From Macrolepiota albuminosa (lineage: Eukaryota; Basidiomycota; Agaricomycetes; Agaricales; Agaricaceae): a stretch of 64,000 bases of DNA. Positions within the stretch are counted from its first letter, which is position 1; the number at the start of each line of letters is the position of its first letter. The notes under the pieces are model-generated. The model was given only the letters and a program-made list of their open reading frames with translations, ran no database searches and was not told the origin of the DNA. The DNA is taken from NCBI GenBank assembly GCA_027475525.1, contig JAMWFC010000077.1, positions 372,001-436,000 of the forward strand, in the 5' to 3' direction. Positions 1 through 64,000 of this stretch are shown piece by piece. The position numbers were made by a program, and so were the translations under genes.

Positions 1-1499
1 CGGTGGCATGCCATGCAACAAACGAGCAGAATTTCCCTCAGTGCCTTGAGCATTAGTGCCTCCCGGTGACGCAGCACGCCTCAACAGAATTCCAGGGGGC
101 CGCAGACCATGATGCAAAGGCGTGGCAACTGCCGGTGCCACAGAGGCGTCCGGCCTAGCAACCTCACTAGTCTGATGGACCGGGATGGAGGGACCATCTC
201 CCGACAAAACAACAGAAGGAGCACGGGGCGTCCCCCACCGAATACCATTTGCCGGAATGGGGGCCTGCGTGGTGTCATTTCCTGTACGCTGGTGCACCGC
301 ATGAATATGCGACAGCAACGCTAATGTACAAGGCAGTCAGGATAAAGGCACGAACGGAGAAACAGAGCTTCCCCATCCGTGAGGGAGAGGAAGAGAGAAG
401 GACAAAGGAAATCAAAAGCAGGATGACGCATAGCGCATGACAAAACGGCAAACAACACCAGTGCAATGTGAAAAAGCACACGGGTGGTCCTTTGAAAGCT
501 GCGCAGGGCGCCAAAACAAATAACAAGCATCGCAAATGCGCATACCCGCAATGCGGCAACGAGTAAATGCACAAAGCGCCAATTGTATCACCATGTACAC
601 GCGCAAGGCAGCAACAACAAGTAGACGCGCATAGTTCCCCATGTACACGTGCAAGGCGCCAACAGAATAAAAGGGGGCGGAAAACACACGGAGTGAGAAT
701 TGCAAGAAACTCAATGAAAAACGGACATATATGCAGCATGAAATGAACCGCGACAGATGCATATTTCCAGAAAAACAACGTTAAGGAACAACGGACAACA
801 ATCCATAACGAAGAATGAAGCTTAAATGCAACTCCAGAGGTCACGAGGGAACTCACTTCGGCGATCTAAGTCGAGCCCGTGGGCCCTGAAAAGTTGCAAC
901 AGGATGGAATCCGTCAAAGTGATTACCCGCGGCTCGCTCGAGTCGTTGAGCGGAGCGGTCTCGGTATTGGGCGACTCGCGCCTATAAATGTCAATTGAAG
1001 GGCTTCTACGATCTAATTTAGGTACCGCAACAGAACTGGCACGCGCGGATGCCTCCCGACGTGGTGCGGGTCCGGGCGTCCTAAGAGCTCCTGATTCAGG
1101 GAAAATTGGCACTGCTTCCCGGATATATGCGTCGGCGGTTGCTGGAGAAATACTCGCAATGGAGACTGGTCCAGCCTGATCATCGTCACCGGCTAACCTT
1201 GCAGTCTTCGCGCGCTTAGAAGGTGGTTGGGAAGCAGAGGGGGTAGGTCGTACTGCAGGGATTATACGAAGAGTGGGAGACCCCGCGGGTCCCTCCTCGG
1301 GCTGCTCGCAGACAGGTGGTTCTGTTGCCCCCCTACCGTCAGTCCTCCCCCTCAGGGGATTCCTGGAAGATGACACGTCCTCGAGAGGGTCACTCCCCAC
1401 GGGGGTCGATACGAGAGTGGAAGAGGGTACCAAAGTACGAGGCACGGTCGAAACCCCGGAACGAGTTTTCCTAAAAGTGGAGCTGCCCACACCAGCCAT
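1..1499 (-). CDS. Ngaro-1 ORF1 (gag-like), two exons, partial
   Basis: Exon 1 is 1499-857 and exon 2 runs from 320 past the left edge. The intron (856-321, 536 nt) has a GTGAGT donor and a TTAG acceptor. Exon 1 ends in phase 1 and exon 2 begins with two bases, so the frame closes exactly. The downstream peptide (LLSHIHAVHQ, later ARLLHGMPP) matches the second element (LLQHLHVVHD, FRMLHGLPP). The product is a low-complexity Pro/Ser/Arg-rich gag-like protein with PPSKRAKTAR, a possible basic nuclear-localisation patch. The start Met at 1499 is the first ATG of the open frame. The zinc fingers expected at the C-terminus would lie outside the window. No internal stop is seen in the visible part. 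Confidence 0.65.
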
Positions 1500-1574
1500 G
1501 CCAAGGAGAGCGATTCGCGTCTAGAATGTCTGGGACAACGGCGAAGACGACACGGTAAAGAAGAAACGCTACTA

Positions 1575-1692
1575 CACTGAAGGCTACGAATGGACTAATG
1601 GGAGTCTCCACTTAAGACGTAAGGTCACACATGTCGTCACACCTCAAAATACGTCCCTCCTGCACTTCGTGCCTTCGTTTGGAAGGACGCTA
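1575..1692 (-). repeat. 5' terminal repeat of Ngaro-1 (A1-type)
   Basis: The outer end of the element resembles the direct terminal repeats at 56040-56225 and 61910-62090. Shared blocks occur in the same order: CTACGAA, AAGGTCACA, TCAAAATAC, CCTCCTGCA and TTGGAAGG. No second copy is visible because the 3' end of this element lies outside the window. Confidence 0.55.
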
Positions 1693-1909
1693 CATCAAGA
1701 CATCATCCATAAACATTTTCTAAAAAGGTCCGCAGAAGGGGATAAACCGCGTTTTTTTTTGCTGTCGAGGAAGCTCTCACTTCTTGAACTCCTCCCTGTG
1801 TTCGGTCTGCAGCTTCGTATGATACGCGCACATGATTTTAGTTAGTATTACACGATCTATTCCAAGACAAAATTATTTTTACCATCACTGATCCGGGGAT
1901 CGACAAAAA
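1693..1909. other. Spacer between Ngaro-1 and the SGNH gene
   Basis: AT-richer spacer of about 217 bp that should contain the 3' UTR of the minus-strand gene ending at 1910. It holds a run of Ts near 1752 and no open frame of note. Confidence 0.5.
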
Positions 1910-3547
1910 TCAAGTCGCGAAAATACCAACAATCTTAAACATGGGCACGCCCTCACCCTCCTCCCCACTCAAAACACACTCAACAAAATGCGAACCGCGA
2001 CTAACAAAATGATCAATAACGACCAACGTCGGCTCGACCTCCTCCACCTCGCTCGCCGAATTCCCGATCCTCCGTTTCCCTCTAACGTTATCATCAACCC
2101 AACACTCGACCGCGCTCCCCCTCCCAACCTTGGCCTCTGGCTCACGAAGGAAATACACGCCGACATCGCCCGCGCCGACCTGGATCGGCACACGCAATCT
2201 GCTTTGAGGGAGCGCGGAGAACCAGTAGTGCGCGGCGGTGGAGAGCGCGGTCGAGTCCGCGGGGGCGTGGAACACGTTCCACCCTGAGCCGTAGAACATC
2301 GAGGGAGGAAGCGGGTTGATGAGGTCGTTCGCGGACACGCAGAACGGTGCGATTTCTTCAAAGGGCTGGCCGGAGCCTGGGCGCGTGTTGATGCGCCCCG
2401 GGGGGACGTGTGCGGGTGCGTTCTGCCGGGGTGCGGCGGCGGGTGCTGCTGCGGCGGCGGCAGCGCGCCGGTTGGGGTCGGCGGCGTCGGGTTCTGGGAC
2501 GCCTTTTCGTTGGCCGACACCGCCGAAGAGGGCGTGTGGGTCGGGTTGGGGTGCGAGGGCAGAGGGCGGCGAGGCGGGGTACGACGCGCCGGTCGAGACG
2601 GACCAGGCGGTGCATATCTGGGATTGAAAGTACGCTGTGAGCACGTCCGCGAGGACTTTGTGGCCTGCTGGGCTGGCGAGGACGGCGTCTGCAAAGTACT
2701 TGTCGATGGAGGATGCGGAACGGATGTACTCGGGGTAGTGGATGGCTTTGGTGGTTATGTGGGGGACGTCGTAGAACTGGGCGACGATGTCGTGGGCGTG
2801 GTCTGGGCCTGCGAAGCCGTATATCTGGTGGGACTGGGGGTTGAAGTGGCCGAGGAGGAGGACGGCGGGGTGGTCGGGGCGGATGAGGATGGAGCGGATG
2901 AGGGTTTCAAAGTTTTCGAGCATGTCGGCGTCGGTGGAGTCGTCTGCGTCGAGCTCGATGATGACGAGGTCGGTGGCGTCGGGGATGTGGTGGGCGCTGC
3001 AGTACCCAAAGTAGCCCGAGTTGGTGCGACGCATGGCGCCGTTTGTGAGTTCAGTGGCAGGGTGGGGGAAGACAGAGTTCCACCAGTCAAAGAAGCGGGC
3101 AGGGTAGCACGCAGGAGCGACGGGATCGTCACCTGCGCCGTGACAGGCGGAGACTGAGCCGCCAATGATGCTGATGGTGACTGGCTGGGCAGCGAGGGCC
3201 TTGTTGATGAGACGCTGGATGCGCTGGCCGCTGCCTGCATGCATGACAATCTGGGAGAGGACGTGGGTGCCGTAGGTGGCAGCGAGGGCGTCGCCTGGGC
3301 CGTAGACGGGACAGAATGGAAAGGGGTTGGGGTCAGAGGCGTTGAGGTAGTTTTTGGGGACGAGGACGCGCGAGGACACGCGGGGGACGACGGGGGCGGG
3401 GCGGGGGGCGTTGAGGGCATAGTGGGAGACGGCGACGACGGCGCAGAGCAGCAGCAGCAGCAGCCAGAGACGCTGTGAGCGGGGCGAGGTGCTTGGGGCG
3501 TCGCGCGGGACGGCAATGTGAGCTGGCGGCTGGCGGCGTCTGTGCAT
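1910..3547 (-). CDS. SGNH-hydrolase-like type II membrane protein
   Basis: Single-exon gene of 545 codons ending in TGA. After a short Arg/Pro-rich cytosolic tail there is one hydrophobic segment (residues about 27-45), suggesting a type II membrane protein of the secretory pathway. GGSVSACHG at 129-137 resembles block I of SGNH/GDSL esterases, with Ser131 as candidate nucleophile. SPAGHKVLAD near 292-301 resembles the block V His region (His296). The block III Asn-Asp pair is not obvious; the matching stretch reads IIELDADD. An Ala/Pro linker (about 350-400) leads to a C-terminal region of about 110 residues, probably beta-rich. A role in acylating or deacylating cell-surface glycan is inferred from the fold and the divergent GT69 neighbour. 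The third codon positions are strongly GC-biased, unlike the transposons. The start is the first ATG, 53 bp from the neighbouring ATG. Confidence 0.8.
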   Translation of the reverse strand: MHRRRQPPAHIAVPRDAPSTSPRSQRLWLLLLLLCAVVAVSHYALNAPRPAPVVPRVSSRVLVPKNYLNASDPNPFPFCPVYGPGDALAATYGTHVLSQIVMHAGSGQRIQRLINKALAAQPVTISIIGGSVSACHGAGDDPVAPACYPARFFDWWNSVFPHPATELTNGAMRRTNSGYFGYCSAHHIPDATDLVIIELDADDSTDADMLENFETLIRSILIRPDHPAVLLLGHFNPQSHQIYGFAGPDHAHDIVAQFYDVPHITTKAIHYPEYIRSASSIDKYFADAVLASPAGHKVLADVLTAYFQSQICTAWSVSTGASYPASPPSALAPQPDPHALFGGVGQRKGVPEPDAADPNRRAAAAAAAPAAAPRQNAPAHVPPGRINTRPGSGQPFEEIAPFCVSANDLINPLPPSMFYGSGWNVFHAPADSTALSTAAHYWFSALPQSRLRVPIQVGAGDVGVYFLREPEAKVGRGSAVECWVDDNVRGKRRIGNSASEVEEVEPTLVVIDHFVSRGSHFVECVLSGEEGEGVPMFKIVGIFAT

Positions 3548-3600
3548 GGCAGGAGGAGAACAGGGTAAATTAATTAATTAATTTGATTTGACTCTGCCAC
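3548..3600. promoter_or_regulatory. 53-bp divergent intergenic region
   Basis: The whole space between the ATGs of two divergent genes is 53 bp, with a central AT tract of repeated TTAA/ATTA (about 3568-3585) in otherwise GC-rich DNA. It must hold both 5' UTRs and core promoters unless transcription starts inside the opposite gene. No classical TATAAA is seen. Shared regulation of the pair is an inference. Confidence 0.55.
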
Positions 3601-5259
3601 ATGCGACGACTTCCCACTTCGCTCGCCATCGCCCTCGGCGTCCTCGTTGGCCTGTTCGTCGCCCGCCTGTTCCCGTGGTCCGCGCCGGCGCCCCGCGTCC
3701 GCGCAAAGTCGCACCAGCAAAGCCGCCAGCCCGTCCAACTGCCCACGCTCGACCAGCGCGCCCGCGTTCTCTCGCTTCTCACGTCGCTCGCGCCCCACCA
3801 CACCCGAGAATGCACCCGCAATGCACAGCCCCTCTACGTCCAGCAGGTCGCTGCTCGCTATGCCCCCCTCGTTGCACACCGTCCCCGCCGTCCCGTCTCC
3901 TGGCTCTCTCGTCTCGTCCCAGACGCCCCCACCGACGACGACGACGACGACCTCTACACCCGCAGCCACAAGTACTACTTTGCAATCAACCTCTACAACT
4001 CGTTCGACGTCATCCCCGACCTCTTTGCCACCCTCTTCCGCGTCGCCGCTATCCTCGGCTACCACAACGTCTACATCTCCATCTACGAAAACGGCTCTAC
4101 CGACCAGACAAAGGCCCTCCTCCGCATCTTCGACGCCCTCACACGCAGCGTCGGTCTCCGCATCACCATCCGCAGCAGCATGCGCACCCGCGGCGCATTC
4201 AACCACCGCATCGAGTACCTCGCCGAGGTCCGCAACGCCGCCTTTGTGCCCCTCCAAGAACTCCGCGACTCCGAAAACGAGTACTTTGACTCCATCATAT
4301 TCATGAACGACGTCCTACCCTGCGTCGACGACCTCCTCGAGCTCATCTACCAAAGCAGATTCAACAACGCCGCGATAACCTGCGCCGCCGATTACATGTA
4401 CCACGAGGAGATTGGCGCCCCTGTGTTCTACGACAACTGGGTCGCCCGCGATATCAACGGCACCGCGCTGGAAAACGCCCCGTTTGAGCGCATATTCCAC
4501 GACGAGCCCGCGTCCTTGCGCTTCCAGCGGCACTTGCCCGTGCAGGTCCAGTCGTGCTGGAACGGCATCGCCGTGCTCGACCCCGCCCCGTTCTACTCCC
4601 CTCCACACGTCCGCTTCCGCATGGCCCGCATAACGGAAGGCGAATGCAGCGCCAGCGAGTGCAGTCTCATCTGCAACGACTATTGGGAAGCAGGCTACGG
4701 CCGTATCATGATGGTCCCCCGCGTCAAACTCGCTTACGACCGCGTGAGTCTGAGTCTCCTTTCTGTCTCCTTTCTCTGTCTACCTACTCTCTGTCTGGCT
4801 GGCTGGCTATAACTCACACCCACGTGCAGAAGGTATTCGACATCATACACCCCCCGCGGCGCAACCTCACACTTATACGCGGGTACACCCGCCTCGGCGG
4901 GCTCCCGGATGACCCGCGCACAGATCCCCAAGACCGCACCTGGTTCGGCCCACACGACCGACTCTTTGCACCCGAGGAAAACGAGCCCCTCGTGTTCGTC
5001 CCCGGTCCCGAACACGGTGCGTCTCTCTCTCACACACAGTCTCACTTCTCTCTCTCTCTCTCTCTCTCTCTCACAGTCTCACTTCTCTCTCACACAAATT
5101 CTTACGCTGACTGCATCCTCGATAGTGTGGTGCTGGGGCTGGGACGGCGCAGGCGACCTCGACGGGCCGGACGTCGACCCCATTTGGGAACGTATGCCTA
5201 ACAAGTCTATGAGTCCCCTCGCTGTCGAGGTTAGGCATGATCGGAGTTTTGCTGTGTAG
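3601..5259 (+). CDS. GT69 / CAP59-CMT1-type glycosyltransferase
   Basis: Three exons: 3601-4743, 4830-5016 and 5126-5259. Introns are 86 and 109 nt (GTGAGT..GTGCAG, GTGCGT..GATAG) and the phases close, giving about 487 residues and a TAG stop. The N-terminus is a signal anchor (LAIALGVLVGLFVARLF), so the catalytic part should be Golgi-lumenal. Family features in order: YYFAINLYNSFDV, YENGSTDQTKALL (sugar-nucleotide side), IIFMNDVLPCVDDLLEL (acidic pair likely at the metal site), ADYMYHEE, FYDNWVARDI and a Trp-rich end VWCWGWDGAGD. This is the pattern of the fungal CAP59/CMT1 mannosyltransferase family, which makes capsule or cell-wall glycans. The exact linkage cannot be read from sequence. 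The gene is transcribed divergently from an SGNH-like gene. Intron 2 holds a CT microsatellite. Confidence 0.88.
5021..5095 (+). repeat. CT/TCTCACA microsatellite inside intron 2
   Basis: A run of (CT)n with interspersed CACA and CACTT blocks fills most of the second intron of the GT69 gene. It serves as an extended polypyrimidine tract and is prone to length variation. Confidence 0.8.
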
Positions 5260-6488
5260 TGATTGGGCTGCGGGTGTTGAATGGGATGAGGGGTTATTTC
5301 TTTCGTTCCTAGCCTCGGATCAAGGGACGTTTCAATAGTTTCTTTTGTCCAGCTATGTAGTTTTATACTAATAACGAAAAGATACTCACTCGCCCTTGGT
5401 CTGGGGTTTAGGAAGAATCCTTGCATGTGCTTTATCTAAGTACTTACCTTTGTTGGTAAATAAATGCATCAGTGGATGCCTCGTATAATCCCGCAAGTTA
5501 AACTCACAAGAGAACCTCTGAGAAGAAAAAGTATTTTGATTTTGATTTTGATTAAATGGGAATGAGATGGGGTGGATGTGATGTCGGAGGTGGTCAATCA
5601 ATGCTACTTAGTGAGGATCCCATGGACACTGCTAGTACCCTGAACCCTGTTTCCAATAAAAATCATGTATGTATGTACATTGGAAAATCGCATGACGACA
5701 CATTTCTTTGTCACTTTTTCTTATAGATAGAGGATGGAGGATGGAAACAGGTTCTACGAGGTCTTTCTGTCTGGTTTCTCTCTCTCTCTCTCTTTCTTTC
5801 TTTATCAAATGCGTTCGTTTTATTGTATATCACTATAGGAGGGGAGGCATGCACATGAGATTGTTGAGGAAATTAATTCTTTGGCAAAACAGATGTCTAC
5901 AGTAGTCATAACTCGTATGTTTTATTCAACCTGTTCTATAATTACTCTGTACTTGCTATTCAAAAGTGATACATGAACAAGTAGAATGCTTTCATACAGA
6001 TGCTCACCTAGAGTTAAACCTACCCTTTTGAGTTACTTACCTTACTGCACCTAAATACATACTCATTAAAAACTACCCTTTGGGTCCTTCAACTCCAGCT
6101 CTATATTAATATACTGAATACATCTTGTTTGCATTATTCTGCATCAGAGATTTCCATGCCACAACCAGTGCCAACTGCAGGCCAGCCCTCCAAAAACCCC
6201 CAAACACTTTCCTTATCAATAGGGATGGGCCGCTGCAGTGCACAGCAATACCAAGGTCTACAGTAGAGTTTTGTCAATGACTGTTTATAAATAAGATTGA
6301 ATAGTCAAAAAAAGACCAATGGCACATATACTGAAGCAGTGAGAGAAATTCTAGCTACTATTTATATAAAACTTGAGCTCAAATTTTTTGAGTGAGTTTG
6401 TATTGGGAGACATTCCAACAGTGGCTTAGTGGAATGTTTCCCAACAATTTGAAGGGAGGGGTTTCTCAATGATTGAGGAAGTTGATCA
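5260..6488. other. Intergenic region without a clear gene
   Basis: This is the 3' flank of the GT69 gene followed by AT-rich sequence. It holds a (TTTTGA)n-like run near 5536-5553 and a CT run near 5778-5805. On the minus strand at about 5580-5380 there is an intron-like pattern (TTCTTCTCAG acceptor, short open exon, GTAAGT donor, acceptor, short open exon ending in TGA). This could be the last exons of a gene, but no family is recognisable and no upstream exons are seen. Sequence beyond 5900 shows no convincing coding signal. Confidence 0.4.
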
Positions 6489-6642
6489 TATATATTAGTG
6501 TCTATCAACATAAATCCAAGAATTGGATAGCATGATATGTATTGATAAGTAGACAAATAAAACATTATATATTAGTGTCTATCAACATAAATCCAAGAAT
6601 TGGATAGCATGATATGTATTGATAAGTAGACAAATAAAACAT
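6489..6642. repeat. Perfect tandem duplication, period 77 bp
   Basis: Bases 6489-6565 are repeated exactly at 6566-6642; the bases just outside break the match. It is one of eight duplications of the same period in this window and is probably an assembly overlap. Confidence 0.9.
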
Positions 6643-8339
6643 AGAGACTTAACTGTTTCTGTAGGCATAGAAGATATTGACATCAATGACTTCTATACAG
6701 AAACAGATGTATCTCTCTGCAATTGTGGCTTCATATTTATAGCTTGTAAACATGGGTGTCCAGAGTGTGCCTGGGGTCCCAGGGTTGGGACAATCAATGA
6801 GATGTTCTTCCTGATTCTTGTCTGTTACCACATGCTCAGGCATTTCAAGACAATGGGAAGGAAAAAGATCATCATTGTTTGCAACATGCAGGGATAATAA
6901 ACTCACATGGACTGCAACCCTCCCATTGTGTTTCTGAACATACTCTCAGCATTGGTTTGCTGTTGACAACATAAATTTGCCTCCCACCTGATATGCCTGG
7001 TGAGTATCCACATAGTGAGCTTGTGTAATCCTGGAGGTCATTAAATTGTCCATTGCATCAAGGACATTGTTCTCAATATCAAGCAGAACTCACAGGGTAA
7101 GATTCTCAGCAGTAGTATCCATGGGTAGAGGAGGGTACAGGGGAATAATCAACTACAGTGAAAATCCAGACTTTAATTGGAATGGAGAATATCCTGTGGA
7201 CACATTAACTGTATTTATGATGCCAAAACAAATCCGTGGCAAGGCCTTCATCCAGCCCTTTTGAAGTCAATTTACATGGAATTGTATAAACTGAATAATA
7301 GTCTTATTTGACTGTTCCAAAGAGCCATCTGTCTGTGGATGAAAGGCAGTTGACATTTTATGCTTAATTCCACTGAGTTTCATCAAAGCTTTCTAAAAAG
7401 CCAATATAAACAAGGCATTGCAGTCTGTGAAAATTTCATAGAAGAGGCTGTTGAGATGGAGTTGCATGGGATGATAGGTTGTAGGGGCGTGATGGCATAG
7501 GCTGATATGGTAATTGGGAAGCGCAAGTGCACATAGTGACAGATCGGAACTTGGGAATACCTCAGTCTATTTTACATGGACTGAGGTATGTCTCGAGTGC
7601 TTGTAGAACCGAATACCGTTACTTACGATATTCAGTACTCGTGTTGATAACAGGTACATATCATGGAATAGAGTCTATTTTACACAGACTGAGTACTCGT
7701 GTTGATAACAGAGGCTATTCTTGCAATACCAGTTGCAGAAAAAAATTACTGCAAAATCCTCCTCTGTCTGCATAGTTATTTGAATATCAGCCCCAGCATG
7801 ACAAGTTATTGGGCAGAATTGATCAAATCTTTTGTCTATAGGAAGAGGTCCAACAAAGACCAAGGGTGACTGGTCCAAATCAAGTCTTGGGCACAGGTAA
7901 TGGATGCAATGGTCTGACTGGTTTAGACATGCTACTCTTGTTTTGCTGACAGTTGATGCACCTGAGAATATATGCCTTCAACAAGTCCTTGCACATGTTA
8001 GGCCAATAGTAAGAGTGACAAAGCATGACATAAGTCTTATCCACACTGAAGTGTCCTAATTTGTCATGTACAATGCAAAACAAGTTCTCATGCAAGTTCT
8101 TAAACTTGGGAACCACCAAACAATCTCCTACATAAATCAAAACATTTCACATTACCATACCTAGAACCACCAAATCTGTCTTCCAATCCTTCAGCATCCA
8201 TTTTGCCAAATACCCTTGCTGAATTGTATTCACAATTTCATTGTCCAGCTCCAATGAAATGATTGGAGCCACCACTATGTGTGCAGTGTCAGGGATCCAG
8301 AAAAGCATGTCTGCAACAATATTGTCTTCACCTTGTATG
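6643..8339 (-). pseudogene. Degraded Gypsy pol (RNase H end to integrase)
   Basis: Reading the minus strand from 8339 downward gives the end of an RNase H (IVADML-like region, then VVAPIISLELDNEI). A zinc-binding integrase domain follows (HDKLGHFSVDKTYVML, then CINCQQNK). The integrase core comes next, with a DFVGPLP-like start, AFHPQTDGSLEQSNKT around the catalytic Glu, and STGYSPF. Stops and frameshifts are frequent and a solo LTR (7449-7710) splits the core. The 5' half of pol is gone; an LTR of another family begins at 8340. The region has almost no CpG, consistent with age. Confidence 0.75.
7449..7710. mobile_element. Solo LTR with TSD GAGGC
   Basis: A 262-bp TG...CA segment is flanked by GAGGC at 7444-7448 and 7711-7715. 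Removing it rejoins the Gypsy integrase sequence on either side. It contains repeated ACTCGTGTTGATAACA blocks. The orientation of the parent element is not known. Confidence 0.75.
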
Positions 8340-8445
8340 TGTAAGGGTGACCTCTGGAGGCTATGGCTCAGTCACACAACTGGCAGAGAGAGATCCAAAG
8401 TGTATTAGAGTATATACTGACAATATCATAGCAACTACTCACCTG

Positions 8446-8746
8446 TGTTGGACACCGGTGGTACACCGTAAGTGGCACAGTATGATATGACCCAAAAAGG
8501 GTTGAATGACATTAATTTACTTACCCTGATACAACTCGAATAGACATATATACAGACCACACAATCTATGTCACCCTCAGTCAAGTATACGAGACTGAGG
8601 GTGAGTACAATACATACCTATATACAACCTTCACTTACAATCTCTCCTACCATAGTACTCACTTGTGTGCTATAGATAGGATTAATACCAGTCAAGTATA
8701 CGAGACTGAGGTACTCACTCATGTGCTATAGGTTTAGGTTGTAACA
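8446..8746 (+). repeat. Copia-1 5' LTR
   Basis: Starts TGTTGG and ends GTAACA; 301 bp, matching 13620-13920 without gaps. Confidence 0.95.
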
Positions 8747-8756
8747 GGTTATGGGA
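8747..8756 (+). other. Copia-1 primer-binding site (half-tRNA iMet type)
   Basis: GGTTATGGGA follows the LTR directly. GGTTATGGG is complementary to the anticodon-loop region of initiator tRNA-Met, the primer mode known for Drosophila copia. The same 9-mer follows the 5' LTRs of Copia-2 and Copia-3. Confidence 0.7.
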
Positions 8757-8965
8757 CTGTGCTGCTTTGTGCACTGACGTACGATCCTACAACTGAGACT
8801 TTTTTTTTCTTTGCCTGTGTGGACTACCTGCCCGACGTGTGTGGGTCTCTGCTTGATATTGCTGTCTGATTGCTGCGTGCACTGTGTTGCATGTTGCCTC
8901 TGCCCTGAGGACACGCACTGTTCTGGTCCCATACCTTATCTCTGTTCTTGATTACAATCACTATT

Positions 8966-10236
8966 ATGGCGCTGCCTACTGTTACTGCTGGAGATGCTGA
9001 AAGTTCTCCTCCACCTGTGGCTGATGATGACATATGGGAGATGTGTCATGTTGATAGCTCTCCACTGATTGTTATGCAGATAAAGGTCTCCCTCCAATAC
9101 TCTGGGGACCTCCTTGCAAAGGATGACAGAAAGTGGACCCCGTGGTCCAAATATATGAAGTTGGAACTCACGATGTCCAGACTCTACGAATACATTTTTG
9201 ACCCTCCTGATTTACCTCACAAAATGCATGAACCACGTGCATACCAGAATTGGCAGCTAAACAATCGCCTTGCCCACTCCTTCCTGATGCTGGGCCTCTC
9301 TGAGTCAGAGCGAAACCTGGCTGACGACTCAATTGATGTGTGGGCTCTATGGGAGTACTTGCAGGCACGGCATGGGGGGCAGGTCCGGTTCAACAAGTTC
9401 AACTACTTCAGGAAGCGTTGACCATGAAGTGTTCGCCAGCAAAGCCTATTACCAAGACGATAGATCACATTTTCAAGAAAATTAATCGTGCGTTTGATGT
9501 CAGTGAGGTGACGAAGGACCTCCTACAATCCATTGCTGCCTTATCTTCCCTTTCTGACAACTCCCTCTATGTGAATGCAAGGTTGATCATCTCTCATGAT
9601 CTTGCAGTGGCCACTGCCACCTTGCCCTATGGTCCTGATGACATTCAACGTTTCCTGGAGAATGAGCAAACACTCTTTGTTGCTGACCAGGGCATAGCTG
9701 ACATGCCACCGACTGCCTTAGCTGTTTGTCCCACCAACCAACGTGACGACTTGATCTGCGATGCATGTAAAACTTGTGGACGACCTACTTACACAGGGCA
9801 CACTAAACCTTGGTGTGTCTTGGAAGGTGGTGGTATGGCCAGGAAGATGCTTGATGAGGTGAGGACCACCCACCTGGCCCACTATAAGACAAAGAGGGAC
9901 AACAGGGACAAGAAGAAGGGCACAACAAAGCTTACCTTTATGCCGGCAGGCGGCGCAGCTTTTATGGTTGAAGGTGACCCTGATACCCTTGCAGCATACA
10001 TTGCGAGCCAGGCAAAACTTCCTGCTACTGTGACAAAACCAGAATTTGCAGGTTTAGCATCTGATACAATTCCTGACACTGATGGACTTGCGACAGCAGA
10101 GAGTCTTGAGGTTGATGCATGGGTTGTGCTGGAGGAGGAGCCAAGAGTGAATGTTGATTGGAAAGACTATACAAACACTGAGAGATGCTTTCCAGCACCA
10201 CCAGTATTACCACCAACACTTACCCCTTCTTCCTGA
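8966..10236 (+). pseudogene. Copia-1 gag, frameshifted
   Basis: Gag begins with MALPTVTAGD (ATG 8966; an in-frame ATG at 8948 is possible). It includes the UBN2-like segment SKYMKLELTMSRLYEYIF and a C-terminal zinc-binding motif CKTCGRPTYTGHTKPWC. One base appears missing near 9412: the frame reading NYFRK stops at TGA and the continuation ALTMKCSPAKP lies in the next frame. A second frame change near 10185-10236 separates gag from protease. Family members usually have one gag-pol frame, so both are read as decay. Confidence 0.75.
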
Positions 10237-13200
10237 ATTCTGGTGCAACTGTTCACATCTCACCGAACATATCCGATTTTGGGTCTATTATACCCATTAC
10301 CAAATCCATCTGGGGTGTAGGTGGATCAGCAAGCTCTGCTACAGCAATAGGAAGAATATGCTTACCCCTCATTGATGGATCCTACCTCACACTAGATGAT
10401 GTGTTACTTGTCCCAAAAGCTTTTGTCAGACTTCTATCAATCAGCTCAATGGCAAAGAAAGCCGGTATCTTTACAACTTTCAGTGACGTTGAAGCTACAC
10501 TATTTAAGAAAGACACAAAGAAGTTAGTCGCAAGTGGAACACTAGTCCCTATGCAAAACTTATATGCACTGAACCTTCAGAACGAGTCTGCATTCGCAAT
10601 TCATTTATCACTCACCATTACAACATGGCACCGATGCCTAGGCCACGCTAACTACCAGACAATCATCAAGATGGCAAAATCTGGAATGATTGAAGGTATG
10701 CCCTCCACCTTCCCTACCAAACCTCTGAAATGTGACAAGTGTATCCTTGGCAAGCAGGCAAGGACACCAGTCCCAAAGGTCAGGGAAGAGGGCATAGGGC
10801 ATAGGGCAACGTGGTGACTAGGAATTGTATGGGTAGACTTGACTGGAAAACAAGATATAACTTCATGCACTGGAAATAATTATATCATGAATATAGTCGA
10901 TGACTATACAAACAAACCATGGTCCATGCCGTTGAGGCTGAAGAGCGATGCTTTTGGTGAACTAAAAGCATGGATCCTAGCACGACAGGTCGAAACAGGA
11001 CTCAAAGTAGGAATCTTATGGTCAGGTAATGATTCTGAAATTATTGCTAAGGAGAATGAGACATGGTTCCGTTCACAAGGTATAACAACTCAACATGGCA
11101 TAGTGTACACTTCAGCACACATGGGGCATGTTGAATGAATGCATCGGACACTTATGGGAAAAAGTATTGTGATGCGCCTGTATGCGAAATGCCTGCCATT
11201 TCTGTGGGACGAGTTCTACTTAACAGCGGCTCACCTTCACGGAAAAACAAAAACGTCAGCTGTAAACAATGTTACACCTGACGAATTGTGGTATGAATGA
11301 CGGCCCAACTATTCATACATCCGCAAAATTGGGTGCTGTGTATTTGTCCTGATCTTTGGTAAAAGCAATCCAAAGATCTATAAGCAATCTATTGAGTGCA
11401 TATTGATTGGTTACGATCCAAAAGCCAAAGCATACAGGTGTTATGACCAGGCTTCAAAGCAAGTTTATAGCACGTCCATGTGAAGTTTGTCAAACACCAT
11501 GACAATAGCAACAGTGGCACCAATACCCCTTACTCAACACTTCCAGACCCTGCAACTGTACCAACAATTGACACTATATCAAAGAGAGCCATGGATCAAC
11601 CATTTATCATTCCTGATGACGATGATGAACCTGAAAGAATACCTGCTAATCCTGTCCCTAACATTGAACAAGTAGTTGAGGAGAACGAGCCAGCACAGGA
11701 GCTCCCATGTAGATCTACATGGATCCCAATACCAATGGCCAAGAGTAAACCTGATGATGCACCAGAGACAAGGGTGCAATGAGCTGTAAGGAAATCCAAG
11801 GAGTCAGCAGAACGGATATGAGCTGCAAGGGTGGAGCGCCAACAAGCCATACAGGAGCTTCACTGTGGCAGGAATGGCGTCAAACAACAGGAAGTAGCAG
11901 ATGAGAATGTCAACTTAGATCAACTACTGGTAATGTTAAACATAATCAAAGATGAACTAATTATCAATGCCAGTGATCTTGATCCTGAGGTGCCAAGGAC
12001 ATGGAGCCAAGCTAAATCGAGCCATGACATGTTGAGATGGAAGGCAGCATACAAGGATGAACTTAGATCCTTGAAGGAGATGGGGGTTTACAAGCTCATA
12101 CCAAGGGATGAAGTACCTGTAGGTCACCAAGTCCACCATGGCCAACCAGTATTTGCCCTTAAACAAAATGAAAAGTGACACATCGTACGTTTTAAGGTGT
12201 GGCATGTTCTTCAAGGTTTCAACCAGATACATGGAAAGGAATACACTAAGACCACCTCACCAACTGCATGCACAGAATCCTGGCGCATACTCCTTCACCT
12301 AGCAGCAGCACAGGGCTGGGATGCAATGCAGATCAACGTTAAAATGGCTTTTCTGTATGGTGTATTGCCTGAAGAGGAAACAACTTACATGGAACAACCC
12401 AAAGACTTTGAGGAACCAGGAAAAGAAGACTACGTATGCAAACTTGAGAGAGGGCTTCATGGAATGAAACAAGCTGGTAGAATTTGGAATAGGACACTCA
12501 ATGAGAACATGGTCATGAAGTGGGGTTTCACAAGACTTGCCTGTGAGTCCTGCATGTATTACAGGAAGTCTGATCAGGGAGTAGTCATTGTGGCTATCCA
12601 CATTGATGACTTCTTGTCAATTGCAAGTTCCAAAGAGGCAAATGCTTGTTTCAAGTCCCAGTTGCAACAAGCTTGGACAATTTCTGATTTGGGCACACCA
12701 AGACAACTTGTGGGGATTGCCATAGACTGGGACAGAGAGAACCGTGCAGTTTACCTTTCCCAAACGCCTATCATTGACAGATTGATCTCTCAGTTTGGGC
12801 AGCAGAATGCACACCCTCTCTCTTTGCCAATGGAACCTGGCCTGAAGCTGCGTCGTGCAGATTACTTGACATTAGACCAGAAGAAACGTGATGACATAGC
12901 CAAGATCCTCTACTGAAAACTGATCGGAGGCCTAATCTGGCTAGCTATATCTTCCAGACCTGACATACAGTATGCTGTTCAACAGCTCAGTTAGTACTTC
13001 AACTCTTACTCTGTAACACACTGGAATGCAGCAATCTGGGTCCTTTGTTACTTGAAGGGCACGAGAGACATAAGACTGCGTCTGGGCAGATCCTCTCCTA
13101 TCTCATTAGCTGGCTTTACTGATTCTGACTGGGCTAATTGTCTTGACACTCGATGAAGTGTCGGAGGGTATGCTTGGTCCCTAGGTTCCGGAGTCATCTC

Positions 13201-13560
13201 ATGGGCTTCACATAAACAGAAAACAGTGGCAGCGTCTTCCTGCGAGGCAGAGTATATGGCGGCGTTCGAGGCGGCGCAAGAATGCATTTGGTTATGGACA
13301 CTCCTCTATGTGATTGGCTATAGAGAACAGGATGCAACAGCCATTATGTGCAACAATAACGCCACGATAAACCTGTTGGAAGACCCACTGCTGCACTCCC
13401 GAGTCAAGCATGTTGACATCAAGTATCACTTCCTACACAAGCAGGCAGAGTTGAAGGAACTTGTTGTGAAATACATTAATATGAAGGACAATATTGCAGA
13501 CTGATTTACTAAACCCCTCCCCTTACCATGGTTCTCCTGACTTCGACGAATCCTTGGGTT
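10200..13560 (+). pseudogene. Copia-1 pol (PR-IN-RT-RH), inactivated
   Basis: Order: protease motif FFLNSGATVHI (Asn replaces the catalytic Asp of D-S-G-A), a GAG-pre-integrase zinc domain (WHRCLGHANY ... CDKCILGKQ), integrase core (WVDLTGKQD ... VDDYTNKPW), RT (VKMAFLYG, then IHIDDFLSIAS as the DD motif) and RNase H (SSCEAEYMAA ... ADxFTKPLP). In-frame stops fall near 10815, 11136, 11298, 11780, 11819, 12176, 12914, 12990, 13153, 13501 and 13537. Nearly all are TGA where family members usually have Arg; one is TAG for Gln. A one-base deletion near 11478 shifts the frame. Removing these lesions would leave a normal domain order. Confidence 0.85.
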
Positions 13561-13619
13561 ATCCTAGCCACAATTCCTTGCAAGGAAGAGCCCATAATGC
13601 CACTCACAGTGAGGAGGAG

Positions 13620-13920
13620 TGTTGGACGCCGGTGGTACACTGTAAGTGGCACAGTATGATATGACCCGAAAAGGGTTGAATGACATTAATTTACTTACCC
13701 TGATACAACTCGAATAGACATATATACAGACCACACAATCTATGTCACCCTCAGTCAAGTATATGAGACTGAGGGTGAGTACGATACATACCTATATATG
13801 ACCTTCACTTACAATCTCTCCTACCATAGTACTCACTTGTGTGCTATAGGTAGGATTAATACCAGTCAAGTATACAAGACTGAGGTACTTACTCGTGTGC
13901 TATAGGTTTAGGTTGTAACA
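13620..13920 (+). repeat. Copia-1 3' LTR
   Basis: 301 bp, preceded by the purine tract GAGGAGGAG and followed by TSD ACCTG at 13921-13925. Confidence 0.95.
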
Positions 13921-14280
13921 ACCTGGGAGAGGGAGATCCAAAGAGAACAAGTCTAGGGATTCTCTATGCCAGGTTGGATGCTTCTGGGGCCTCTGAAGCA
14001 TAGGAAACAACTGTACAGTACAACAAAACCTTGAAAACTCAAAAATTGCCTAAACAAATAAGTGCACAAACAAGGCAGGTAAACTCTGGCTTATATAAGT
14101 GGTCTGGAAGCAGTACTGAAGGGCCCACACCTGTCTGAATGATAGCTAAAGAACCAGAGCTCCTCAAGAGCTGAGAATAGTACTAATGGATAGTGTTAAA
14201 AGAGTAGAAGCAGTAAAGTAAAAGAATGACAGCAGAAATAAGGGAATGAATAAAGGGAGAATGAAAGAGTGAATGAGGAG

Positions 14281-14435
14281 TCTGTCAGGGGACTCCTCAT
14301 TTCTTCCTTCTTTCACTCCTTATCTCTTCACTCTCCTTTCATTCATTCTCTTATTTCTCTGTCAGGGGACTCCTCATTTCTTCCTTCTTTCACTCCTTAT
14401 CTCTTCACTCTCCTTTCATTCATTCTCTTATTTCT
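14281..14435. repeat. Tandem duplication, period 77 bp, in LTR-X
   Basis: 14281-14357 is repeated at 14358-14434. The unit begins exactly where the reversed LTR-X meets the plus-oriented one. Probably an assembly overlap. Confidence 0.9.
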
Positions 14436-14453
14436 TCTGTCATTCTCTCATTT

Positions 14454-14627
14454 TGTAACGGAGTCATCCGTATTCTCAGTGTCAACAACGCTATAATCGA
14501 TTAGTAGAGTATTACGTAAGACAACATCTTGTTTTCACTCTAAGTACTAGTCAAATCCGATACTGCGGTCTGATTTAGCACTTGAGTGATACACACAAGA
14601 TAGTTCTAACCCGTAACTACGGTTACA
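14454..14627 (+). repeat. Gypsy-1 5' LTR
   Basis: 174 bp, TGTAACGGAG ... GGTTACA. It differs from the 3' LTR (duplication ignored) at two positions, both CpG transitions. No standard tRNA primer site is obvious after it. Confidence 0.93.
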
Positions 14628-14738
14628 TTTTTTTAAATCTTCTGCTATCGGCTTTAGACTCTAGGCTTGTTACCGACTAGGCAACTCTCATCAAAACCTC
14701 TCAATTCTCTGTTGGCATCACGCTGAAAACATGCTTCC

Positions 14739-17390
14739 ATGACTGGCTCTCTTGATCCGGATCCTCCGTTCCCAGCTGCAGACGCAGGTGACTTACCTGT
14801 GCTTCAGGCTGTGAAGACGCAATCTGTGTCAGCATACCAACCTCCACCAAAGCGGGACAAAAAGACTCCTTGCGATGTCAGTGCGAGCTTTGGAATGCCT
14901 GGTGGGCTATCCGTATCACGGATGATGTCCATTGTACGACCTGGTGGAAAACCAGGAGAGAGATCCGCGGTCTCAGGAGTGTCGCTGCCAGCGAGCCAAA
15001 TGCCTTCACTAATGTATCCGGTATTGCCTGAGAGCTCTTCAGCTCCCTCTGAGGGTCAACCGGACGTTACCCAGTACTCGGAAATGGTACAAGGCAGCGC
15101 GTTTGTGCATAGCACCCCATTCCGGACTGCACCGATGGAACGGCATTTGGAGTATGTGGCCAATGCTGCCACTGAACTGGGACCGTCGTCGTTGACGACA
15201 CAAGGACAGAAGCAAGGACCAGCAATAGTGGTCAGTAGGGAGGACGACAATGTCGTACGGTTGGAAAAGGCGTCTCCAGCGCCTGGAATTCCAGAGTTGC
15301 AAATACGGGCTGGCAAACAGCCGCAAGTGAGGCATGACGGCCTCAGGAGAGTTATGGACTTAGAGTCCGAGTTGGAGTCCTCAGATGATGAGGAAAGCAA
15401 AAGGTCGCATTCGACCTTGTCTATCCAGTTACAGCTGGTGTTGGACCGATATCCGTTGGTCGCAAAGGAATTGACGCGAAAGCGTCTTCAGCTTTATGTA
15501 GTGAAGCACTTACAGTTGCTGGCTGCTAGGAGTCACGATGTACCCCATGCAGATTTGAATGAATATATCGAATTGTTTATGCACATCTTCGAACTCGAAG
15601 TGGTGGAATACCTTAAGCACAAAGCAGCGCAAGGGTCAGCAGTCTCAACGGCTACTCCAGCTGACTCAGTGGAATGTGAGATGAGTGTGCGCAGACGAGC
15701 GCCATTAATTGCAGACGCGATGGAATTGCTCAATGCGCCTCGTCAGGCTAATGAGTCTCAGCAAGACTACGTTCGGCGTCAGAACGCCGCAAACTGTCAA
15801 CGCATTGTTAGCGGAGTGCCTCAGCAGGCATTGTCTGAGGTGGAGACTGTAATGACGACTCCGGCAGAGCCAGAGGCACTACTTGCAGTGCAGGAGGTTA
15901 AGACACCTTGTAAGCAAGTTACAATCAAGGAAGAGGTGGACGAAGTCCACATTCTTGAGGAGCAAACGTGACCACAACACGTAGTGCGACGTGTCCACCT
16001 AGTGGACAACTGGAATGAACGTGTCAATTACCAGAGAATACGCAACCAGGACTTGCGCGATCATGGTGAGTCGTTAATTGACGACCAGGGGGTAGTCTTT
16101 GAAGGGCATGAGGGTGTAACGCCTGTCGATGACATGCGGCAACAATTCACAGCTCGGACTGCTGAACCGGACAGAGATCCGGGTGGTAGTGATAACAGTA
16201 GTGGTCACTACGAACGGAGGGAGCCAAGTCGTCGCAATAACAACGGTGGAGGTCGTGATCGAAGAAATAATGATCGAGACAATAATAATCGTTGTGATAG
16301 TGGCAGGGAGGCTGGTGGAGAACCAGCAGAGCCACAAGTAGGGCAACAGCCCACCCCACGGCCAGAACGAACGGTCAATGAACACCTGTTTCGCAGTCCT
16401 CGGGCATTTTCAATGCCCGCACCTCATGAATTGCGTGAAACTACGCCGGGAATGAATGAAGCGGTCAGGATCCATATGGATCATATGCATGACCGCCTCA
16501 CTCGTCTGGTGGATGACTCCCTTGGAGTCAGATTTAAGTTCCCTGCTGGGGTAAGCCCCCGTAAATCTGATGGTAAGCACATACGTGCGTACGCTGGAGG
16601 ACATAGGTTCTCTCAACTGGAGGACTGGGCCATGGATGTGTGCTACCACCTTGCAGCCTGCTGCTATGGTGGAGACGACATGGACCAGGAGAGGATATTC
16701 GTGCTACACGAATTTATGGAGGGAGAGGCTCGGAATTGGTTCCGTCGCCATGTTCTCCACATTAATCGCGACAAGTCGCATTGGACATTTAAAGAAGTCC
16801 TGATAGGACTGTACAATTGTTTCGTCAACACTGCTACGATGCAGGAAGCTTGTGATGCCTTTAGAAAGGCAGTGTATGACGCTAAGACTGGCGTCCAGAC
16901 CTTTTATGATGACCTGGTGGGTCATGCACAGAATATGGCCGTCTATCCAGACGAATACACTATCCGCAAAACATTCCTAGACGGAATACCCACAGACATG
17001 AGGAGAGCGTTGATACGCGATGATAATTTGTCTCCGGAGGTCAATACTGTGACCAAATTCTTGGCGTATGCCATCCGTTATGAGCAGTTGACATGGACTG
17101 CAAACCATTATAAGCAGCGTAGTTCACGCTGAGGAACAGTGAACCGTCAGGCAGTGAAGGGGGGAACCTTCCTGGCCAAACGGACAGATATGGAGAACAA
17201 TCGCAATCCACAATTCGTTGTTCGAATCCAGTAGCACCGAGAGGAGTGGTGGCGCCTGTACCGCGTATAGCAGGCAAAACCGCTGGGGCTCCAGGAGCGG
17301 CCCAGAGAAGGCCTGCCGGGGATCCCTCAGCGTGCTACAACTGTGGCAGGAGCGGGCATTTCGCTAAGGAGTGTCCCGCCCCTCCTAAGG
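14739..17390 (+). pseudogene. Gypsy-1 gag with a long N-terminal extension
   Basis: The frame opens at ATG 14739. A Ser/Pro-rich and acidic region of about 600 codons precedes the capsid-like Retrotrans_gag segment (LEDWAMDVCYHLA, EGEARNWFRRHV, YDDLVGHAQNMAVYP). A CCHC knuckle CYNCGRSGHFAKECP follows at about 17335-17380. A TGA at 15969 interrupts the extension where CGA (Arg) fits. At 17130 the frame ends in TGA and the continuation (linker plus knuckle) lies in another frame, so a base was gained or lost there. An Asn/Arg-rich stretch (16225-16300) lies before the capsid domain. The function of the extension is unknown. A tiny upstream ATG (14731) precedes the start. Confidence 0.8.
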
Positions 17391-20300
17391 CACACATCCG
17401 AGCGGCCCATATGGCTGCGGCACCTAGCGATGTCGTCAGTGACGACGAGGACGACGAGATCGTTGAGGAAGCGGAGGAAGAACCGCAGGTAGAGGCTGAC
17501 GGGTCGGAAGTGGATGACGCTGAGAGCGTCCAGATTGATGGCGACGAATACGTCGCAGTGGATGTGTACGACAGCGACTACTATGCTCGTGATGACGAGG
17601 AGGAACACCTGTTTGCACTGACGGAGTGCCGTGGAGATCAGCGCGTCCGAATGAGACATGTAACCCTGCAGAAGGCAACTAATAAGTTGCAGCGGCCACG
17701 CTATACTCCCGAAGAGAAGGAGTGCCTGGTCACGTATGTTGATGTCAACGGACATCCGGCATGGACGTTGTGGGACTCTGGGAGTACCACTACGGGCATT
17801 ACACCCCAGTTTGCTCACGTCAACGTGATTCGCGTTCATGAACTGGAGGAGCCATTGATGCTCCAGCTGGGGACTGTGGGGAGTCGCGCAATGGTGCAGT
17901 TTGGCGCGGAGGTGAGAATAAAGATGTCAGGAACGTCGACAAAAGAATACGTGGATATAGCGAATTTTGATCGCTATGACATGATTATCGGTACGCCGTT
18001 CATGCGTAAGAACAAGGTGTCGCTGGATTTCGTGAACGACATGGTCGTTGTGAATGGTACGCCTTTGAAGGCGGAGAAAGTGGTGTTGAACAATACAGAT
18101 GGTCGTTTGAGGCGCTATCGCGCAACTGAAAAGCGGCGTGATGAGCGCAACTGACTAGATGGTCGCAGGAGAGCGACTGTACAGGAGGTGGAGGACAAAC
18201 AGGCCCCACCAAAAAGCCTGCCGGCAGATTCGCCAGCTATACTGATGTCTGAGGAAGAGTTTCAAGGAACTCTGAAGAAGGGGAAGCACCCGGATGTGAT
18301 TGGGTGTACCAATGGAAAGCCTAAACAGGCTGTACAGTGCAAGAATGAGTGTGGTAGACACGTGGTGGAGTCGCTGGAATGCCAGCCGACTAGCTCTCGA
18401 GTGAAGGTTGAGGATCTTGTCAAGGACAAGGTATACAGTATGATGGGAACTGTGGGTAGCACTAGGTCGCTAATGGATTGACCAGTGCCTCGGCCAGGAG
18501 TGCAATGGGTGTATGACCCACGAATGCCATGGGAGTGGAATGAGTTGGTAGCGTCAATGGTGACGCAGGCTATGGGAAGTGGGCAAGCGACCCAGACGGG
18601 AGAAGTGTACCGTCACGCACAAGAGGACAAGATTTCCGAAACATCGGATATTGTATTTGACGGATTTTCGCTGAAAGCGAGAAGTGTGCAGTCGTCGGCG
18701 AGTACGACGAGGAAACAACCGGTTGTAAGGTTGAATCCGGGAGATCTCACAGAGGAGCACGTACATGCCTTACGGGAGCGATTTGAACCAAAGGTTCAAC
18801 CGCCTATAGCACGCGTAGCCAAAGGAAAAGGCAAGGCTTTGAGCCTTACAGAGGAGGATATTCCTCGATTGCGCCAGCAATGGCAACTGGAGTTCGCTGA
18901 TATCGTCAATGGAACGAGGGAAGAGCTTCCTCCATGGCGGGAGGTTAATCATGAGATCAACCTCATTGACAATAACAAGCAGTACAAGTATCATTTGCCT
19001 CGCTGCCCACGAGCACTTCAGGATCAACTTCGTGAAAAGACGAATAGATACATAAACGCAAAGTGGTGGGAACCACAACCAGCGGTGCAAGCTGCACCAT
19101 TGCTTTGTATCCCCAAGAAGGATGGAACATTACAGACTGCATTGGATGCGCGACAGCGCAATGATAATACTGTCAAGGATGTAACACCTCTTTCAGATCA
19201 GGAAGTGATACGAGAAGATGTCGCGACAGCGAAGTATTGGTCGAAAATCAACCTCACAGACACGTACAAACAGGTTCGCATCTGCGAAGAGGATATACCA
19301 AAGACACTGTTCTCGTCCCTGATGGGGACGTTCGTGAGTAACATCATGCAGATTGGTGATTGTAATGCACCGGCGACATTTCAGAGGTTAATGACCTCAA
19401 TCTTCCGAGATGTAATTGGGAAGTTTATGCACGTCTATTTAGACGATATATTCATATTTTCTGACTCCATTGAGGAGCATGAGCAGCACCTATGAGTCGT
19501 ATTTGAACGACTACGGAAGGCCAGCCTCTACCTCAAATGGAAGAAGTGCGAGTTGTACGCAACAAGTATAGATTGTCTCGGTCACGTCATTGACGAGAAG
19601 GGCATTCATCCGGATACGGATAAGCTCGACCAAATCCGAGAGTGGCGTACTCCACGCACATATAATGATATCCAACGATTTGTCGGACTGGTGAACTATA
19701 TTGGCAATTTCTTGCCAGACATCACTGCATACACTGGGCCACTTATGGCCATGACCCAGAATGGGTCACCGTTTCATTGGAGACCACTGCATCAGCGGTG
19801 TTTTGAGATGATTAAGCGCATATGCGCGAAAACGCCAATGGGTCACCGTTTCATTGGAGACCACTGCATCAGCGGTGTTTTGAGATGATTAAGCGCATAT
19901 GCGCGAAAACGCCAGTCATCTGGCCAATTGACCCACGCATCGACAAGCCCATCTGGCTCATTTACGATGCGTCAAAGACTGGGGTTGGGGCCATGTTTGG
20001 CCAGGGTAAAACATGGCAGACTTGCCGACCAGCGGGATTTATGTCCCGTAAATTCACTGCTGCTCAGCAGAATTATGCTGTGCACGAGTTAGAAACACTC
20101 GCAATCCTGGAAGCCCTCCTAAAGTGGGAGGATAAACTGATGGGATATAAGATCCATATTATCACAGATCACAACGCACTAGAGTTCTTCAAGACTCAGG
20201 TGCACCTGTCTCTGCAACAACGTCGCTGGATCAACTACATGTCGCGGTACCAGTTCGACATCACCTATGTAAAAGGTGAATTGAACAAAGTGGCGGATTG

Positions 20301-21837
20301 CCTGTCTCGATATTTCGAGAGTGATACTCGAGATGACGTCCATGACACGCATGACTATGTCCAGGCGGACAAACGTATTGACCCAGAGGGCGAGGATTTG
20401 CCTCTGCATCGATTCCATGAAATCAGGGAACATAGGGTCGAGTTACACGCCATGCGAGCGCAGGAAACACGTCGCAGTAAGCGACTGCACAAACAGCGAG
20501 AGACTCGCGATATCAAAGCCCAGGTGCTAGTGGATCATGAGGTCCCTCAGCCAAGTGAAGAGACAAGGCAAGAGGTGCCTACAAGAGGTACTGATATGAC
20601 GCTCCAGCAAGCGCTGGAGTCACAGGACCATATGCCTGCACCGGCCGACTTAGGCAATGCGCAATTCCGCACACGTATCCAGCACGGATACAAGGATGAT
20701 AATCTCTTCGTAGAGATTCTGAACAATATCCAAGCGCATCCGCGCTTCAAGGTGGAGCAGCAGCTCATCTACCTTACCAGACCCACGGGGTCCAAAGTCA
20801 TCTGCATTCCCCGGGAGAGGTCGTTGATTACGACTATCCTGGACCAGGCCCATAGAGTAGTGGGCCACTTCGGAACTCAGAAAACGCTGGACTATGTGCG
20901 ACGCTGGTACTGGTGGCCGCAAATGGCCAAAGAGACGAGCCAATTTTGCTCGACATGCGAGCTATGTCAACAGTCAAAAGTACCGACCTTGAAGCCACCA
21001 GGAAAGCTTCACTCGCTACCCATACCGGTCAAACCCTGGGATTCGATTGGGATGGACTTTATAGGTCCGTTCCCTGAGTCGAAGAGTTGTAACTACCTCT
21101 GGGTAGTGATCTGCAGGATGACCAGTATGGTCCATCTCATTCCGGTGAGAACCACCATGACAGCGTCAGACTTGTCGTGGATCTATCTCAAGGAGATAGT
21201 ACGCCTCCATGGACTGCCAAGTTCAATTGTAAGCAATCAAGACGCTAAGTTCACTTCCAAATGGTGGAAGGAGTTGCACAAGCTGCTAGGAGCAAAGTTG
21301 CTCATGTCGACATCGTTTCATCCGCAAATGGATGGTCAAATTGAACATGCGAATAGAAATATCGCGCAAATCGAGAAAGGGAGCCTAGTGTACCTTTCGA
21401 CAAAGAACTTGAACCTGCCGAAAGGCAGGGCGAGTAAACTGTGTCCAAAATGGATTGGACCATATAAGGTCCTCGAGGTGGAGCCGAGCACGTCTAACTA
21501 CGTGCTGGAACTACCCCAGGCGCTGCAAGCGCGCAGGATAGTGCCCAAGTTTCACGTGTCGCTATTGCGACCGTATATGGCCAGTAGTGATGCGCTATTT
21601 CCTAATCGCGCAACTCCGGAGCCGTATGACTTTGGAACTGGCAATGACCAGGAGTGGTTCGTAGATGACCTCATAGGTCATCGGTGGACGAAGGGAAGCC
21701 TCGAATTCGAGGTGAGGTGGAGCCTAGGTGATACTACCTGGGAACCGCTAGTGAACTGCAAAGACCTTGCAGCAATGGACAGGTACCTAGAGTTGCAGGG
21801 CGTGAAACACCCTCAACAGCTAGCAAAACGCGCATAA
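17391..21837 (+). pseudogene. Gypsy-1 pol (PR-RT-RH-IN-chromodomain), inactivated
   Basis: Protease: LWDSGSTTTGI and DMIIGTPF. RT: from about 18950, with CIPKKDGTLQTALDARQRND, KINLTDTYKQV (Asn where motif A has Asp) and YLDDIFIFSD. RNase H: YDASKTGVGA, ELETLAILEALLKWE, ITDHNALEFF. Integrase zinc domain: HRVVGHFGTQKTLDYV and CELCQQSK; core: WDSIGMDFIGPFPES and SFHPQMDGQIEHANRN. After this Glu region the protein jumps straight to GSLVYLSTKNLNLPKG, so roughly 100 residues of integrase are deleted. The end is a chromodomain (EWFVDDLIGHRW ... FEVRWSLGDTTWEPL), which in chromoviruses guides insertion to heterochromatin. In-frame TGAs lie at 18152, 18479 and 19493. The frame change near 19838 is due to a 77-bp duplication. 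Confidence 0.9.
19760..19914. repeat. Tandem duplication, period 77 bp, inside pol
   Basis: 19760-19836 is repeated at 19837-19913. Counting it once puts the RT end (frame of 19553) and the RNase H (frame of 19822) in one frame. Probably an assembly overlap. Confidence 0.92.
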
Positions 21838-22067
21838 TGCGCGTGGGGTGGTGGAATGTGGACGAAGTCCACTTTGATAGCCGGTGAATAACCGGGTGGC
21901 TACTAATTGTGGCTACTGTTTGTGACCATTTATGCGACTATGATCGCCGGTGAGAGGCCGGGTGGCGTGTATTTGTGGTTGTTTACACCACTAGCGGAGT
22001 TGGGAGATTGTTTTTTTTTCTTTCTTTTCTCAAGTCCCAATATACGTAGTCTACGTGTCTAGCGAAA
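21838..22067 (+). other. Gypsy-1 spacer between pol and ORF3
   Basis: Non-coding 230 bp with two GCCGGTGA..ACCGGGTGGC-like imperfect repeats (about 21880-21965). A strong pyrimidine tract (22010-22030) is followed by a TCTAG just before the ORF3 ATG. This looks like a 3' splice site, so ORF3 might be expressed from a spliced RNA; that is inference. Confidence 0.4.
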
Positions 22068-23330
22068 ATGGCCTATTGGGGGCCGCAGAATAGTGATCAG
22101 AGCCGGCAAGGCTCTAGTGGAGGGGGGAGACCCCCGAATATACAAATGTCAACTCAGTACCCGAGGCAGCCGCCATATCCGGCGGCAAGCCAGTTTCAGT
22201 CAGCGGTGGCCTATCCAGGCCGTGATGAGCCGCTTCCATATCAGACGCCCCTCCACTCGCAAGAGATGGAGGTCAATGACGAAGGGCGCTATGGGCGCCC
22301 GGAGGACAGCACGCGCCGCGAGCGCTACTACCAGGAACCGTTGTCATGTCCAACTGTGTCGTATCCGATGTATGCGGGTGTGGTGATGGGGCCACTGTCA
22401 GTACCATGGGTGCACCGGCCCGTGGAAGAGTCATATGGGGAGCCTGCGCCACAAGCGCAGAGTGTAGCTGGGTCAGATGTGCTATTGGGCAGACTGGAAG
22501 CAGCGGGACAGCCAGTCCCTGCAACTGCATCCTTTCTGCAGGACAGCTTGGCCGTGATGGTGATGGAGGGACTGCTCGACCAGATTGAGCTGATGAAGAG
22601 GCAGTGCGTCGCAGCGCTGGAGCAGATTGAACGTGCGTCTAAGCGCAAAATCGCCACGAGTGAGGAATTGACCACTGAGGTCAAGAGGGCTAGATATCAG
22701 CCCAGTCGACCGGTCGCTCCTCCACAGGCAAGGATGCCATCGGAAGCGCAATTTGCATGCCATGAGCAGCCTGCTCAGCCCGTGGCTTCATCATCGCGGT
22801 TACCCGAGTCGGGCCCGCAGGCCTCTTCAGAGTCACTGGCTGCCGTCAGTGAACCCTTGGCAGGTCTGTCCTTGGGTCAGCGGGAAGCCGCATCATCTCG
22901 GGCCCCATCTAGGGGGCCCAAACCTGTCGCTGTAGTGCCAAGAGCGCCCGTTACTGTCACTCCTCGCGCTGGGCCTGGAGGGAATACTCTGGCGCGAAAT
23001 GCGCCTGCCCCTCCGGTGGCTCAGCCACAACCAGAATCGTCCGCCCTGACCAAGTCGGGGCCGTCTCGTCAGCGCCGCGGCCGCAAGCCGCCTCTCGATG
23101 CCTCCAAATTGGAGGTTATACTCTTTCCTGCTGGCATTCCTGCACGAGCGGGAGAAGTCCAGATGTTGTTCATGCTGCCGGTGTTTGTACCGGCCCCACC
23201 AGAAAAGTATCCCGTGGTCGTCTTGACCCCAGACCCCCATACGCCGGAGCAGTATGATGGTCTGGTGGCGACCTTGAGGGGGAAGACTAGGCCTGATAAA
23301 GGCAAAAAACCAGTACCATCCCTGTCCAAC

Positions 23331-23485
23331 AAGAGCGACTATGGAGAGTCGAGCTCGGAGCAGGAGGAGGACGGGGAGGAGGGGGAATTGGCCGCAGACC
23401 GATTCCAAAGAGCGACTATGGAGAGTCGAGCTCGGAGCAGGAGGAGGACGGGGAGGAGGGGGAATTGGCCGCAGACCGATTCCAA
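23331..23485. repeat. Tandem duplication, period 77 bp, in ORF3 acidic region
   Basis: 23331-23407 is repeated at 23408-23484. It shifts the ORF3 frame; counting it once rejoins the frames. Confidence 0.92.
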
Positions 23486-24478
23486 TGAGTATCGCGCAAT
23501 AAGCACATTGCAAGGAAGAAGGCAATTTGCGCCAAGGAGCTAAAGGCCCAGAAGTATAGGGCCGAGGATGAATTCTTGGGGAGGATCCCCGATGGCTTGG
23601 GGGTGAAGGTGTGGGGGCCGCTCGATATCGAGCAAATGAACTCGTGCTTTAGAGGTGACGCCAATAAGTACTACGCCAATGTGCACGTCCTGTGTCGCGA
23701 CCGAATCGTCACGTATATGTTGATCACAGAGCTCCAGATGTTCGTGCAGCGGACAGTTGAGGCTCTGCATGATCGAACCATGCAGCTCCTGATGAAGGAG
23801 CCTAAGTACCAAGAACTCGTCAACCCAATGCAGGGCCCTGACGACATCGCTCTTGTCGAGCAATGACACATTCCGGGGCGCTTCTTGCGCATGAAAGACG
23901 ATGGCACCACGGCGTTGCACGTAATGCGCGCTCAGGATCCAGCCACACCGTTCGACCTTGACCAACTGGCGCAGTACGCGCTGGTCTTTGGCTGACCCGG
24001 GTTGGAAAATACCTATCAAGGTATCGCCGTGGATTATGCCTATCGCATGCACTGGTGGACCCTCTTTGAGTTCGCCTTATGTCGAGCATTGTGCACTAAC
24101 AGCGCAGCCAAGCCAGTGATCATGCGGCGCATGACCCTCGTTGTGGCCCGTCCAGGGCTTTATCGAGAGGCGATTGCCTCGTATGATGCCATGTTCCCCG
24201 AGCAGCCATTTGAGCCCCAATGTGGGCCGCAGCTCAAAATTCACCAAGTTCACGTGCCCAACGACCATGCACGGAACTTCTCCAACGACAACGCATTACG
24301 CGTCCTTTTACACAACCGGATCCTGCTGGAATGGGTGGAACACGCGTACACATACGGCATAGTCTTCCTGGAACAGCAGTTCCATTCCCCCACGATGTCT
24401 ATGGACATCTTCAAGCAGGTTGATGACGAGCGCATGGAGCGCCTCTCCAAGTATGGCACCCCTGCCGCAATCCCGCAA

Positions 24479-24631
24479 TGGGATGGATGGCGGGAGATGA
24501 CTGAAGACGATCACTATCGTCTGATGTTCAAGCACCACAAGGAGAGCAAGCTCCCTGGGATGGATGGCGGGAGATGACTGAAGACGATCACTATCGTCTG
24601 ATGTTCAAGCACCACAAGGAGAGCAAGCTCC
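24479..24631. repeat. Tandem duplication, period 77 bp, in ORF3 C-terminal half
   Basis: Bases from 24479 recur 77 bp later at 24556, with 76 consecutive matches. It causes the apparent frame break at 24577. Confidence 0.9.
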
Positions 24632-25343
24632 TGGAAAACCCTGAGGCCAACGGCCTCTATTACTTGATTGGCATGGACCCGAATCGGGTCAACCTCCTAA
24701 AACGCTTGGCAGCGCATGACCTGCCAACAGCGGACATGGACCCAGGCCAGGTCAATCTCCTGTCACGCATGGCAGAGCAGGGTACGCTTACCACCACCGC
24801 TTCAGCGATTAACGTCGCACTAACAGAGCCTATGGTGGTAGACACGCCTGCAGCCGAGGGGCCTATAACCCCACCGAGGACGGAATCGGCGCCTCCCCCT
24901 CCCGCGATTAACGTCGCACTGGAGGAGGAGGCAATGGTGACTGAGACAGGCGCTGTTGCGGGAGCATCGTCATCCGGGTCCTAGACCCTTGTATACGTTA
25001 TTGTGTATGTACCTCCGAGTATTTCACTCGAACCATTTCAGCTGATACGCACTCTAGAGTCGCATGTAGATACAGCGGACCCAGAGGAGGGGTCATCTTT
25101 TTTGTTTTTTATATTTTGTTTATACATACCATTGTCTATCTACTGCTGGCACCCCCTGCGCCCTTGTCTGATAAGGACTGCTTTCTATTGTGTCCAGCCA
25201 ACACATCTCCATTGCGCATGAGTGCTAACGCCTTGCAGCCACGCCATATGCGTGTATTCATCCGTTGTTTGCACTACCGTGCATCTTTTATCTCGCTCTA
25301 CTTCCCTTTCTCAAGACTGAGTATTCGGTCTCATTGGGGGGTA

Positions 25344-25594
25344 TGTAACGGAGTCATCCGTATTCTCAGCGTCAACGACGCTATAATCGATTAGTAGAGT
25401 ATTACGTAAGACAACATCTTGTTTTCACTCTAAGTACTAGTCAAATCCGATACTGCGGTCTGATTTAGCACTTGAGTATTACGTAAGACAACATCTTGTT
25501 TTCACTCTAAGTACTAGTCAAATCCGATACTGCGGTCTGATTTAGCACTTGAGTGATACACACAAGATAGTTCTAACCCGTAACTACGGTTACA
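25344..25594 (+). repeat. Gypsy-1 3' LTR (with internal 77-bp duplication)
   Basis: Begins TGTAACGGAG after a G-rich tract (TTGGGGGGTA) and ends GGTTACA. It is 77 bp longer than the 5' LTR because 25397-25473 is repeated at 25474-25550. Confidence 0.93.
25397..25554. repeat. Tandem duplication, period 77 bp, in the 3' LTR
   Basis: Exact repeat of 77 bp plus 4 bases of continuing match. It is absent from the 5' LTR, so it did not come through reverse transcription of this element. Confidence 0.92.
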
Positions 25595-25711
25595 CATTTT
25601 ACTGTTTCTATTCTTTCAACACCATCTATTAGTACTATTCTCAGCCCTTGAAGTGCTCTGGTTCTTTAGCTATCATTCAGACAAGTGTGGGCCCTTCAGT
25701 ACCACTTTCAG

Positions 25712-26310
25712 ACCACTTACATAAGCAAAGGAGAGCTTTGAGAAGTTGGAGATGGAGGAGGGTGCCCACTACTTTCAACAGGACAATGACCCCAAACACA
25801 ACTCCAAGAGGGCTGACAAGTAGTTTGAGGACAACAACTTTGATGTCTTTTGGTGGCCAGCCCAATCCCCTGATCTCAACCCTATTGAACATCTCTGGTA
25901 GTACCTCAAGGAGCAACTTAGGCAGTATGGAACACCTCCTCATGGTGTGCATGAATTATGGGAGAGGATTGCAAAGGAGTGGAATAAAATACCACCAGAG
26001 GTATCCAAAGACTAATAGAAAGCATGCCTAGAAGGATTCAAGCAGTTATCAAGGCAAATAGAGGACATACAAAGTACTAGATACTAAAAGTAGAGATGCT
26101 CAAAAAACTGTCCCAATGAGTGAATATTCTAAGATGGCCATTGCTCCACCAGTCTTGTTTCAAATTACATAAGCCTAGGTTCATTTTGTAGCTATGATGC
26201 CATAGTATTTTACATGATTTAATCAGGATTTTAGGTACTTCCCATCCTTCATGCCAATGTCATCTTTCAAAAAAGTATGAAACATTGGGACAGTTTTTTG
26301 AGCCACTATA
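25712..26310 (+). pseudogene. Tc1/mariner transposase C-terminal remnant with 3' terminal repeat
   Basis: The frame gives YFQQDNDPKHNSKRADK, then WWPAQSPDLNPIEHLW, the last two blocks of a Tc1-type DDE transposase (Asp in QQDN, Glu in NPIEH). Stops (two TAG in the core, two more after KIPPEVSKD) show it is dead. About two-thirds of the transposase upstream is missing and the fragment abuts an LTR-X piece. The sequence CTCAAAAAACTGTCCCAAT (about 26099) recurs inverted at 26284-26302. The outer copy followed by CACTATA is probably the element's terminal repeat at a TA site. Confidence 0.75.
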
Positions 26311-26603
26311 CTTCTAGAGGACAAAAGAGTCATTGTGTAGGCAGTCCTAGTTCAGCCATGAGCATCAAAGAGATCATTGCTGGGGGACTGGGAGAGCACC
26401 AGTGTCAGAGCAATAGAGGGGGCCAACACCAGGCAGGAATAAGTCATGTATTTGGGAAGTATATACTCAAAATCTGCATTGCTGCTATCTTCTTCCTCTG
26501 ACAATTCCTTGAACACTGCTGCAATTGTCATCAGCATAATACCTAATACTCCTCCTTTGGTAGTCTCCTTTTTCTTCTTGAAATACAACATCCCAATTGA
26601 TTT
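26311..26603. other. Repeat-like sequence, no gene seen
   Basis: AT-rich, CpG-poor sequence with a short minus-strand open frame (about 26590-26352). No recognisable domain; possibly a fragment of an unidentified transposon. Confidence 0.4.
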
Positions 26604-27298
26604 TTAAGATGTATACCATTTATGTTGGAGTGCTTCTTTCGCCGTAAGCCGTTTGTCGGGATCATAAGCGAAAAGTCGACGGAGGAGGTCGTAGCCGTTA
26701 GGCGTACGTATTCTGGATTGAGTCCATTCATGTAGTCGATCCATGAAGCTTTCAAAAAGGTCAAGTCAAGCCAATGAATTTATTCATGTGGGGAACTCAC
26801 AGGTCCAATCGTTTCATATTTTGGTATTCAGGCATGTCGACAACGCCTGGCCAGTCTCTCTCTGGGGCAACGGACGTCAGACATGACTTGGTTCAATAGG
26901 CGATCGAAACCTGGACCATTTGGCGTCCCCAAAATCTCAAAGATTTTCAACAACTGATCACGCTGGAACGGTACATTCTTCTTCGAATCCAACTTGGCCT
27001 CTTCACCTTTGAATATAGGCCGCAAACTTGCCAGCTCTGCCATAACACACCCGACAGCCCAGCAGTCGATCGCTTTGTTATAATGCTTAGCGCCCAACAG
27101 AAGCTCTGGGGCACGATACCATATAGTGACTACAACCTTGTCACCCACGAACAGTGGCTGAAGAGGCTCGTATATTAGTCTCGCTAGTCCTAGATCTCCG
27201 ATCTTAACAATTCCACTTGATGTGATCAAGATGTTGGTGGGTTTGAGGTCGCGGTGCAATATATGGCATGAGTGGAGATATAGAAGCCCATTCAGGAG
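26604..27298 (-). pseudogene. SSN3: CDK8/Ssn3-type cyclin-dependent kinase, 5'-truncated
   Basis: Minus-strand exons: 27298-26917, 26861-26801 and 26748-26604, ending in TAA. Introns are 55 and 52 nt, and all joins keep frame (LGTPN joined to ERDWPG; RLDL joined to FMDRLHEW). Visible kinase parts: [17 protein letters not shown] (catalytic loop), [10 protein letters not shown] (DLG in place of DFG), [45 protein letters not shown] and RLFAYDPDKRLTAKEAL. DLG and the SKKNVPF block are typical of the Mediator kinase CDK8. Everything N-terminal to the catalytic loop (Gly loop, Lys, C-helix) is missing; upstream sequence is unrelated, with a TGA in frame at 27299. The remaining exons are clean, so truncation looks recent or the 5' exons are displaced. 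The first donor (GTCCAG) is unusual. Confidence 0.82.
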
Positions 27299-28334
27299 TC
27301 AACTTTTGCTTCTCATATTCTTTGAGCATGGAGACCTTACCCTTGTCAGGACATGCAGCAGTCCAATGCTCCATATAAAGTCAATGGCACTGGTAACATC
27401 CTGCATTTTTGTTAAGATACAACATTTGTCAACAGTGAAAGGATAAATATGGATGCATATCTGAGTTGTCAAACCAGAGGAGTTTGCACCCAGAGCTGGG
27501 GAGGTACAATTTGTGGCTACAAGAATATTCAAATATGAGGCAACTGATTTACTGGAAATGGAACTATTCTTAGAACTGGCCTTACCAGCAGAAGCAATAG
27601 AATTTTCAATGTATTTACTGATTTGAGTTTTGCATGCAGTGATGACTGAGTCAATGTTGGCCAGAGTACAAAGCCATTGGTTAAAGTTGGAAATACTATT
27701 GTAGCAGCTGTCATGACCTGCCTCTCCAGAATGCCCAACTCTGGAGCCCTGGAAACCACCTTGCAATGCCTAGCCCCCAGGCTTCATCAACACTCTGGAA
27801 CAACAGACTGGCACACCAAAATCTGACCCCCCATCCAATCAGCTCTGATGGCTGCCATCAGCCATCAGCATCACTCCAGCACTGGCACCCAGGCTCCAAT
27901 GTCCACTATCAACCATCAAACTGCCCCAGCACCACACCTCAAGCCCCAGACATTGGCCAACAGCCAACCCTGCACCCTCAGGCCCAACACCGCTACCACC
28001 TCCACACCTGTATGTTCTCAAGATCAAGAGCAAGAACAAGAGCAAGAGTCAAGACATTTCTGTGCATGTATATGAGCCAGGATGTTGCAAGCAAGGTCAG
28101 GTAGGATAGCCTCCTGAAAGGGTAGGAGGCCTGCAGCCATCTTGTCCCACCCTTTTCTTCTATCCAAAACCCTGACTGATAAATTAGTCCTCAGAGAGAC
28201 ACAATCTTGGGTGCAAGGAAGACAATAAGAAGCCCAGGTAGACAATGAGAATCTGCTGACAGCTGCCAGCAACAAAGTGCCACACACACACCAGAGACTA
28301 TGCTCAAAAAATTCTGTGCAATTCAAAAAAAAAG
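27299..28334. other. Unidentified repeat-type sequence upstream of the kinase fragment
   Basis: CpG-poor DNA. On the minus strand a frame of about 155 codons (27766-27299) is Ser/Ile-rich with no known domain. Another stretch (27850-28060) is Pro/His/Gln-rich in translation and ends in a CAAGAG run near 28020-28050. Probably transposon debris; it replaces the expected 5' exons of the kinase. Confidence 0.35.
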
Positions 28335-28632
28335 TGTAAGCCGACTATAAGATGTTGGTCTTCACTGTTCAAGATGATACACATGGAAACAGAATAGAAT
28401 TGAATTTGATTTGAGAAGAAGTAAGTTACTAATGTGGCACAGTCTCCTATTTATATAGATGTTATGAATTAAAGTTCAGTTCCACCAATCTCACTGAATA
28501 AAGTTCAATTCCCTCCAATCTTGCTACTCATTGTTAGAGTTGGAGCTTGCCTCTTGAAGACAAATTGAGATTTGTGTTAGTGTTAAAGTTTGCATCTTGA
28601 ATAGCTTGCAAGTTGTAAGCCAACTGCTTACA
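28335..28632. repeat. Possible solo LTR
   Basis: The segment starts TGTAAGCCGAC and ends GCTTACA, has a TATTTATATAG box in the middle and repeats AAAGTTCARTTCC twice. The 5-bp flanks do not match, so the call rests on the ends only. Confidence 0.3.
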
Positions 28633-29333
28633 CATTACATTCTATTGCTTCAACACATGAGTGACTGGTATATCATTTTGGTGAGAATCTCCCAGTATAT
28701 ATTTTTTTTATCTAAATGCATGTATGTGGTAATGGTTTATCAGGCTAAATAAATTCCATGTAAATTCTCTGCAGAAGAAAAGAACAAAACTTTGGCATGG
28801 ACTCATTGTTGCAGATCCAAACTTCCACACTTCTGTAGCTGACAGCACATTTGGATACCATTGGCATGCTTGTTGGGAAAAATTATGGATGATTAAATTG
28901 TTCTTCCAGTTGACATACAAGGAAAAAGACTACAGTCACGGACAAGCAAAGTCCTCCCAGGTGATATCTCAGGAATGATAATTTGTTGAGTGAAACGAAG
29001 TACAGGATCAGATCAATCAGACTCAGAATGCTAAAATCTGCCTAAAAACACATCTCTCAGCTTTTTCCCACGAGAAATTGGGTGTGGCCAAATTTTTAGT
29101 CAATTTCATATGTCTTCTGAGACAGAGGCCAGGGCCTCCAGGTACATCAGAGCAGCCCTTGAAATGGTATGATGACCCTTATACTTTCACACAGCCCATG
29201 CAGCAGCTCTTCCCATCAAGCCAAGTTGGTATGCATGCAAGAATCACTGGTTTGCAAACCTGCATATAACATCGGTTGGACATGTATCAAGTGGTATGTA
29301 TCGAGTGGTTATCATTCTTCCAGTTGACGTATA
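28633..29333. other. No gene seen
   Basis: AT-rich, CpG-poor sequence. A CTTCCAGTTGACRTA motif occurs twice (about 28902 and 29318), just before the P450 duplication. No coding signal. Confidence 0.4.
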
Positions 29334-29681
29334 CAAGGAAGGAGACTAGCGCTGAAAGCTTGGTATAATAAAAGTTGGCTCACTATTCGGCTTGTACATT
29401 AATTATTGCCATCAACATTTGAAGGTGCTCTGAATACAGACATATCCATACTGGTATCGTTGGTATCTTTTCACTAAACGGTATAGCAACACGTCCTTCG
29501 ATTCAAGGCACCATCCTAACACTTGAGAATGATTAACCGCTTTCCGAAGATTGTAAAAGAAGCTCGACGGCTTTATCGGTTCGCGGTTCGAGTACGAATG
29601 GAAATTCCTTGGGATGGCTACACCGAATGGGAGCCCAGGAATTTTAAAACAATGTCCCTGTGGAACGTTCACAACCTAGAC

Positions 29682-31681
29682 TTACCTCGTAATACCCTCA
29701 GCCACAGGAACGACATCTGGAATGATTTCTTTCCCATCATGGTCCTTCGCTCTTCGGATGGTGAGCGTTGCAAGGATTGTAGCTATGCCAATCCAAACGT
29801 TGTCTTCCCCGAGGTAGCGCCCGGGACACTTCCTATATCCTTCATCAATTATGAGGAATCCTGACGCGTCTGAATCCCAAACCTTCGTCCAAACCCAAAT
29901 ACCGCGGTCGCATATGGTTCTCCTCTGCCCGCAGGTGCTGCAAGGAACCGGGTAGGATCAAAAACAGTAGCATCTTTATAGATAGAGCTGTCGTAAGTCA
30001 TTCCCCTGGCCCCCCACAAAAAAAATCAGTGTCAACCAGGATTCAACTTCTCAAAATGCAAGATCAACCTTGTGTTTGTGACCACAGTCGCCCCTTTAGG
30101 AATCGTCATTCCATTGTAAATGTCATCCTCGAGTGCTGTATGGGGTACACCTGCGATTGTCAAGGAGAATTGCAAAGGGAATTATAGAAGAAATCAAATC
30201 ACCTGCGGGAACTGCGTGGTTCCACCTACAAAAGTCAAGAGGTCACGACAGATGATTAGAGTATTCCTGTCACCTGAGCGTCTCCTGCAAGATACATTCC
30301 AAGTACGGGAGCATCTGACGATCAGTAAATTCAGGAAGGCGATCTCCACCAATCACGCTGTCTATCTCTTCTTGAGCTTGTGATTGACATTCGGGATATA
30401 GAACCATGCCAGAAGGAAATAGGCAAGTGTAGACGAGGACTATCGAACTGCAGATTGATCTCACGCTGCGATACTGAAACACAAGGTTACGCACGGTCTC
30501 TGCGCCACCAAGGTATGCAATTGCAGCTGCGTTTTGAATGATTTTGTGATGGCCTTCGAGCTCTTCCTGACATTGTTCGAGCTGAGTTGTTATAAACGAC
30601 GGCCTTGCCGTGCCTTTAGCCTGAAAGATTGTGTGCTCAGTGGAAGGTCTGTCGAAGATGTGGCTCAATATGACACACCATCTGTTCCTTTGCTTGTTCA
30701 AAAGGATATTCAAGAAGTCTCTTGAATTTCCAAGATGATCTACGAGCCAATCCGGCATAATAAGCTCCCGGAAACCAAGAAGGGAAACGTTGGACTATTG
30801 TGATGTGTCAACATCTTCAGGGAAGGGCGCATGAACTGGACTTACGAAACGGTAAGAAATCGACGGGAGTGCCTCCGGGGGGCCCCACTTCTTGTAGTAG
30901 ATGAGAGCAATCCTCGGCAATCTCGACATAAGGATCGTAATCCGTCTCAACACGATGCCCAAAGATGAGTTCCATTATGACACCGGTTGAAAACCTGAGG
31001 GATGTTTTGGAGTCAATATTCTACACTGAAACACGAAAGTATCAATCCAGGTCACCGTAAACATGATTTCAAGAAATTCTCAGGTTTAGATAGAAGGTTT
31101 TGAGCAAGAATGCGAGCCTCGCGAGCCTGAACCCAATGATACTCCTTGACTTTTTCCTTTCCCAAATACTGTTGTAACATCTTTCGCTGGCTACGGTATT
31201 CTTCACTGTCATCCAGGACGGCCATCGTGTCTCCAATTCCAAGTCTGCCCATTCAACTAATGATCAGCAAACCAATCAAAAAATGCATGAAGACAGAAAT
31301 AAGAACATCTCATAGATCGGAAGCTTTGGTCTGTTACGATAATTTCCACCTCTTTTTTCGACGATGTCAAACGCAGCTTGCGCGCTATTCAGAATAATAA
31401 AGCATTTGTTGAAAACTTTCAGATGAACAACATCTCCTAATGAAACGAAATTTGTCAACGATCACGTTTATTGATACCGATAATCACTGACCATAGACTT
31501 TGCCCAAATTGTAGAAGTAAATGTCCTGACCAACGGATGGGATCAAGTGTGCATGTCCCATAAATGAGATTGCAGGTGGACCGGGAGGTAATGTATTACG
31601 TTTTGATCTAGCCTTGAGCACATAAAGGCCAGAAGTGAACAGGACGGCAAGGACAAAACTGAGGTAGGATACAGTCATCAA
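29682..31681 (-). pseudogene. Cytochrome P450, copy A, frameshifted
   Basis: About eleven exons with short introns. Exon 1 (31681-31492) encodes a membrane anchor and the LPPGPPA hinge. Next are about 31436-31307, 31244-31056, 30994-30846, 30794-30679, 30620-30495 and 30439-30274 (QEEIDSVIGGDRLPEF, K-helix ETLR), then a very short exon, VPHTALEDDIYNG, DATVFDPTRF and the haem region FGFGRR/KCPGRYLGED split by an intron. This is a fungal microsomal monooxygenase of the type often labelled O-methylsterigmatocystin oxidoreductase-like; its substrate is unknown. One base is missing near 30408 compared with copy B (CCATGCC against CCATGGCC), which shifts the frame before the K-helix. The extreme C-terminus is unclear: a TAA follows VAEGITR at 29682 unless a further intron is used. 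Confidence 0.8.
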
Positions 31682-31689
31682 GTGAGGCA

Positions 31690-31916
31690 GTGACGATCAG
31701 ACGAGGTGAGAAATAATCCATTCCTTATACAAGTCATCAAGTGACGATCAGACGAGGTGAGAAATAATTCATTCCTTATACAAGTCATCAAGTGACAATC
31801 AGACGAGGTGAGAAATAATCCATTCCTTATACAAGTCATCAAGTGATGATCAGACGAGGCGAGAAATAATCCATTCCTTATACAAGTCATCAAGTGATGA
31901 TCAGACGAGGTGAGAA
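31690..31916. repeat. 51-bp minisatellite upstream of P450 copy A
   Basis: About four and a half units of 51 bp (AGTCATCAAGTGACGATCAG... with ATCCATTCCTTATACA) with a few substitutions, immediately upstream of the P450 ATG at 31681. Copy B at 53215 has a single truncated unit. Confidence 0.9.
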
Positions 31917-31931
31917 ATTGTTACAATCTTT

Positions 31932-32377
31932 ACAGCTCGTTTCATAACGACGGAGCCGGTGCATTCAAGACAACGCCTGTGAAAGCATTAGAAATAGACA
32001 TGTCGATCCCACCAGTGTCGAGGAAATTGACTGACAACTTCGGTTATACGGCATCTACCCCTGCCATTACACCAGCCACAATGTCCTCACTGTGACTAGA
32101 CTCCATTGCCCGCTCCTTGCCCTTTCCCTTGACCAGAAGAGGATCTGCTGGGCGGTTGGAGGTTGACAGTTGGGATGGATGGACAGACGGTTTTGATGGT
32201 TCCACGATTGGACTGGCTAGTTCATTTGCTAACTATTGGTTAGCTATTTGAGCAGGAAAAGAGTTTCATACTGTCATCACTCTTAATAATCATTACTGAC
32301 TTCTTTCTCAGTGGTTTTTTCCTCTTTCCCTTGTTGCCAGACTTGATGGTTTTCTTGACAATTGTCAGGCTGCATGT
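31932..32377. other. Unidentified flank with some CpG
   Basis: The plus strand keeps an open frame (GAGAFKTTPVKALEIDM ... ) that stops at a TGA near 32093 and continues in frame with LDSIARSLPF. It could be a fragment of a host gene or a younger element. No family recognised. Confidence 0.3.
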
Positions 32378-33198
32378 TCATTTGCAAATGAGCCAGCAGG
32401 GATTGCATGCAGTGCCACCCTTTGTTCTGACATACTGTAGCCGCTTACTTGCACAATATTGGCAAGGGGGGTTGATGTGCTGACCCTCACGATGAGGTGC
32501 TGTCCTCAGATACCTGCCCAACAGCATCTCTTCAGTAATTTCCCCCTTCAGTATCCTGTTTTTTTGTTCTTCCTCTTCCTCTTCCTCTTCATACTTGTCC
32601 TCATCCTCATCCTCCTGCTCCTTCTGTTGACAATAAGTACCAGGAGGACGTTGACCAATATAGGTCACCTGTTTTGGCTTCTTGGGATTTAGCAACGGAC
32701 AAGACAAGTCTCCTGCTGCTGAAGGACTTGGCTGTTTTCTCTTCTCTGGAAGTGGTGACATTCCAGACAAATCTCCTGCTGCCGGCCTATGACCTATCCA
32801 GTCTTCTTGTGCTGGTGCTGTTGATGGACCGGCCTCAGTCAATGGATCAGGTTGTTCTTTGCCCCTTCTACTCCTCTGGGTCCATTTCTTCACAGCATCC
32901 TTCAACTGTCTGGTCATATCCTCGTCAGAAAGCTTGCTCTGGAGTAGCGGGATAACTTCATTGATGAAACTTCTCCTGGCATCAAGGAGAAGTTTCTTGT
33001 CATCCTTGATCTCCCTAACCATGAACCACATGTCAATCTACAGGATGACTATTAGTGCATGTCTATTAGGCAAGAGTGCTTGCATCTTACCAGGTCCTTC
33101 TGCTATGCTTTGAGTTGATGCAGGTCTCCTCTGAGAACAAGGTATAATACTTGAACATCCACGTTAATGACCTGTTGGTGGAGTTCTTCATTAGACAT
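32378..33198 (-). pseudogene. Hypothetical protein with C-terminal Cys cluster, one nonsense codon
   Basis: Exon 1 is 33198-33091 (MSNEELHQQVINVD...), intron 33090-33038 (GTAAGA..TGTAG), exon 2 is 33037-32378. A TAG at 33103-33105 interrupts exon 1, with Gln (CAG) a likely ancestor. The protein has a helical start, a basic/Pro linker with repeated AAGDLS words, a long Glu/Asp run (about residue 160 of exon 2) and a Cys cluster CQYCASKRLQYVRTKGG followed by CNPC, perhaps a zinc ribbon. It may be a transposon-linked multicopy family. I do not recognise it. Confidence 0.5.
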
Positions 33199-33274
33199 GG
33201 CAGATGGAGGATTAAAGAAACGGACAAGAACTTTATATGAAGCAAGTTCTGAAAATAGATATCATGTGACCCTG

Positions 33275-33429
33275 TTTAAATTACAAAAGAAGTTTGATTT
33301 ATTGCTTGACAAACCTTACTTTGTTTATCTTACAGTTTAGTAAATAACAATTTTAAATTACAAAAGAAGTTTGATTTATTGCTTGACAAACCTTACTTTG
33401 TTTATCTTACAGTTTAGTAAATAACAATT
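33275..33429. repeat. Tandem duplication, period 77 bp, in SINE body
   Basis: 33275-33351 is repeated exactly at 33352-33428. Confidence 0.92.
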
Positions 33430-33470
33430 AGCCAAGCAGGTCAAAAATTCCAGACAGTTTGATATCAATG

Positions 33471-33547
33471 CACTAGTGGGAATTGAACCTGCCTACTGCA
33501 ATACACAATGAACACCAATAGATAATATTCCACTAGACCATTGATGC
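33471..33547 (-). repeat. tRNA-like module 1
   Basis: Reverse strand: A-box TGGTCTAGTGG (33530-33540) and B-box GGTTCAATTCC (33478-33488). The spacing suits an internal pol III promoter. Confidence 0.6.
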
Positions 33548-33682
33548 TTACTGTACACTACTATAGTCTAAATAGATATTATGTCACCCTGTTTAAATTA
33601 GCACCTTACTTTATTTATTATACTGTGTAGTAAATAACAATTAGCTAAGCAGGTCAAAAATTCTAAATAGTTCGAAATAAAT

Positions 33683-33760
33683 GCACTAGTAGGAACCGAA
33701 CCCACCTACTGCAAGACATAATAAATACCAATGAATAATATTCTACTAGACCACCAATGC
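33683..33760 (-). repeat. tRNA-like module 2
   Basis: Reverse strand: A-box TGGTCTAGTAG and B-box GGTTCGGTTCC, same inner spacer as module 1. Confidence 0.6.
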
Positions 33761-33842
33761 TTACTGTATACTGCTATGATGTAAATAAACATCAGTCTAA
33801 TATTCTGTGTGTGATCAAAAATTCTCGACAGTTTGATGTCAG

Positions 33843-33918
33843 TGCACTAGGAGGAGTCGAACCCACCTATTGCAAGATACAAGGAATACCAATTGGACAT
33901 ATTCCACTACACCACAGA
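33843..33918 (-). repeat. tRNA-like module 3
   Basis: Reverse strand: A-box TGGTGTAGTGG and B-box GGTTCGACTCC, the best-preserved pair. Confidence 0.65.
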
Positions 33919-34140
33919 CACTTTCTGTATAATGCTATGATGTAAATCAATATTAGTCTAATATTCTGCTACACTCCATGGTTTTTCTCTTTCCTGTATA
34001 CTTCTATGGTGTAAATAAATATCAGTCTAATATTGTCAATTCAATACAGATGCACCAGTTGCAGTAGATTCTCTATCCATTCAAATTCTGTATGAGTCTG
34101 TTTGTGCACTACATGAACACCATCCTGACTTGTAGTAAGC

Positions 34141-34212
34141 ACCTGTAGTACAATGGAATATTCATAAATTGATATTTCATATTGTGCACAAGATGTGGGT
34201 TTGACTCCTGCT
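34141..34212 (+). repeat. tRNA-like module 4
   Basis: Plus strand: TGTAGTACAATGG and GGGTTTGACTCC with a GGAATATTCATAAATTGA spacer like the others. Confidence 0.5.
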
Positions 34213-34600
34213 AGTTTACATTATATAATAGCAGCAGGCTGCTGACGTCTGCTAGCGTCATGAATTTGATCCATTGAAAACTCCAGAGATTTCTGCAGTG
34301 GCATAAGATGGACGAATTTGCACATGTGTTCATTTCAGTGCTCATGACAAGTTGATAATACACTGTGGCTGGCTACATTTGTGCTGGTCTTTGTAAAAAA
34401 AGTAGCCAGCCCTGATGTATCGTCGTACTGGAATGATCTCATGCACAAACTCCTCTATCCTATCCTGCTTCAGTAATTTCTAGAGTTTTGGTTGGATCAA
34501 CTACCACAGGCACTTACTACAGGTCAGTACGATGTATATGTAGAGTAAAAATGCACCTATATAAAAACACACCATTAGACCCTGTTAAGGTAGAGTAGGG

Positions 34601-34669
34601 AGAGTAGAACCCACCGCTGTACACAATATTGAATATCAATAAATGAATATTCCACTGAACCACTAGGAC
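34601..34669 (-). repeat. tRNA-like module 5
   Basis: Reverse strand: TAGTGGTTCAGTGGAATATTC then GGTGGGTTCTACTC. Confidence 0.5.
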
Positions 34670-34689
34670 TGGTTGCACCGCTGATGTCA

Positions 34690-36129
34690 GCTGGCTCACA
34701 TGCTGATATTAGCTACTGTCTGCTAGCATGCCAGTGGATAGTGGACACTCACACACCCTTTTCTGCCCTTCCCCCTCTTTCTCTCCAGTGCCATCCTCTC
34801 CACTCCCCACACTACCTCACACGCCACCTCCATCCACCACATGTACCCCGCTTTCCTCCTTCCCCCTGACCTGATGTCCAACATCTGCTATGTCTACTGG
34901 CATACCAGTGAACACCCACATTCCTCCTCTTTCCCCTTCCTCCTCTTTCTCTCCACCCCCATCCCTCTTCCACCACCCCCCACACTCTCTGAGATGCCAC
35001 CCCATACAGCAGATGCTCACGCACCCCATTTCCTTCTCTTCTGTCCTGATGCTGGATGTTGCTGAAGATTGCTAACAGATTCCCATGGATGCCAACAGAT
35101 ATCAGTGGATATTTGGCAGATGCCAATGGATACCAGCAGATATCTGGCAGATACCAACAAATATCAGCAGATATCTGGTGGATGCCAACAGATGTACGAC
35201 GGATGACAATAGATGCCAGCGGATCATGATGGCTGCTGATGAACTCTGACAGATGCCAGCTAATGGCTGCTGATGCCAATGCCCCTTTCAAGCTACAAAA
35301 ACTCTTTTGAGAGGTATGCCACCCCCCTTCTACCTCAAAAAATCCATACAAGAACCTGCAGAATGTAGGTGGGCGTCCGTTCATTGTGTTATCTGACCTT
35401 TGAATCTATCTGTTAGTAACGGACCTGTGGTGCAATGGTTAAATGTGTGTTCCGTTACTGGAGGCTTTTCCAAGGCCAAGGATTCGATTTCCTCCTACAG
35501 GCATATGGTAGGCAAGACAAGTTATCTTTTTCTTTGGTCTAACCAGTCTCCATAGACTTGCATAGGCCTCTGTAGATGTCTGCTAGTGCCCTGCACAGGC
35601 CTGCATAGGCCCATGTAGGTTTAAGTCCGTTGATGTGCATCTGTGTGGATGTCTGCTGGTGGCTTGCATAGGCCTGCATAGGTCTGCAGGGCCCTTTTGT
35701 AGACATACACTGGCATTGGAGGTGGGAAAAGGAGGGAAGGGGAGGCACACAGCTTCAAGTTATTGCAGGGAGAAAGGGAGAGAGGAGGGAAGTGGGGAAC
35801 CTCAAAGAGGGTTTATTCATGCCATGACATCTGCCAATGGAGGAGGTTTTCATTCATGGGCTGATGCCTGCTGGCAGCTGCTAATGCACATTGACATCCG
35901 CTAGTGTCTGCTGGCATCTGCCAGGCCTGCATGCACATATGTGTGCCCGCCTTTTATCAATCTACTGGACCTTGTTATACAGCACATTGTAACATGTCCA
36001 TGGCTCTGTATTCTACAGCACTGTGGGGACTGCTCTGCTTCAGTGTAGCGGACTCTGCTGGACACATATGGTATGGCACAAAGTGAGCTCCCATACAACG
36101 TATGACATGTACCATTGTGATGCCCTACT
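34690..36129. other. Degenerate short-word repeat tract
   Basis: 35060-35280 is built from drifting copies of GATGCCAACAGATATCAG-like words. 35560-35950 repeats GCCTGCATAGG and TGTCTGCTRG words. 34740-35030 is C/T-rich on the plus strand. A sixth tRNA-like module lies at 35421-35500. No coding signal. Confidence 0.5.
35421..35500 (+). repeat. tRNA-like module 6
   Basis: Plus strand: TGTGGTGCAATGG as A-box and GGATTCGATTTCC as B-box, with an arm-like CCGTTACTGGAGGC segment between. More divergent than modules 1-5. Confidence 0.45.
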
Positions 36130-36187
36130 CTGATCTCCCTCTGCCAGCTGTGTGACTGAGCCACAGCCTCTAGAAATTGCCCTTACA
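36130..36187 (+). repeat. LTR-X 3' end fragment
   Basis: Last 58 bp of LTR-X (GATCTCCCTCTGCCAG ... GCCCTTACA), abutting the LINE. Confidence 0.7.
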
Positions 36188-36380
36188 GGAGGCAGATTAG
36201 ATTAATTGTTAGCTGTGAGTTGCTTCTTACTAAAACTGGTCTACTTGAATGAGCTACTTTTATTGCTTCCAGAATTGCCACTGCTTCTTCAGCATTATTT
36301 GTCTGTTTTATTTCTAGCGGGAGTTTCAGGGCTTTATTTCTGGTGTCATTCTTTCCAGACCATATTTCTGCCCCAGCCAT
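36188..36380 (-). pseudogene. LINE RNase H remnant
   Basis: The minus strand reads MAGAEIWSG, NNAEEAVAILEAIKVA and VRSNSQLTINLI, matching the E and D regions of a LINE-type RNase H. The catalytic Asp appears as Asn (RSNSQ). Interrupted near 36205. It is the downstream part of the LINE split by Copia-2. Confidence 0.6.
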
Positions 36381-36782
36381 AGCTTGGCCCTCCCAGTCTT
36401 TTTTGCATGATCCATCTGTGTAGACAATCTCTAGTATTTTGTGTATATACTATCTGCTGAGGTTTCTGGGGCACATACTATTTCTCCCTGCAAAGACTCT
36501 GAAACTATCTTTCAGAAATCCCCTTGTGGTAATATCCATATTGATAACCATGCAGTTCTGGTTGGCTATCAATTCATTTTCCTCATCTTTGTCACATCTC
36601 TTGTCTTCTAGGATCTTAGGGTCCCACTGTCTGCTTAGTTATCTGATATATATCTGAGTGCCAGTCTACACAGGTGTGGATCATCACACCTGGCCTGTCT
36701 CATGCTTTGGCATAGTGGGCATGCATAGTTTCTATGTGGTTTATATCTTGTATTTGAGGCCATATCCAGGGCCCTTGCAACC

Positions 36783-37008
36783 TATTTAATACAGTTCAAC
36801 TCAGTCAGTGTAGTAATGACTGTATTTGTAGTTACCTGTTTAATACAGTTCAACTATATGTACTTTATTAATGACTGACAGTAACTTGATGTAATTAGAT
36901 CACATACCTCAGTTGGTGTAGTAACAACTGAGGTATATCCGAATTCCCTTTGCTTCTATTTTCCTCTGGTCATATGATCATAACACATCTATAATTCTAC
37001 TCCAAACA
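36783..37008 (-). repeat. Copia-2 3' LTR
   Basis: 226 bp, close match to 41305-41530. Its first base pair on the plus strand has changed (TA instead of TG). Confidence 0.9.
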
Positions 37009-40000
37009 CTCTCCTGGACTCATGGTGCATGTTAATTATCAAATAAGTGAAGGTTAGTGCAAAACTTTGTGTGTTGTGCCCATGGTAGTGGTTTAGTAAA
37101 CAAATCTTCTAAGTTGTCCAAGCTCAGTATATAGTCAATCAAGATTTCCTCTTCCTCAATGCAATGCCTTATAAAGTGGTGACAGACGTCGATGTGTTTC
37201 ACCTAGTTATGATTTCTCTTATTTTCCACAATCACAATTGAACCATTATTATCTCCTTTCAACTCTTCCAGTTTGGGAATGGCCATTCCTATTTTGGCTA
37301 GTGCTGCATAGATCTATTGGATTTGTTTGGCCATCCTTCCTGATGCTATGTATTCAGCCTTGGTCATTGATGTCAACACTGTATCCTGAAATTTGGAACT
37401 CCAGCTAGTTGGTCCTCTGGCCTGCAAGTATATTCCTCTAGAAATTGACTTATGCATGTCTATATTGGCCATAAAATCTGAGTCATAATATCTCTGGTAT
37501 ATATAATCCTGGTATCAGTTTCCCCATACCATAGCTTGTAATGCAGGGTTGCCTTTATATATTGCAATACCTATTGGAGTGCCAGCCAATGTTGCTTTCT
37601 GGGGTTTGACATAAACCAGCTCAACAATGTAATTGCATATGTAATGTCTGGTCAGGTACCTATCTGTGCATACATCAATGATCCTAATGCTTCACTATAT
37701 GGTTTGTCACTCATGTATTTCTGTTCTTCATCAATGCTCAGTGCCTGGGACTGACTGAGTATCAAGCCTGATAGCAGTGGCATGTATTTTGGTGTGCAGT
37801 CAGTTATACCATACTTATCCAACATACATTTCAGGTACTCCTCTTGATCCAGGATGATTAGTTCTTGATTTCATATCTTTCTCCCAGTTCTTCTCTAGCC
37901 CATACTGATTCTTCTTTTGATGATAACATGCCTGAAGTGTTGTCTGTGTAAGTGCTGATTATCATGACTTCATCATCTCTGTGTTGTGACTTCACTGACT
38001 AGTCTGCTTTGAACCATGCATACCCCAAGCACTTCATGTCCTTGTTTAGTATGCACCATCAATCATGAGTGCCATCCATTGTGTTGTAAATTGCTTTATC
38101 CAGCAGTGATACTAAGCTCTTCTCATCATCTACTCCATTATCCTCACTTCTCCAAACTCATATGCCCACATTTATATTGACTTTCAGTATGTCTCTGGGT
38201 TTCACTTTGTAACCTTCTGGCTGCTCCATCAAGATCAGTACCTGCATTGGAGTGTTAAGGTAAGCACTTGCATAATTGATCTGCCAAATTTCATAGTCTT
38301 TGACTCCTCTGATCACCAGGTTAATTCATAGTGACTTGTATTTGACTACTGACATGTAAGTTGCAAAGTAGTCTATGCCAGGTATCTGTGAGAACCCTTT
38401 TGCTACTAATTAGGCTTTACGACCTATAATCTTTCTATTAGCATTGTATTTGAGTGTGAATATCCATTAATTCTTTATTGTTTGTGTCCCTGCAGGATGC
38501 TCAATCAACCACCATACTTTACGATCATACATCTGTTACATCTCCTCATCCATCAGTCCTTTCCATAGGTCAGGCCTCCTTATAGCTTCTGAGTATGACT
38601 TAGGTACCCATGTTTTGTCCAGATTGACAACGCTGGTAGCTAACATATTTGGCACTGCCTTAAAGGTTTCTTCCTCACTTTCTGAGTCAGATGAATTCTC
38701 TCTGGATAGCATGCTAAGATGTATCTCAGAGTCAGGGACTGTTCTTGCAGCAATCTAGGCAGATCTCCTCACCGCTAGCAGAATATTCCTCTTTGCTATA
38801 CCTGGTCTTGACTCTGCAATTGGTACATAGTTATTGTGGTTGTCCCCCTTGCTGGTTTCATTGTAGTTTGTACCATTACTGTATGCCAGCATAGGATTGA
38901 CTTCCAAAATATTCATTAAATCTGCTGGTTCATCTTGTGTTTCCTCTTTCATAGTATGATTTGCTGTTCCCTCCTTAAAAATGATGTCTTGAGATCAAAA
39001 AATGCATCTTGTAGCACAATCCAATAATTTATAGTTGCGTTTTCCACAGTAACCAATGAGCACAGCTTTTATTGATCTAGGGTCAAGTTTGCTATTCCCT
39101 TCCGCTCTCAGTATCTTCACATATGCAGTGTATCTAAATGGTTGCAGGTATGACACGTTGGGTTTGCCTCCAGTCCTTATTTCAAATGGTGTTTTTTCAG
39201 GATGTTGAGCACTTGGTACTAGGTCAATTATGTATATCACCATTGAGGTTGCTCAACTTGCTTAACATACTTCATGCCAAATCAAGAATTGTGCAGTTCT
39301 TTCTCTTGACCATGCCATTGGGTGCCAACAAGTAGGGGAGTGTTGTCTCATGTATGATCCCCCATTTCCCACAGTATGCATCCCATAACTTGTTATTAAA
39401 CTCGGTTCCTCCATCAGTTTGGATCTGCTTGATTCTATGCTCTGTTTGGGTCTCCACTCACATATCAAATGTTTCTAGGCATTTCACAGTTGCTTCTTTC
39501 ATCTTATGTAACAAGTACCATGCATTGCATTCTGCTCCCTGGTCAACCACCACCAACATGAGCAATTTACCTCCAGTTGTCAGCACGTGTGTCAGACCCT
39601 ATAGGTCAAACGCTACTTGTTTGTAGGATTTACATTCTGGTTTGATAACGGTATCAAAAGGTCATTGTGAGTGTTTCCCCATAATACAATCTTTGCATTT
39701 TCCCATTACTGATGACTTGGTAACATCCAACCCTTCCACCATCCCAGTTTGTGCCATCTTCTGCAACGTACTTTCCTCAATGTGGCTGAGTCATTGGTGC
39801 TATGTCTCAAGGTCTACTGGATGATGTAGTGACCAGGTCACCATCACTTGTAGAGGTGGGTCTATAAAGTCAACAATAAACATTGTATCTTCCATCAGAC
39901 AATTAAGGAAAGATCTTCCATCCATGTCAAATAAAGTTGCTCCTGTCCCATCTATCTCCATCTTTACCCCTTTTCTTATTAATAACCCAACAGATATCAA

Positions 40001-41290
40001 GTTATATGTCAGGTCTGTGGCATGCAACACATTCTTGAAAGTAATCTTGATCACTTCTCCTCTATACCAAACCTATTTTTGAACTCATCCATATCCAATA
40101 ATCTTGAATTCCCTGCCTTTTGCAGTTGATCCTACTATATCCTCAAGTGCTGGTATGCCATACATTATAAAATCTGATTTTTTAGTGAAAAAATGTCAAC
40201 TTGCAGCAAAATTAGCATAAATGGCTGTCTTTATGGGTTGGTCAGAGTTATTGATTGGTTGTATAGTTGCAAATGCGAGACATTAGACATTATCAGCATT
40301 ATTGATGGATACAACTGCAGCATTTGCCTATGGAGTGGTATTAGAGCTGGCATTGTTGCTTGAGGTTGTGTTGGTATTGTTTGCTATATTTGACGCATTC
40401 TGGGACTGCTTATTTCCCTTTTTCCACCAGTCAGAGAACTGACCTTCCATCCCTCCATCTTTCCTGAAGCATTTCTCCTTAATATGTCCAGATTTTTTGC
40501 AATTTTTGCATGATGGCTTGTCCTTATCTTATTGTTGTTCCCCTGTTTGGATCAAAAGTGCCTGGACTGATTTTGTTGGGGCTATGATGTTTGTTCCATG
40601 GAGTAACAGTGCATGTGTGGTAAGCCTCACAATGACTTTGGGAAGTATCTTCTGACATGATTGCACCCATCACCGCTGCCCATGAGCTTGGCATAAATTT
40701 AATGATATAAATTCTGAACTTCTCATCTATAATGCCTGCTCCTTGATCATTAGCTTTCACCCATGCAGTTTGCATTGCTTGGAAATGTGCTTCAATGTTG
40801 AATCTGTTCATATATTTGATTGCGTTCAGTTTCTCCTTTATGTGGATTAACCCAAGGTCAGATTTAGCATTGTATATTGTCATAAATGACTTCCACACCT
40901 TTGCTGCTGACCCCTTCATATTTACGCCCACCCCAATTGGGTTCACAACGTTTAGGGTGATCATGCTTTAGATATATGCATTGCATTGTATCCATTCCTC
41001 AGCAGTCAAGTTTGATGCTCCCCACCACCTTGTCTCTATGATCTTCTGTTTGTCTTCCTCCTTCTTGTTGTTATTGCTTGGGTCTACAATTGATCCAGTC
41101 AGGTAGCCTAATAATCCTTGTCCTTGTGCCACCTTGGTTATTGTTGTCTTAAATGTTGTTTAGTTTGATCTGTCGAACTTTTCCTCTGTTGAAAGTAGAA
41201 ACAATGGTGTGTTCTGTGACATGCTGACTATTTCGTGTTTTGATTTTAAAAGCTAGTTTATTGGTGAGTCATTTTATGTACTGAGTTGGC
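37009..41290 (-). pseudogene. Copia-2 gag-pol, inactivated
   Basis: Gag is recognisable at 41250-40520 (NMKGSAAKVWKSFMTIY, LIHIKEKLNAIKYM), with an intact knuckle CKNCKKSGHIKEKC near 40465-40510. Then come the GAG-pre-integrase zinc domain (CKDCIMGKH near 39690), integrase (QTDGGTEFNNKLW near 39390; FEIRTGGKPNVSYL near 39180), RT traces (38750-37600) and RNase H ending in DLFTKPLPW near 37090. Stops of all three types are common, unlike Copia-1. Confidence 0.8.
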
Positions 41291-41304
41291 TGGGGCCCAT
41301 AACC

Positions 41305-41530
41305 TGTTTAATACAGTTCAACTCAGTCAGTGTAGTAATGACTGTATTTGTAGTTACCTGTTTAATACAGTTCAACTACATGTACTTTATTAATGACTGA
41401 CAGTAACTTGATGTAATTAGATCACATACCTCAGTCGGTGTAGTAACAACTGAGGTATATCCAAATTCTCTTTGTCTCTATTTTCCTCTGGTCATGTGAT
41501 CATAACACATCCATGATTCTACTCCAAACA
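41305..41530 (-). repeat. Copia-2 5' LTR
   Basis: 226 bp. The plus strand reads TGTTTAATACAG ... ACTCCAAACA. TSD CAACC follows. Confidence 0.92.
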
Positions 41531-41639
41531 CAACCTCCACCAAGTCTTCTACAGTGCATGCATTGTAGGTAGACCTCAAGCATCTCATCTGGTGTAGATT
41601 AGACTGTAGATTCTTTACTGTTGCCAGGTCTAGATGGAA

Positions 41640-44565
41640 CTATGCCAGCATCTCACTGCAAAGCTTCTGCTCATGAGTGAGTAGGTGGAAGACTACCTCG
41701 TGTTTCTTAGCTATCTTTATCATCCTCATTAATGACTGAGGGACATTTGCAATAGTTTCCCTTGTGTTGATTCTGGTGCCCTGTGGAAATGGAGTCATCA
41801 GTTTTCTGACCTTATTCCTGTGTATTTTTGCCATGTTAAGGGCTAGTAGTTTATCTGCTAATACTGCCCATCTTAGTCTGTTCTCATCAAGAGCCAGATA
41901 TCTCTGTATCTTTATTATTTCTATCACCTCATTGCATGATTTCAAGTCTAGAATCTTTCTACCACCTTCTTCAGACAGTAATCTTAATGTTGCCATCCCA
42001 ACAGGATGTGTGGAAGTAGTATTCCAGAAGAATTCTTTCATTGTCCTTGTTAGAATATTCTCCACTTGCTTTGGCATATCTTGCACCCTAGTCCAGTATT
42101 GTGTTCTCCTTCCTATGACTATATTTATTATGTGTCTTTGTCCTGACATTGTCAGGTTGTCTTTGTTCCAGCACTTCAGGTCTTTATTGATGATCTCTGT
42201 TGTCAGCACCCATATACTGATGTCATTCTTATAGTTGCCAACAAAAGCTCCCAGAAGGTGTGTGAGTTTTCCATCATTGGCTATTTTAATGTTGTCTTGT
42301 ATTGCTCAGCAGTCAGAGTGTATTTTCTGTGTGGTGAGCAATCTATCTCTGTATCCTTGCATTTCCATAAGGACTATCACCATCTTTGGAATATTAAAAT
42401 GTGCTCCAGATATGTCACACCATTCTTGTAGTATAGTCTCCAGGTCCTCAAAACAGTCCTCCTCAGGAAGGTATACCATTGTATCATTAGCAGAAAGTGT
42501 TGCTATTATCCTTTCAATGTCTGTATCTGCTTTAAGCCTTTAAGTTTGGATTTTCTCAACATCTGTGCTAGGGATTCTATTGCAATATTGAATAACAGGC
42601 AGGAGAGGGGGTCTCCTTGGTGTACTCTCTGTCTGACTTTGAAGCTTCTGCTTATCTCTCTATTTAGGATTATTCTGGTGTATGCATTGTTGTACAGATG
42701 TTTTGCAATATCTATAAATGACTTTGATATTCCAAATCTTTTTATTGTTATTTATAAGAAAGTGTGTAGAATTTTATCATAGGCCTTCTCTTGATCCAGA
42801 CAAACAATCATTCTGCTAGTGCCAGTGTGTCTACACCATTCAATAGCTATTTGTGCCAGCTCAGTTTGGTCTTCAATTCTTTGTCCAGACATGAATCCAG
42901 CTTGATCTGAGTGGATGTTGTGTGGGGTGGCATGGCTTAATCTTGTAGTAAGGACTTTTGTCATTATCTTGTAGTCTGTATTTAGCACAGTTATGGGTCT
43001 ATAATTATCTATGTCAGTTTTATCTCCTTTTTTATATAGTGGGCATAGCCAGCCCTCAGCAACATCAGTTCCTTTTGTCATTACATATTCATAAATATCA
43101 TTGAAAACTATCTCAAATGCTTCTAGTACATCAAAATCTGTGAGACTGTTCTCATCAGATTCCTTGGAGCCTGCTGCTAGGTCTGCCCAGAGCTTATGTA
43201 TTATCTATCCTATCTAGGCCTGCCACCTTTCCTCTTTGTAGAGCCTGTATTGCTTTTCTGATTTCCTCCTTTGAGATTGGGCCTTCCAACTCTTCTAACT
43301 GTTTGGGAGGAACCTTTTTGTCAAGGTTTCTTAGAACCTTCTTGATTATTTGTATATGCATCCTAGGATCCATTGGTATGTCCTGGTCTTGAAGCTCTTC
43401 ATCGTAGGTCTTTGCAATGTCAGCCATCTCAGCTGACTGTCTCTCTAGATCTTCCCTATTTAGGTGGGGTTTTCTCAGAGCTGTTATCATATCTCTCATT
43501 TCTCATATTTAATTCATTTTGATCTACAACTTGCACATGGTTTTGCCAATTAAGAAATAGTTTGCATCTGTTGTGTCTCTTGCTCTCATGAATCTGGAGG
43601 CTTCAAGGAGGTGAATTCTTTCATCTAGTATCACCATCTCCTCCACTCTGGTACTCTTATCCATGGCACAGTTATTCAGGACTTTGGATTGATTCTTCTT
43701 TAGTATGTAGATTTCTTTCAAAATTTTTGATTACTTTCTTTTGAGTGTTGACAAATGATATCAGTTAGGCACTTTTTGAAGGCCTTGTGTAATGTTTGGG
43801 GGTTGTGTTCTTCCACTTAGCCATCCTTAGGTTTTCTAGGTGTTGCCTGCTAATCTCCTCTATCTGTTGCCTGATATTACTATCCTTTATGAGTAGAGCT
43901 GGCATTGCATATTTACCTTCCTCTATGTAAAGTTGCCAGGAATTCAGAAGGGACATTCTCACTAGTGCATAGTTAGTACTCATTCTGGATCTTTCTATTT
44001 TCCAGTCCCAGCTAAAGGGTAAAAGGTCTTTGCTAAGGTATATTCTATCTATTTTTAAGTGGATTGGTCTGTTTATTATATGGAATAAGAAGTCCACAGT
44101 TACTGGATTCTCCCATTGCCATCCATTGGCCAAGGAGAGGCATAACTTTAGCAGGGCTAGGGTGTGTACTGTTTTGGTGAGATCTGGGTGTGTTGGAAGC
44201 TAATCTATTGCTTCTTCTACCATGTTAGTGTCTCCTAGCATAATTTAAGGCTATTTCATATGTGGTCTTATGCCCCAGTTTGCATTGATTTTCTTTCAGA
44301 AAACTTTGTTTTCCTTAAAGTCATTAGGTGCATATGCATTCAGGCAACTCATTGGTTTATCATTCTGCCAGGGTATTTCTAGGATTGCTGCTCTTTCTGG
44401 GATGATTTTGTGGAAGAAGGACTCTGCCCACCTTGTTGTGCTCTTGTTTAGTATAAAGGCAATGCCTATAGCATTCAGTCTATGTATATCTAGGCTGGAG
44501 TATATATGGATCTGTCTTTGAAAGAGAGTGTTTAGTTGATTAGTCATGTCCAGGTTCAGATGCAT
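41640..44565 (-). pseudogene. LINE endonuclease and reverse transcriptase, inactivated
   Basis: Endonuclease: IAFILNKSTTRWAESF, ERAAILEIPWQN, LNAYAPND and LKIDRIYLSKDL (the SRIDRIY-like block). RT: KKGDKTDIDNYRPITVLN, LSHATPHNIHSDQAGFMSG and IVCLDQEKAYDKI (motif A Asp kept); the catalytic YADD motif near 42500 is degraded. The C-terminal part reads EEGGRKILDLKS. Many frameshifts and stops between blocks. Confidence 0.8.
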
Positions 44566-45124
44566 TTTCTAGACCACTAATATGTTAATCTTGTTCATTC
44601 TCATTAGTAAGTTTATTTCTAGCCATTTGTTTTACATGGAGGTTGAGTGCTCCCCTTTCATATTTAGGGTTGCAAAATGCACTGCACTCTGTCTAGTCCA
44701 ATCTGAAGTTCCCAGGCAAATGCATTCAATGTTTTTACCAAAATTCTGCCCATCTCTATTTAGGGTAGTACATGAGTCTACTTCTTCAAATAGTTGACTA
44801 ACATGCCATGAGCCTTGCCAATCCCTCTCAGGCCATCCTAGGCGTCATGTTTGATGGTGTTGCCATAGTCCCCTCCTGCCCAATCAGAGAAGTAACCATT
44901 GTTGTTGTTATCTTTCTGTTGTGTTTGTGTATCTCTTATAATGTCAGGTAGTGGTTTTAGGTAATGTATCAGGTGTAAGACACTCTTCACTTGAGCAGGA
45001 GCACTGCAAACACAACTCTTATAAATATAATGCCATCTGAGCTCATTCTAGCTCATCTAGGGGGTCCTACTTGGGTTACCTGTCACTCTTGGGCCCAGTA
45101 AATTCACCCTTATAATAAACTCAG

Positions 45125-45745
45125 AAGTTCTTAGACCAGAAGAAGCCAAGGCTGCCTTAACTAAAGCAAAGGATGACATGGCCTGCTACTATGATTGTGG
45201 ACGAACTCCAGCCTCCAAGTACAAGCCTGGAGATTGAGTCTATCTAGATGCCTTTGACATTGCTACTACTCAGCCTTCTCAGAAGCTCTCTCATTTTCAT
45301 CTGGGACCCTTTTCTATGGTAAGGCAAGTAGGCCCACTAGCTTATCAACTCAAGTTGCCTAGTGGAATGAGTTGACTCCATCCAGTCTTCAATGTAGTAA
45401 AGCTCTCTCCTGCACCAGAGGATCCAATTCCAGGTCAACGTCCACAGCCACCCCCTCCTCCAGTTCTGGTAGATAACAAGGAAGAGTACAAAGTGGAGTG
45501 GATCCTAGACAGCCAACTTTTTCGAAACAAGCTTCAGTTCAAGGTCAAGTGGAAGGACTATGGAATCAAGGACATCTCCTGGAAGCCACAAGAAAATGTC
45601 CATGCCCCTGCCTTGGTCCGGGAATTCTATCAACAGCATTCCAATGCTCCCCAGGCAATCAGAGGCCTCTATTCTCTTTCCAAGGGTGGACCAGGCCATC
45701 CAGAACTATTTCTATCCAGCATGTCAAGACACCATGCTCTAAAGA
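45125..45745 (+). pseudogene. Gypsy-3 pol C-terminus with chromodomain
   Basis: Integrase tail (KAKDDMACYYD, PSQKLSHFHLGPF, HPVFNVVKLSP) followed by a well-kept chromodomain (EYKVEWILDSQLFRN, FKVKWKDYGIKDISW). Stops occur at about 45237 (TGA) and 45371 (TGA). It is followed by a purine tract AAAGAGGGGTGA and LTR-X, which shows LTR-X belongs to a chromovirus. The 5' part is lost. Confidence 0.85.
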
Positions 45746-45752
45746 GGGGTGA

Positions 45753-46250
45753 TGTCAGAGGACTCCTCATTTCTTCCTTTTTTCACTCCTTATCTCTTCA
45801 CTCTTCTTTTATTCATTCTCTTATTTCTTCTGACATTATCTCATTTTACTGTTTCTATTCTTTCAACACTATCTGTTAGTACTATTCTCAGCCCTTGAGG
45901 TGCTCTGGTTCTTTAGCTACTATTTAGACAAGTGTGGGCCCCTCAGCACTGCTTCCAGACCGCTTACATAAGCCAGAGTTTGCCAGAGTTTGCCCCTTAT
46001 TTGTGCAATTATTTGTGTAGACAATTTTTGAGTTTTCAAGACTTTGTTGTACTGTACAGTTGTTTCCCATGCTTCAGAGGCTCCATAAGCATCCAACCTG
46101 GCATAGGGAATCCCTAGACTTGTTCTTTTTGGATCTCCCTCTGCCAGGTGAGTAGATATTATGATATTGTCAGTACATACTCTAATACACTTTGGATCTC
46201 CCTCTGCCAGCTGTATGACTGAGCCACAGCCTCTAGAGGTTGCCCTTACA
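45753..46250 (+). repeat. LTR-X, 3' LTR of Gypsy-3
   Basis: 498 bp, TGTCAGAGGACTCC to GCCCTTACA. It contains TTATTTGTGCAATTATTTGTGTAGACAATTTTTGAG, the unoccupied form of the Ngaro-2 insertion site, quoted in parts at 45999-46034. Confidence 0.88.
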
Positions 46251-46780
46251 CTTTCTTTCACAAAGTCTCCCAGTTCACTAAGTCTCACTTCAATCTTCTC
46301 TTCCATTTCTTGGTCTCAGTCTCTTCTCCAATCACCTCTTCCTTATCTCTCTGCCCTCCCTAGCTCCATTTCTCTTTGCCACATCTCAGACTTAGCCCAG
46401 GATCCTGCTTCTTCATCTCTTCAAACTCCAGCACCCCACATACTCCCTAGAGCACCCTCACACCTTACCCAAAACTCTGGAGCTCACACGCTGTTGTCTG
46501 GGGACACTCCATAGACTTTGAGTCCATCTATTAAGAACCTGCTTGTCATTGGAAGCCCCCATTGTCAATGGAACCTGATAAGGGCTCCTTTCATCTGTTG
46601 AAGAATGAATCCATCAAGCTTATGGGGCAGGAATTCTGCATTTTACCCAATTCTGTAACTAATATAATATTTCTGAAGATCTTCATATGCCTGCTAATCC
46701 AGCCTTGACCACTGGCTTTGTCACGTGACATGTTGAAAAATGCTCTTCAGATTCTATAAAATTATGGCTCTATGGCTTAT
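46251..46780 (+). other. C/T-rich flank then start of degraded recombinase
   Basis: A plus-strand Ser/Leu-rich open stretch to 46514 has no known domain; CpG nearly absent. The last part (from about 46600) may be the N-terminal region of the recombinase remnant that follows. Confidence 0.3.
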
Positions 46781-47350
46781 GTCTTTAACCTTCTTTTAAT
46801 CAGGCCCCATGACCAGCTAATGATCTTTGAATAAAATCTTTACAATGGGCAGCCAAATCTCAGGGACTTTCTTTCAAACAACCACTCCAATGTCTACTTT
46901 CTCTCACACATTTACAAACTCTTCATTTACAAACTCTTCATGATAATTTAGACTTTTCCATCCCAAAAAATCTTGCTGTTTGGGCTGCTGCTCTGACAGC
47001 TTTCTGGAGTTGTCACTGATTGGGTCAACTTTTTGTCTTGTCATAAAACAGATTCGATTCTACTTATAATATAACAGTCAACTTTTCTATGTGTACTACT
47101 CATATTTGCAATTATCAAATCCTTACTTTCTATATTCCATGGACTAAAACAACTCATTTTGCAGGCTCTGATTGCAGTCTGATAGATAGACAGGATTTTT
47201 TCTGTCTTATCCAAGCTCTTACAAATCATCTTCAAATTAACAAAATTTCAGATAGATATTCATTGTTCTCATTCTGCACTTCCTCTTCTACTCTGTCATT
47301 TCTGACAAAAAACATGTTACTTGTTGTCATAAATAGTAATTAATTTTCCT
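46781..47350 (+). pseudogene. Degenerate fungal tyrosine recombinase
   Basis: Translated pieces resemble fungal DNA breaking-rejoining enzymes of the Crypton/DIRS type: NLYNGQPNLRDFLSN, IPKILLFGLLL/AVWAAALTAFWSC-like in a second frame near 46965-47005, then ILTFYIPWTKTTHFAGSDC and LIQALTNHLQIN (47115-47240). The catalytic His-x-x-Arg and Tyr blocks are not found downstream. Stops and shifts are frequent. A different family from the recombinase at 56525. Confidence 0.45.
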
Positions 47351-48407
47351 TCTGGAAATTATTTACACTAATTTGTCTATAGACATTTATTTGAACAACC
47401 CTCTCAACAAGGTTCATGGTCATAGTTACAAAATTTGAGACTCTGTAAAATTCCTTTGTGATGGTGTGCCTCCTCACATTGTCATAAAACATAGAGGGTG
47501 GACTTCCCTGTATTTTTTTTATCTACTGAAGGTGTCTTGATACTATTGTTTCAAAAGCTGTTGTTGCTGCTTGGAAATTGGCCTGTCATCAATTTGTGAA
47601 AGAAAACAATCTCTTCAATGTTCTCAATGTCAATTGGTCTGATTTACTTAATCTTTTTCTTTCATAATAATTTTTCTCTTTTTTTTTTTTAAAAAAAAAA
47701 ATCAAATTAAATGTTTTTGCTCTTCTCATCCATCGCTTTTTATTTTCATTATCTTCTTTCTTCATGTACTTTTATACTTCATCATCCACATTACACATCC
47801 TTCCCATCTCATTTTATTTGTTAAATATATATATATATATATATATATAACTTTTTTGTCAAATCATTTCCTGTATTCCTACTCCATATTAATACACCAG
47901 AGGCATTTTCCAGCTCACATGATGAAAAATGACTTCAGTTCACTTGACCTGTAGGTGTCTTGTACTTGGGTCATATTATGCCTTTGTAGTGTCTTTGTAC
48001 TTGATCTGTTTCAATCATCCTTTTGCGAGTCCTTTATCATAATTTTGAAATATATCATTGCTTTCATGACATAACTAATCCAAAGTGACAAAGTGGTCAC
48101 AAAGATTTACAGAAATCTACAGTTGCATGCTCACCACCTTGTTGAATTCATCCACACTGCTACCAGCAGCATCATGGTCATTTCAATACTGCTTCTTGGA
48201 AATGGAGCCACTGATATCCATGTGTGATGTTGACACCATAGTAGCTTTGTAGGGAACACAGGAGTGGGGGATAAAGTTGGAAATACATACATTTCTTGAA
48301 CAAAGACTCAACAAGTACAAAGAATGTTGCGTATACACTTAAAGATAAGATGTCATTATTACAATCCCATTAAGGTGATGCACTCCTTTGTAAAGAATAC
48401 AAAACTA
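47351..48407. other. AT-rich region without a gene
   Basis: Contains a T-run/A-run pair at about 47680-47701, an (AT)n run at about 47825-47850 and several short ATG-led frames. No domain seen. Confidence 0.5.
47825..47850. repeat. AT microsatellite
   Basis: Uninterrupted TA dinucleotides. Confidence 0.9.
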
Positions 48408-48769
48408 CCTGTAGCTACCAAATACCATGCTGAATTAGGCATGGAATTTAGTCATATTCCACACCTAATTCTGCATGCTTTTCCTAGTTTCCCCTTCCTG
48501 CAATAATACAGGCATTATTTCAGACTTCACCATGATGCTGAGCCATTCAGGCACATTGTCAGCAGCCATCAAAGCAACAATCAAACATCATGGATATTGT
48601 TTGGCAATGCCCAGAAATAATACTGATTATTGATCCTGCCCCCTTGCTCATTGTGTCTGATGATGAGCTTACTCCCCTCTTCAAAATTCATTGAAAATAG
48701 TTACACCTATATAGACTATGTTTATTGAATGTAATAAGCGATATAAGTAAAGAAAATATCTAAATTAAA

Positions 48770-49750
48770 TGTCTGAAGAAATCTGGATCACATTATGCAC
48801 TTGTTCAGCCAGCAGGGCCTCGTCATCGTCATTGTCAACACCTCCCTTGTTTTCATTGCTGTCACTACTCTGTGTAATGCTCCCATCTACCTGACATTGC
48901 CACTGCAAAAAGATCTGGTGAGCAATTGTGCTGTCCTTAGTTGCCATAATCTTCTCTTGTTCTTGCAGATACACCTCCTTGTCTTGAATGTACGTGACTA
49001 GTTGTTGAATCTCAGCATTCAAGCAGACAATTTCTTCCTCAGCCTATTGAATCTTGAAATATTCATTTGTCATAATTTGTATGGCCAGCACTGCCCAAGG
49101 ATGTTCACGCACATCTTCACACATGTCTGATAAGAGATTGAAGTCTGCAAGGAAGGCGTATTCTACAATGAGGTCCCAAGAAAGCTTGGGGCATAGCAGA
49201 GAGAGAGCACATGCAGCAACATTATACTTGTCAAGTGCATTTGGCACAAATTGCAATTGTGCCTTGAGAGCCTTGCCAATATGCTTCTGCAACTTGTACC
49301 CTGTTCATACTCAATGTGGTTTTGATGCTACTTCACATGCCCATTTATGTACTTACTTATTTACTTATATCTTCCTTTCTCTTCTTATTCTTTTCCTATT
49401 CTCTAGCCATATTTCATAAAGGTCCATCGAGGCATATCTTTACTGGTATGTCCTTAGCTAGCACTTCTAGCATAGGTGGATGGCAACATAGTAATAGTAA
49501 TACTAGTTGTATTTGAACTTAGTTAACTCAAACATTTTCAAAACAACCAATTGCTCTAGACTATCAAGGCACCATTGGTAGCGATGCTTGGATGCCATCT
49601 CTGCTATTGTGTGCCACTCAGAGTGGGTTTGAATCCATTGTGTTACAATCCCAAGCTTTATTTCAAGGCCTTGAATGATTTTCAGGTTTTTTTCATGATT
49701 TTCCTGTATGTGATGTTGTTCTGTCATATTTTTGTAAGAAATAGAATGAA
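48770..49750 (-). pseudogene. KDZ transposase C-terminal fragments
   Basis: Three minus-strand pieces in order: 49727-49503 (LGIVTQWIQTHSEWHTIAEM, CLDSLEQLVVLKMFEL), 49292-49044 (HIGKALKAQLQFVPNALD, WDLIVEYAFLADFNLL) and 49022-48765 (MNAEIQQLVTYIQDKEVYL plus an acidic tail). Order and spacing match the C-terminal third of KDZ (Kyakuja-Dileera-Zisupton) transposases of mushrooms. The catalytic N-terminal part is absent, so the element cannot move itself. Confidence 0.65.
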
Positions 49751-50179
49751 GGAAAGCATGCCAGATTAGGCATGAATCTGCCTTTGTTGGATAATTTTTG
49801 ATGAATTTTGAAGAGGAGTAAGCTCATTGTTAGACACAATGAGCAAGGGGCAGGATCGATGGTCAGCATTATTTCTGGGCATCGCTGAACAATGTGTTCT
49901 TATTATTACTTTTGATAAACATGGTCTATACAGGTGTAACTATTTTCTGGAATTTTTCCAAGAATTTTTGATGAATTTTGAAGAGGGGAGTGAGCTCATC
50001 ATTGGACATGATGAGCAAGGGGGCAGGATCAATGGCTGACGTTATTTCTGGGCATTGCCAAACAATGTCCATGATGCACTGCTGGAACTGAAAGATGTTT
50101 CCATTGGAAAAAGTGTAAAAGAAACATGTTATACCATTTCCAAAGTGCCAATTTGATATAAAAAGGCACTTTGCTTTGT

Positions 50180-50334
50180 TTAAAGACTTTTTCTTCCAGA
50201 AAATGGCACATGGGAAATGGTATAACATGTTTCTTTTCTACTTTTTCCAATGGAAATTAAAGACTTTTTCTTCCAGAAAATGGCACATGGGAAATGGTAT
50301 AACATGTTTCTTTTCTACTTTTTCCAATGGAAAT
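50180..50334. repeat. Tandem duplication, period 77 bp, near the KDZ end
   Basis: 50180-50256 is repeated exactly at 50257-50333. Confidence 0.92.
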
Positions 50335-50532
50335 ACCTTTCAGCACCAGCAGTGATGTTTGATTGTTGCTTTGATGGCTGCTGACAATGTGCCTGAATGG
50401 CTCAGCACCATGGACCGCAGCCGGGGATATTCTCAAATTTGAAGTCTGAAATAGCACCTGTATTATTGCAGGAAGGGAAAACTAGGAAAAGCACGCCAAA
50501 TTAGGCGTGGTATGTGGTAGCTACAGGTGTAC

Positions 50533-50863
50533 AAAACATGGTACATTTGGGAACTAGGCCGAAGTAGGCGGCTCACCCTCAGTCACACAATATAATGTAG
50601 TACGACTGAGGGGGCTTTCTGTGTATGGAATAATATGTAAATCTATAAAATAAGGTTTGTGGCAAAGACTAGTAAATACCGATCGTGTAGCCACCAGGGC
50701 TTGGGCAAATGCAAAAACATAAGAGAGGTAACTAAAAAGGAAAGACAATCTCGTAAGCAAGAAATATGACGCACAACCATTTTGGGTCGGATGAGTCTTC
50801 GCTCAACACGATCTGATCTGAACATGATATTTGATCTGATTATGTATCGGAGAAATTTCCGAC
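50533..50863. other. Short spacer with CpG-containing DNA
   Basis: Includes GGCTCACCCTCAGTCACACAATATAATG and other Copia-LTR-like words (GACTGAGG). Possibly a small LTR remnant; no gene. Confidence 0.3.
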
Positions 50864-53255
50864 AAAGGAAGGAGACTAGCGCCGAAAGCTTGGTATCATG
50901 AAGTTGACTCGCTATTCGGCTTGTACATTAATTATTGCCATCAACATTGGAAGGTGCTCTGATAACAGACATTATCCATACTGGTGTCGTCGATATCTTT
51001 TCACTAAACGGCATATCAACACGTCCTTCGATTCAAGGCACCATCCTAACTCTTGAGGATGATTAACCGCTTTCCAATGATTGTGAAAGAAGCTCGACCG
51101 CTTTATCGGTTCGCGGTTCGAGTACGAATGGAAATTCCTTGGGATGGCTACACCGAATGGGAGCCCGGGAATTTTAAACGACGTCCCTGTGGAACGTTCA
51201 CAACCCTAGACTTACCTCGTAATACCCTCAGCCACAAGAACGACATCTGGAATGATTTCTTTCCCATCATGGTCCTTCGCTCTTTGGATGGTGAGCGTTG
51301 CAAGGATTGTAGCTATGCCAATCCAAACGTTGTCTTCCCCGAGATAGCGCCCGGGACACTTCCTATATCAATTATTATGAGGAATCCCGACGCGTCTGAA
51401 TCCCAAACCTTCTTCCAAACCCAAATACCGCAGTCGCATATGGTTCTCCTCTGCCCGCAGGTGCTGCAAGGAACCGGGTAGGATCAAAAACAGTAGCATC
51501 TTTATAGATAGAGCTGTCGTAAGTCATTCCCCTGGCCCCCCACAAAAAAAATCAGTGTCAACCAGGATTCAACTTCTCAAAAGGCAAGATCAACCTTGTG
51601 TTTGTGACCACAGTCGCCCCTTTAGGAATCGTCATACCATTGTAAATGTCATCCTCGAGTGCTGTATGGGGTACACCTGTGATTGTCAAAGAGGATTACA
51701 AAGGGAGATTGTAAGAGAAATCAAATCACCTGCGGGAACAGCGTGATTCCACCTAAAAAAGTCAGAGGTCACGATATATGATTTAAGAATTCCTATCACC
51801 TGAGCGTCTCCTGCAAGATACATTCCAAGTATGGGAGCATCTGGCGATCAGTAAATTCAGGAAGGCGATCTCTACCAATCACGCTGTCTATCTCTTCTTG
51901 AGCTTGTGATTGACATTCGGGATATAGAACCATGGCCAGAAGGAAATAGGCAAGTGTAGACGAGGACTATCGAACTGCAGATTGATCTCACGCTGCGATA
52001 CTGAAACCAAGGGTACGCACGGTCTCTGCGCCACCAAGGTATGCAATTGCAGCTGCGTTTTGAATGATTTTGTGATGGCCTTCGAGCTCTTCCTGACATT
52101 GTTCGAGCTGAGTTGTTATAAACGACGGCCTTGCGGTGCCTTTAGCCTGAAAGAGATTGTGTGCTCAGTGGAAGGTCTGTCAAGGATGTGGCTCAATATT
52201 ACACACCATCTGTTCCTTTGCTTGTTCAAAAGGATATTCAAGAAGTCTCTTGAATCTCCAAGATGATCTACGAGCCAATCCGGCATAATAAGCTCCCGGA
52301 AACCAAGAAGGGAAACGTTGGACTATTGTGATGTGTCAACATCTTCAGGGAAGGGCGCATGAACTGGACTTACGAAACGGTAAGAAATCGACGGGAGTGC
52401 CTCCGGGGGGCCCCACTTCTTGTAGTAGATGAGAGCAATCCTCGGCAATCTCGACATAAGGATCGTAATCCGTCTCAACACGATGCCCAAAGATGAGTTC
52501 CATTATGACACCGGTTGAAAACCTGAGGGATGTTTTGGAGTCAATATTCTACACTGAAACACGAAAGTATCAATCCAGGTCACCGTAAACATGATTTCAA
52601 GAAATTCTCAGGTTTAGATAGAAGGTTTTGAGCAAGAATGCGAGCCTCGCGAGCCTGAACCCAATGATACTCCTTGACTTTTTCCTTTCCCAAATACTGT
52701 TGTAACATCTTTCGCTGGCTACGGTATTCTTCACTGTCATCCAGGAAGGCCATCGTTTCTCCAATTCCAAGTCTGCCCATTCAACTAATGATCAGCAAAC
52801 CAATCAAAATGCATGAAGAAAGAAATAAGAACATCTCAAAGATCGGAAGCTTTGGTCTGTTACGATAATTTCCACCTCCTTTGTCGACGATGTCAAACGC
52901 AGCTTGCGCGCTATTCAGAATAATAAAGCATTTGTTGAGAACTTTCAAATGAACAACATCTCCTAATAAAACGAAATTTGTGTTAACGATCATGTTTATT
53001 GATACCAATAGTCACTGACCATAGACTTTGCCCAAATTGTAGAAGTAAATGTCCTGACCAACGGATGGGATCAAGTGTGCATGTCCCATAAATGGGATTG
53101 CAGGTGGACCGGGAGGTAATGTATTACGTTTTGATCTAGCCTTGAGTACGTAAAGGCCAGAAGTGAACAGGACGGCAAGGACAAAACTGAGGTAGGATAC
53201 AGTCATCAAGTGAGGCAGTGTCGATCAGACGAGGTGAGAAATTGTTACAATCTTT
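50864..53255. repeat. Segmental duplication, copy B (P450 locus)
   Basis: Match to 29334-31931 with introns preserved. Begins at AAGGAAGGAGACTAGCGC and ends at GTTACAATCTTT in both copies. Confidence 0.9.
51212..53209 (-). CDS. Cytochrome P450, copy B, possibly intact
   Basis: Same exon plan as copy A. The N-terminal anchor (SYLSFVLAVLFTSGLYVLKA), hinge LPPGPPAIPFMGH, exon joins and K-helix region keep frame. Here the segment before the K-helix reads STLAYFLLAMVLYPECQ, as expected for the family, where copy A is frameshifted. The haem region FGFGRR/KCPGRYLGED is present across an intron. A probable 2.0-kb gene of about 500 residues, bound to the endoplasmic reticulum; substrate unknown. The last 20-30 codons are uncertain: a TAA at 51212-51214 follows GITR, and an alternative spliced end (KIPGLPFGVAIPRN) has one base fewer than in copy A. 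Confidence 0.72.
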
Positions 53256-54292
53256 AATCCGTAACACCTACTATTAGTTGGGAGTTTCAAAATTTTGATC
53301 AAATCATGTATAGTAAGAGATCGACAATACCTCTCAGCAATCAGATTTCTGGAACCTATGCAATAACTTCTGAGTAATACATACTATGCCTACCCTTTAG
53401 TTCGGAGTCCCCTGATGTCACCAAGGTGGCACACCTTAGTAAGATACTGAATTCACTCTCCGCTGCACTGTCGGACCAGGTCTGAAGAGCTTAGCTTATC
53501 AACAAGACGCGAGAGAATTTCAGACTCCGCCTTGCCGCTGAATCGGCAGGCGTGACAACTGACGGGACTCAGCAACAAGACCTTGTCTCATCTCAGACCA
53601 AGTTGGAAACACATTAGGTATCTTATATTAAGTTGTATGTCTTGTTTGAAGTGCTTAGGATGGCTGGTTGTGACAAGACATTTTTTGTCCAGCTCATAGG
53701 GGTGGCATGTGAAGTAAGTCATGTACTGTTGTGTTGGAAAAATGCTGGTTGATGTCCCAAAAGTTGGAGTTTTAAAACATTTGTCACAGATCATAATGCT
53801 GAGCCATACAACCAATTTCATCTCTGCTCTAGCACATTAAAGACACTATTGATACCTGAAGTCATCAACCCTCACAGTGCAGCACAGGAACTCAAGAGTA
53901 TGTATTAGCAAGTACTTAGAAGTAAGTACCAGTATATTCTAGAATTTTTTTGATAACTTTAGAGTAGTTACACTTGCCTTGGCACAGAGCAAAGTGTACA
54001 CCTCATGAAGAAGCTGATGTTACTTGAGTTTTTAGCAGAAGCTTTGTGAGAGGAACCATGTGCTCTGTACTATATAAGACCAGAGAGAGGAAGCAACATG
54101 AGTTTAAAAATGTATATACAGTAGATTAAACAAAACATGTATTGAGCAGACTTTGAACCTGATCTATGTCAAGTCACACAGACTCATGCTTGGATACTTA
54201 GTTCTTTGTATTTTGCATGTCAAAACTCAGAACATTCTTAAATTATGAGTATTACTTCTCTGCAAGGTCTATATGAAATTTCATCCACTGAC
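53256..54292. other. No gene seen
   Basis: 53256-53600 keeps some CpG (CGCTGCACTGTCGG, GACGCGAG) but no long frame. 53600-54290 is AT-rich and CpG-poor with one short minus-strand frame (53821-53588) of no known family. Confidence 0.4.
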
Positions 54293-54781
54293 TGTAAAGG
54301 TGACCTCTGAAAGCTATAGCTCAGTCGCATAACTAGCAGAGGGAGATCCAAAGTGTATCAGAATATATACAAGTAATATCACAACAACTACTTACCTGGC
54401 AGAGAAAGATCTTTTATGCCAGGAATGACACTTCTGTGACCCCAGAAGCATTAAAAACAACTATACAGAACAACAGAAAAGCTAACTCTAACCTAAATAG
54501 TAAAAACTCTGACAATTGCCATCACACAAGCAAGGCAAGAAAACTCTAGATTTTGGAAGTCAGAAAGGAAAACTTTAGTTTATATAAGCTATTAGTTGGC
54601 AGTACTAGAAGGACCATACTTGTCTGAATGATAACCATGAAGCCAGAGCATCTTAGAGACTGAAAGTGGTGCTGATAGATAAAGTTGAGAAAAAAAAGTC
54701 AAGGAGGATCATTACAAGGAGGGAGAACAGGAATCTATAGATGGGAGAAGAGCAATAAAGTGGAAAAAATGAGGAGTCCTG
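54293..54781 (-). repeat. LTR-X copy, minus orientation, old
   Basis: Starts TGTAAAGGTGACCTCTGA and ends AATGAGGAGTCCTG. It is strongly diverged and lacks the last bases of the inverted end. Confidence 0.75.
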
Positions 54782-54925
54782 TAAAAGTAACCTCTGAAAG
54801 CTATGGCTCACACAGCTGGCAGAGGGAAATCCAAAATCTATTTAGTACTAAAACAATCATCTACCATGTAACTATGCACCTGGCAGAGGGAAATTTAAGA
54901 AGAACAAGTGTGAGAATCTTTGTAA
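54780..54925 (-). repeat. LTR-X fragment, minus orientation
   Basis: A second copy begins at TGTAAAAGTAACCTC directly against the first and fades after about 145 bp (GGAAATTTAAGAAGAACAAG). Confidence 0.6.
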
Positions 54926-55072
54926 CTATTGAGTACAAATAGAATGTAACAAGGAGGCTTGTTACATGGGACTTTACTTATTTTTCCTTATCATTTACAT
55001 ATATTTATATATACAAATATATCAAAGAGGTTACACTTAGATAACCTCAATAGTTTTCAACACACACCATAG

Positions 55073-55334
55073 TGTTAAATGCTAGACACTGTAAGCATCT
55101 CAAGTTTGATGACCAACAAAGGGTCAATATACATGTATTTTTTTCATTATATCTTATTTTTAATATAGAGACAGCACAATATATAAACCAACTGACACTG
55201 CATATTACCCTCAGTCAAGTACACATCAACTGAGGATAAGCCTACTTATATATACCAAAATGGCCATTGTACTTACCAATATTCCTACCTAGTGCACAGT
55301 ACTTACTTGTGTCTTAGGGAGCCAACTTCTAATA
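55073..55334 (+). repeat. Copia-3 5' LTR
   Basis: Aligns with the Copia-1 LTR (TGTTxxA start, ACCCTCAGTCAAGTA, CTACCxAGTxCxCAGTACTTACTTGTGT) and is followed by GGTTATGGG. Confidence 0.65.
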
Positions 55335-56039
55335 GGTTATGGGAGAGTGCTGCTTCACATCCTGAAGTTGACAACAAAATTTTTTTGTGGACCTATTATC
55401 CATTTTTGATGGGCTGATGCCCTGGTGTTTTACTGTCTAATTACTGTCTGATTGCTGCATTATTGTGTACACTGCCCATTTAGAGCACACACTGCTCTAC
55501 TATTGTTGTCTATTCTATTTCTGATGCCACCATCAACAGGACCATTGCCTCCTATGCTTATGGATGCTGAGATAGCTGAGCTGCATAGGATTGATAATAC
55601 TGCATCCATGATCTCACAGATCAAAGTCTTGCTCTGTTATGCAGAGGACTTACTGGCAAAAAATGATAGGAAGTAGACATCATGGTCAAAATATATAAAA
55701 CTCAAACTTACTATGTGTGGACTATGAGTATATTTTTGACTCTCTGTCAGGGGACTCCTCATTTCTTCCTTTCTTCACTCCTTATCTCTTCACTCTCCTT
55801 TCATTCATTCTCTTATTTCCTCTGACATTATCTCATTTTACTGTTTCTATTCTTTCAACACTATCTGTTAGTACTATTCTCAGCTCTTGAGGTGCTCTGG
55901 TTCTTTAGCTACCATTCAGACAAGTGTCAGCCCTTCAGCACCACTTCTCTCTTGCTTGCATAAGCCAGAGTTTGTCATAGTTTGCCCCTTATTTGTGCAA
56001 TTGTTTGTGTAGGCAGAATAAGGTAGAGGGCGGGTGGGC

Positions 56040-56225
56040 GAATAAAACTGCAACTACGAAGGCAGTAAATAAAAAACCATCTCGCAGAATGAACCGCAAA
56101 GCAAGAATTCTGTTCAAACGACTAATTGGAGGGAGAGAGACAAACGACTTGCGGTCACGCTAAGGTCACACGTCAAAATACACCCCTCCTGCATGACATG
56201 CCTCCATTTGGAAGGGTGCTATTTC
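56040..56225 (-). repeat. Ngaro-2 terminal repeat (A2)
   Basis: GAATAAAACTGCAACTACG ... GGAAGGGTGCTAT, close match to 61910-62090. Confidence 0.9.
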
Positions 56226-56524
56226 GCATTAGTTCCAGGTGTGGCCTAAAACTGAGCACATGGCAATAATGATAAGAAACTACAGAGGTAAACTGGGATA
56301 AGGTATAAGGCGGAGCTCTAAACTTCCTGAACACAATGTCCATACGATGGGCGAGAGTCTCACTGCTTGAAAGGTATTCCACCTAGAAATAGGAGTCAAA
56401 ACGAGAGGGAGTACACTCAAGCAGAAGGACTGGGATACATCCACGAGTCAGTGCAAGGAAAACTGACCCCACCCTGAGAGATGAAGGTAGCTCAGGACGC
56501 AGTTGATGAATCCCCCGCCAAAGA

Positions 56525-57556
56525 CTATCGTCTGTCCAGATATGACATTACAGGACGAAGCAGTTCCACATAGATTGGAGCAATCAGTTGCAAATTCTGC
56601 CAATATCGTAGAAAGGCATCAGAAGTCCAACGACCCATGGCCTTGACAATGTCAGGCGGCACTCCTTTAAGCAGCAAGGCCGTCGTTCCTCCAATGCGAA
56701 GACAGTGCCCACTGACGGTTGGTAAAGAGTGACGTTCCAAAATCGGGTTGATAACCAGGAGTAATTTGTGCATGGTCAGCACAATGATGCGTCCTTTTCC
56801 GTTGAAGTAGCAGCAAACGGGCATATCTGAAGTAACCTTATTCACATGAGCGTGATTAGTGAGTGCCGCTATAGGATCACAACCATTGGCTTGACATGTA
56901 ATGACCACTGTTTTGCCTTTCCTACCAGCCTTTTTTGTCCACGGTAGAAACAAAGATCTAGTACCTGTGTCGTTAGGTAGACCGAAGTTGCACCATGCTG
57001 GCAGAATGGTTGGATCGAAGTTTCGTTCCCGCATGGGAAGACATTCACCCATACGGATCTGGCCCCAGAATGCGGTAGTAGCCATTGCCCAGATACAAGC
57101 ATCACGTGGATTAGACAACTCAAGGTTTGCCTTAATGGCCTGCAGGATCTCCAAAGTCACGGGAGGTTGTTCCTTTTGGAAGGATGATTCTGGCCGAAGA
57201 TTTTCAACCCCCTTTACAGTATGTTTAAGTCTCATAGATTCTTGCCAAGGCATGCCATGCTGAATGTGAAAGGAGCGCAAACCAGAGATTTTATTCGAGA
57301 TGGTGCTACCCGCAACTGTTCCGGCCATCGAAGCTGCATAGAAGCAGAGTAAATCATCAGAAGCTGGCCAAATGGAATTGCGCGGGACGTCATGAAGGTT
57401 GCAAAACTTGACAAAATCCGCTACCACTGATGAGTATCTTTTAACTGTGGACGGGGCCCACAAGTGCGCAATAACTCTATCGACAACTGCCCTTCTTGAT
57501 ATTGCATGCAATTCATCGCCAGTGCTCAAAACCTGAGGGTTCGTTGTTGAACGCAC
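56525..57556 (-). CDS. Ngaro-2 tyrosine recombinase (YR)
   Basis: 343 codons without internal stops. The N-terminal SAM-like DNA-binding part (WAPSTVKRYSSVVADFVKFC) is followed by the catalytic part. WGQIRMGECLP holds the first Arg, GHCLRIGGTTALLLKG holds His-x-x-Arg, and MGRWTSDAFLRYWQ holds Trp and the nucleophile Tyr. It integrates the element's circular DNA by site-specific recombination instead of a DDE integrase. The start ATG is the first of the frame; a 406-bp gap separates it from ORF2, so it may be reached by splicing. The enzyme looks intact although ORF1 and ORF2 are damaged. Confidence 0.9.
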   Translation of the reverse strand: MRSTTNPQVLSTGDELHAISRRAVVDRVIAHLWAPSTVKRYSSVVADFVKFCNLHDVPRNSIWPASDDLLCFYAASMAGTVAGSTISNKISGLRSFHIQHGMPWQESMRLKHTVKGVENLRPESSFQKEQPPVTLEILQAIKANLELSNPRDACIWAMATTAFWGQIRMGECLPMRERNFDPTILPAWCNFGLPNDTGTRSLFLPWTKKAGRKGKTVVITCQANGCDPIAALTNHAHVNKVTSDMPVCCYFNGKGRIIVLTMHKLLLVINPILERHSLPTVSGHCLRIGGTTALLLKGVPPDIVKAMGRWTSDAFLRYWQNLQLIAPIYVELLRPVMSYLDRR

Positions 57557-57962
57557 TGCATTTTGAGAGCGAACCGTGTTGCAAGCCTATGTCACAGAGG
57601 GAGAAACCAAGTGATTTGTGGGAAGAAGAATACTTGAAGAGGAGATCGCTGTATCTTTTGGTAGCAAGGACAGGTAAATGGGCATTTGTAAGGTAGAGGC
57701 ATCCAACTTAAGCCATCTCTAAATCAACTCGTAAACCTGCTATCCTCGTAAACATTGACAAATCTGTCTATTATTATATTATAAAACACTGAGGACGCAT
57801 ACAACTGCAAATGCTATTAACAAATTCTATTATTACATGTAGAAGACTTTGTGGACGCATATGAATGCAATACCAAAGTTCGCTAAGGACCAAAGACACG
57901 GAAAAGGTTGTAAGGACTGTCCAGATATTCAGTCACCAGACAGTGAGACAAAGGGAGTGCGA
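57557..57962 (-). other. Ngaro-2 spacer between ORF2 and the recombinase
   Basis: About 400 bp without a shared open frame, containing a repeated TATTATTA..GAAGACTTTGTGGACGCATA / CACTGAGGACGCATA pair (about 57775-57860). Possibly an intron or leader for the recombinase. Confidence 0.4.
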
Positions 57963-59616
57963 TCAATCGACGAGTTGAGAATGCTTTGCCGAGCCATGGA
58001 CAAAGGGTGTCAAATAGGGAGGAACATGGGGTGGGAAAGGAAACAACATGCATTTCAAGGGAAAAACTCCACGAGATGGAGCGTCAGCTTTGTTAGCTGC
58101 CAAAGGTACCCATGTTATGGTGAGCCAGATCAAATTTGATTGGAAGGTGTCGGTGATGCGATGAAGAATGGCATTCTGTTGCACACTCCTAGATCTGCTG
58201 GTGGCCAATGCTCCCACAACGCCTGAGTTATCAGATTTGAGGATGATGTGACAATTGTGGAAACCAGCTGTGACGAGAGCCCGTACAGATAGGTCAACCG
58301 CGACCATATCTGCCCATCCAATATCACGACCGTCCGACTTCCAACCTGGGCATAATTCCCATGCTAACCACTTATTGCTGGCAACAAAACCAATGCCCCA
58401 TGTCGTAGATGCGTCGACGTAAACATTGAGACCAATAGGGTCCGGGGGCTGGATAACGTGGGAACTGCACCAACCATGTTCCAAGGTATCCTTCCACCAG
58501 ATTATATCTTCCATGGCAGCGTTGGAAGGAAAAAGAGAAACAAATTGACTGCAATTTGTGGGAAAACGAGCACGGAAAGCAAAGAGAGAAGGGAGGTGCG
58601 AGTGGCCAGTAGGCAGAACAAGACAAACATGATTTAAAGTACCGATGAGGGATTCTGTTGTCTTAAAGGAAACTTTTGAAGAGTGAGACCATTCACGTAG
58701 CTTTGCAAGGTATTTAGCGCATTTTTTATTGGGCAACTCCACTGTTTTGGCCTCAAGTGACCACAAGAATCCAATATACATAAAGGTGGATGCAAAAGGT
58801 GAACGCTTATCTGGGGACCATGGCCAACCGAGATCATCTGCCACGTCGCAAATGAGAGTTTCATCATAGAAATACACGGGAGCTGAGTCTTGAAACCGGG
58901 GATAACGGAAGAAAATAAAATCATCAACCCACTTGAGAACATCATCCACTCCTCGATGATAGTATATTGCAACGATTGTGTCAGCAACGCGACTGAAGAT
59001 GCCAGGAGATGAGGCTGCGCCAAAATTCAAGCGGAAATCAAAATGAATCATGCCGTCGATGGAGACAGCAAGTTTCAACCAATCCTGAGGGCAAGTGGGG
59101 ATGTTTCGGAAAGCGGAGTCAACATCAAAGATGGCGACTTCAGTACCCAATGGGGAGTTTGCGATGAGCAACCAACAAGCTGCAAAGGTCCCTCAATTGC
59201 AAGGAAAATCATCAGAGTTAATAAAGGAATTTATGGAGGGGCAGTCAGGATCATTGCGAGGGAAGGACAAGTCTAGAGTAATGCGCAACTTTCTGGAGGA
59301 ATTTGAGATGACGTTCAGAGGAGCCGTTCTGAAAGGACCAAAGAAATTTGCTACAAAAACAGGGTCAAAGCCAGGTGAGACCCTGCCAAGGGCTACCTCC
59401 AAGCTATACTTGGAGATAATGAAGTCATGAGCCTCAACAGTTCTATAGTGATTATGGGGAGAAAAAAATCAAGAGAGAAACAAAGAATCAATGCCAACAT
59501 CAAAACCAGTGCAAAGGCCTTTCGGCACCTCCGCGAAGCGATCCAACAACCCAGCTGCACGCAAGGCATTTTCCCAACAATTGGCAATCAGTGGCGTGGA
59601 AACAGGAAAGACGTGT
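57963..59616 (-). pseudogene. Ngaro-2 ORF2, reverse transcriptase-RNase H with two stops
   Basis: The minus-strand frame reads from the gag overlap near 59616 down to 57963. An N-terminal segment (LLDRFAEVPKGLCTGFD) and RT motifs follow: VAIFDVDSAFRNIP (motif A), FGAASSPGIFSRVAD (motif B) and KWVDDFIFF (motif C). The RNase H part is VYVDASTTWGIGFV, then IILKSDNSGVV and ANKADAPSRG. This DIRS-type RT with RNase H lacks a DDE integrase. TGA codons at 59469-59471 and 59193-59195 interrupt the frame; at the second, Trp (TGG) is the likely ancestor (PCN-stop-GTFAACW). Both agree with single C-to-T or G-to-A changes. Confidence 0.88.
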
Positions 59617-61755
59617 TCAAGCAGAACAGGCCTGAGCCCCATGGCCTGTATTGCCACACAGGGAGCAAACATGGGCATGCACACACTTGGTGCCTCGATC
59701 ACAGGAAGAGAATCTGTTGAAGGCAAAGCAGATCGAGCCTCCAGTTGGAGCTTGGTATGAGCGTCCCTCCCATTTGAGAAACCATGGGAGCGCATGGCAG
59801 GCCAAGAGCTTGTGGTCGAGGGATCCACAAGACAAACATTTGGAGCACGGCGCTGCGTTGTGAGACTTGGACGTGGAGGATTTCCCATGCGCAAGAAAGG
59901 ACTCCATTTCTGTGAGCCTACCGTCCAAGGTTTTGACCCTACTGGCATGTAACGTTGCCACGCACTCCTGCCAAATATCCAGTTGGAACGTGTCCATCCG
60001 AAAGGAATGGGATTCACGTAAATACAATGCACGCAAACGCTGATCGTAATCCAAGATCAAGCCAAAATCCAAACAGGCGTTTGGGCGCGATTTCAGGCGT
60101 CGAAAGTGAGCAGCAAACGAATTGGCAATGGCATTGGTGATGTGGCCCCCTGAGCCCTTGTCCAAGTCAGCGCATAAATGGACACACATTGCGCCTACAA
60201 GATTGTCTGAAGCAGCTGACCACTCATCAAAGGTCAACCTGGACTCATGCGATGTATCGAATGAGGCACCAGGAAGCCGAAGTTTTCCATTCGCAATAAC
60301 AAAGGATGACTCTGGTGGAGGTGGTTCACGAGCAGCACGCCGACATGCATCATCTGTCAACAGATCAAGAGGAATATACTCAAACATTCCCTGCTCCAAA
60401 GCTTTCACAACTTTATGGGGGTACACTTTGTCCGCCGATGACAACAGACGGCCTACCTGGGGAGGCAGACCATGCAGCATGCGAAAAGGGACAGCGGGCG
60501 GAGGGGAAATAGGGGGCGCAAGACGTCTGGAGTTTCCCACCAGCAGGCCTGGAGCCCGCCTATTGGGCAACACCTGCTCAACAGGAGCATGTGAGGCCGC
60601 CAGAACAGAGCTCGCCGGCATGGCGCTCGAAGCAGGATCAGGAGCCAGATTATTGTCTGCAAACGGAAACGTGGGAGGGGCAGTACCATTGCTTAGACAA
60701 TCATGCACGACATGTAAATGCTGCAGCAAAACTACAAGGGATGAATCAGCATTGTCGGCGCATACACGGCCAAAATACAATGTCAAAAAATCATCCAAAA
60801 CAAGCCACAAAAGAAAGGCTACTAAAACGACAACGTTGTCCCCAAATCAACCCACAAGATTATCAGAAAAAGGCATTGAAGTGCAAATGCGCATGAAGGC
60901 ACAGGGTAAGTAAGACAAAAGTAGGCATCGAAATGCACATGTGTACGAAGGCACAGGGGAGCAATTGAAACCACAATGAGATGATTTAACCACTAATCAA
61001 TACGGACTTGCACGAGTAAGACAAAAATGTGCGACTATCCACAAACATAGAGCAAGCAAAGTGCCCGACCAATAGGAAAGGAATAGCCATGCCAGCAGGC
61101 CAACAAAAGTCAAAATGGCATGCAGCGCTGACATCCCCAGCCACAAAACAGCGCATACATGGGGGAAAAATACAAAGGATGCAGGAACATACCTCTGCGA
61201 TTGAGGTCAAGACCATGTGCACAGAAAAGCTGCAACAACCCCGAGTCCGTCAGAGTAATTACACATTGCTCATCTGAATCGGCAGCGGGGGGTGCCCCCA
61301 AACCAGGGGACAGTTGCCGATAAACGTCATCCCCGGCAGGCAAGACATTGCCTGGGGAGGGGGCGCGTCCACGAGGGGCAGGCCCAGGGGTGCAAACTGT
61401 GCCACTTTCAACAAAAACAGGAACGGAATCGCGCATATATGCGTCAGCCACCGAAGGCGACACAATAATTTCCACCTCATTGTCCCCGTCATGCAATGCA
61501 CGGCGCTTTGCGTGCTTCAAAGGAGGGACAGCGGGCGCAAACAAGGGCAAAGGAGATCTCTCCCTCCGGGAGCCCAGGACCATCATGGTCAGTCGCAGCG
61601 CTGTCAGCAACAGCACCTGCTGACTCCAAAGAAGCAGGCGCGTCAACTGGCTGGAATACCTCACGCAGAATCACAGAGGAGGGCTTAAGGATACGAGCTG
61701 CAGAAGCAGGGCCTGACCTCCCCCCGCATGTCCTGGAAGTGGAAGGGTTAGACAT
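59617..61755 (-). pseudogene. Ngaro-2 ORF1 (gag-like) with intron and two zinc motifs
   Basis: Start ATG 61755 (MSNPSTSRTCGGRSG). Exon 1 runs to 61193 and the intron is 61192-60732 (GTATGT..TGTAG, 461 nt); exon 2 is 60731-59617. The phase-1 join matches Ngaro-1. Exon 2 has a conserved helical region (SRLTFDEWSAASDNLV, LDFGLILDYDQRLRAL). It ends with a CCCH finger (CFAFNRFSSCDRGTKCVHAH: C-x8-C-x5-C-x3-H) and a CCHC knuckle (CSLCGNTGHGAQAC), suited to RNA binding. In exon 1 the frame changes near 61565, between GPGLPEGE and RRERSPLPL, so one base was gained or lost. The C-terminus overlaps ORF2. Confidence 0.85.
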
Positions 61756-61909
61756 GGCAAGAAAGGCGATGGAAAGGGGAGAAAAACGTGAAAGTTGAGA
61801 GGGAGAAAAACAACAGAGCAAGCAAAAACCGGACATGAGTGACTGTGGGGAGAACAAAAACGAATTGAACAGAGTGCCTATGCGAGTAATGTGAGTACAG
61901 TACGATACG

Positions 61910-62090
61910 AATAAAACTGCAACTACGAAGGCAGTAAATAAAAAACCGTCTCGCAGAATGAACTGCAAAGCAAGAATTCTGTTCGAACGACTAATTAGAG
62001 GGAGAGAGACAAACAACTTGCGGTCACGCTAAGGTCACATGTCAAAATACACCCCTCCTGCATGACGTGCCTCCATTTGGAAGGGTGCTA
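61910..62090 (-). repeat. Ngaro-2 terminal repeat (A1)
   Basis: 5' terminal copy of the 56040-56225 repeat; the element ends at GGGTGCTA before the flanking TGTAGGCA. Confidence 0.9.
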
Positions 62091-62514
62091 TGTAGGCAAT
62101 TTTTGAGTTTTCAAGGCTTTGTTGTACTGTACAGTTGTTTTCCATGCTTCAGAGGCCCCAGAGGTGTCCAATTTAGCATAGGGAATCCCTAGACTTGTTC
62201 TCTTTGGATCTCCCTCTGCTAGCTGTGTGACTGAGCTACAGCCTCCAGAGGTTGTCCTTACACTCTTCAGATATCCCAAGTCTAGTTCACAAACCCTGAG
62301 CATACAGAAATTAGCAGCTGAATAACTGGTTGGCAAGGTCTTTCCTGATGTTGGAGCTGTTAGAGTTTGAGCACAACCCTACTAACAATACAATCAATGT
62401 GAGGTCCTATGGAAGCACTTGCAGGTGAGGCATGGTGGTGCTGGCTCCATCCAGCAAGTTCAACTCCTGTGAAATAAAGCCCTCAAAAAAGAGGTAAGAG
62501 CCTTCCTGTGAAAG

Positions 62515-62829
62515 GTGATGCACAATGCATATAAAATTGGTGACTACTGGGACAAGATACCAGGTTACAAACCTAGAAGTAAATGCTATGACTGCGAAGT
62601 GGAGGAAAACATGGACCACATCCTAACTGAGTGCAGAAGGTCGGGACAGGAAACAGTCTGGAGACTAGCCTGCAAAATATGCCAGGTACATGGCATAGAA
62701 TGGAATAAGCCAACTATAGGGGAAATCCTGGAAAGCAACATTATACATCCGAAATATGTAAAGGGGAAGATGACAGCAGCAGGGATAAGAATGTACCAGA
62801 TAATCTTATCAGAATCAGCCAGACAGTAG
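62515..62829 (+). pseudogene. LINE-type C-terminal zinc region fragment
   Basis: Open for 104 codons: MMHNAYKIGDYWDKIPGYK, then CYDCEVEENMDHILTEC (C-x2-C...H-x4-C), the zinc-binding end seen in fungal LINE reverse transcriptases, followed by VWRLACKICQVHGIEW. It has the opposite orientation to the LINE at 36-45 kb and sits in the gap of Copia-3. Only this piece of the LINE is present. Confidence 0.6.
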
Positions 62830-62831
62830 CT

Positions 62832-63680
62832 GTGACTTCTTGTGAGACTGAATACATGGTTGCCTTCAAGGCTGCACAAGAATGTGTATAGTTGCAGACT
62901 CTTCTTTAGACAATTGGTTATAATTCAAACAGCACAATAAATATCTTGTGCAACAATAACACAGTAATCAACTTATTGGAGGACCTGATGCTACACTCAC
63001 AAGTTAACCATGTGGGTATCAAGTACTATTTCCTGTGAGAATATATCATATCTAAGGAGATTGTCATACACTACATCAAGATAAAGGATAATGCTGTCAG
63101 GGGACTCCTCATTTCTTCCTTCTTTCACTCCTTATTCTTTCACTCTCCTTTCATTCATTTCCTTATTTCTTCTATCATTCTCTCATTTTGCTGTTTCTAT
63201 TCTCTCAACACTATCTGTTAGTACTATTCTCAACCTTTGAGGTGCTCTGGTTCTTTAGCTATCATTCAGACAAGTGTGGGCCCTTCAGCACTGCTTCCAT
63301 ACTGCTTATATAAGCTGGAGTTTGCCTTTCTGACTTCCAAAGTCCAGAGTTTTCCTGCCTTGTTTGCACAGTTGTTTGGTTAGTCAATTTTCAAGTTTTA
63401 AAGGTTTTGTTGTACTGTACAGTTGTTTCCCATGCTTCTGAAGCCCCAGAAGCATCCAACCTGGCATAGGGAATCCATAGACTTGTTCTCTTTGGATCCC
63501 CCCCTGCCAGGTGAGTAGTTATTATGATATTGTCAGTACATACTCTAATACACTTTGGATCTCCCTCTGCCAGCTGTGTGACTGAGCCACAGCCTCTAGA
63601 GGTTGCCCTTACAAATGTGGCCTATTTGTTTACTAAACTCCTTCTATTACCTTGCTTTTTGTGGTTACAATGCATTCTTG
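62832..63680 (+). pseudogene. Copia-3 RNase H remnant, split by LTR-X
   Basis: Reads SCETEYMVAFKAAQECV, NILCNNNTVINLLEDLML, VGIKYYFL and IKIKDNA, then resumes after the LTR at about 63619 with VAYLFTKLLLLP. It matches the Copia-1 RNase H end (ADxFTKPLPLP). TAG and TGA stops are present. Confidence 0.75.
63095..63613 (+). mobile_element. LTR-X solo copy in Copia-3 RNase H
   Basis: 519 bp, TGTCAGGGGACTCC to GCCCTTACA, flanked by AATGC (63090-63094) and AATGT (63614-63618). Confidence 0.88.
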
Positions 63681-64000
63681 GCCTATCTCAACCATAATTT
63701 GACATGAGGAGGAGCCTAATACATTTTCATTTTTCACAACCTTTATGCTGCTTACAATGAAGAGGAATATTAGAGGGGGGCACTTTGATCCATTACCACC
63801 ATGTCCACAGCCAGCAAAATCTAATTTGCTGCAGTTGTGCCTTACCTGCTGACTCACACCAATACCTCTACCAAGAGGCCCTGCCTAGCAGGTTTTGGTC
63901 AACTATAAGACCCCTTCTCCTAGTAAGGAGCATGATGCACCCTACTACAGGATGCACAACCAGCAAGTTCTGGTCTGCTGCAGTGATGCTTTACACACTG
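63681..64000. other. End of window, Copia-3 3' region
   Basis: Contains a purine tract GAGGAGGAG near 63708, as in Copia-1 before its 3' LTR. What follows does not clearly match the Copia-3 5' LTR. No gene. Confidence 0.4.

What the first reader, a model, noticed from the sequence alone, without database searches (positions are those of the whole stretch)
6489..50334. Eight tandem duplications, all with period exactly 77 bp
Seen directly at 6489, 14281, 19760, 23331, 24479, 25397, 33275 and 50180. Each is a two-copy repeat with perfect or near-perfect identity (76-81 consecutive matches at offset 77), in unrelated sequence contexts and elements of different age. Biological slippage would not give one unit size in unrelated DNA. 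De Bruijn assemblers run with k=77 leave contig ends that share 77 bases, and joining them without merging gives exactly this pattern. The duplications therefore probably mark false joins or unmerged overlaps in the assembly.
Basis: partly seen in the sequence, partly recalled or inferred. Interest (0 to 1): 0.78.

Follow-up and report, generated by a model that had tools for sequence, protein, structure and literature searches.

The report
Unmerged 77-base contig overlaps
The eight exact 77-base tandem duplications are almost certainly not in the mushroom's DNA: they look like overlaps left unmerged when short-read contigs were strung together, and they recur in other parts of the assembly, so they matter only as a data-quality warning.

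Summary
In detail: eight two-copy tandem repeats of period 77. They are not special to the window. Twenty 10-kb stretches from ten contigs of the same 100-Mb, 129-contig assembly hold 50 more; in periods 65-90 the only other run of 60+ is one at 88. Perfect runs are 77 plus chance matches. Other copies of the same repeats mostly carry the unit once and are collinear across the site, so these joins look correct; only the overlap was not merged. Two findings identify the cause. One of two 100-N gaps seen is flanked by the same 77 bases on both sides. Of 88 perfect duplications, 13 have their 77-mer in another fetched locus; in 9 of these the neighbouring base differs exactly at its edge, against 5.0% of simulated sites (stricter local null, P about 1e-6), as expected at a de Bruijn branch node with overlap 77. 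The organism is an Agaricales fungus. Extrapolated, about 25,000 joins add about 1.9 Mb of false sequence. No reads were available.

The parts
6489..6642 (.). 77-bp unit twice (6489-6565, 6566-6642), 77/77 identical
   Evidence: more than 20 other genomic copies of this repeat show the unit once by coordinates (pieces for query 1-266 and 267-453 overlap by about 77 in the subject); one copy, C48:410466-410957, aligns through in one longer piece and may carry its own duplication
14281..14434 (.). 77-bp unit twice, run 78; lies just left of the 5' LTR of a Gypsy element
   Evidence: L034 has one unit (76 of 77) followed by the same 20 bases as after the window's second copy; similar single units at window 45753 and 55743
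19760..19913 (.). 77-bp unit twice, run 78, inside Gypsy pol
   Evidence: single unit and collinear in 20 of 20 fetched copies that were chosen as single by coordinates; seven other copies (L002-L008) align through and carry 77-bp pairs at their own positions
23331..23484 (.). 77-bp unit twice, run 78, inside the Gypsy element
24479..24632 (.). 77-bp unit twice, 76 of 77 identical (last base C versus T), inside the Gypsy element
   Evidence: single unit and collinear in 20 of 20 fetched copies that were chosen as single by coordinates
25397..25550 (.). 77-bp unit twice, run 81, inside the Gypsy 3' LTR
   Evidence: the 5' LTR of the same element has the identical unit once at 14507-14583 with the same following 40 bases
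33275..33428 (.). 77-bp unit twice, run 78, inside a high-copy repeat
   Evidence: more than 20 other copies show the unit once by coordinates; L089 aligns collinear without gaps; of the copies that align through in one piece, the three fetched (L040-L042) carry 77-bp pairs of their own there
50180..50333 (.). 77-bp unit twice, run 78, inside a short element with terminal inverted repeats
   Evidence: terminal inverted repeats present on both sides; the copies in L044, L045 and L046 carry their own perfect 77-bp duplications at other places in the element

Best explanation
The duplications are assembly artefacts. Short-read contigs were built on a de Bruijn graph with overlap length 77. Contigs meeting at a branch node each keep the node's 77-mer at their end. 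A later scaffolding or joining step placed neighbouring contigs in the right order but put them end to end (or with a fixed 100-N gap) without merging the shared 77 bases, so such a join reads w-w or w-N100-w. The fungus itself has one copy. Shown: the single period, its occurrence in other contigs, one w-N100-w case, edge divergence at the 77-mer, and collinearity with single-copy relatives. Inferred: the assembler (SPAdes, whose usual largest k is 77, is a natural candidate, recalled, untested), the joining tool, and that reads would cover each copy at about half depth.
For: (1) One period only: 50 runs of 60 or more at 77 in 200 kb from ten contigs; in 65-90 otherwise only 88, once. (2) Perfect run lengths 77,78,79,80,81 = 41,27,5,5,1 against 44.4,22.2,8.3,2.8,0.9 expected for exact 77-base copies plus chance matches at 1/4 per side. 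(3) No decay series: 79 of 89 pairs perfect, nine with one or two differences, although they sit in repeats of different age. (4) L041 1351-1450 is a 100-N gap whose left 77 and right 77 bases are identical; 77 is the only suffix-prefix overlap of length 10-299. (5) Of 88 perfect duplications, 13 have their 77-mer exactly in another held locus outside that locus's own duplications; 9 of the 13 have a different neighbouring base there, exactly at the edge; simulated duplications give 904 of 18,046 (P 1.2e-9; first version 9 of 13 against 983 of 18,137). With a null from nearby positions (mean 12.7%) P is 1.3e-6. (6) Other copies of the same repeats have the unit once, in line, or have 77-bp duplications of their own elsewhere. 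(7) The RPB2 gene on C6 carries one too.
Against: No reads were available, so half coverage was not seen. 4 of the 13 testable sites show no branch among held copies, 19760 included, and 75 of 88 could not be tested. Nine pairs have one or two differences, one of them in the window, and a tenth (L008 near 1864) matches only 63 of 77 at offset 77; by eye its copies differ by a one-base indel. These need base correction or errors after duplication. Only 1 of 2 N gaps seen is flanked by the 77-mer. Duplications were not enriched in repeats of the held sample (13 of 57 units with a distant homologue against 82 of 365 control 77-mers), so breaks outside high-copy repeats need another cause of branching, such as a second nuclear haplotype. 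The 77-mer of 19760 occurs exactly but singly in 3 of 20 fetched copies, so not every occurrence of a duplicated 77-mer is doubled. No duplication was evident by eye from coordinates among chaperonin exons (35 matches) or tRNA synthetase exons (11 matches).
Confidence: 0.97

Rival explanations
1. A real mutational process in this fungus makes exact 77-bp tandem duplications.
For: The pairs are in the assembly in unrelated DNA; ten are imperfect, as if slightly aged.
Against: No spread of unit size or age; the same relation across a 100-N scaffold gap; edges coincide with points where other copies diverge; a duplication in the RPB2 gene that shifts the frame unless a second splice site is used (my reading).
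Confidence: 0.01
2. The duplications mark false (chimeric) joins of unrelated contigs.
For: Contigs that share a branch 77-mer can be joined to the wrong partner; joins outside the window were not checked for this.
Against: At the eight window sites the two flanks belong together by comparison with other copies or, at 50180, by the element's terminal inverted repeats. Within repeat families a swap between near-identical copies cannot be excluded.
Confidence: 0.05
3. A gap-closing or polishing program inserted a second copy of 77 bases, rather than contig ends surviving unmerged.
For: Ten imperfect pairs point to some base change after duplication.
Against: The pair around a still-open 100-N gap suggests that the overlap existed at contig ends before any closing; the branch-node edges point to graph ends.
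Confidence: 0.03

Closest known systems
False homotype duplication by overlapping sequence at contig boundaries (Vertebrate Genomes Project, PMC8081667, passages seen)
   Same: Same locus appears twice because overlapping contig ends were not merged; sits at contig boundaries.
   Different: There the overlap is described for overlap-layout-consensus assemblers and as about read length; here it is a constant 77 bases, as from a de Bruijn graph.
Positional bias at position k from contig ends in de Bruijn assemblies (PMC5368935, passages seen)
   Same: Trouble appears at a distance set by k from contig ends, because of unresolved repeats, and scaffolding does not remove it.
   Different: That paper describes false variant calls near contig ends; the passages seen do not describe tandem duplications left inside scaffolds.

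Membership tests
False homotype duplication at contig boundaries | Both copies come from one genomic locus | tested here: inconclusive
   Relatives carry one copy and pairs are near-identical, but no reads of these loci were available
False homotype duplication at contig boundaries | Lies at a contig boundary | tested here: inconclusive
   Seen directly at one scaffold gap (L041, 1 of 2 gaps); elsewhere inferred from branch edges
False homotype duplication at contig boundaries | Reduced read depth or excess k-mer copy number against reads | not testable with these tools
   No reads held
De Bruijn overlap of length k | Overlap length constant | tested here: met
   Minimum perfect run 77, excess as by chance; 79 of 89 pairs perfect and one with a length difference of a base
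De Bruijn overlap of length k | Overlap equals the k of the assembly that was run | not testable with these tools
   Assembler and its settings unknown; no paper of this assembly found
De Bruijn overlap of length k | Overlap k-mer is a branching node | tested here: met
   As a group: 9 of 13 testable sites against 5.0% null, local null 12.7%; not shown for the other 4, nor for 75 untestable ones

The most novel reading that the evidence does not exclude
A genome-wide, recent process in this mushroom that makes perfect tandem duplications of exactly 77 bp at sites where repeat copies diverge.
Probability: 0.005. Interest if true: 0.9.

Novelty: not a real feature. Interest (0 to 1): 0.12.

Why it matters
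Only for data quality. If the sampled density holds (50 in 200 kb), about 25,000 unmerged overlaps (two standard errors: 13,000 to 37,000) add about 1.9 Mb to the 100-Mb assembly. 77 is not a multiple of 3, so one inside an exon shifts the frame in the assembly; gene models, tandem-duplication surveys, indel calls and transposon dating on this assembly would be affected. The RPB2 gene already shows one. A scan for two-copy repeats of a single period is a cheap check for this fault in any assembly.

Tried and rejected
Enrichment in repeats: 77-mers at duplications had a distant homologue in held sequence in 13 of 57 cases, controls in 82 of 365 (duplications within 150 bases of a stretch's end were left out); no difference, so 'only in repeats' was dropped. 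Coding test: I sent Pfam the two flanking frames, apart, of five duplications out of those listed; one was a Helitron on both sides, two gave a retroelement match on one side only, two gave nothing. The single-copy gene test rests on RPB2 alone and is not proof, since the duplicated stretch holds what I read as an intron end and a second acceptor could rescue splicing. Chaperonin and tRNA synthetase searches gave no duplication evident by eye from coordinates. Literature: the listings showed no paper about 77-bp duplicates as such; searches for the assembly's own paper gave none that fits (one candidate seen in passages has a 42.7-Mb genome). The organism was not identified to species.

Full report
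WHAT IS THERE. The window is C62:372001-436000 of a 100,137,612-base, 129-contig assembly. An offset scan finds eight runs of 25 or more at period 77 and none at any other period from 20 to 300 except one 51-bp minisatellite with its multiples. The copies are identical except for the last base at 24479.

GENOME-WIDE. I took 20 stretches of 10 kb at round coordinates from ten contigs. They hold 50 period-77 runs of 60 or more; per stretch 1,4,2,1,2,1,0,4,1,1,5,0,4,5,0,5,4,0,0,10. In periods 65-90 the only other one is 88, once, inside one compound place in L010 that combines 77 with 88, 165, 242, 356 and 433. The mean is 2.5 per 10 kb, standard error 0.58, which extrapolates to about 25,000 in the assembly, if these ten contigs are typical. 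Over the 318,925 bases taken, including loci fetched for similarity to the 19760 site, there were 79 perfect and 10 imperfect pairs at 77, and 2 at the other 25 periods.

LENGTH AND AGE. Perfect runs have a minimum of 77 and their excess follows chance matching at the two ends (41, 27, 5, 5, 1 observed; 44.4, 22.2, 8.3, 2.8, 0.9 expected). There is no series of decayed pairs. Nine of the ten imperfect pairs have one or two differences, 8 of 11 of them transitions in the register printed; the tenth, L008 near 1864, matches 63 of 77 at offset 77, and by eye its copies differ by a one-base indel. I read these as changes made after duplication, such as base correction (inference).

EMPTY SITES. 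For 24479 and 19760 I fetched 20 other genomic copies each, chosen because their BLAST pieces overlapped as for a single unit. All 40 align without gaps to left flank, one unit, right flank. For 33275, one of four fetched copies aligns without gaps; the other three seem to need a one-base indel, as their BLAST pieces are one base longer; more than 20 copies are single by coordinates, and nine align through in one piece, of which the three fetched carry 77-bp pairs of their own. Site 6489: more than 20 copies single by coordinates; C48 aligns through in a longer piece. Site 23331: most listed copies single by coordinates in a capped list, C82 aligns through in one piece and may carry its own duplication. 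Site 14281: L034 has one unit followed by the same 20 bases, and two further places in the window have similar single units. Site 25397 lies in a 3' LTR; the 5' LTR of the same element has the identical unit once at 14507 with the same following 40 bases and 3 differences in the 54 bases before. Site 50180: the element keeps its terminal inverted repeats, and three other copies of it have perfect 77-bp duplications at other places. L002-L008, relatives of the 19760 region, likewise carry 77-bp duplications at their own positions. So the flanks belong together and the second copy is extra.

THE TWO SPECIFIC TESTS. First, L041 holds a 100-N gap at 1351-1450. The 77 bases before it equal the 77 bases after it, and no other suffix-prefix overlap of 10 to 299 exists. 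The second gap seen, in L025, has no such overlap. Second, a de Bruijn contig ends where its last k-mer has more than one continuation. Of 88 perfect duplications, 13 have their 77-mer exactly in another held locus, not counting places inside that locus's own duplications; in 9 of these the base before or after differs there. Simulated duplications at other positions of held sequence, with the same freedom of register, give 904 of 18,046. An earlier version without that exclusion gave 9 of 13 against 983 of 18,137. With a null from within about 900 bases of each site (one of the 13 had none and received the mean) the mean is 12.7% and the chance of 9 or more is 1.3e-6. The other 75 duplications could not be tested. 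Against a simple picture, the 19760 unit occurs exactly but singly in 3 of the 20 fetched copies, so only some passages through a 77-mer were broken into contigs.

ESSENTIAL GENE. The PF00562 search found two places, C6 and C92. The C6 gene is RPB2: its frames align to chain 3h0g_B, residues 298-422 and 419-1154 (that 3h0g is from fission yeast is recalled). A perfect 77-bp pair at L029 3538-3691 lies between them, across what I read as an intron end and exon start.

ORGANISM. The best RPB2 matches are Arthromyces matolae (96%), Lyophyllum atratum (95%), and at 94% Tricholoma furcatifolium, Asterophora parasitica, Moniliophthora roreri and Termitomyces sp.. An Agaricales mushroom, perhaps near Lyophyllaceae (family placements recalled).

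MECHANISM AND PRIOR WORK. Trouble at position k from contig ends of de Bruijn assemblies, caused by unresolved repeats and not removed by scaffolding, is described in PMC5368935 (abstract and passages). Overlaps at contig boundaries are one type of false homotype duplication in PMC8081667 (passages); PMC9516828 lists signs of false duplication (passages). This case looks like that fault with a constant 77-base overlap. That SPAdes commonly ends at k=77 is recalled and untested.

VERDICT.

Noticed in passing
window 31689-31918: A 51-bp minisatellite, about 4.5 copies at 96% match; the only other tandem repeat with runs of 25 or more at periods 20-300, probably real.
   Followed up: no
window 14453 to about 25600: A Gypsy-type LTR retrotransposon: RVT_1, RNase H and integrase-type Pfam matches, LTR sequence shared between 14453 and about 25343; its right end was not determined. 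It holds four of the eight duplications.
   Followed up: partly
window 8909-12916: Copia-type retroelement pieces (RVT_2 match at 12179-12913; the rest by eye).
   Followed up: no
window 56525-60846, minus strand: Three long frames of about 350-410 aa that look by eye like a tyrosine-recombinase retroelement; the two tested gave no Pfam match at 1e-3.
   Followed up: no
window 50077-50355: A short palindromic element with terminal inverted repeats CACTGCTGG; about 40 places scored out of 261 candidates in the genome.
   Followed up: partly
G000 contigs C87, C13, C106, C101, C104: Repeated match pairs about 82 kb apart on C87 (422222, 504456) and on C13 (365527, 447904), and near-identical match patterns on C13 and C106 and on C101 and C104: possible uncollapsed haplotypes or large duplications in the assembly.
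   Followed up: no
L010 5464-6115: A compound of periods 77, 88, 165, 242, 356 and 433, as if a tandem repeat had been walked several times in a graph with 77-base overlaps.
   Followed up: no
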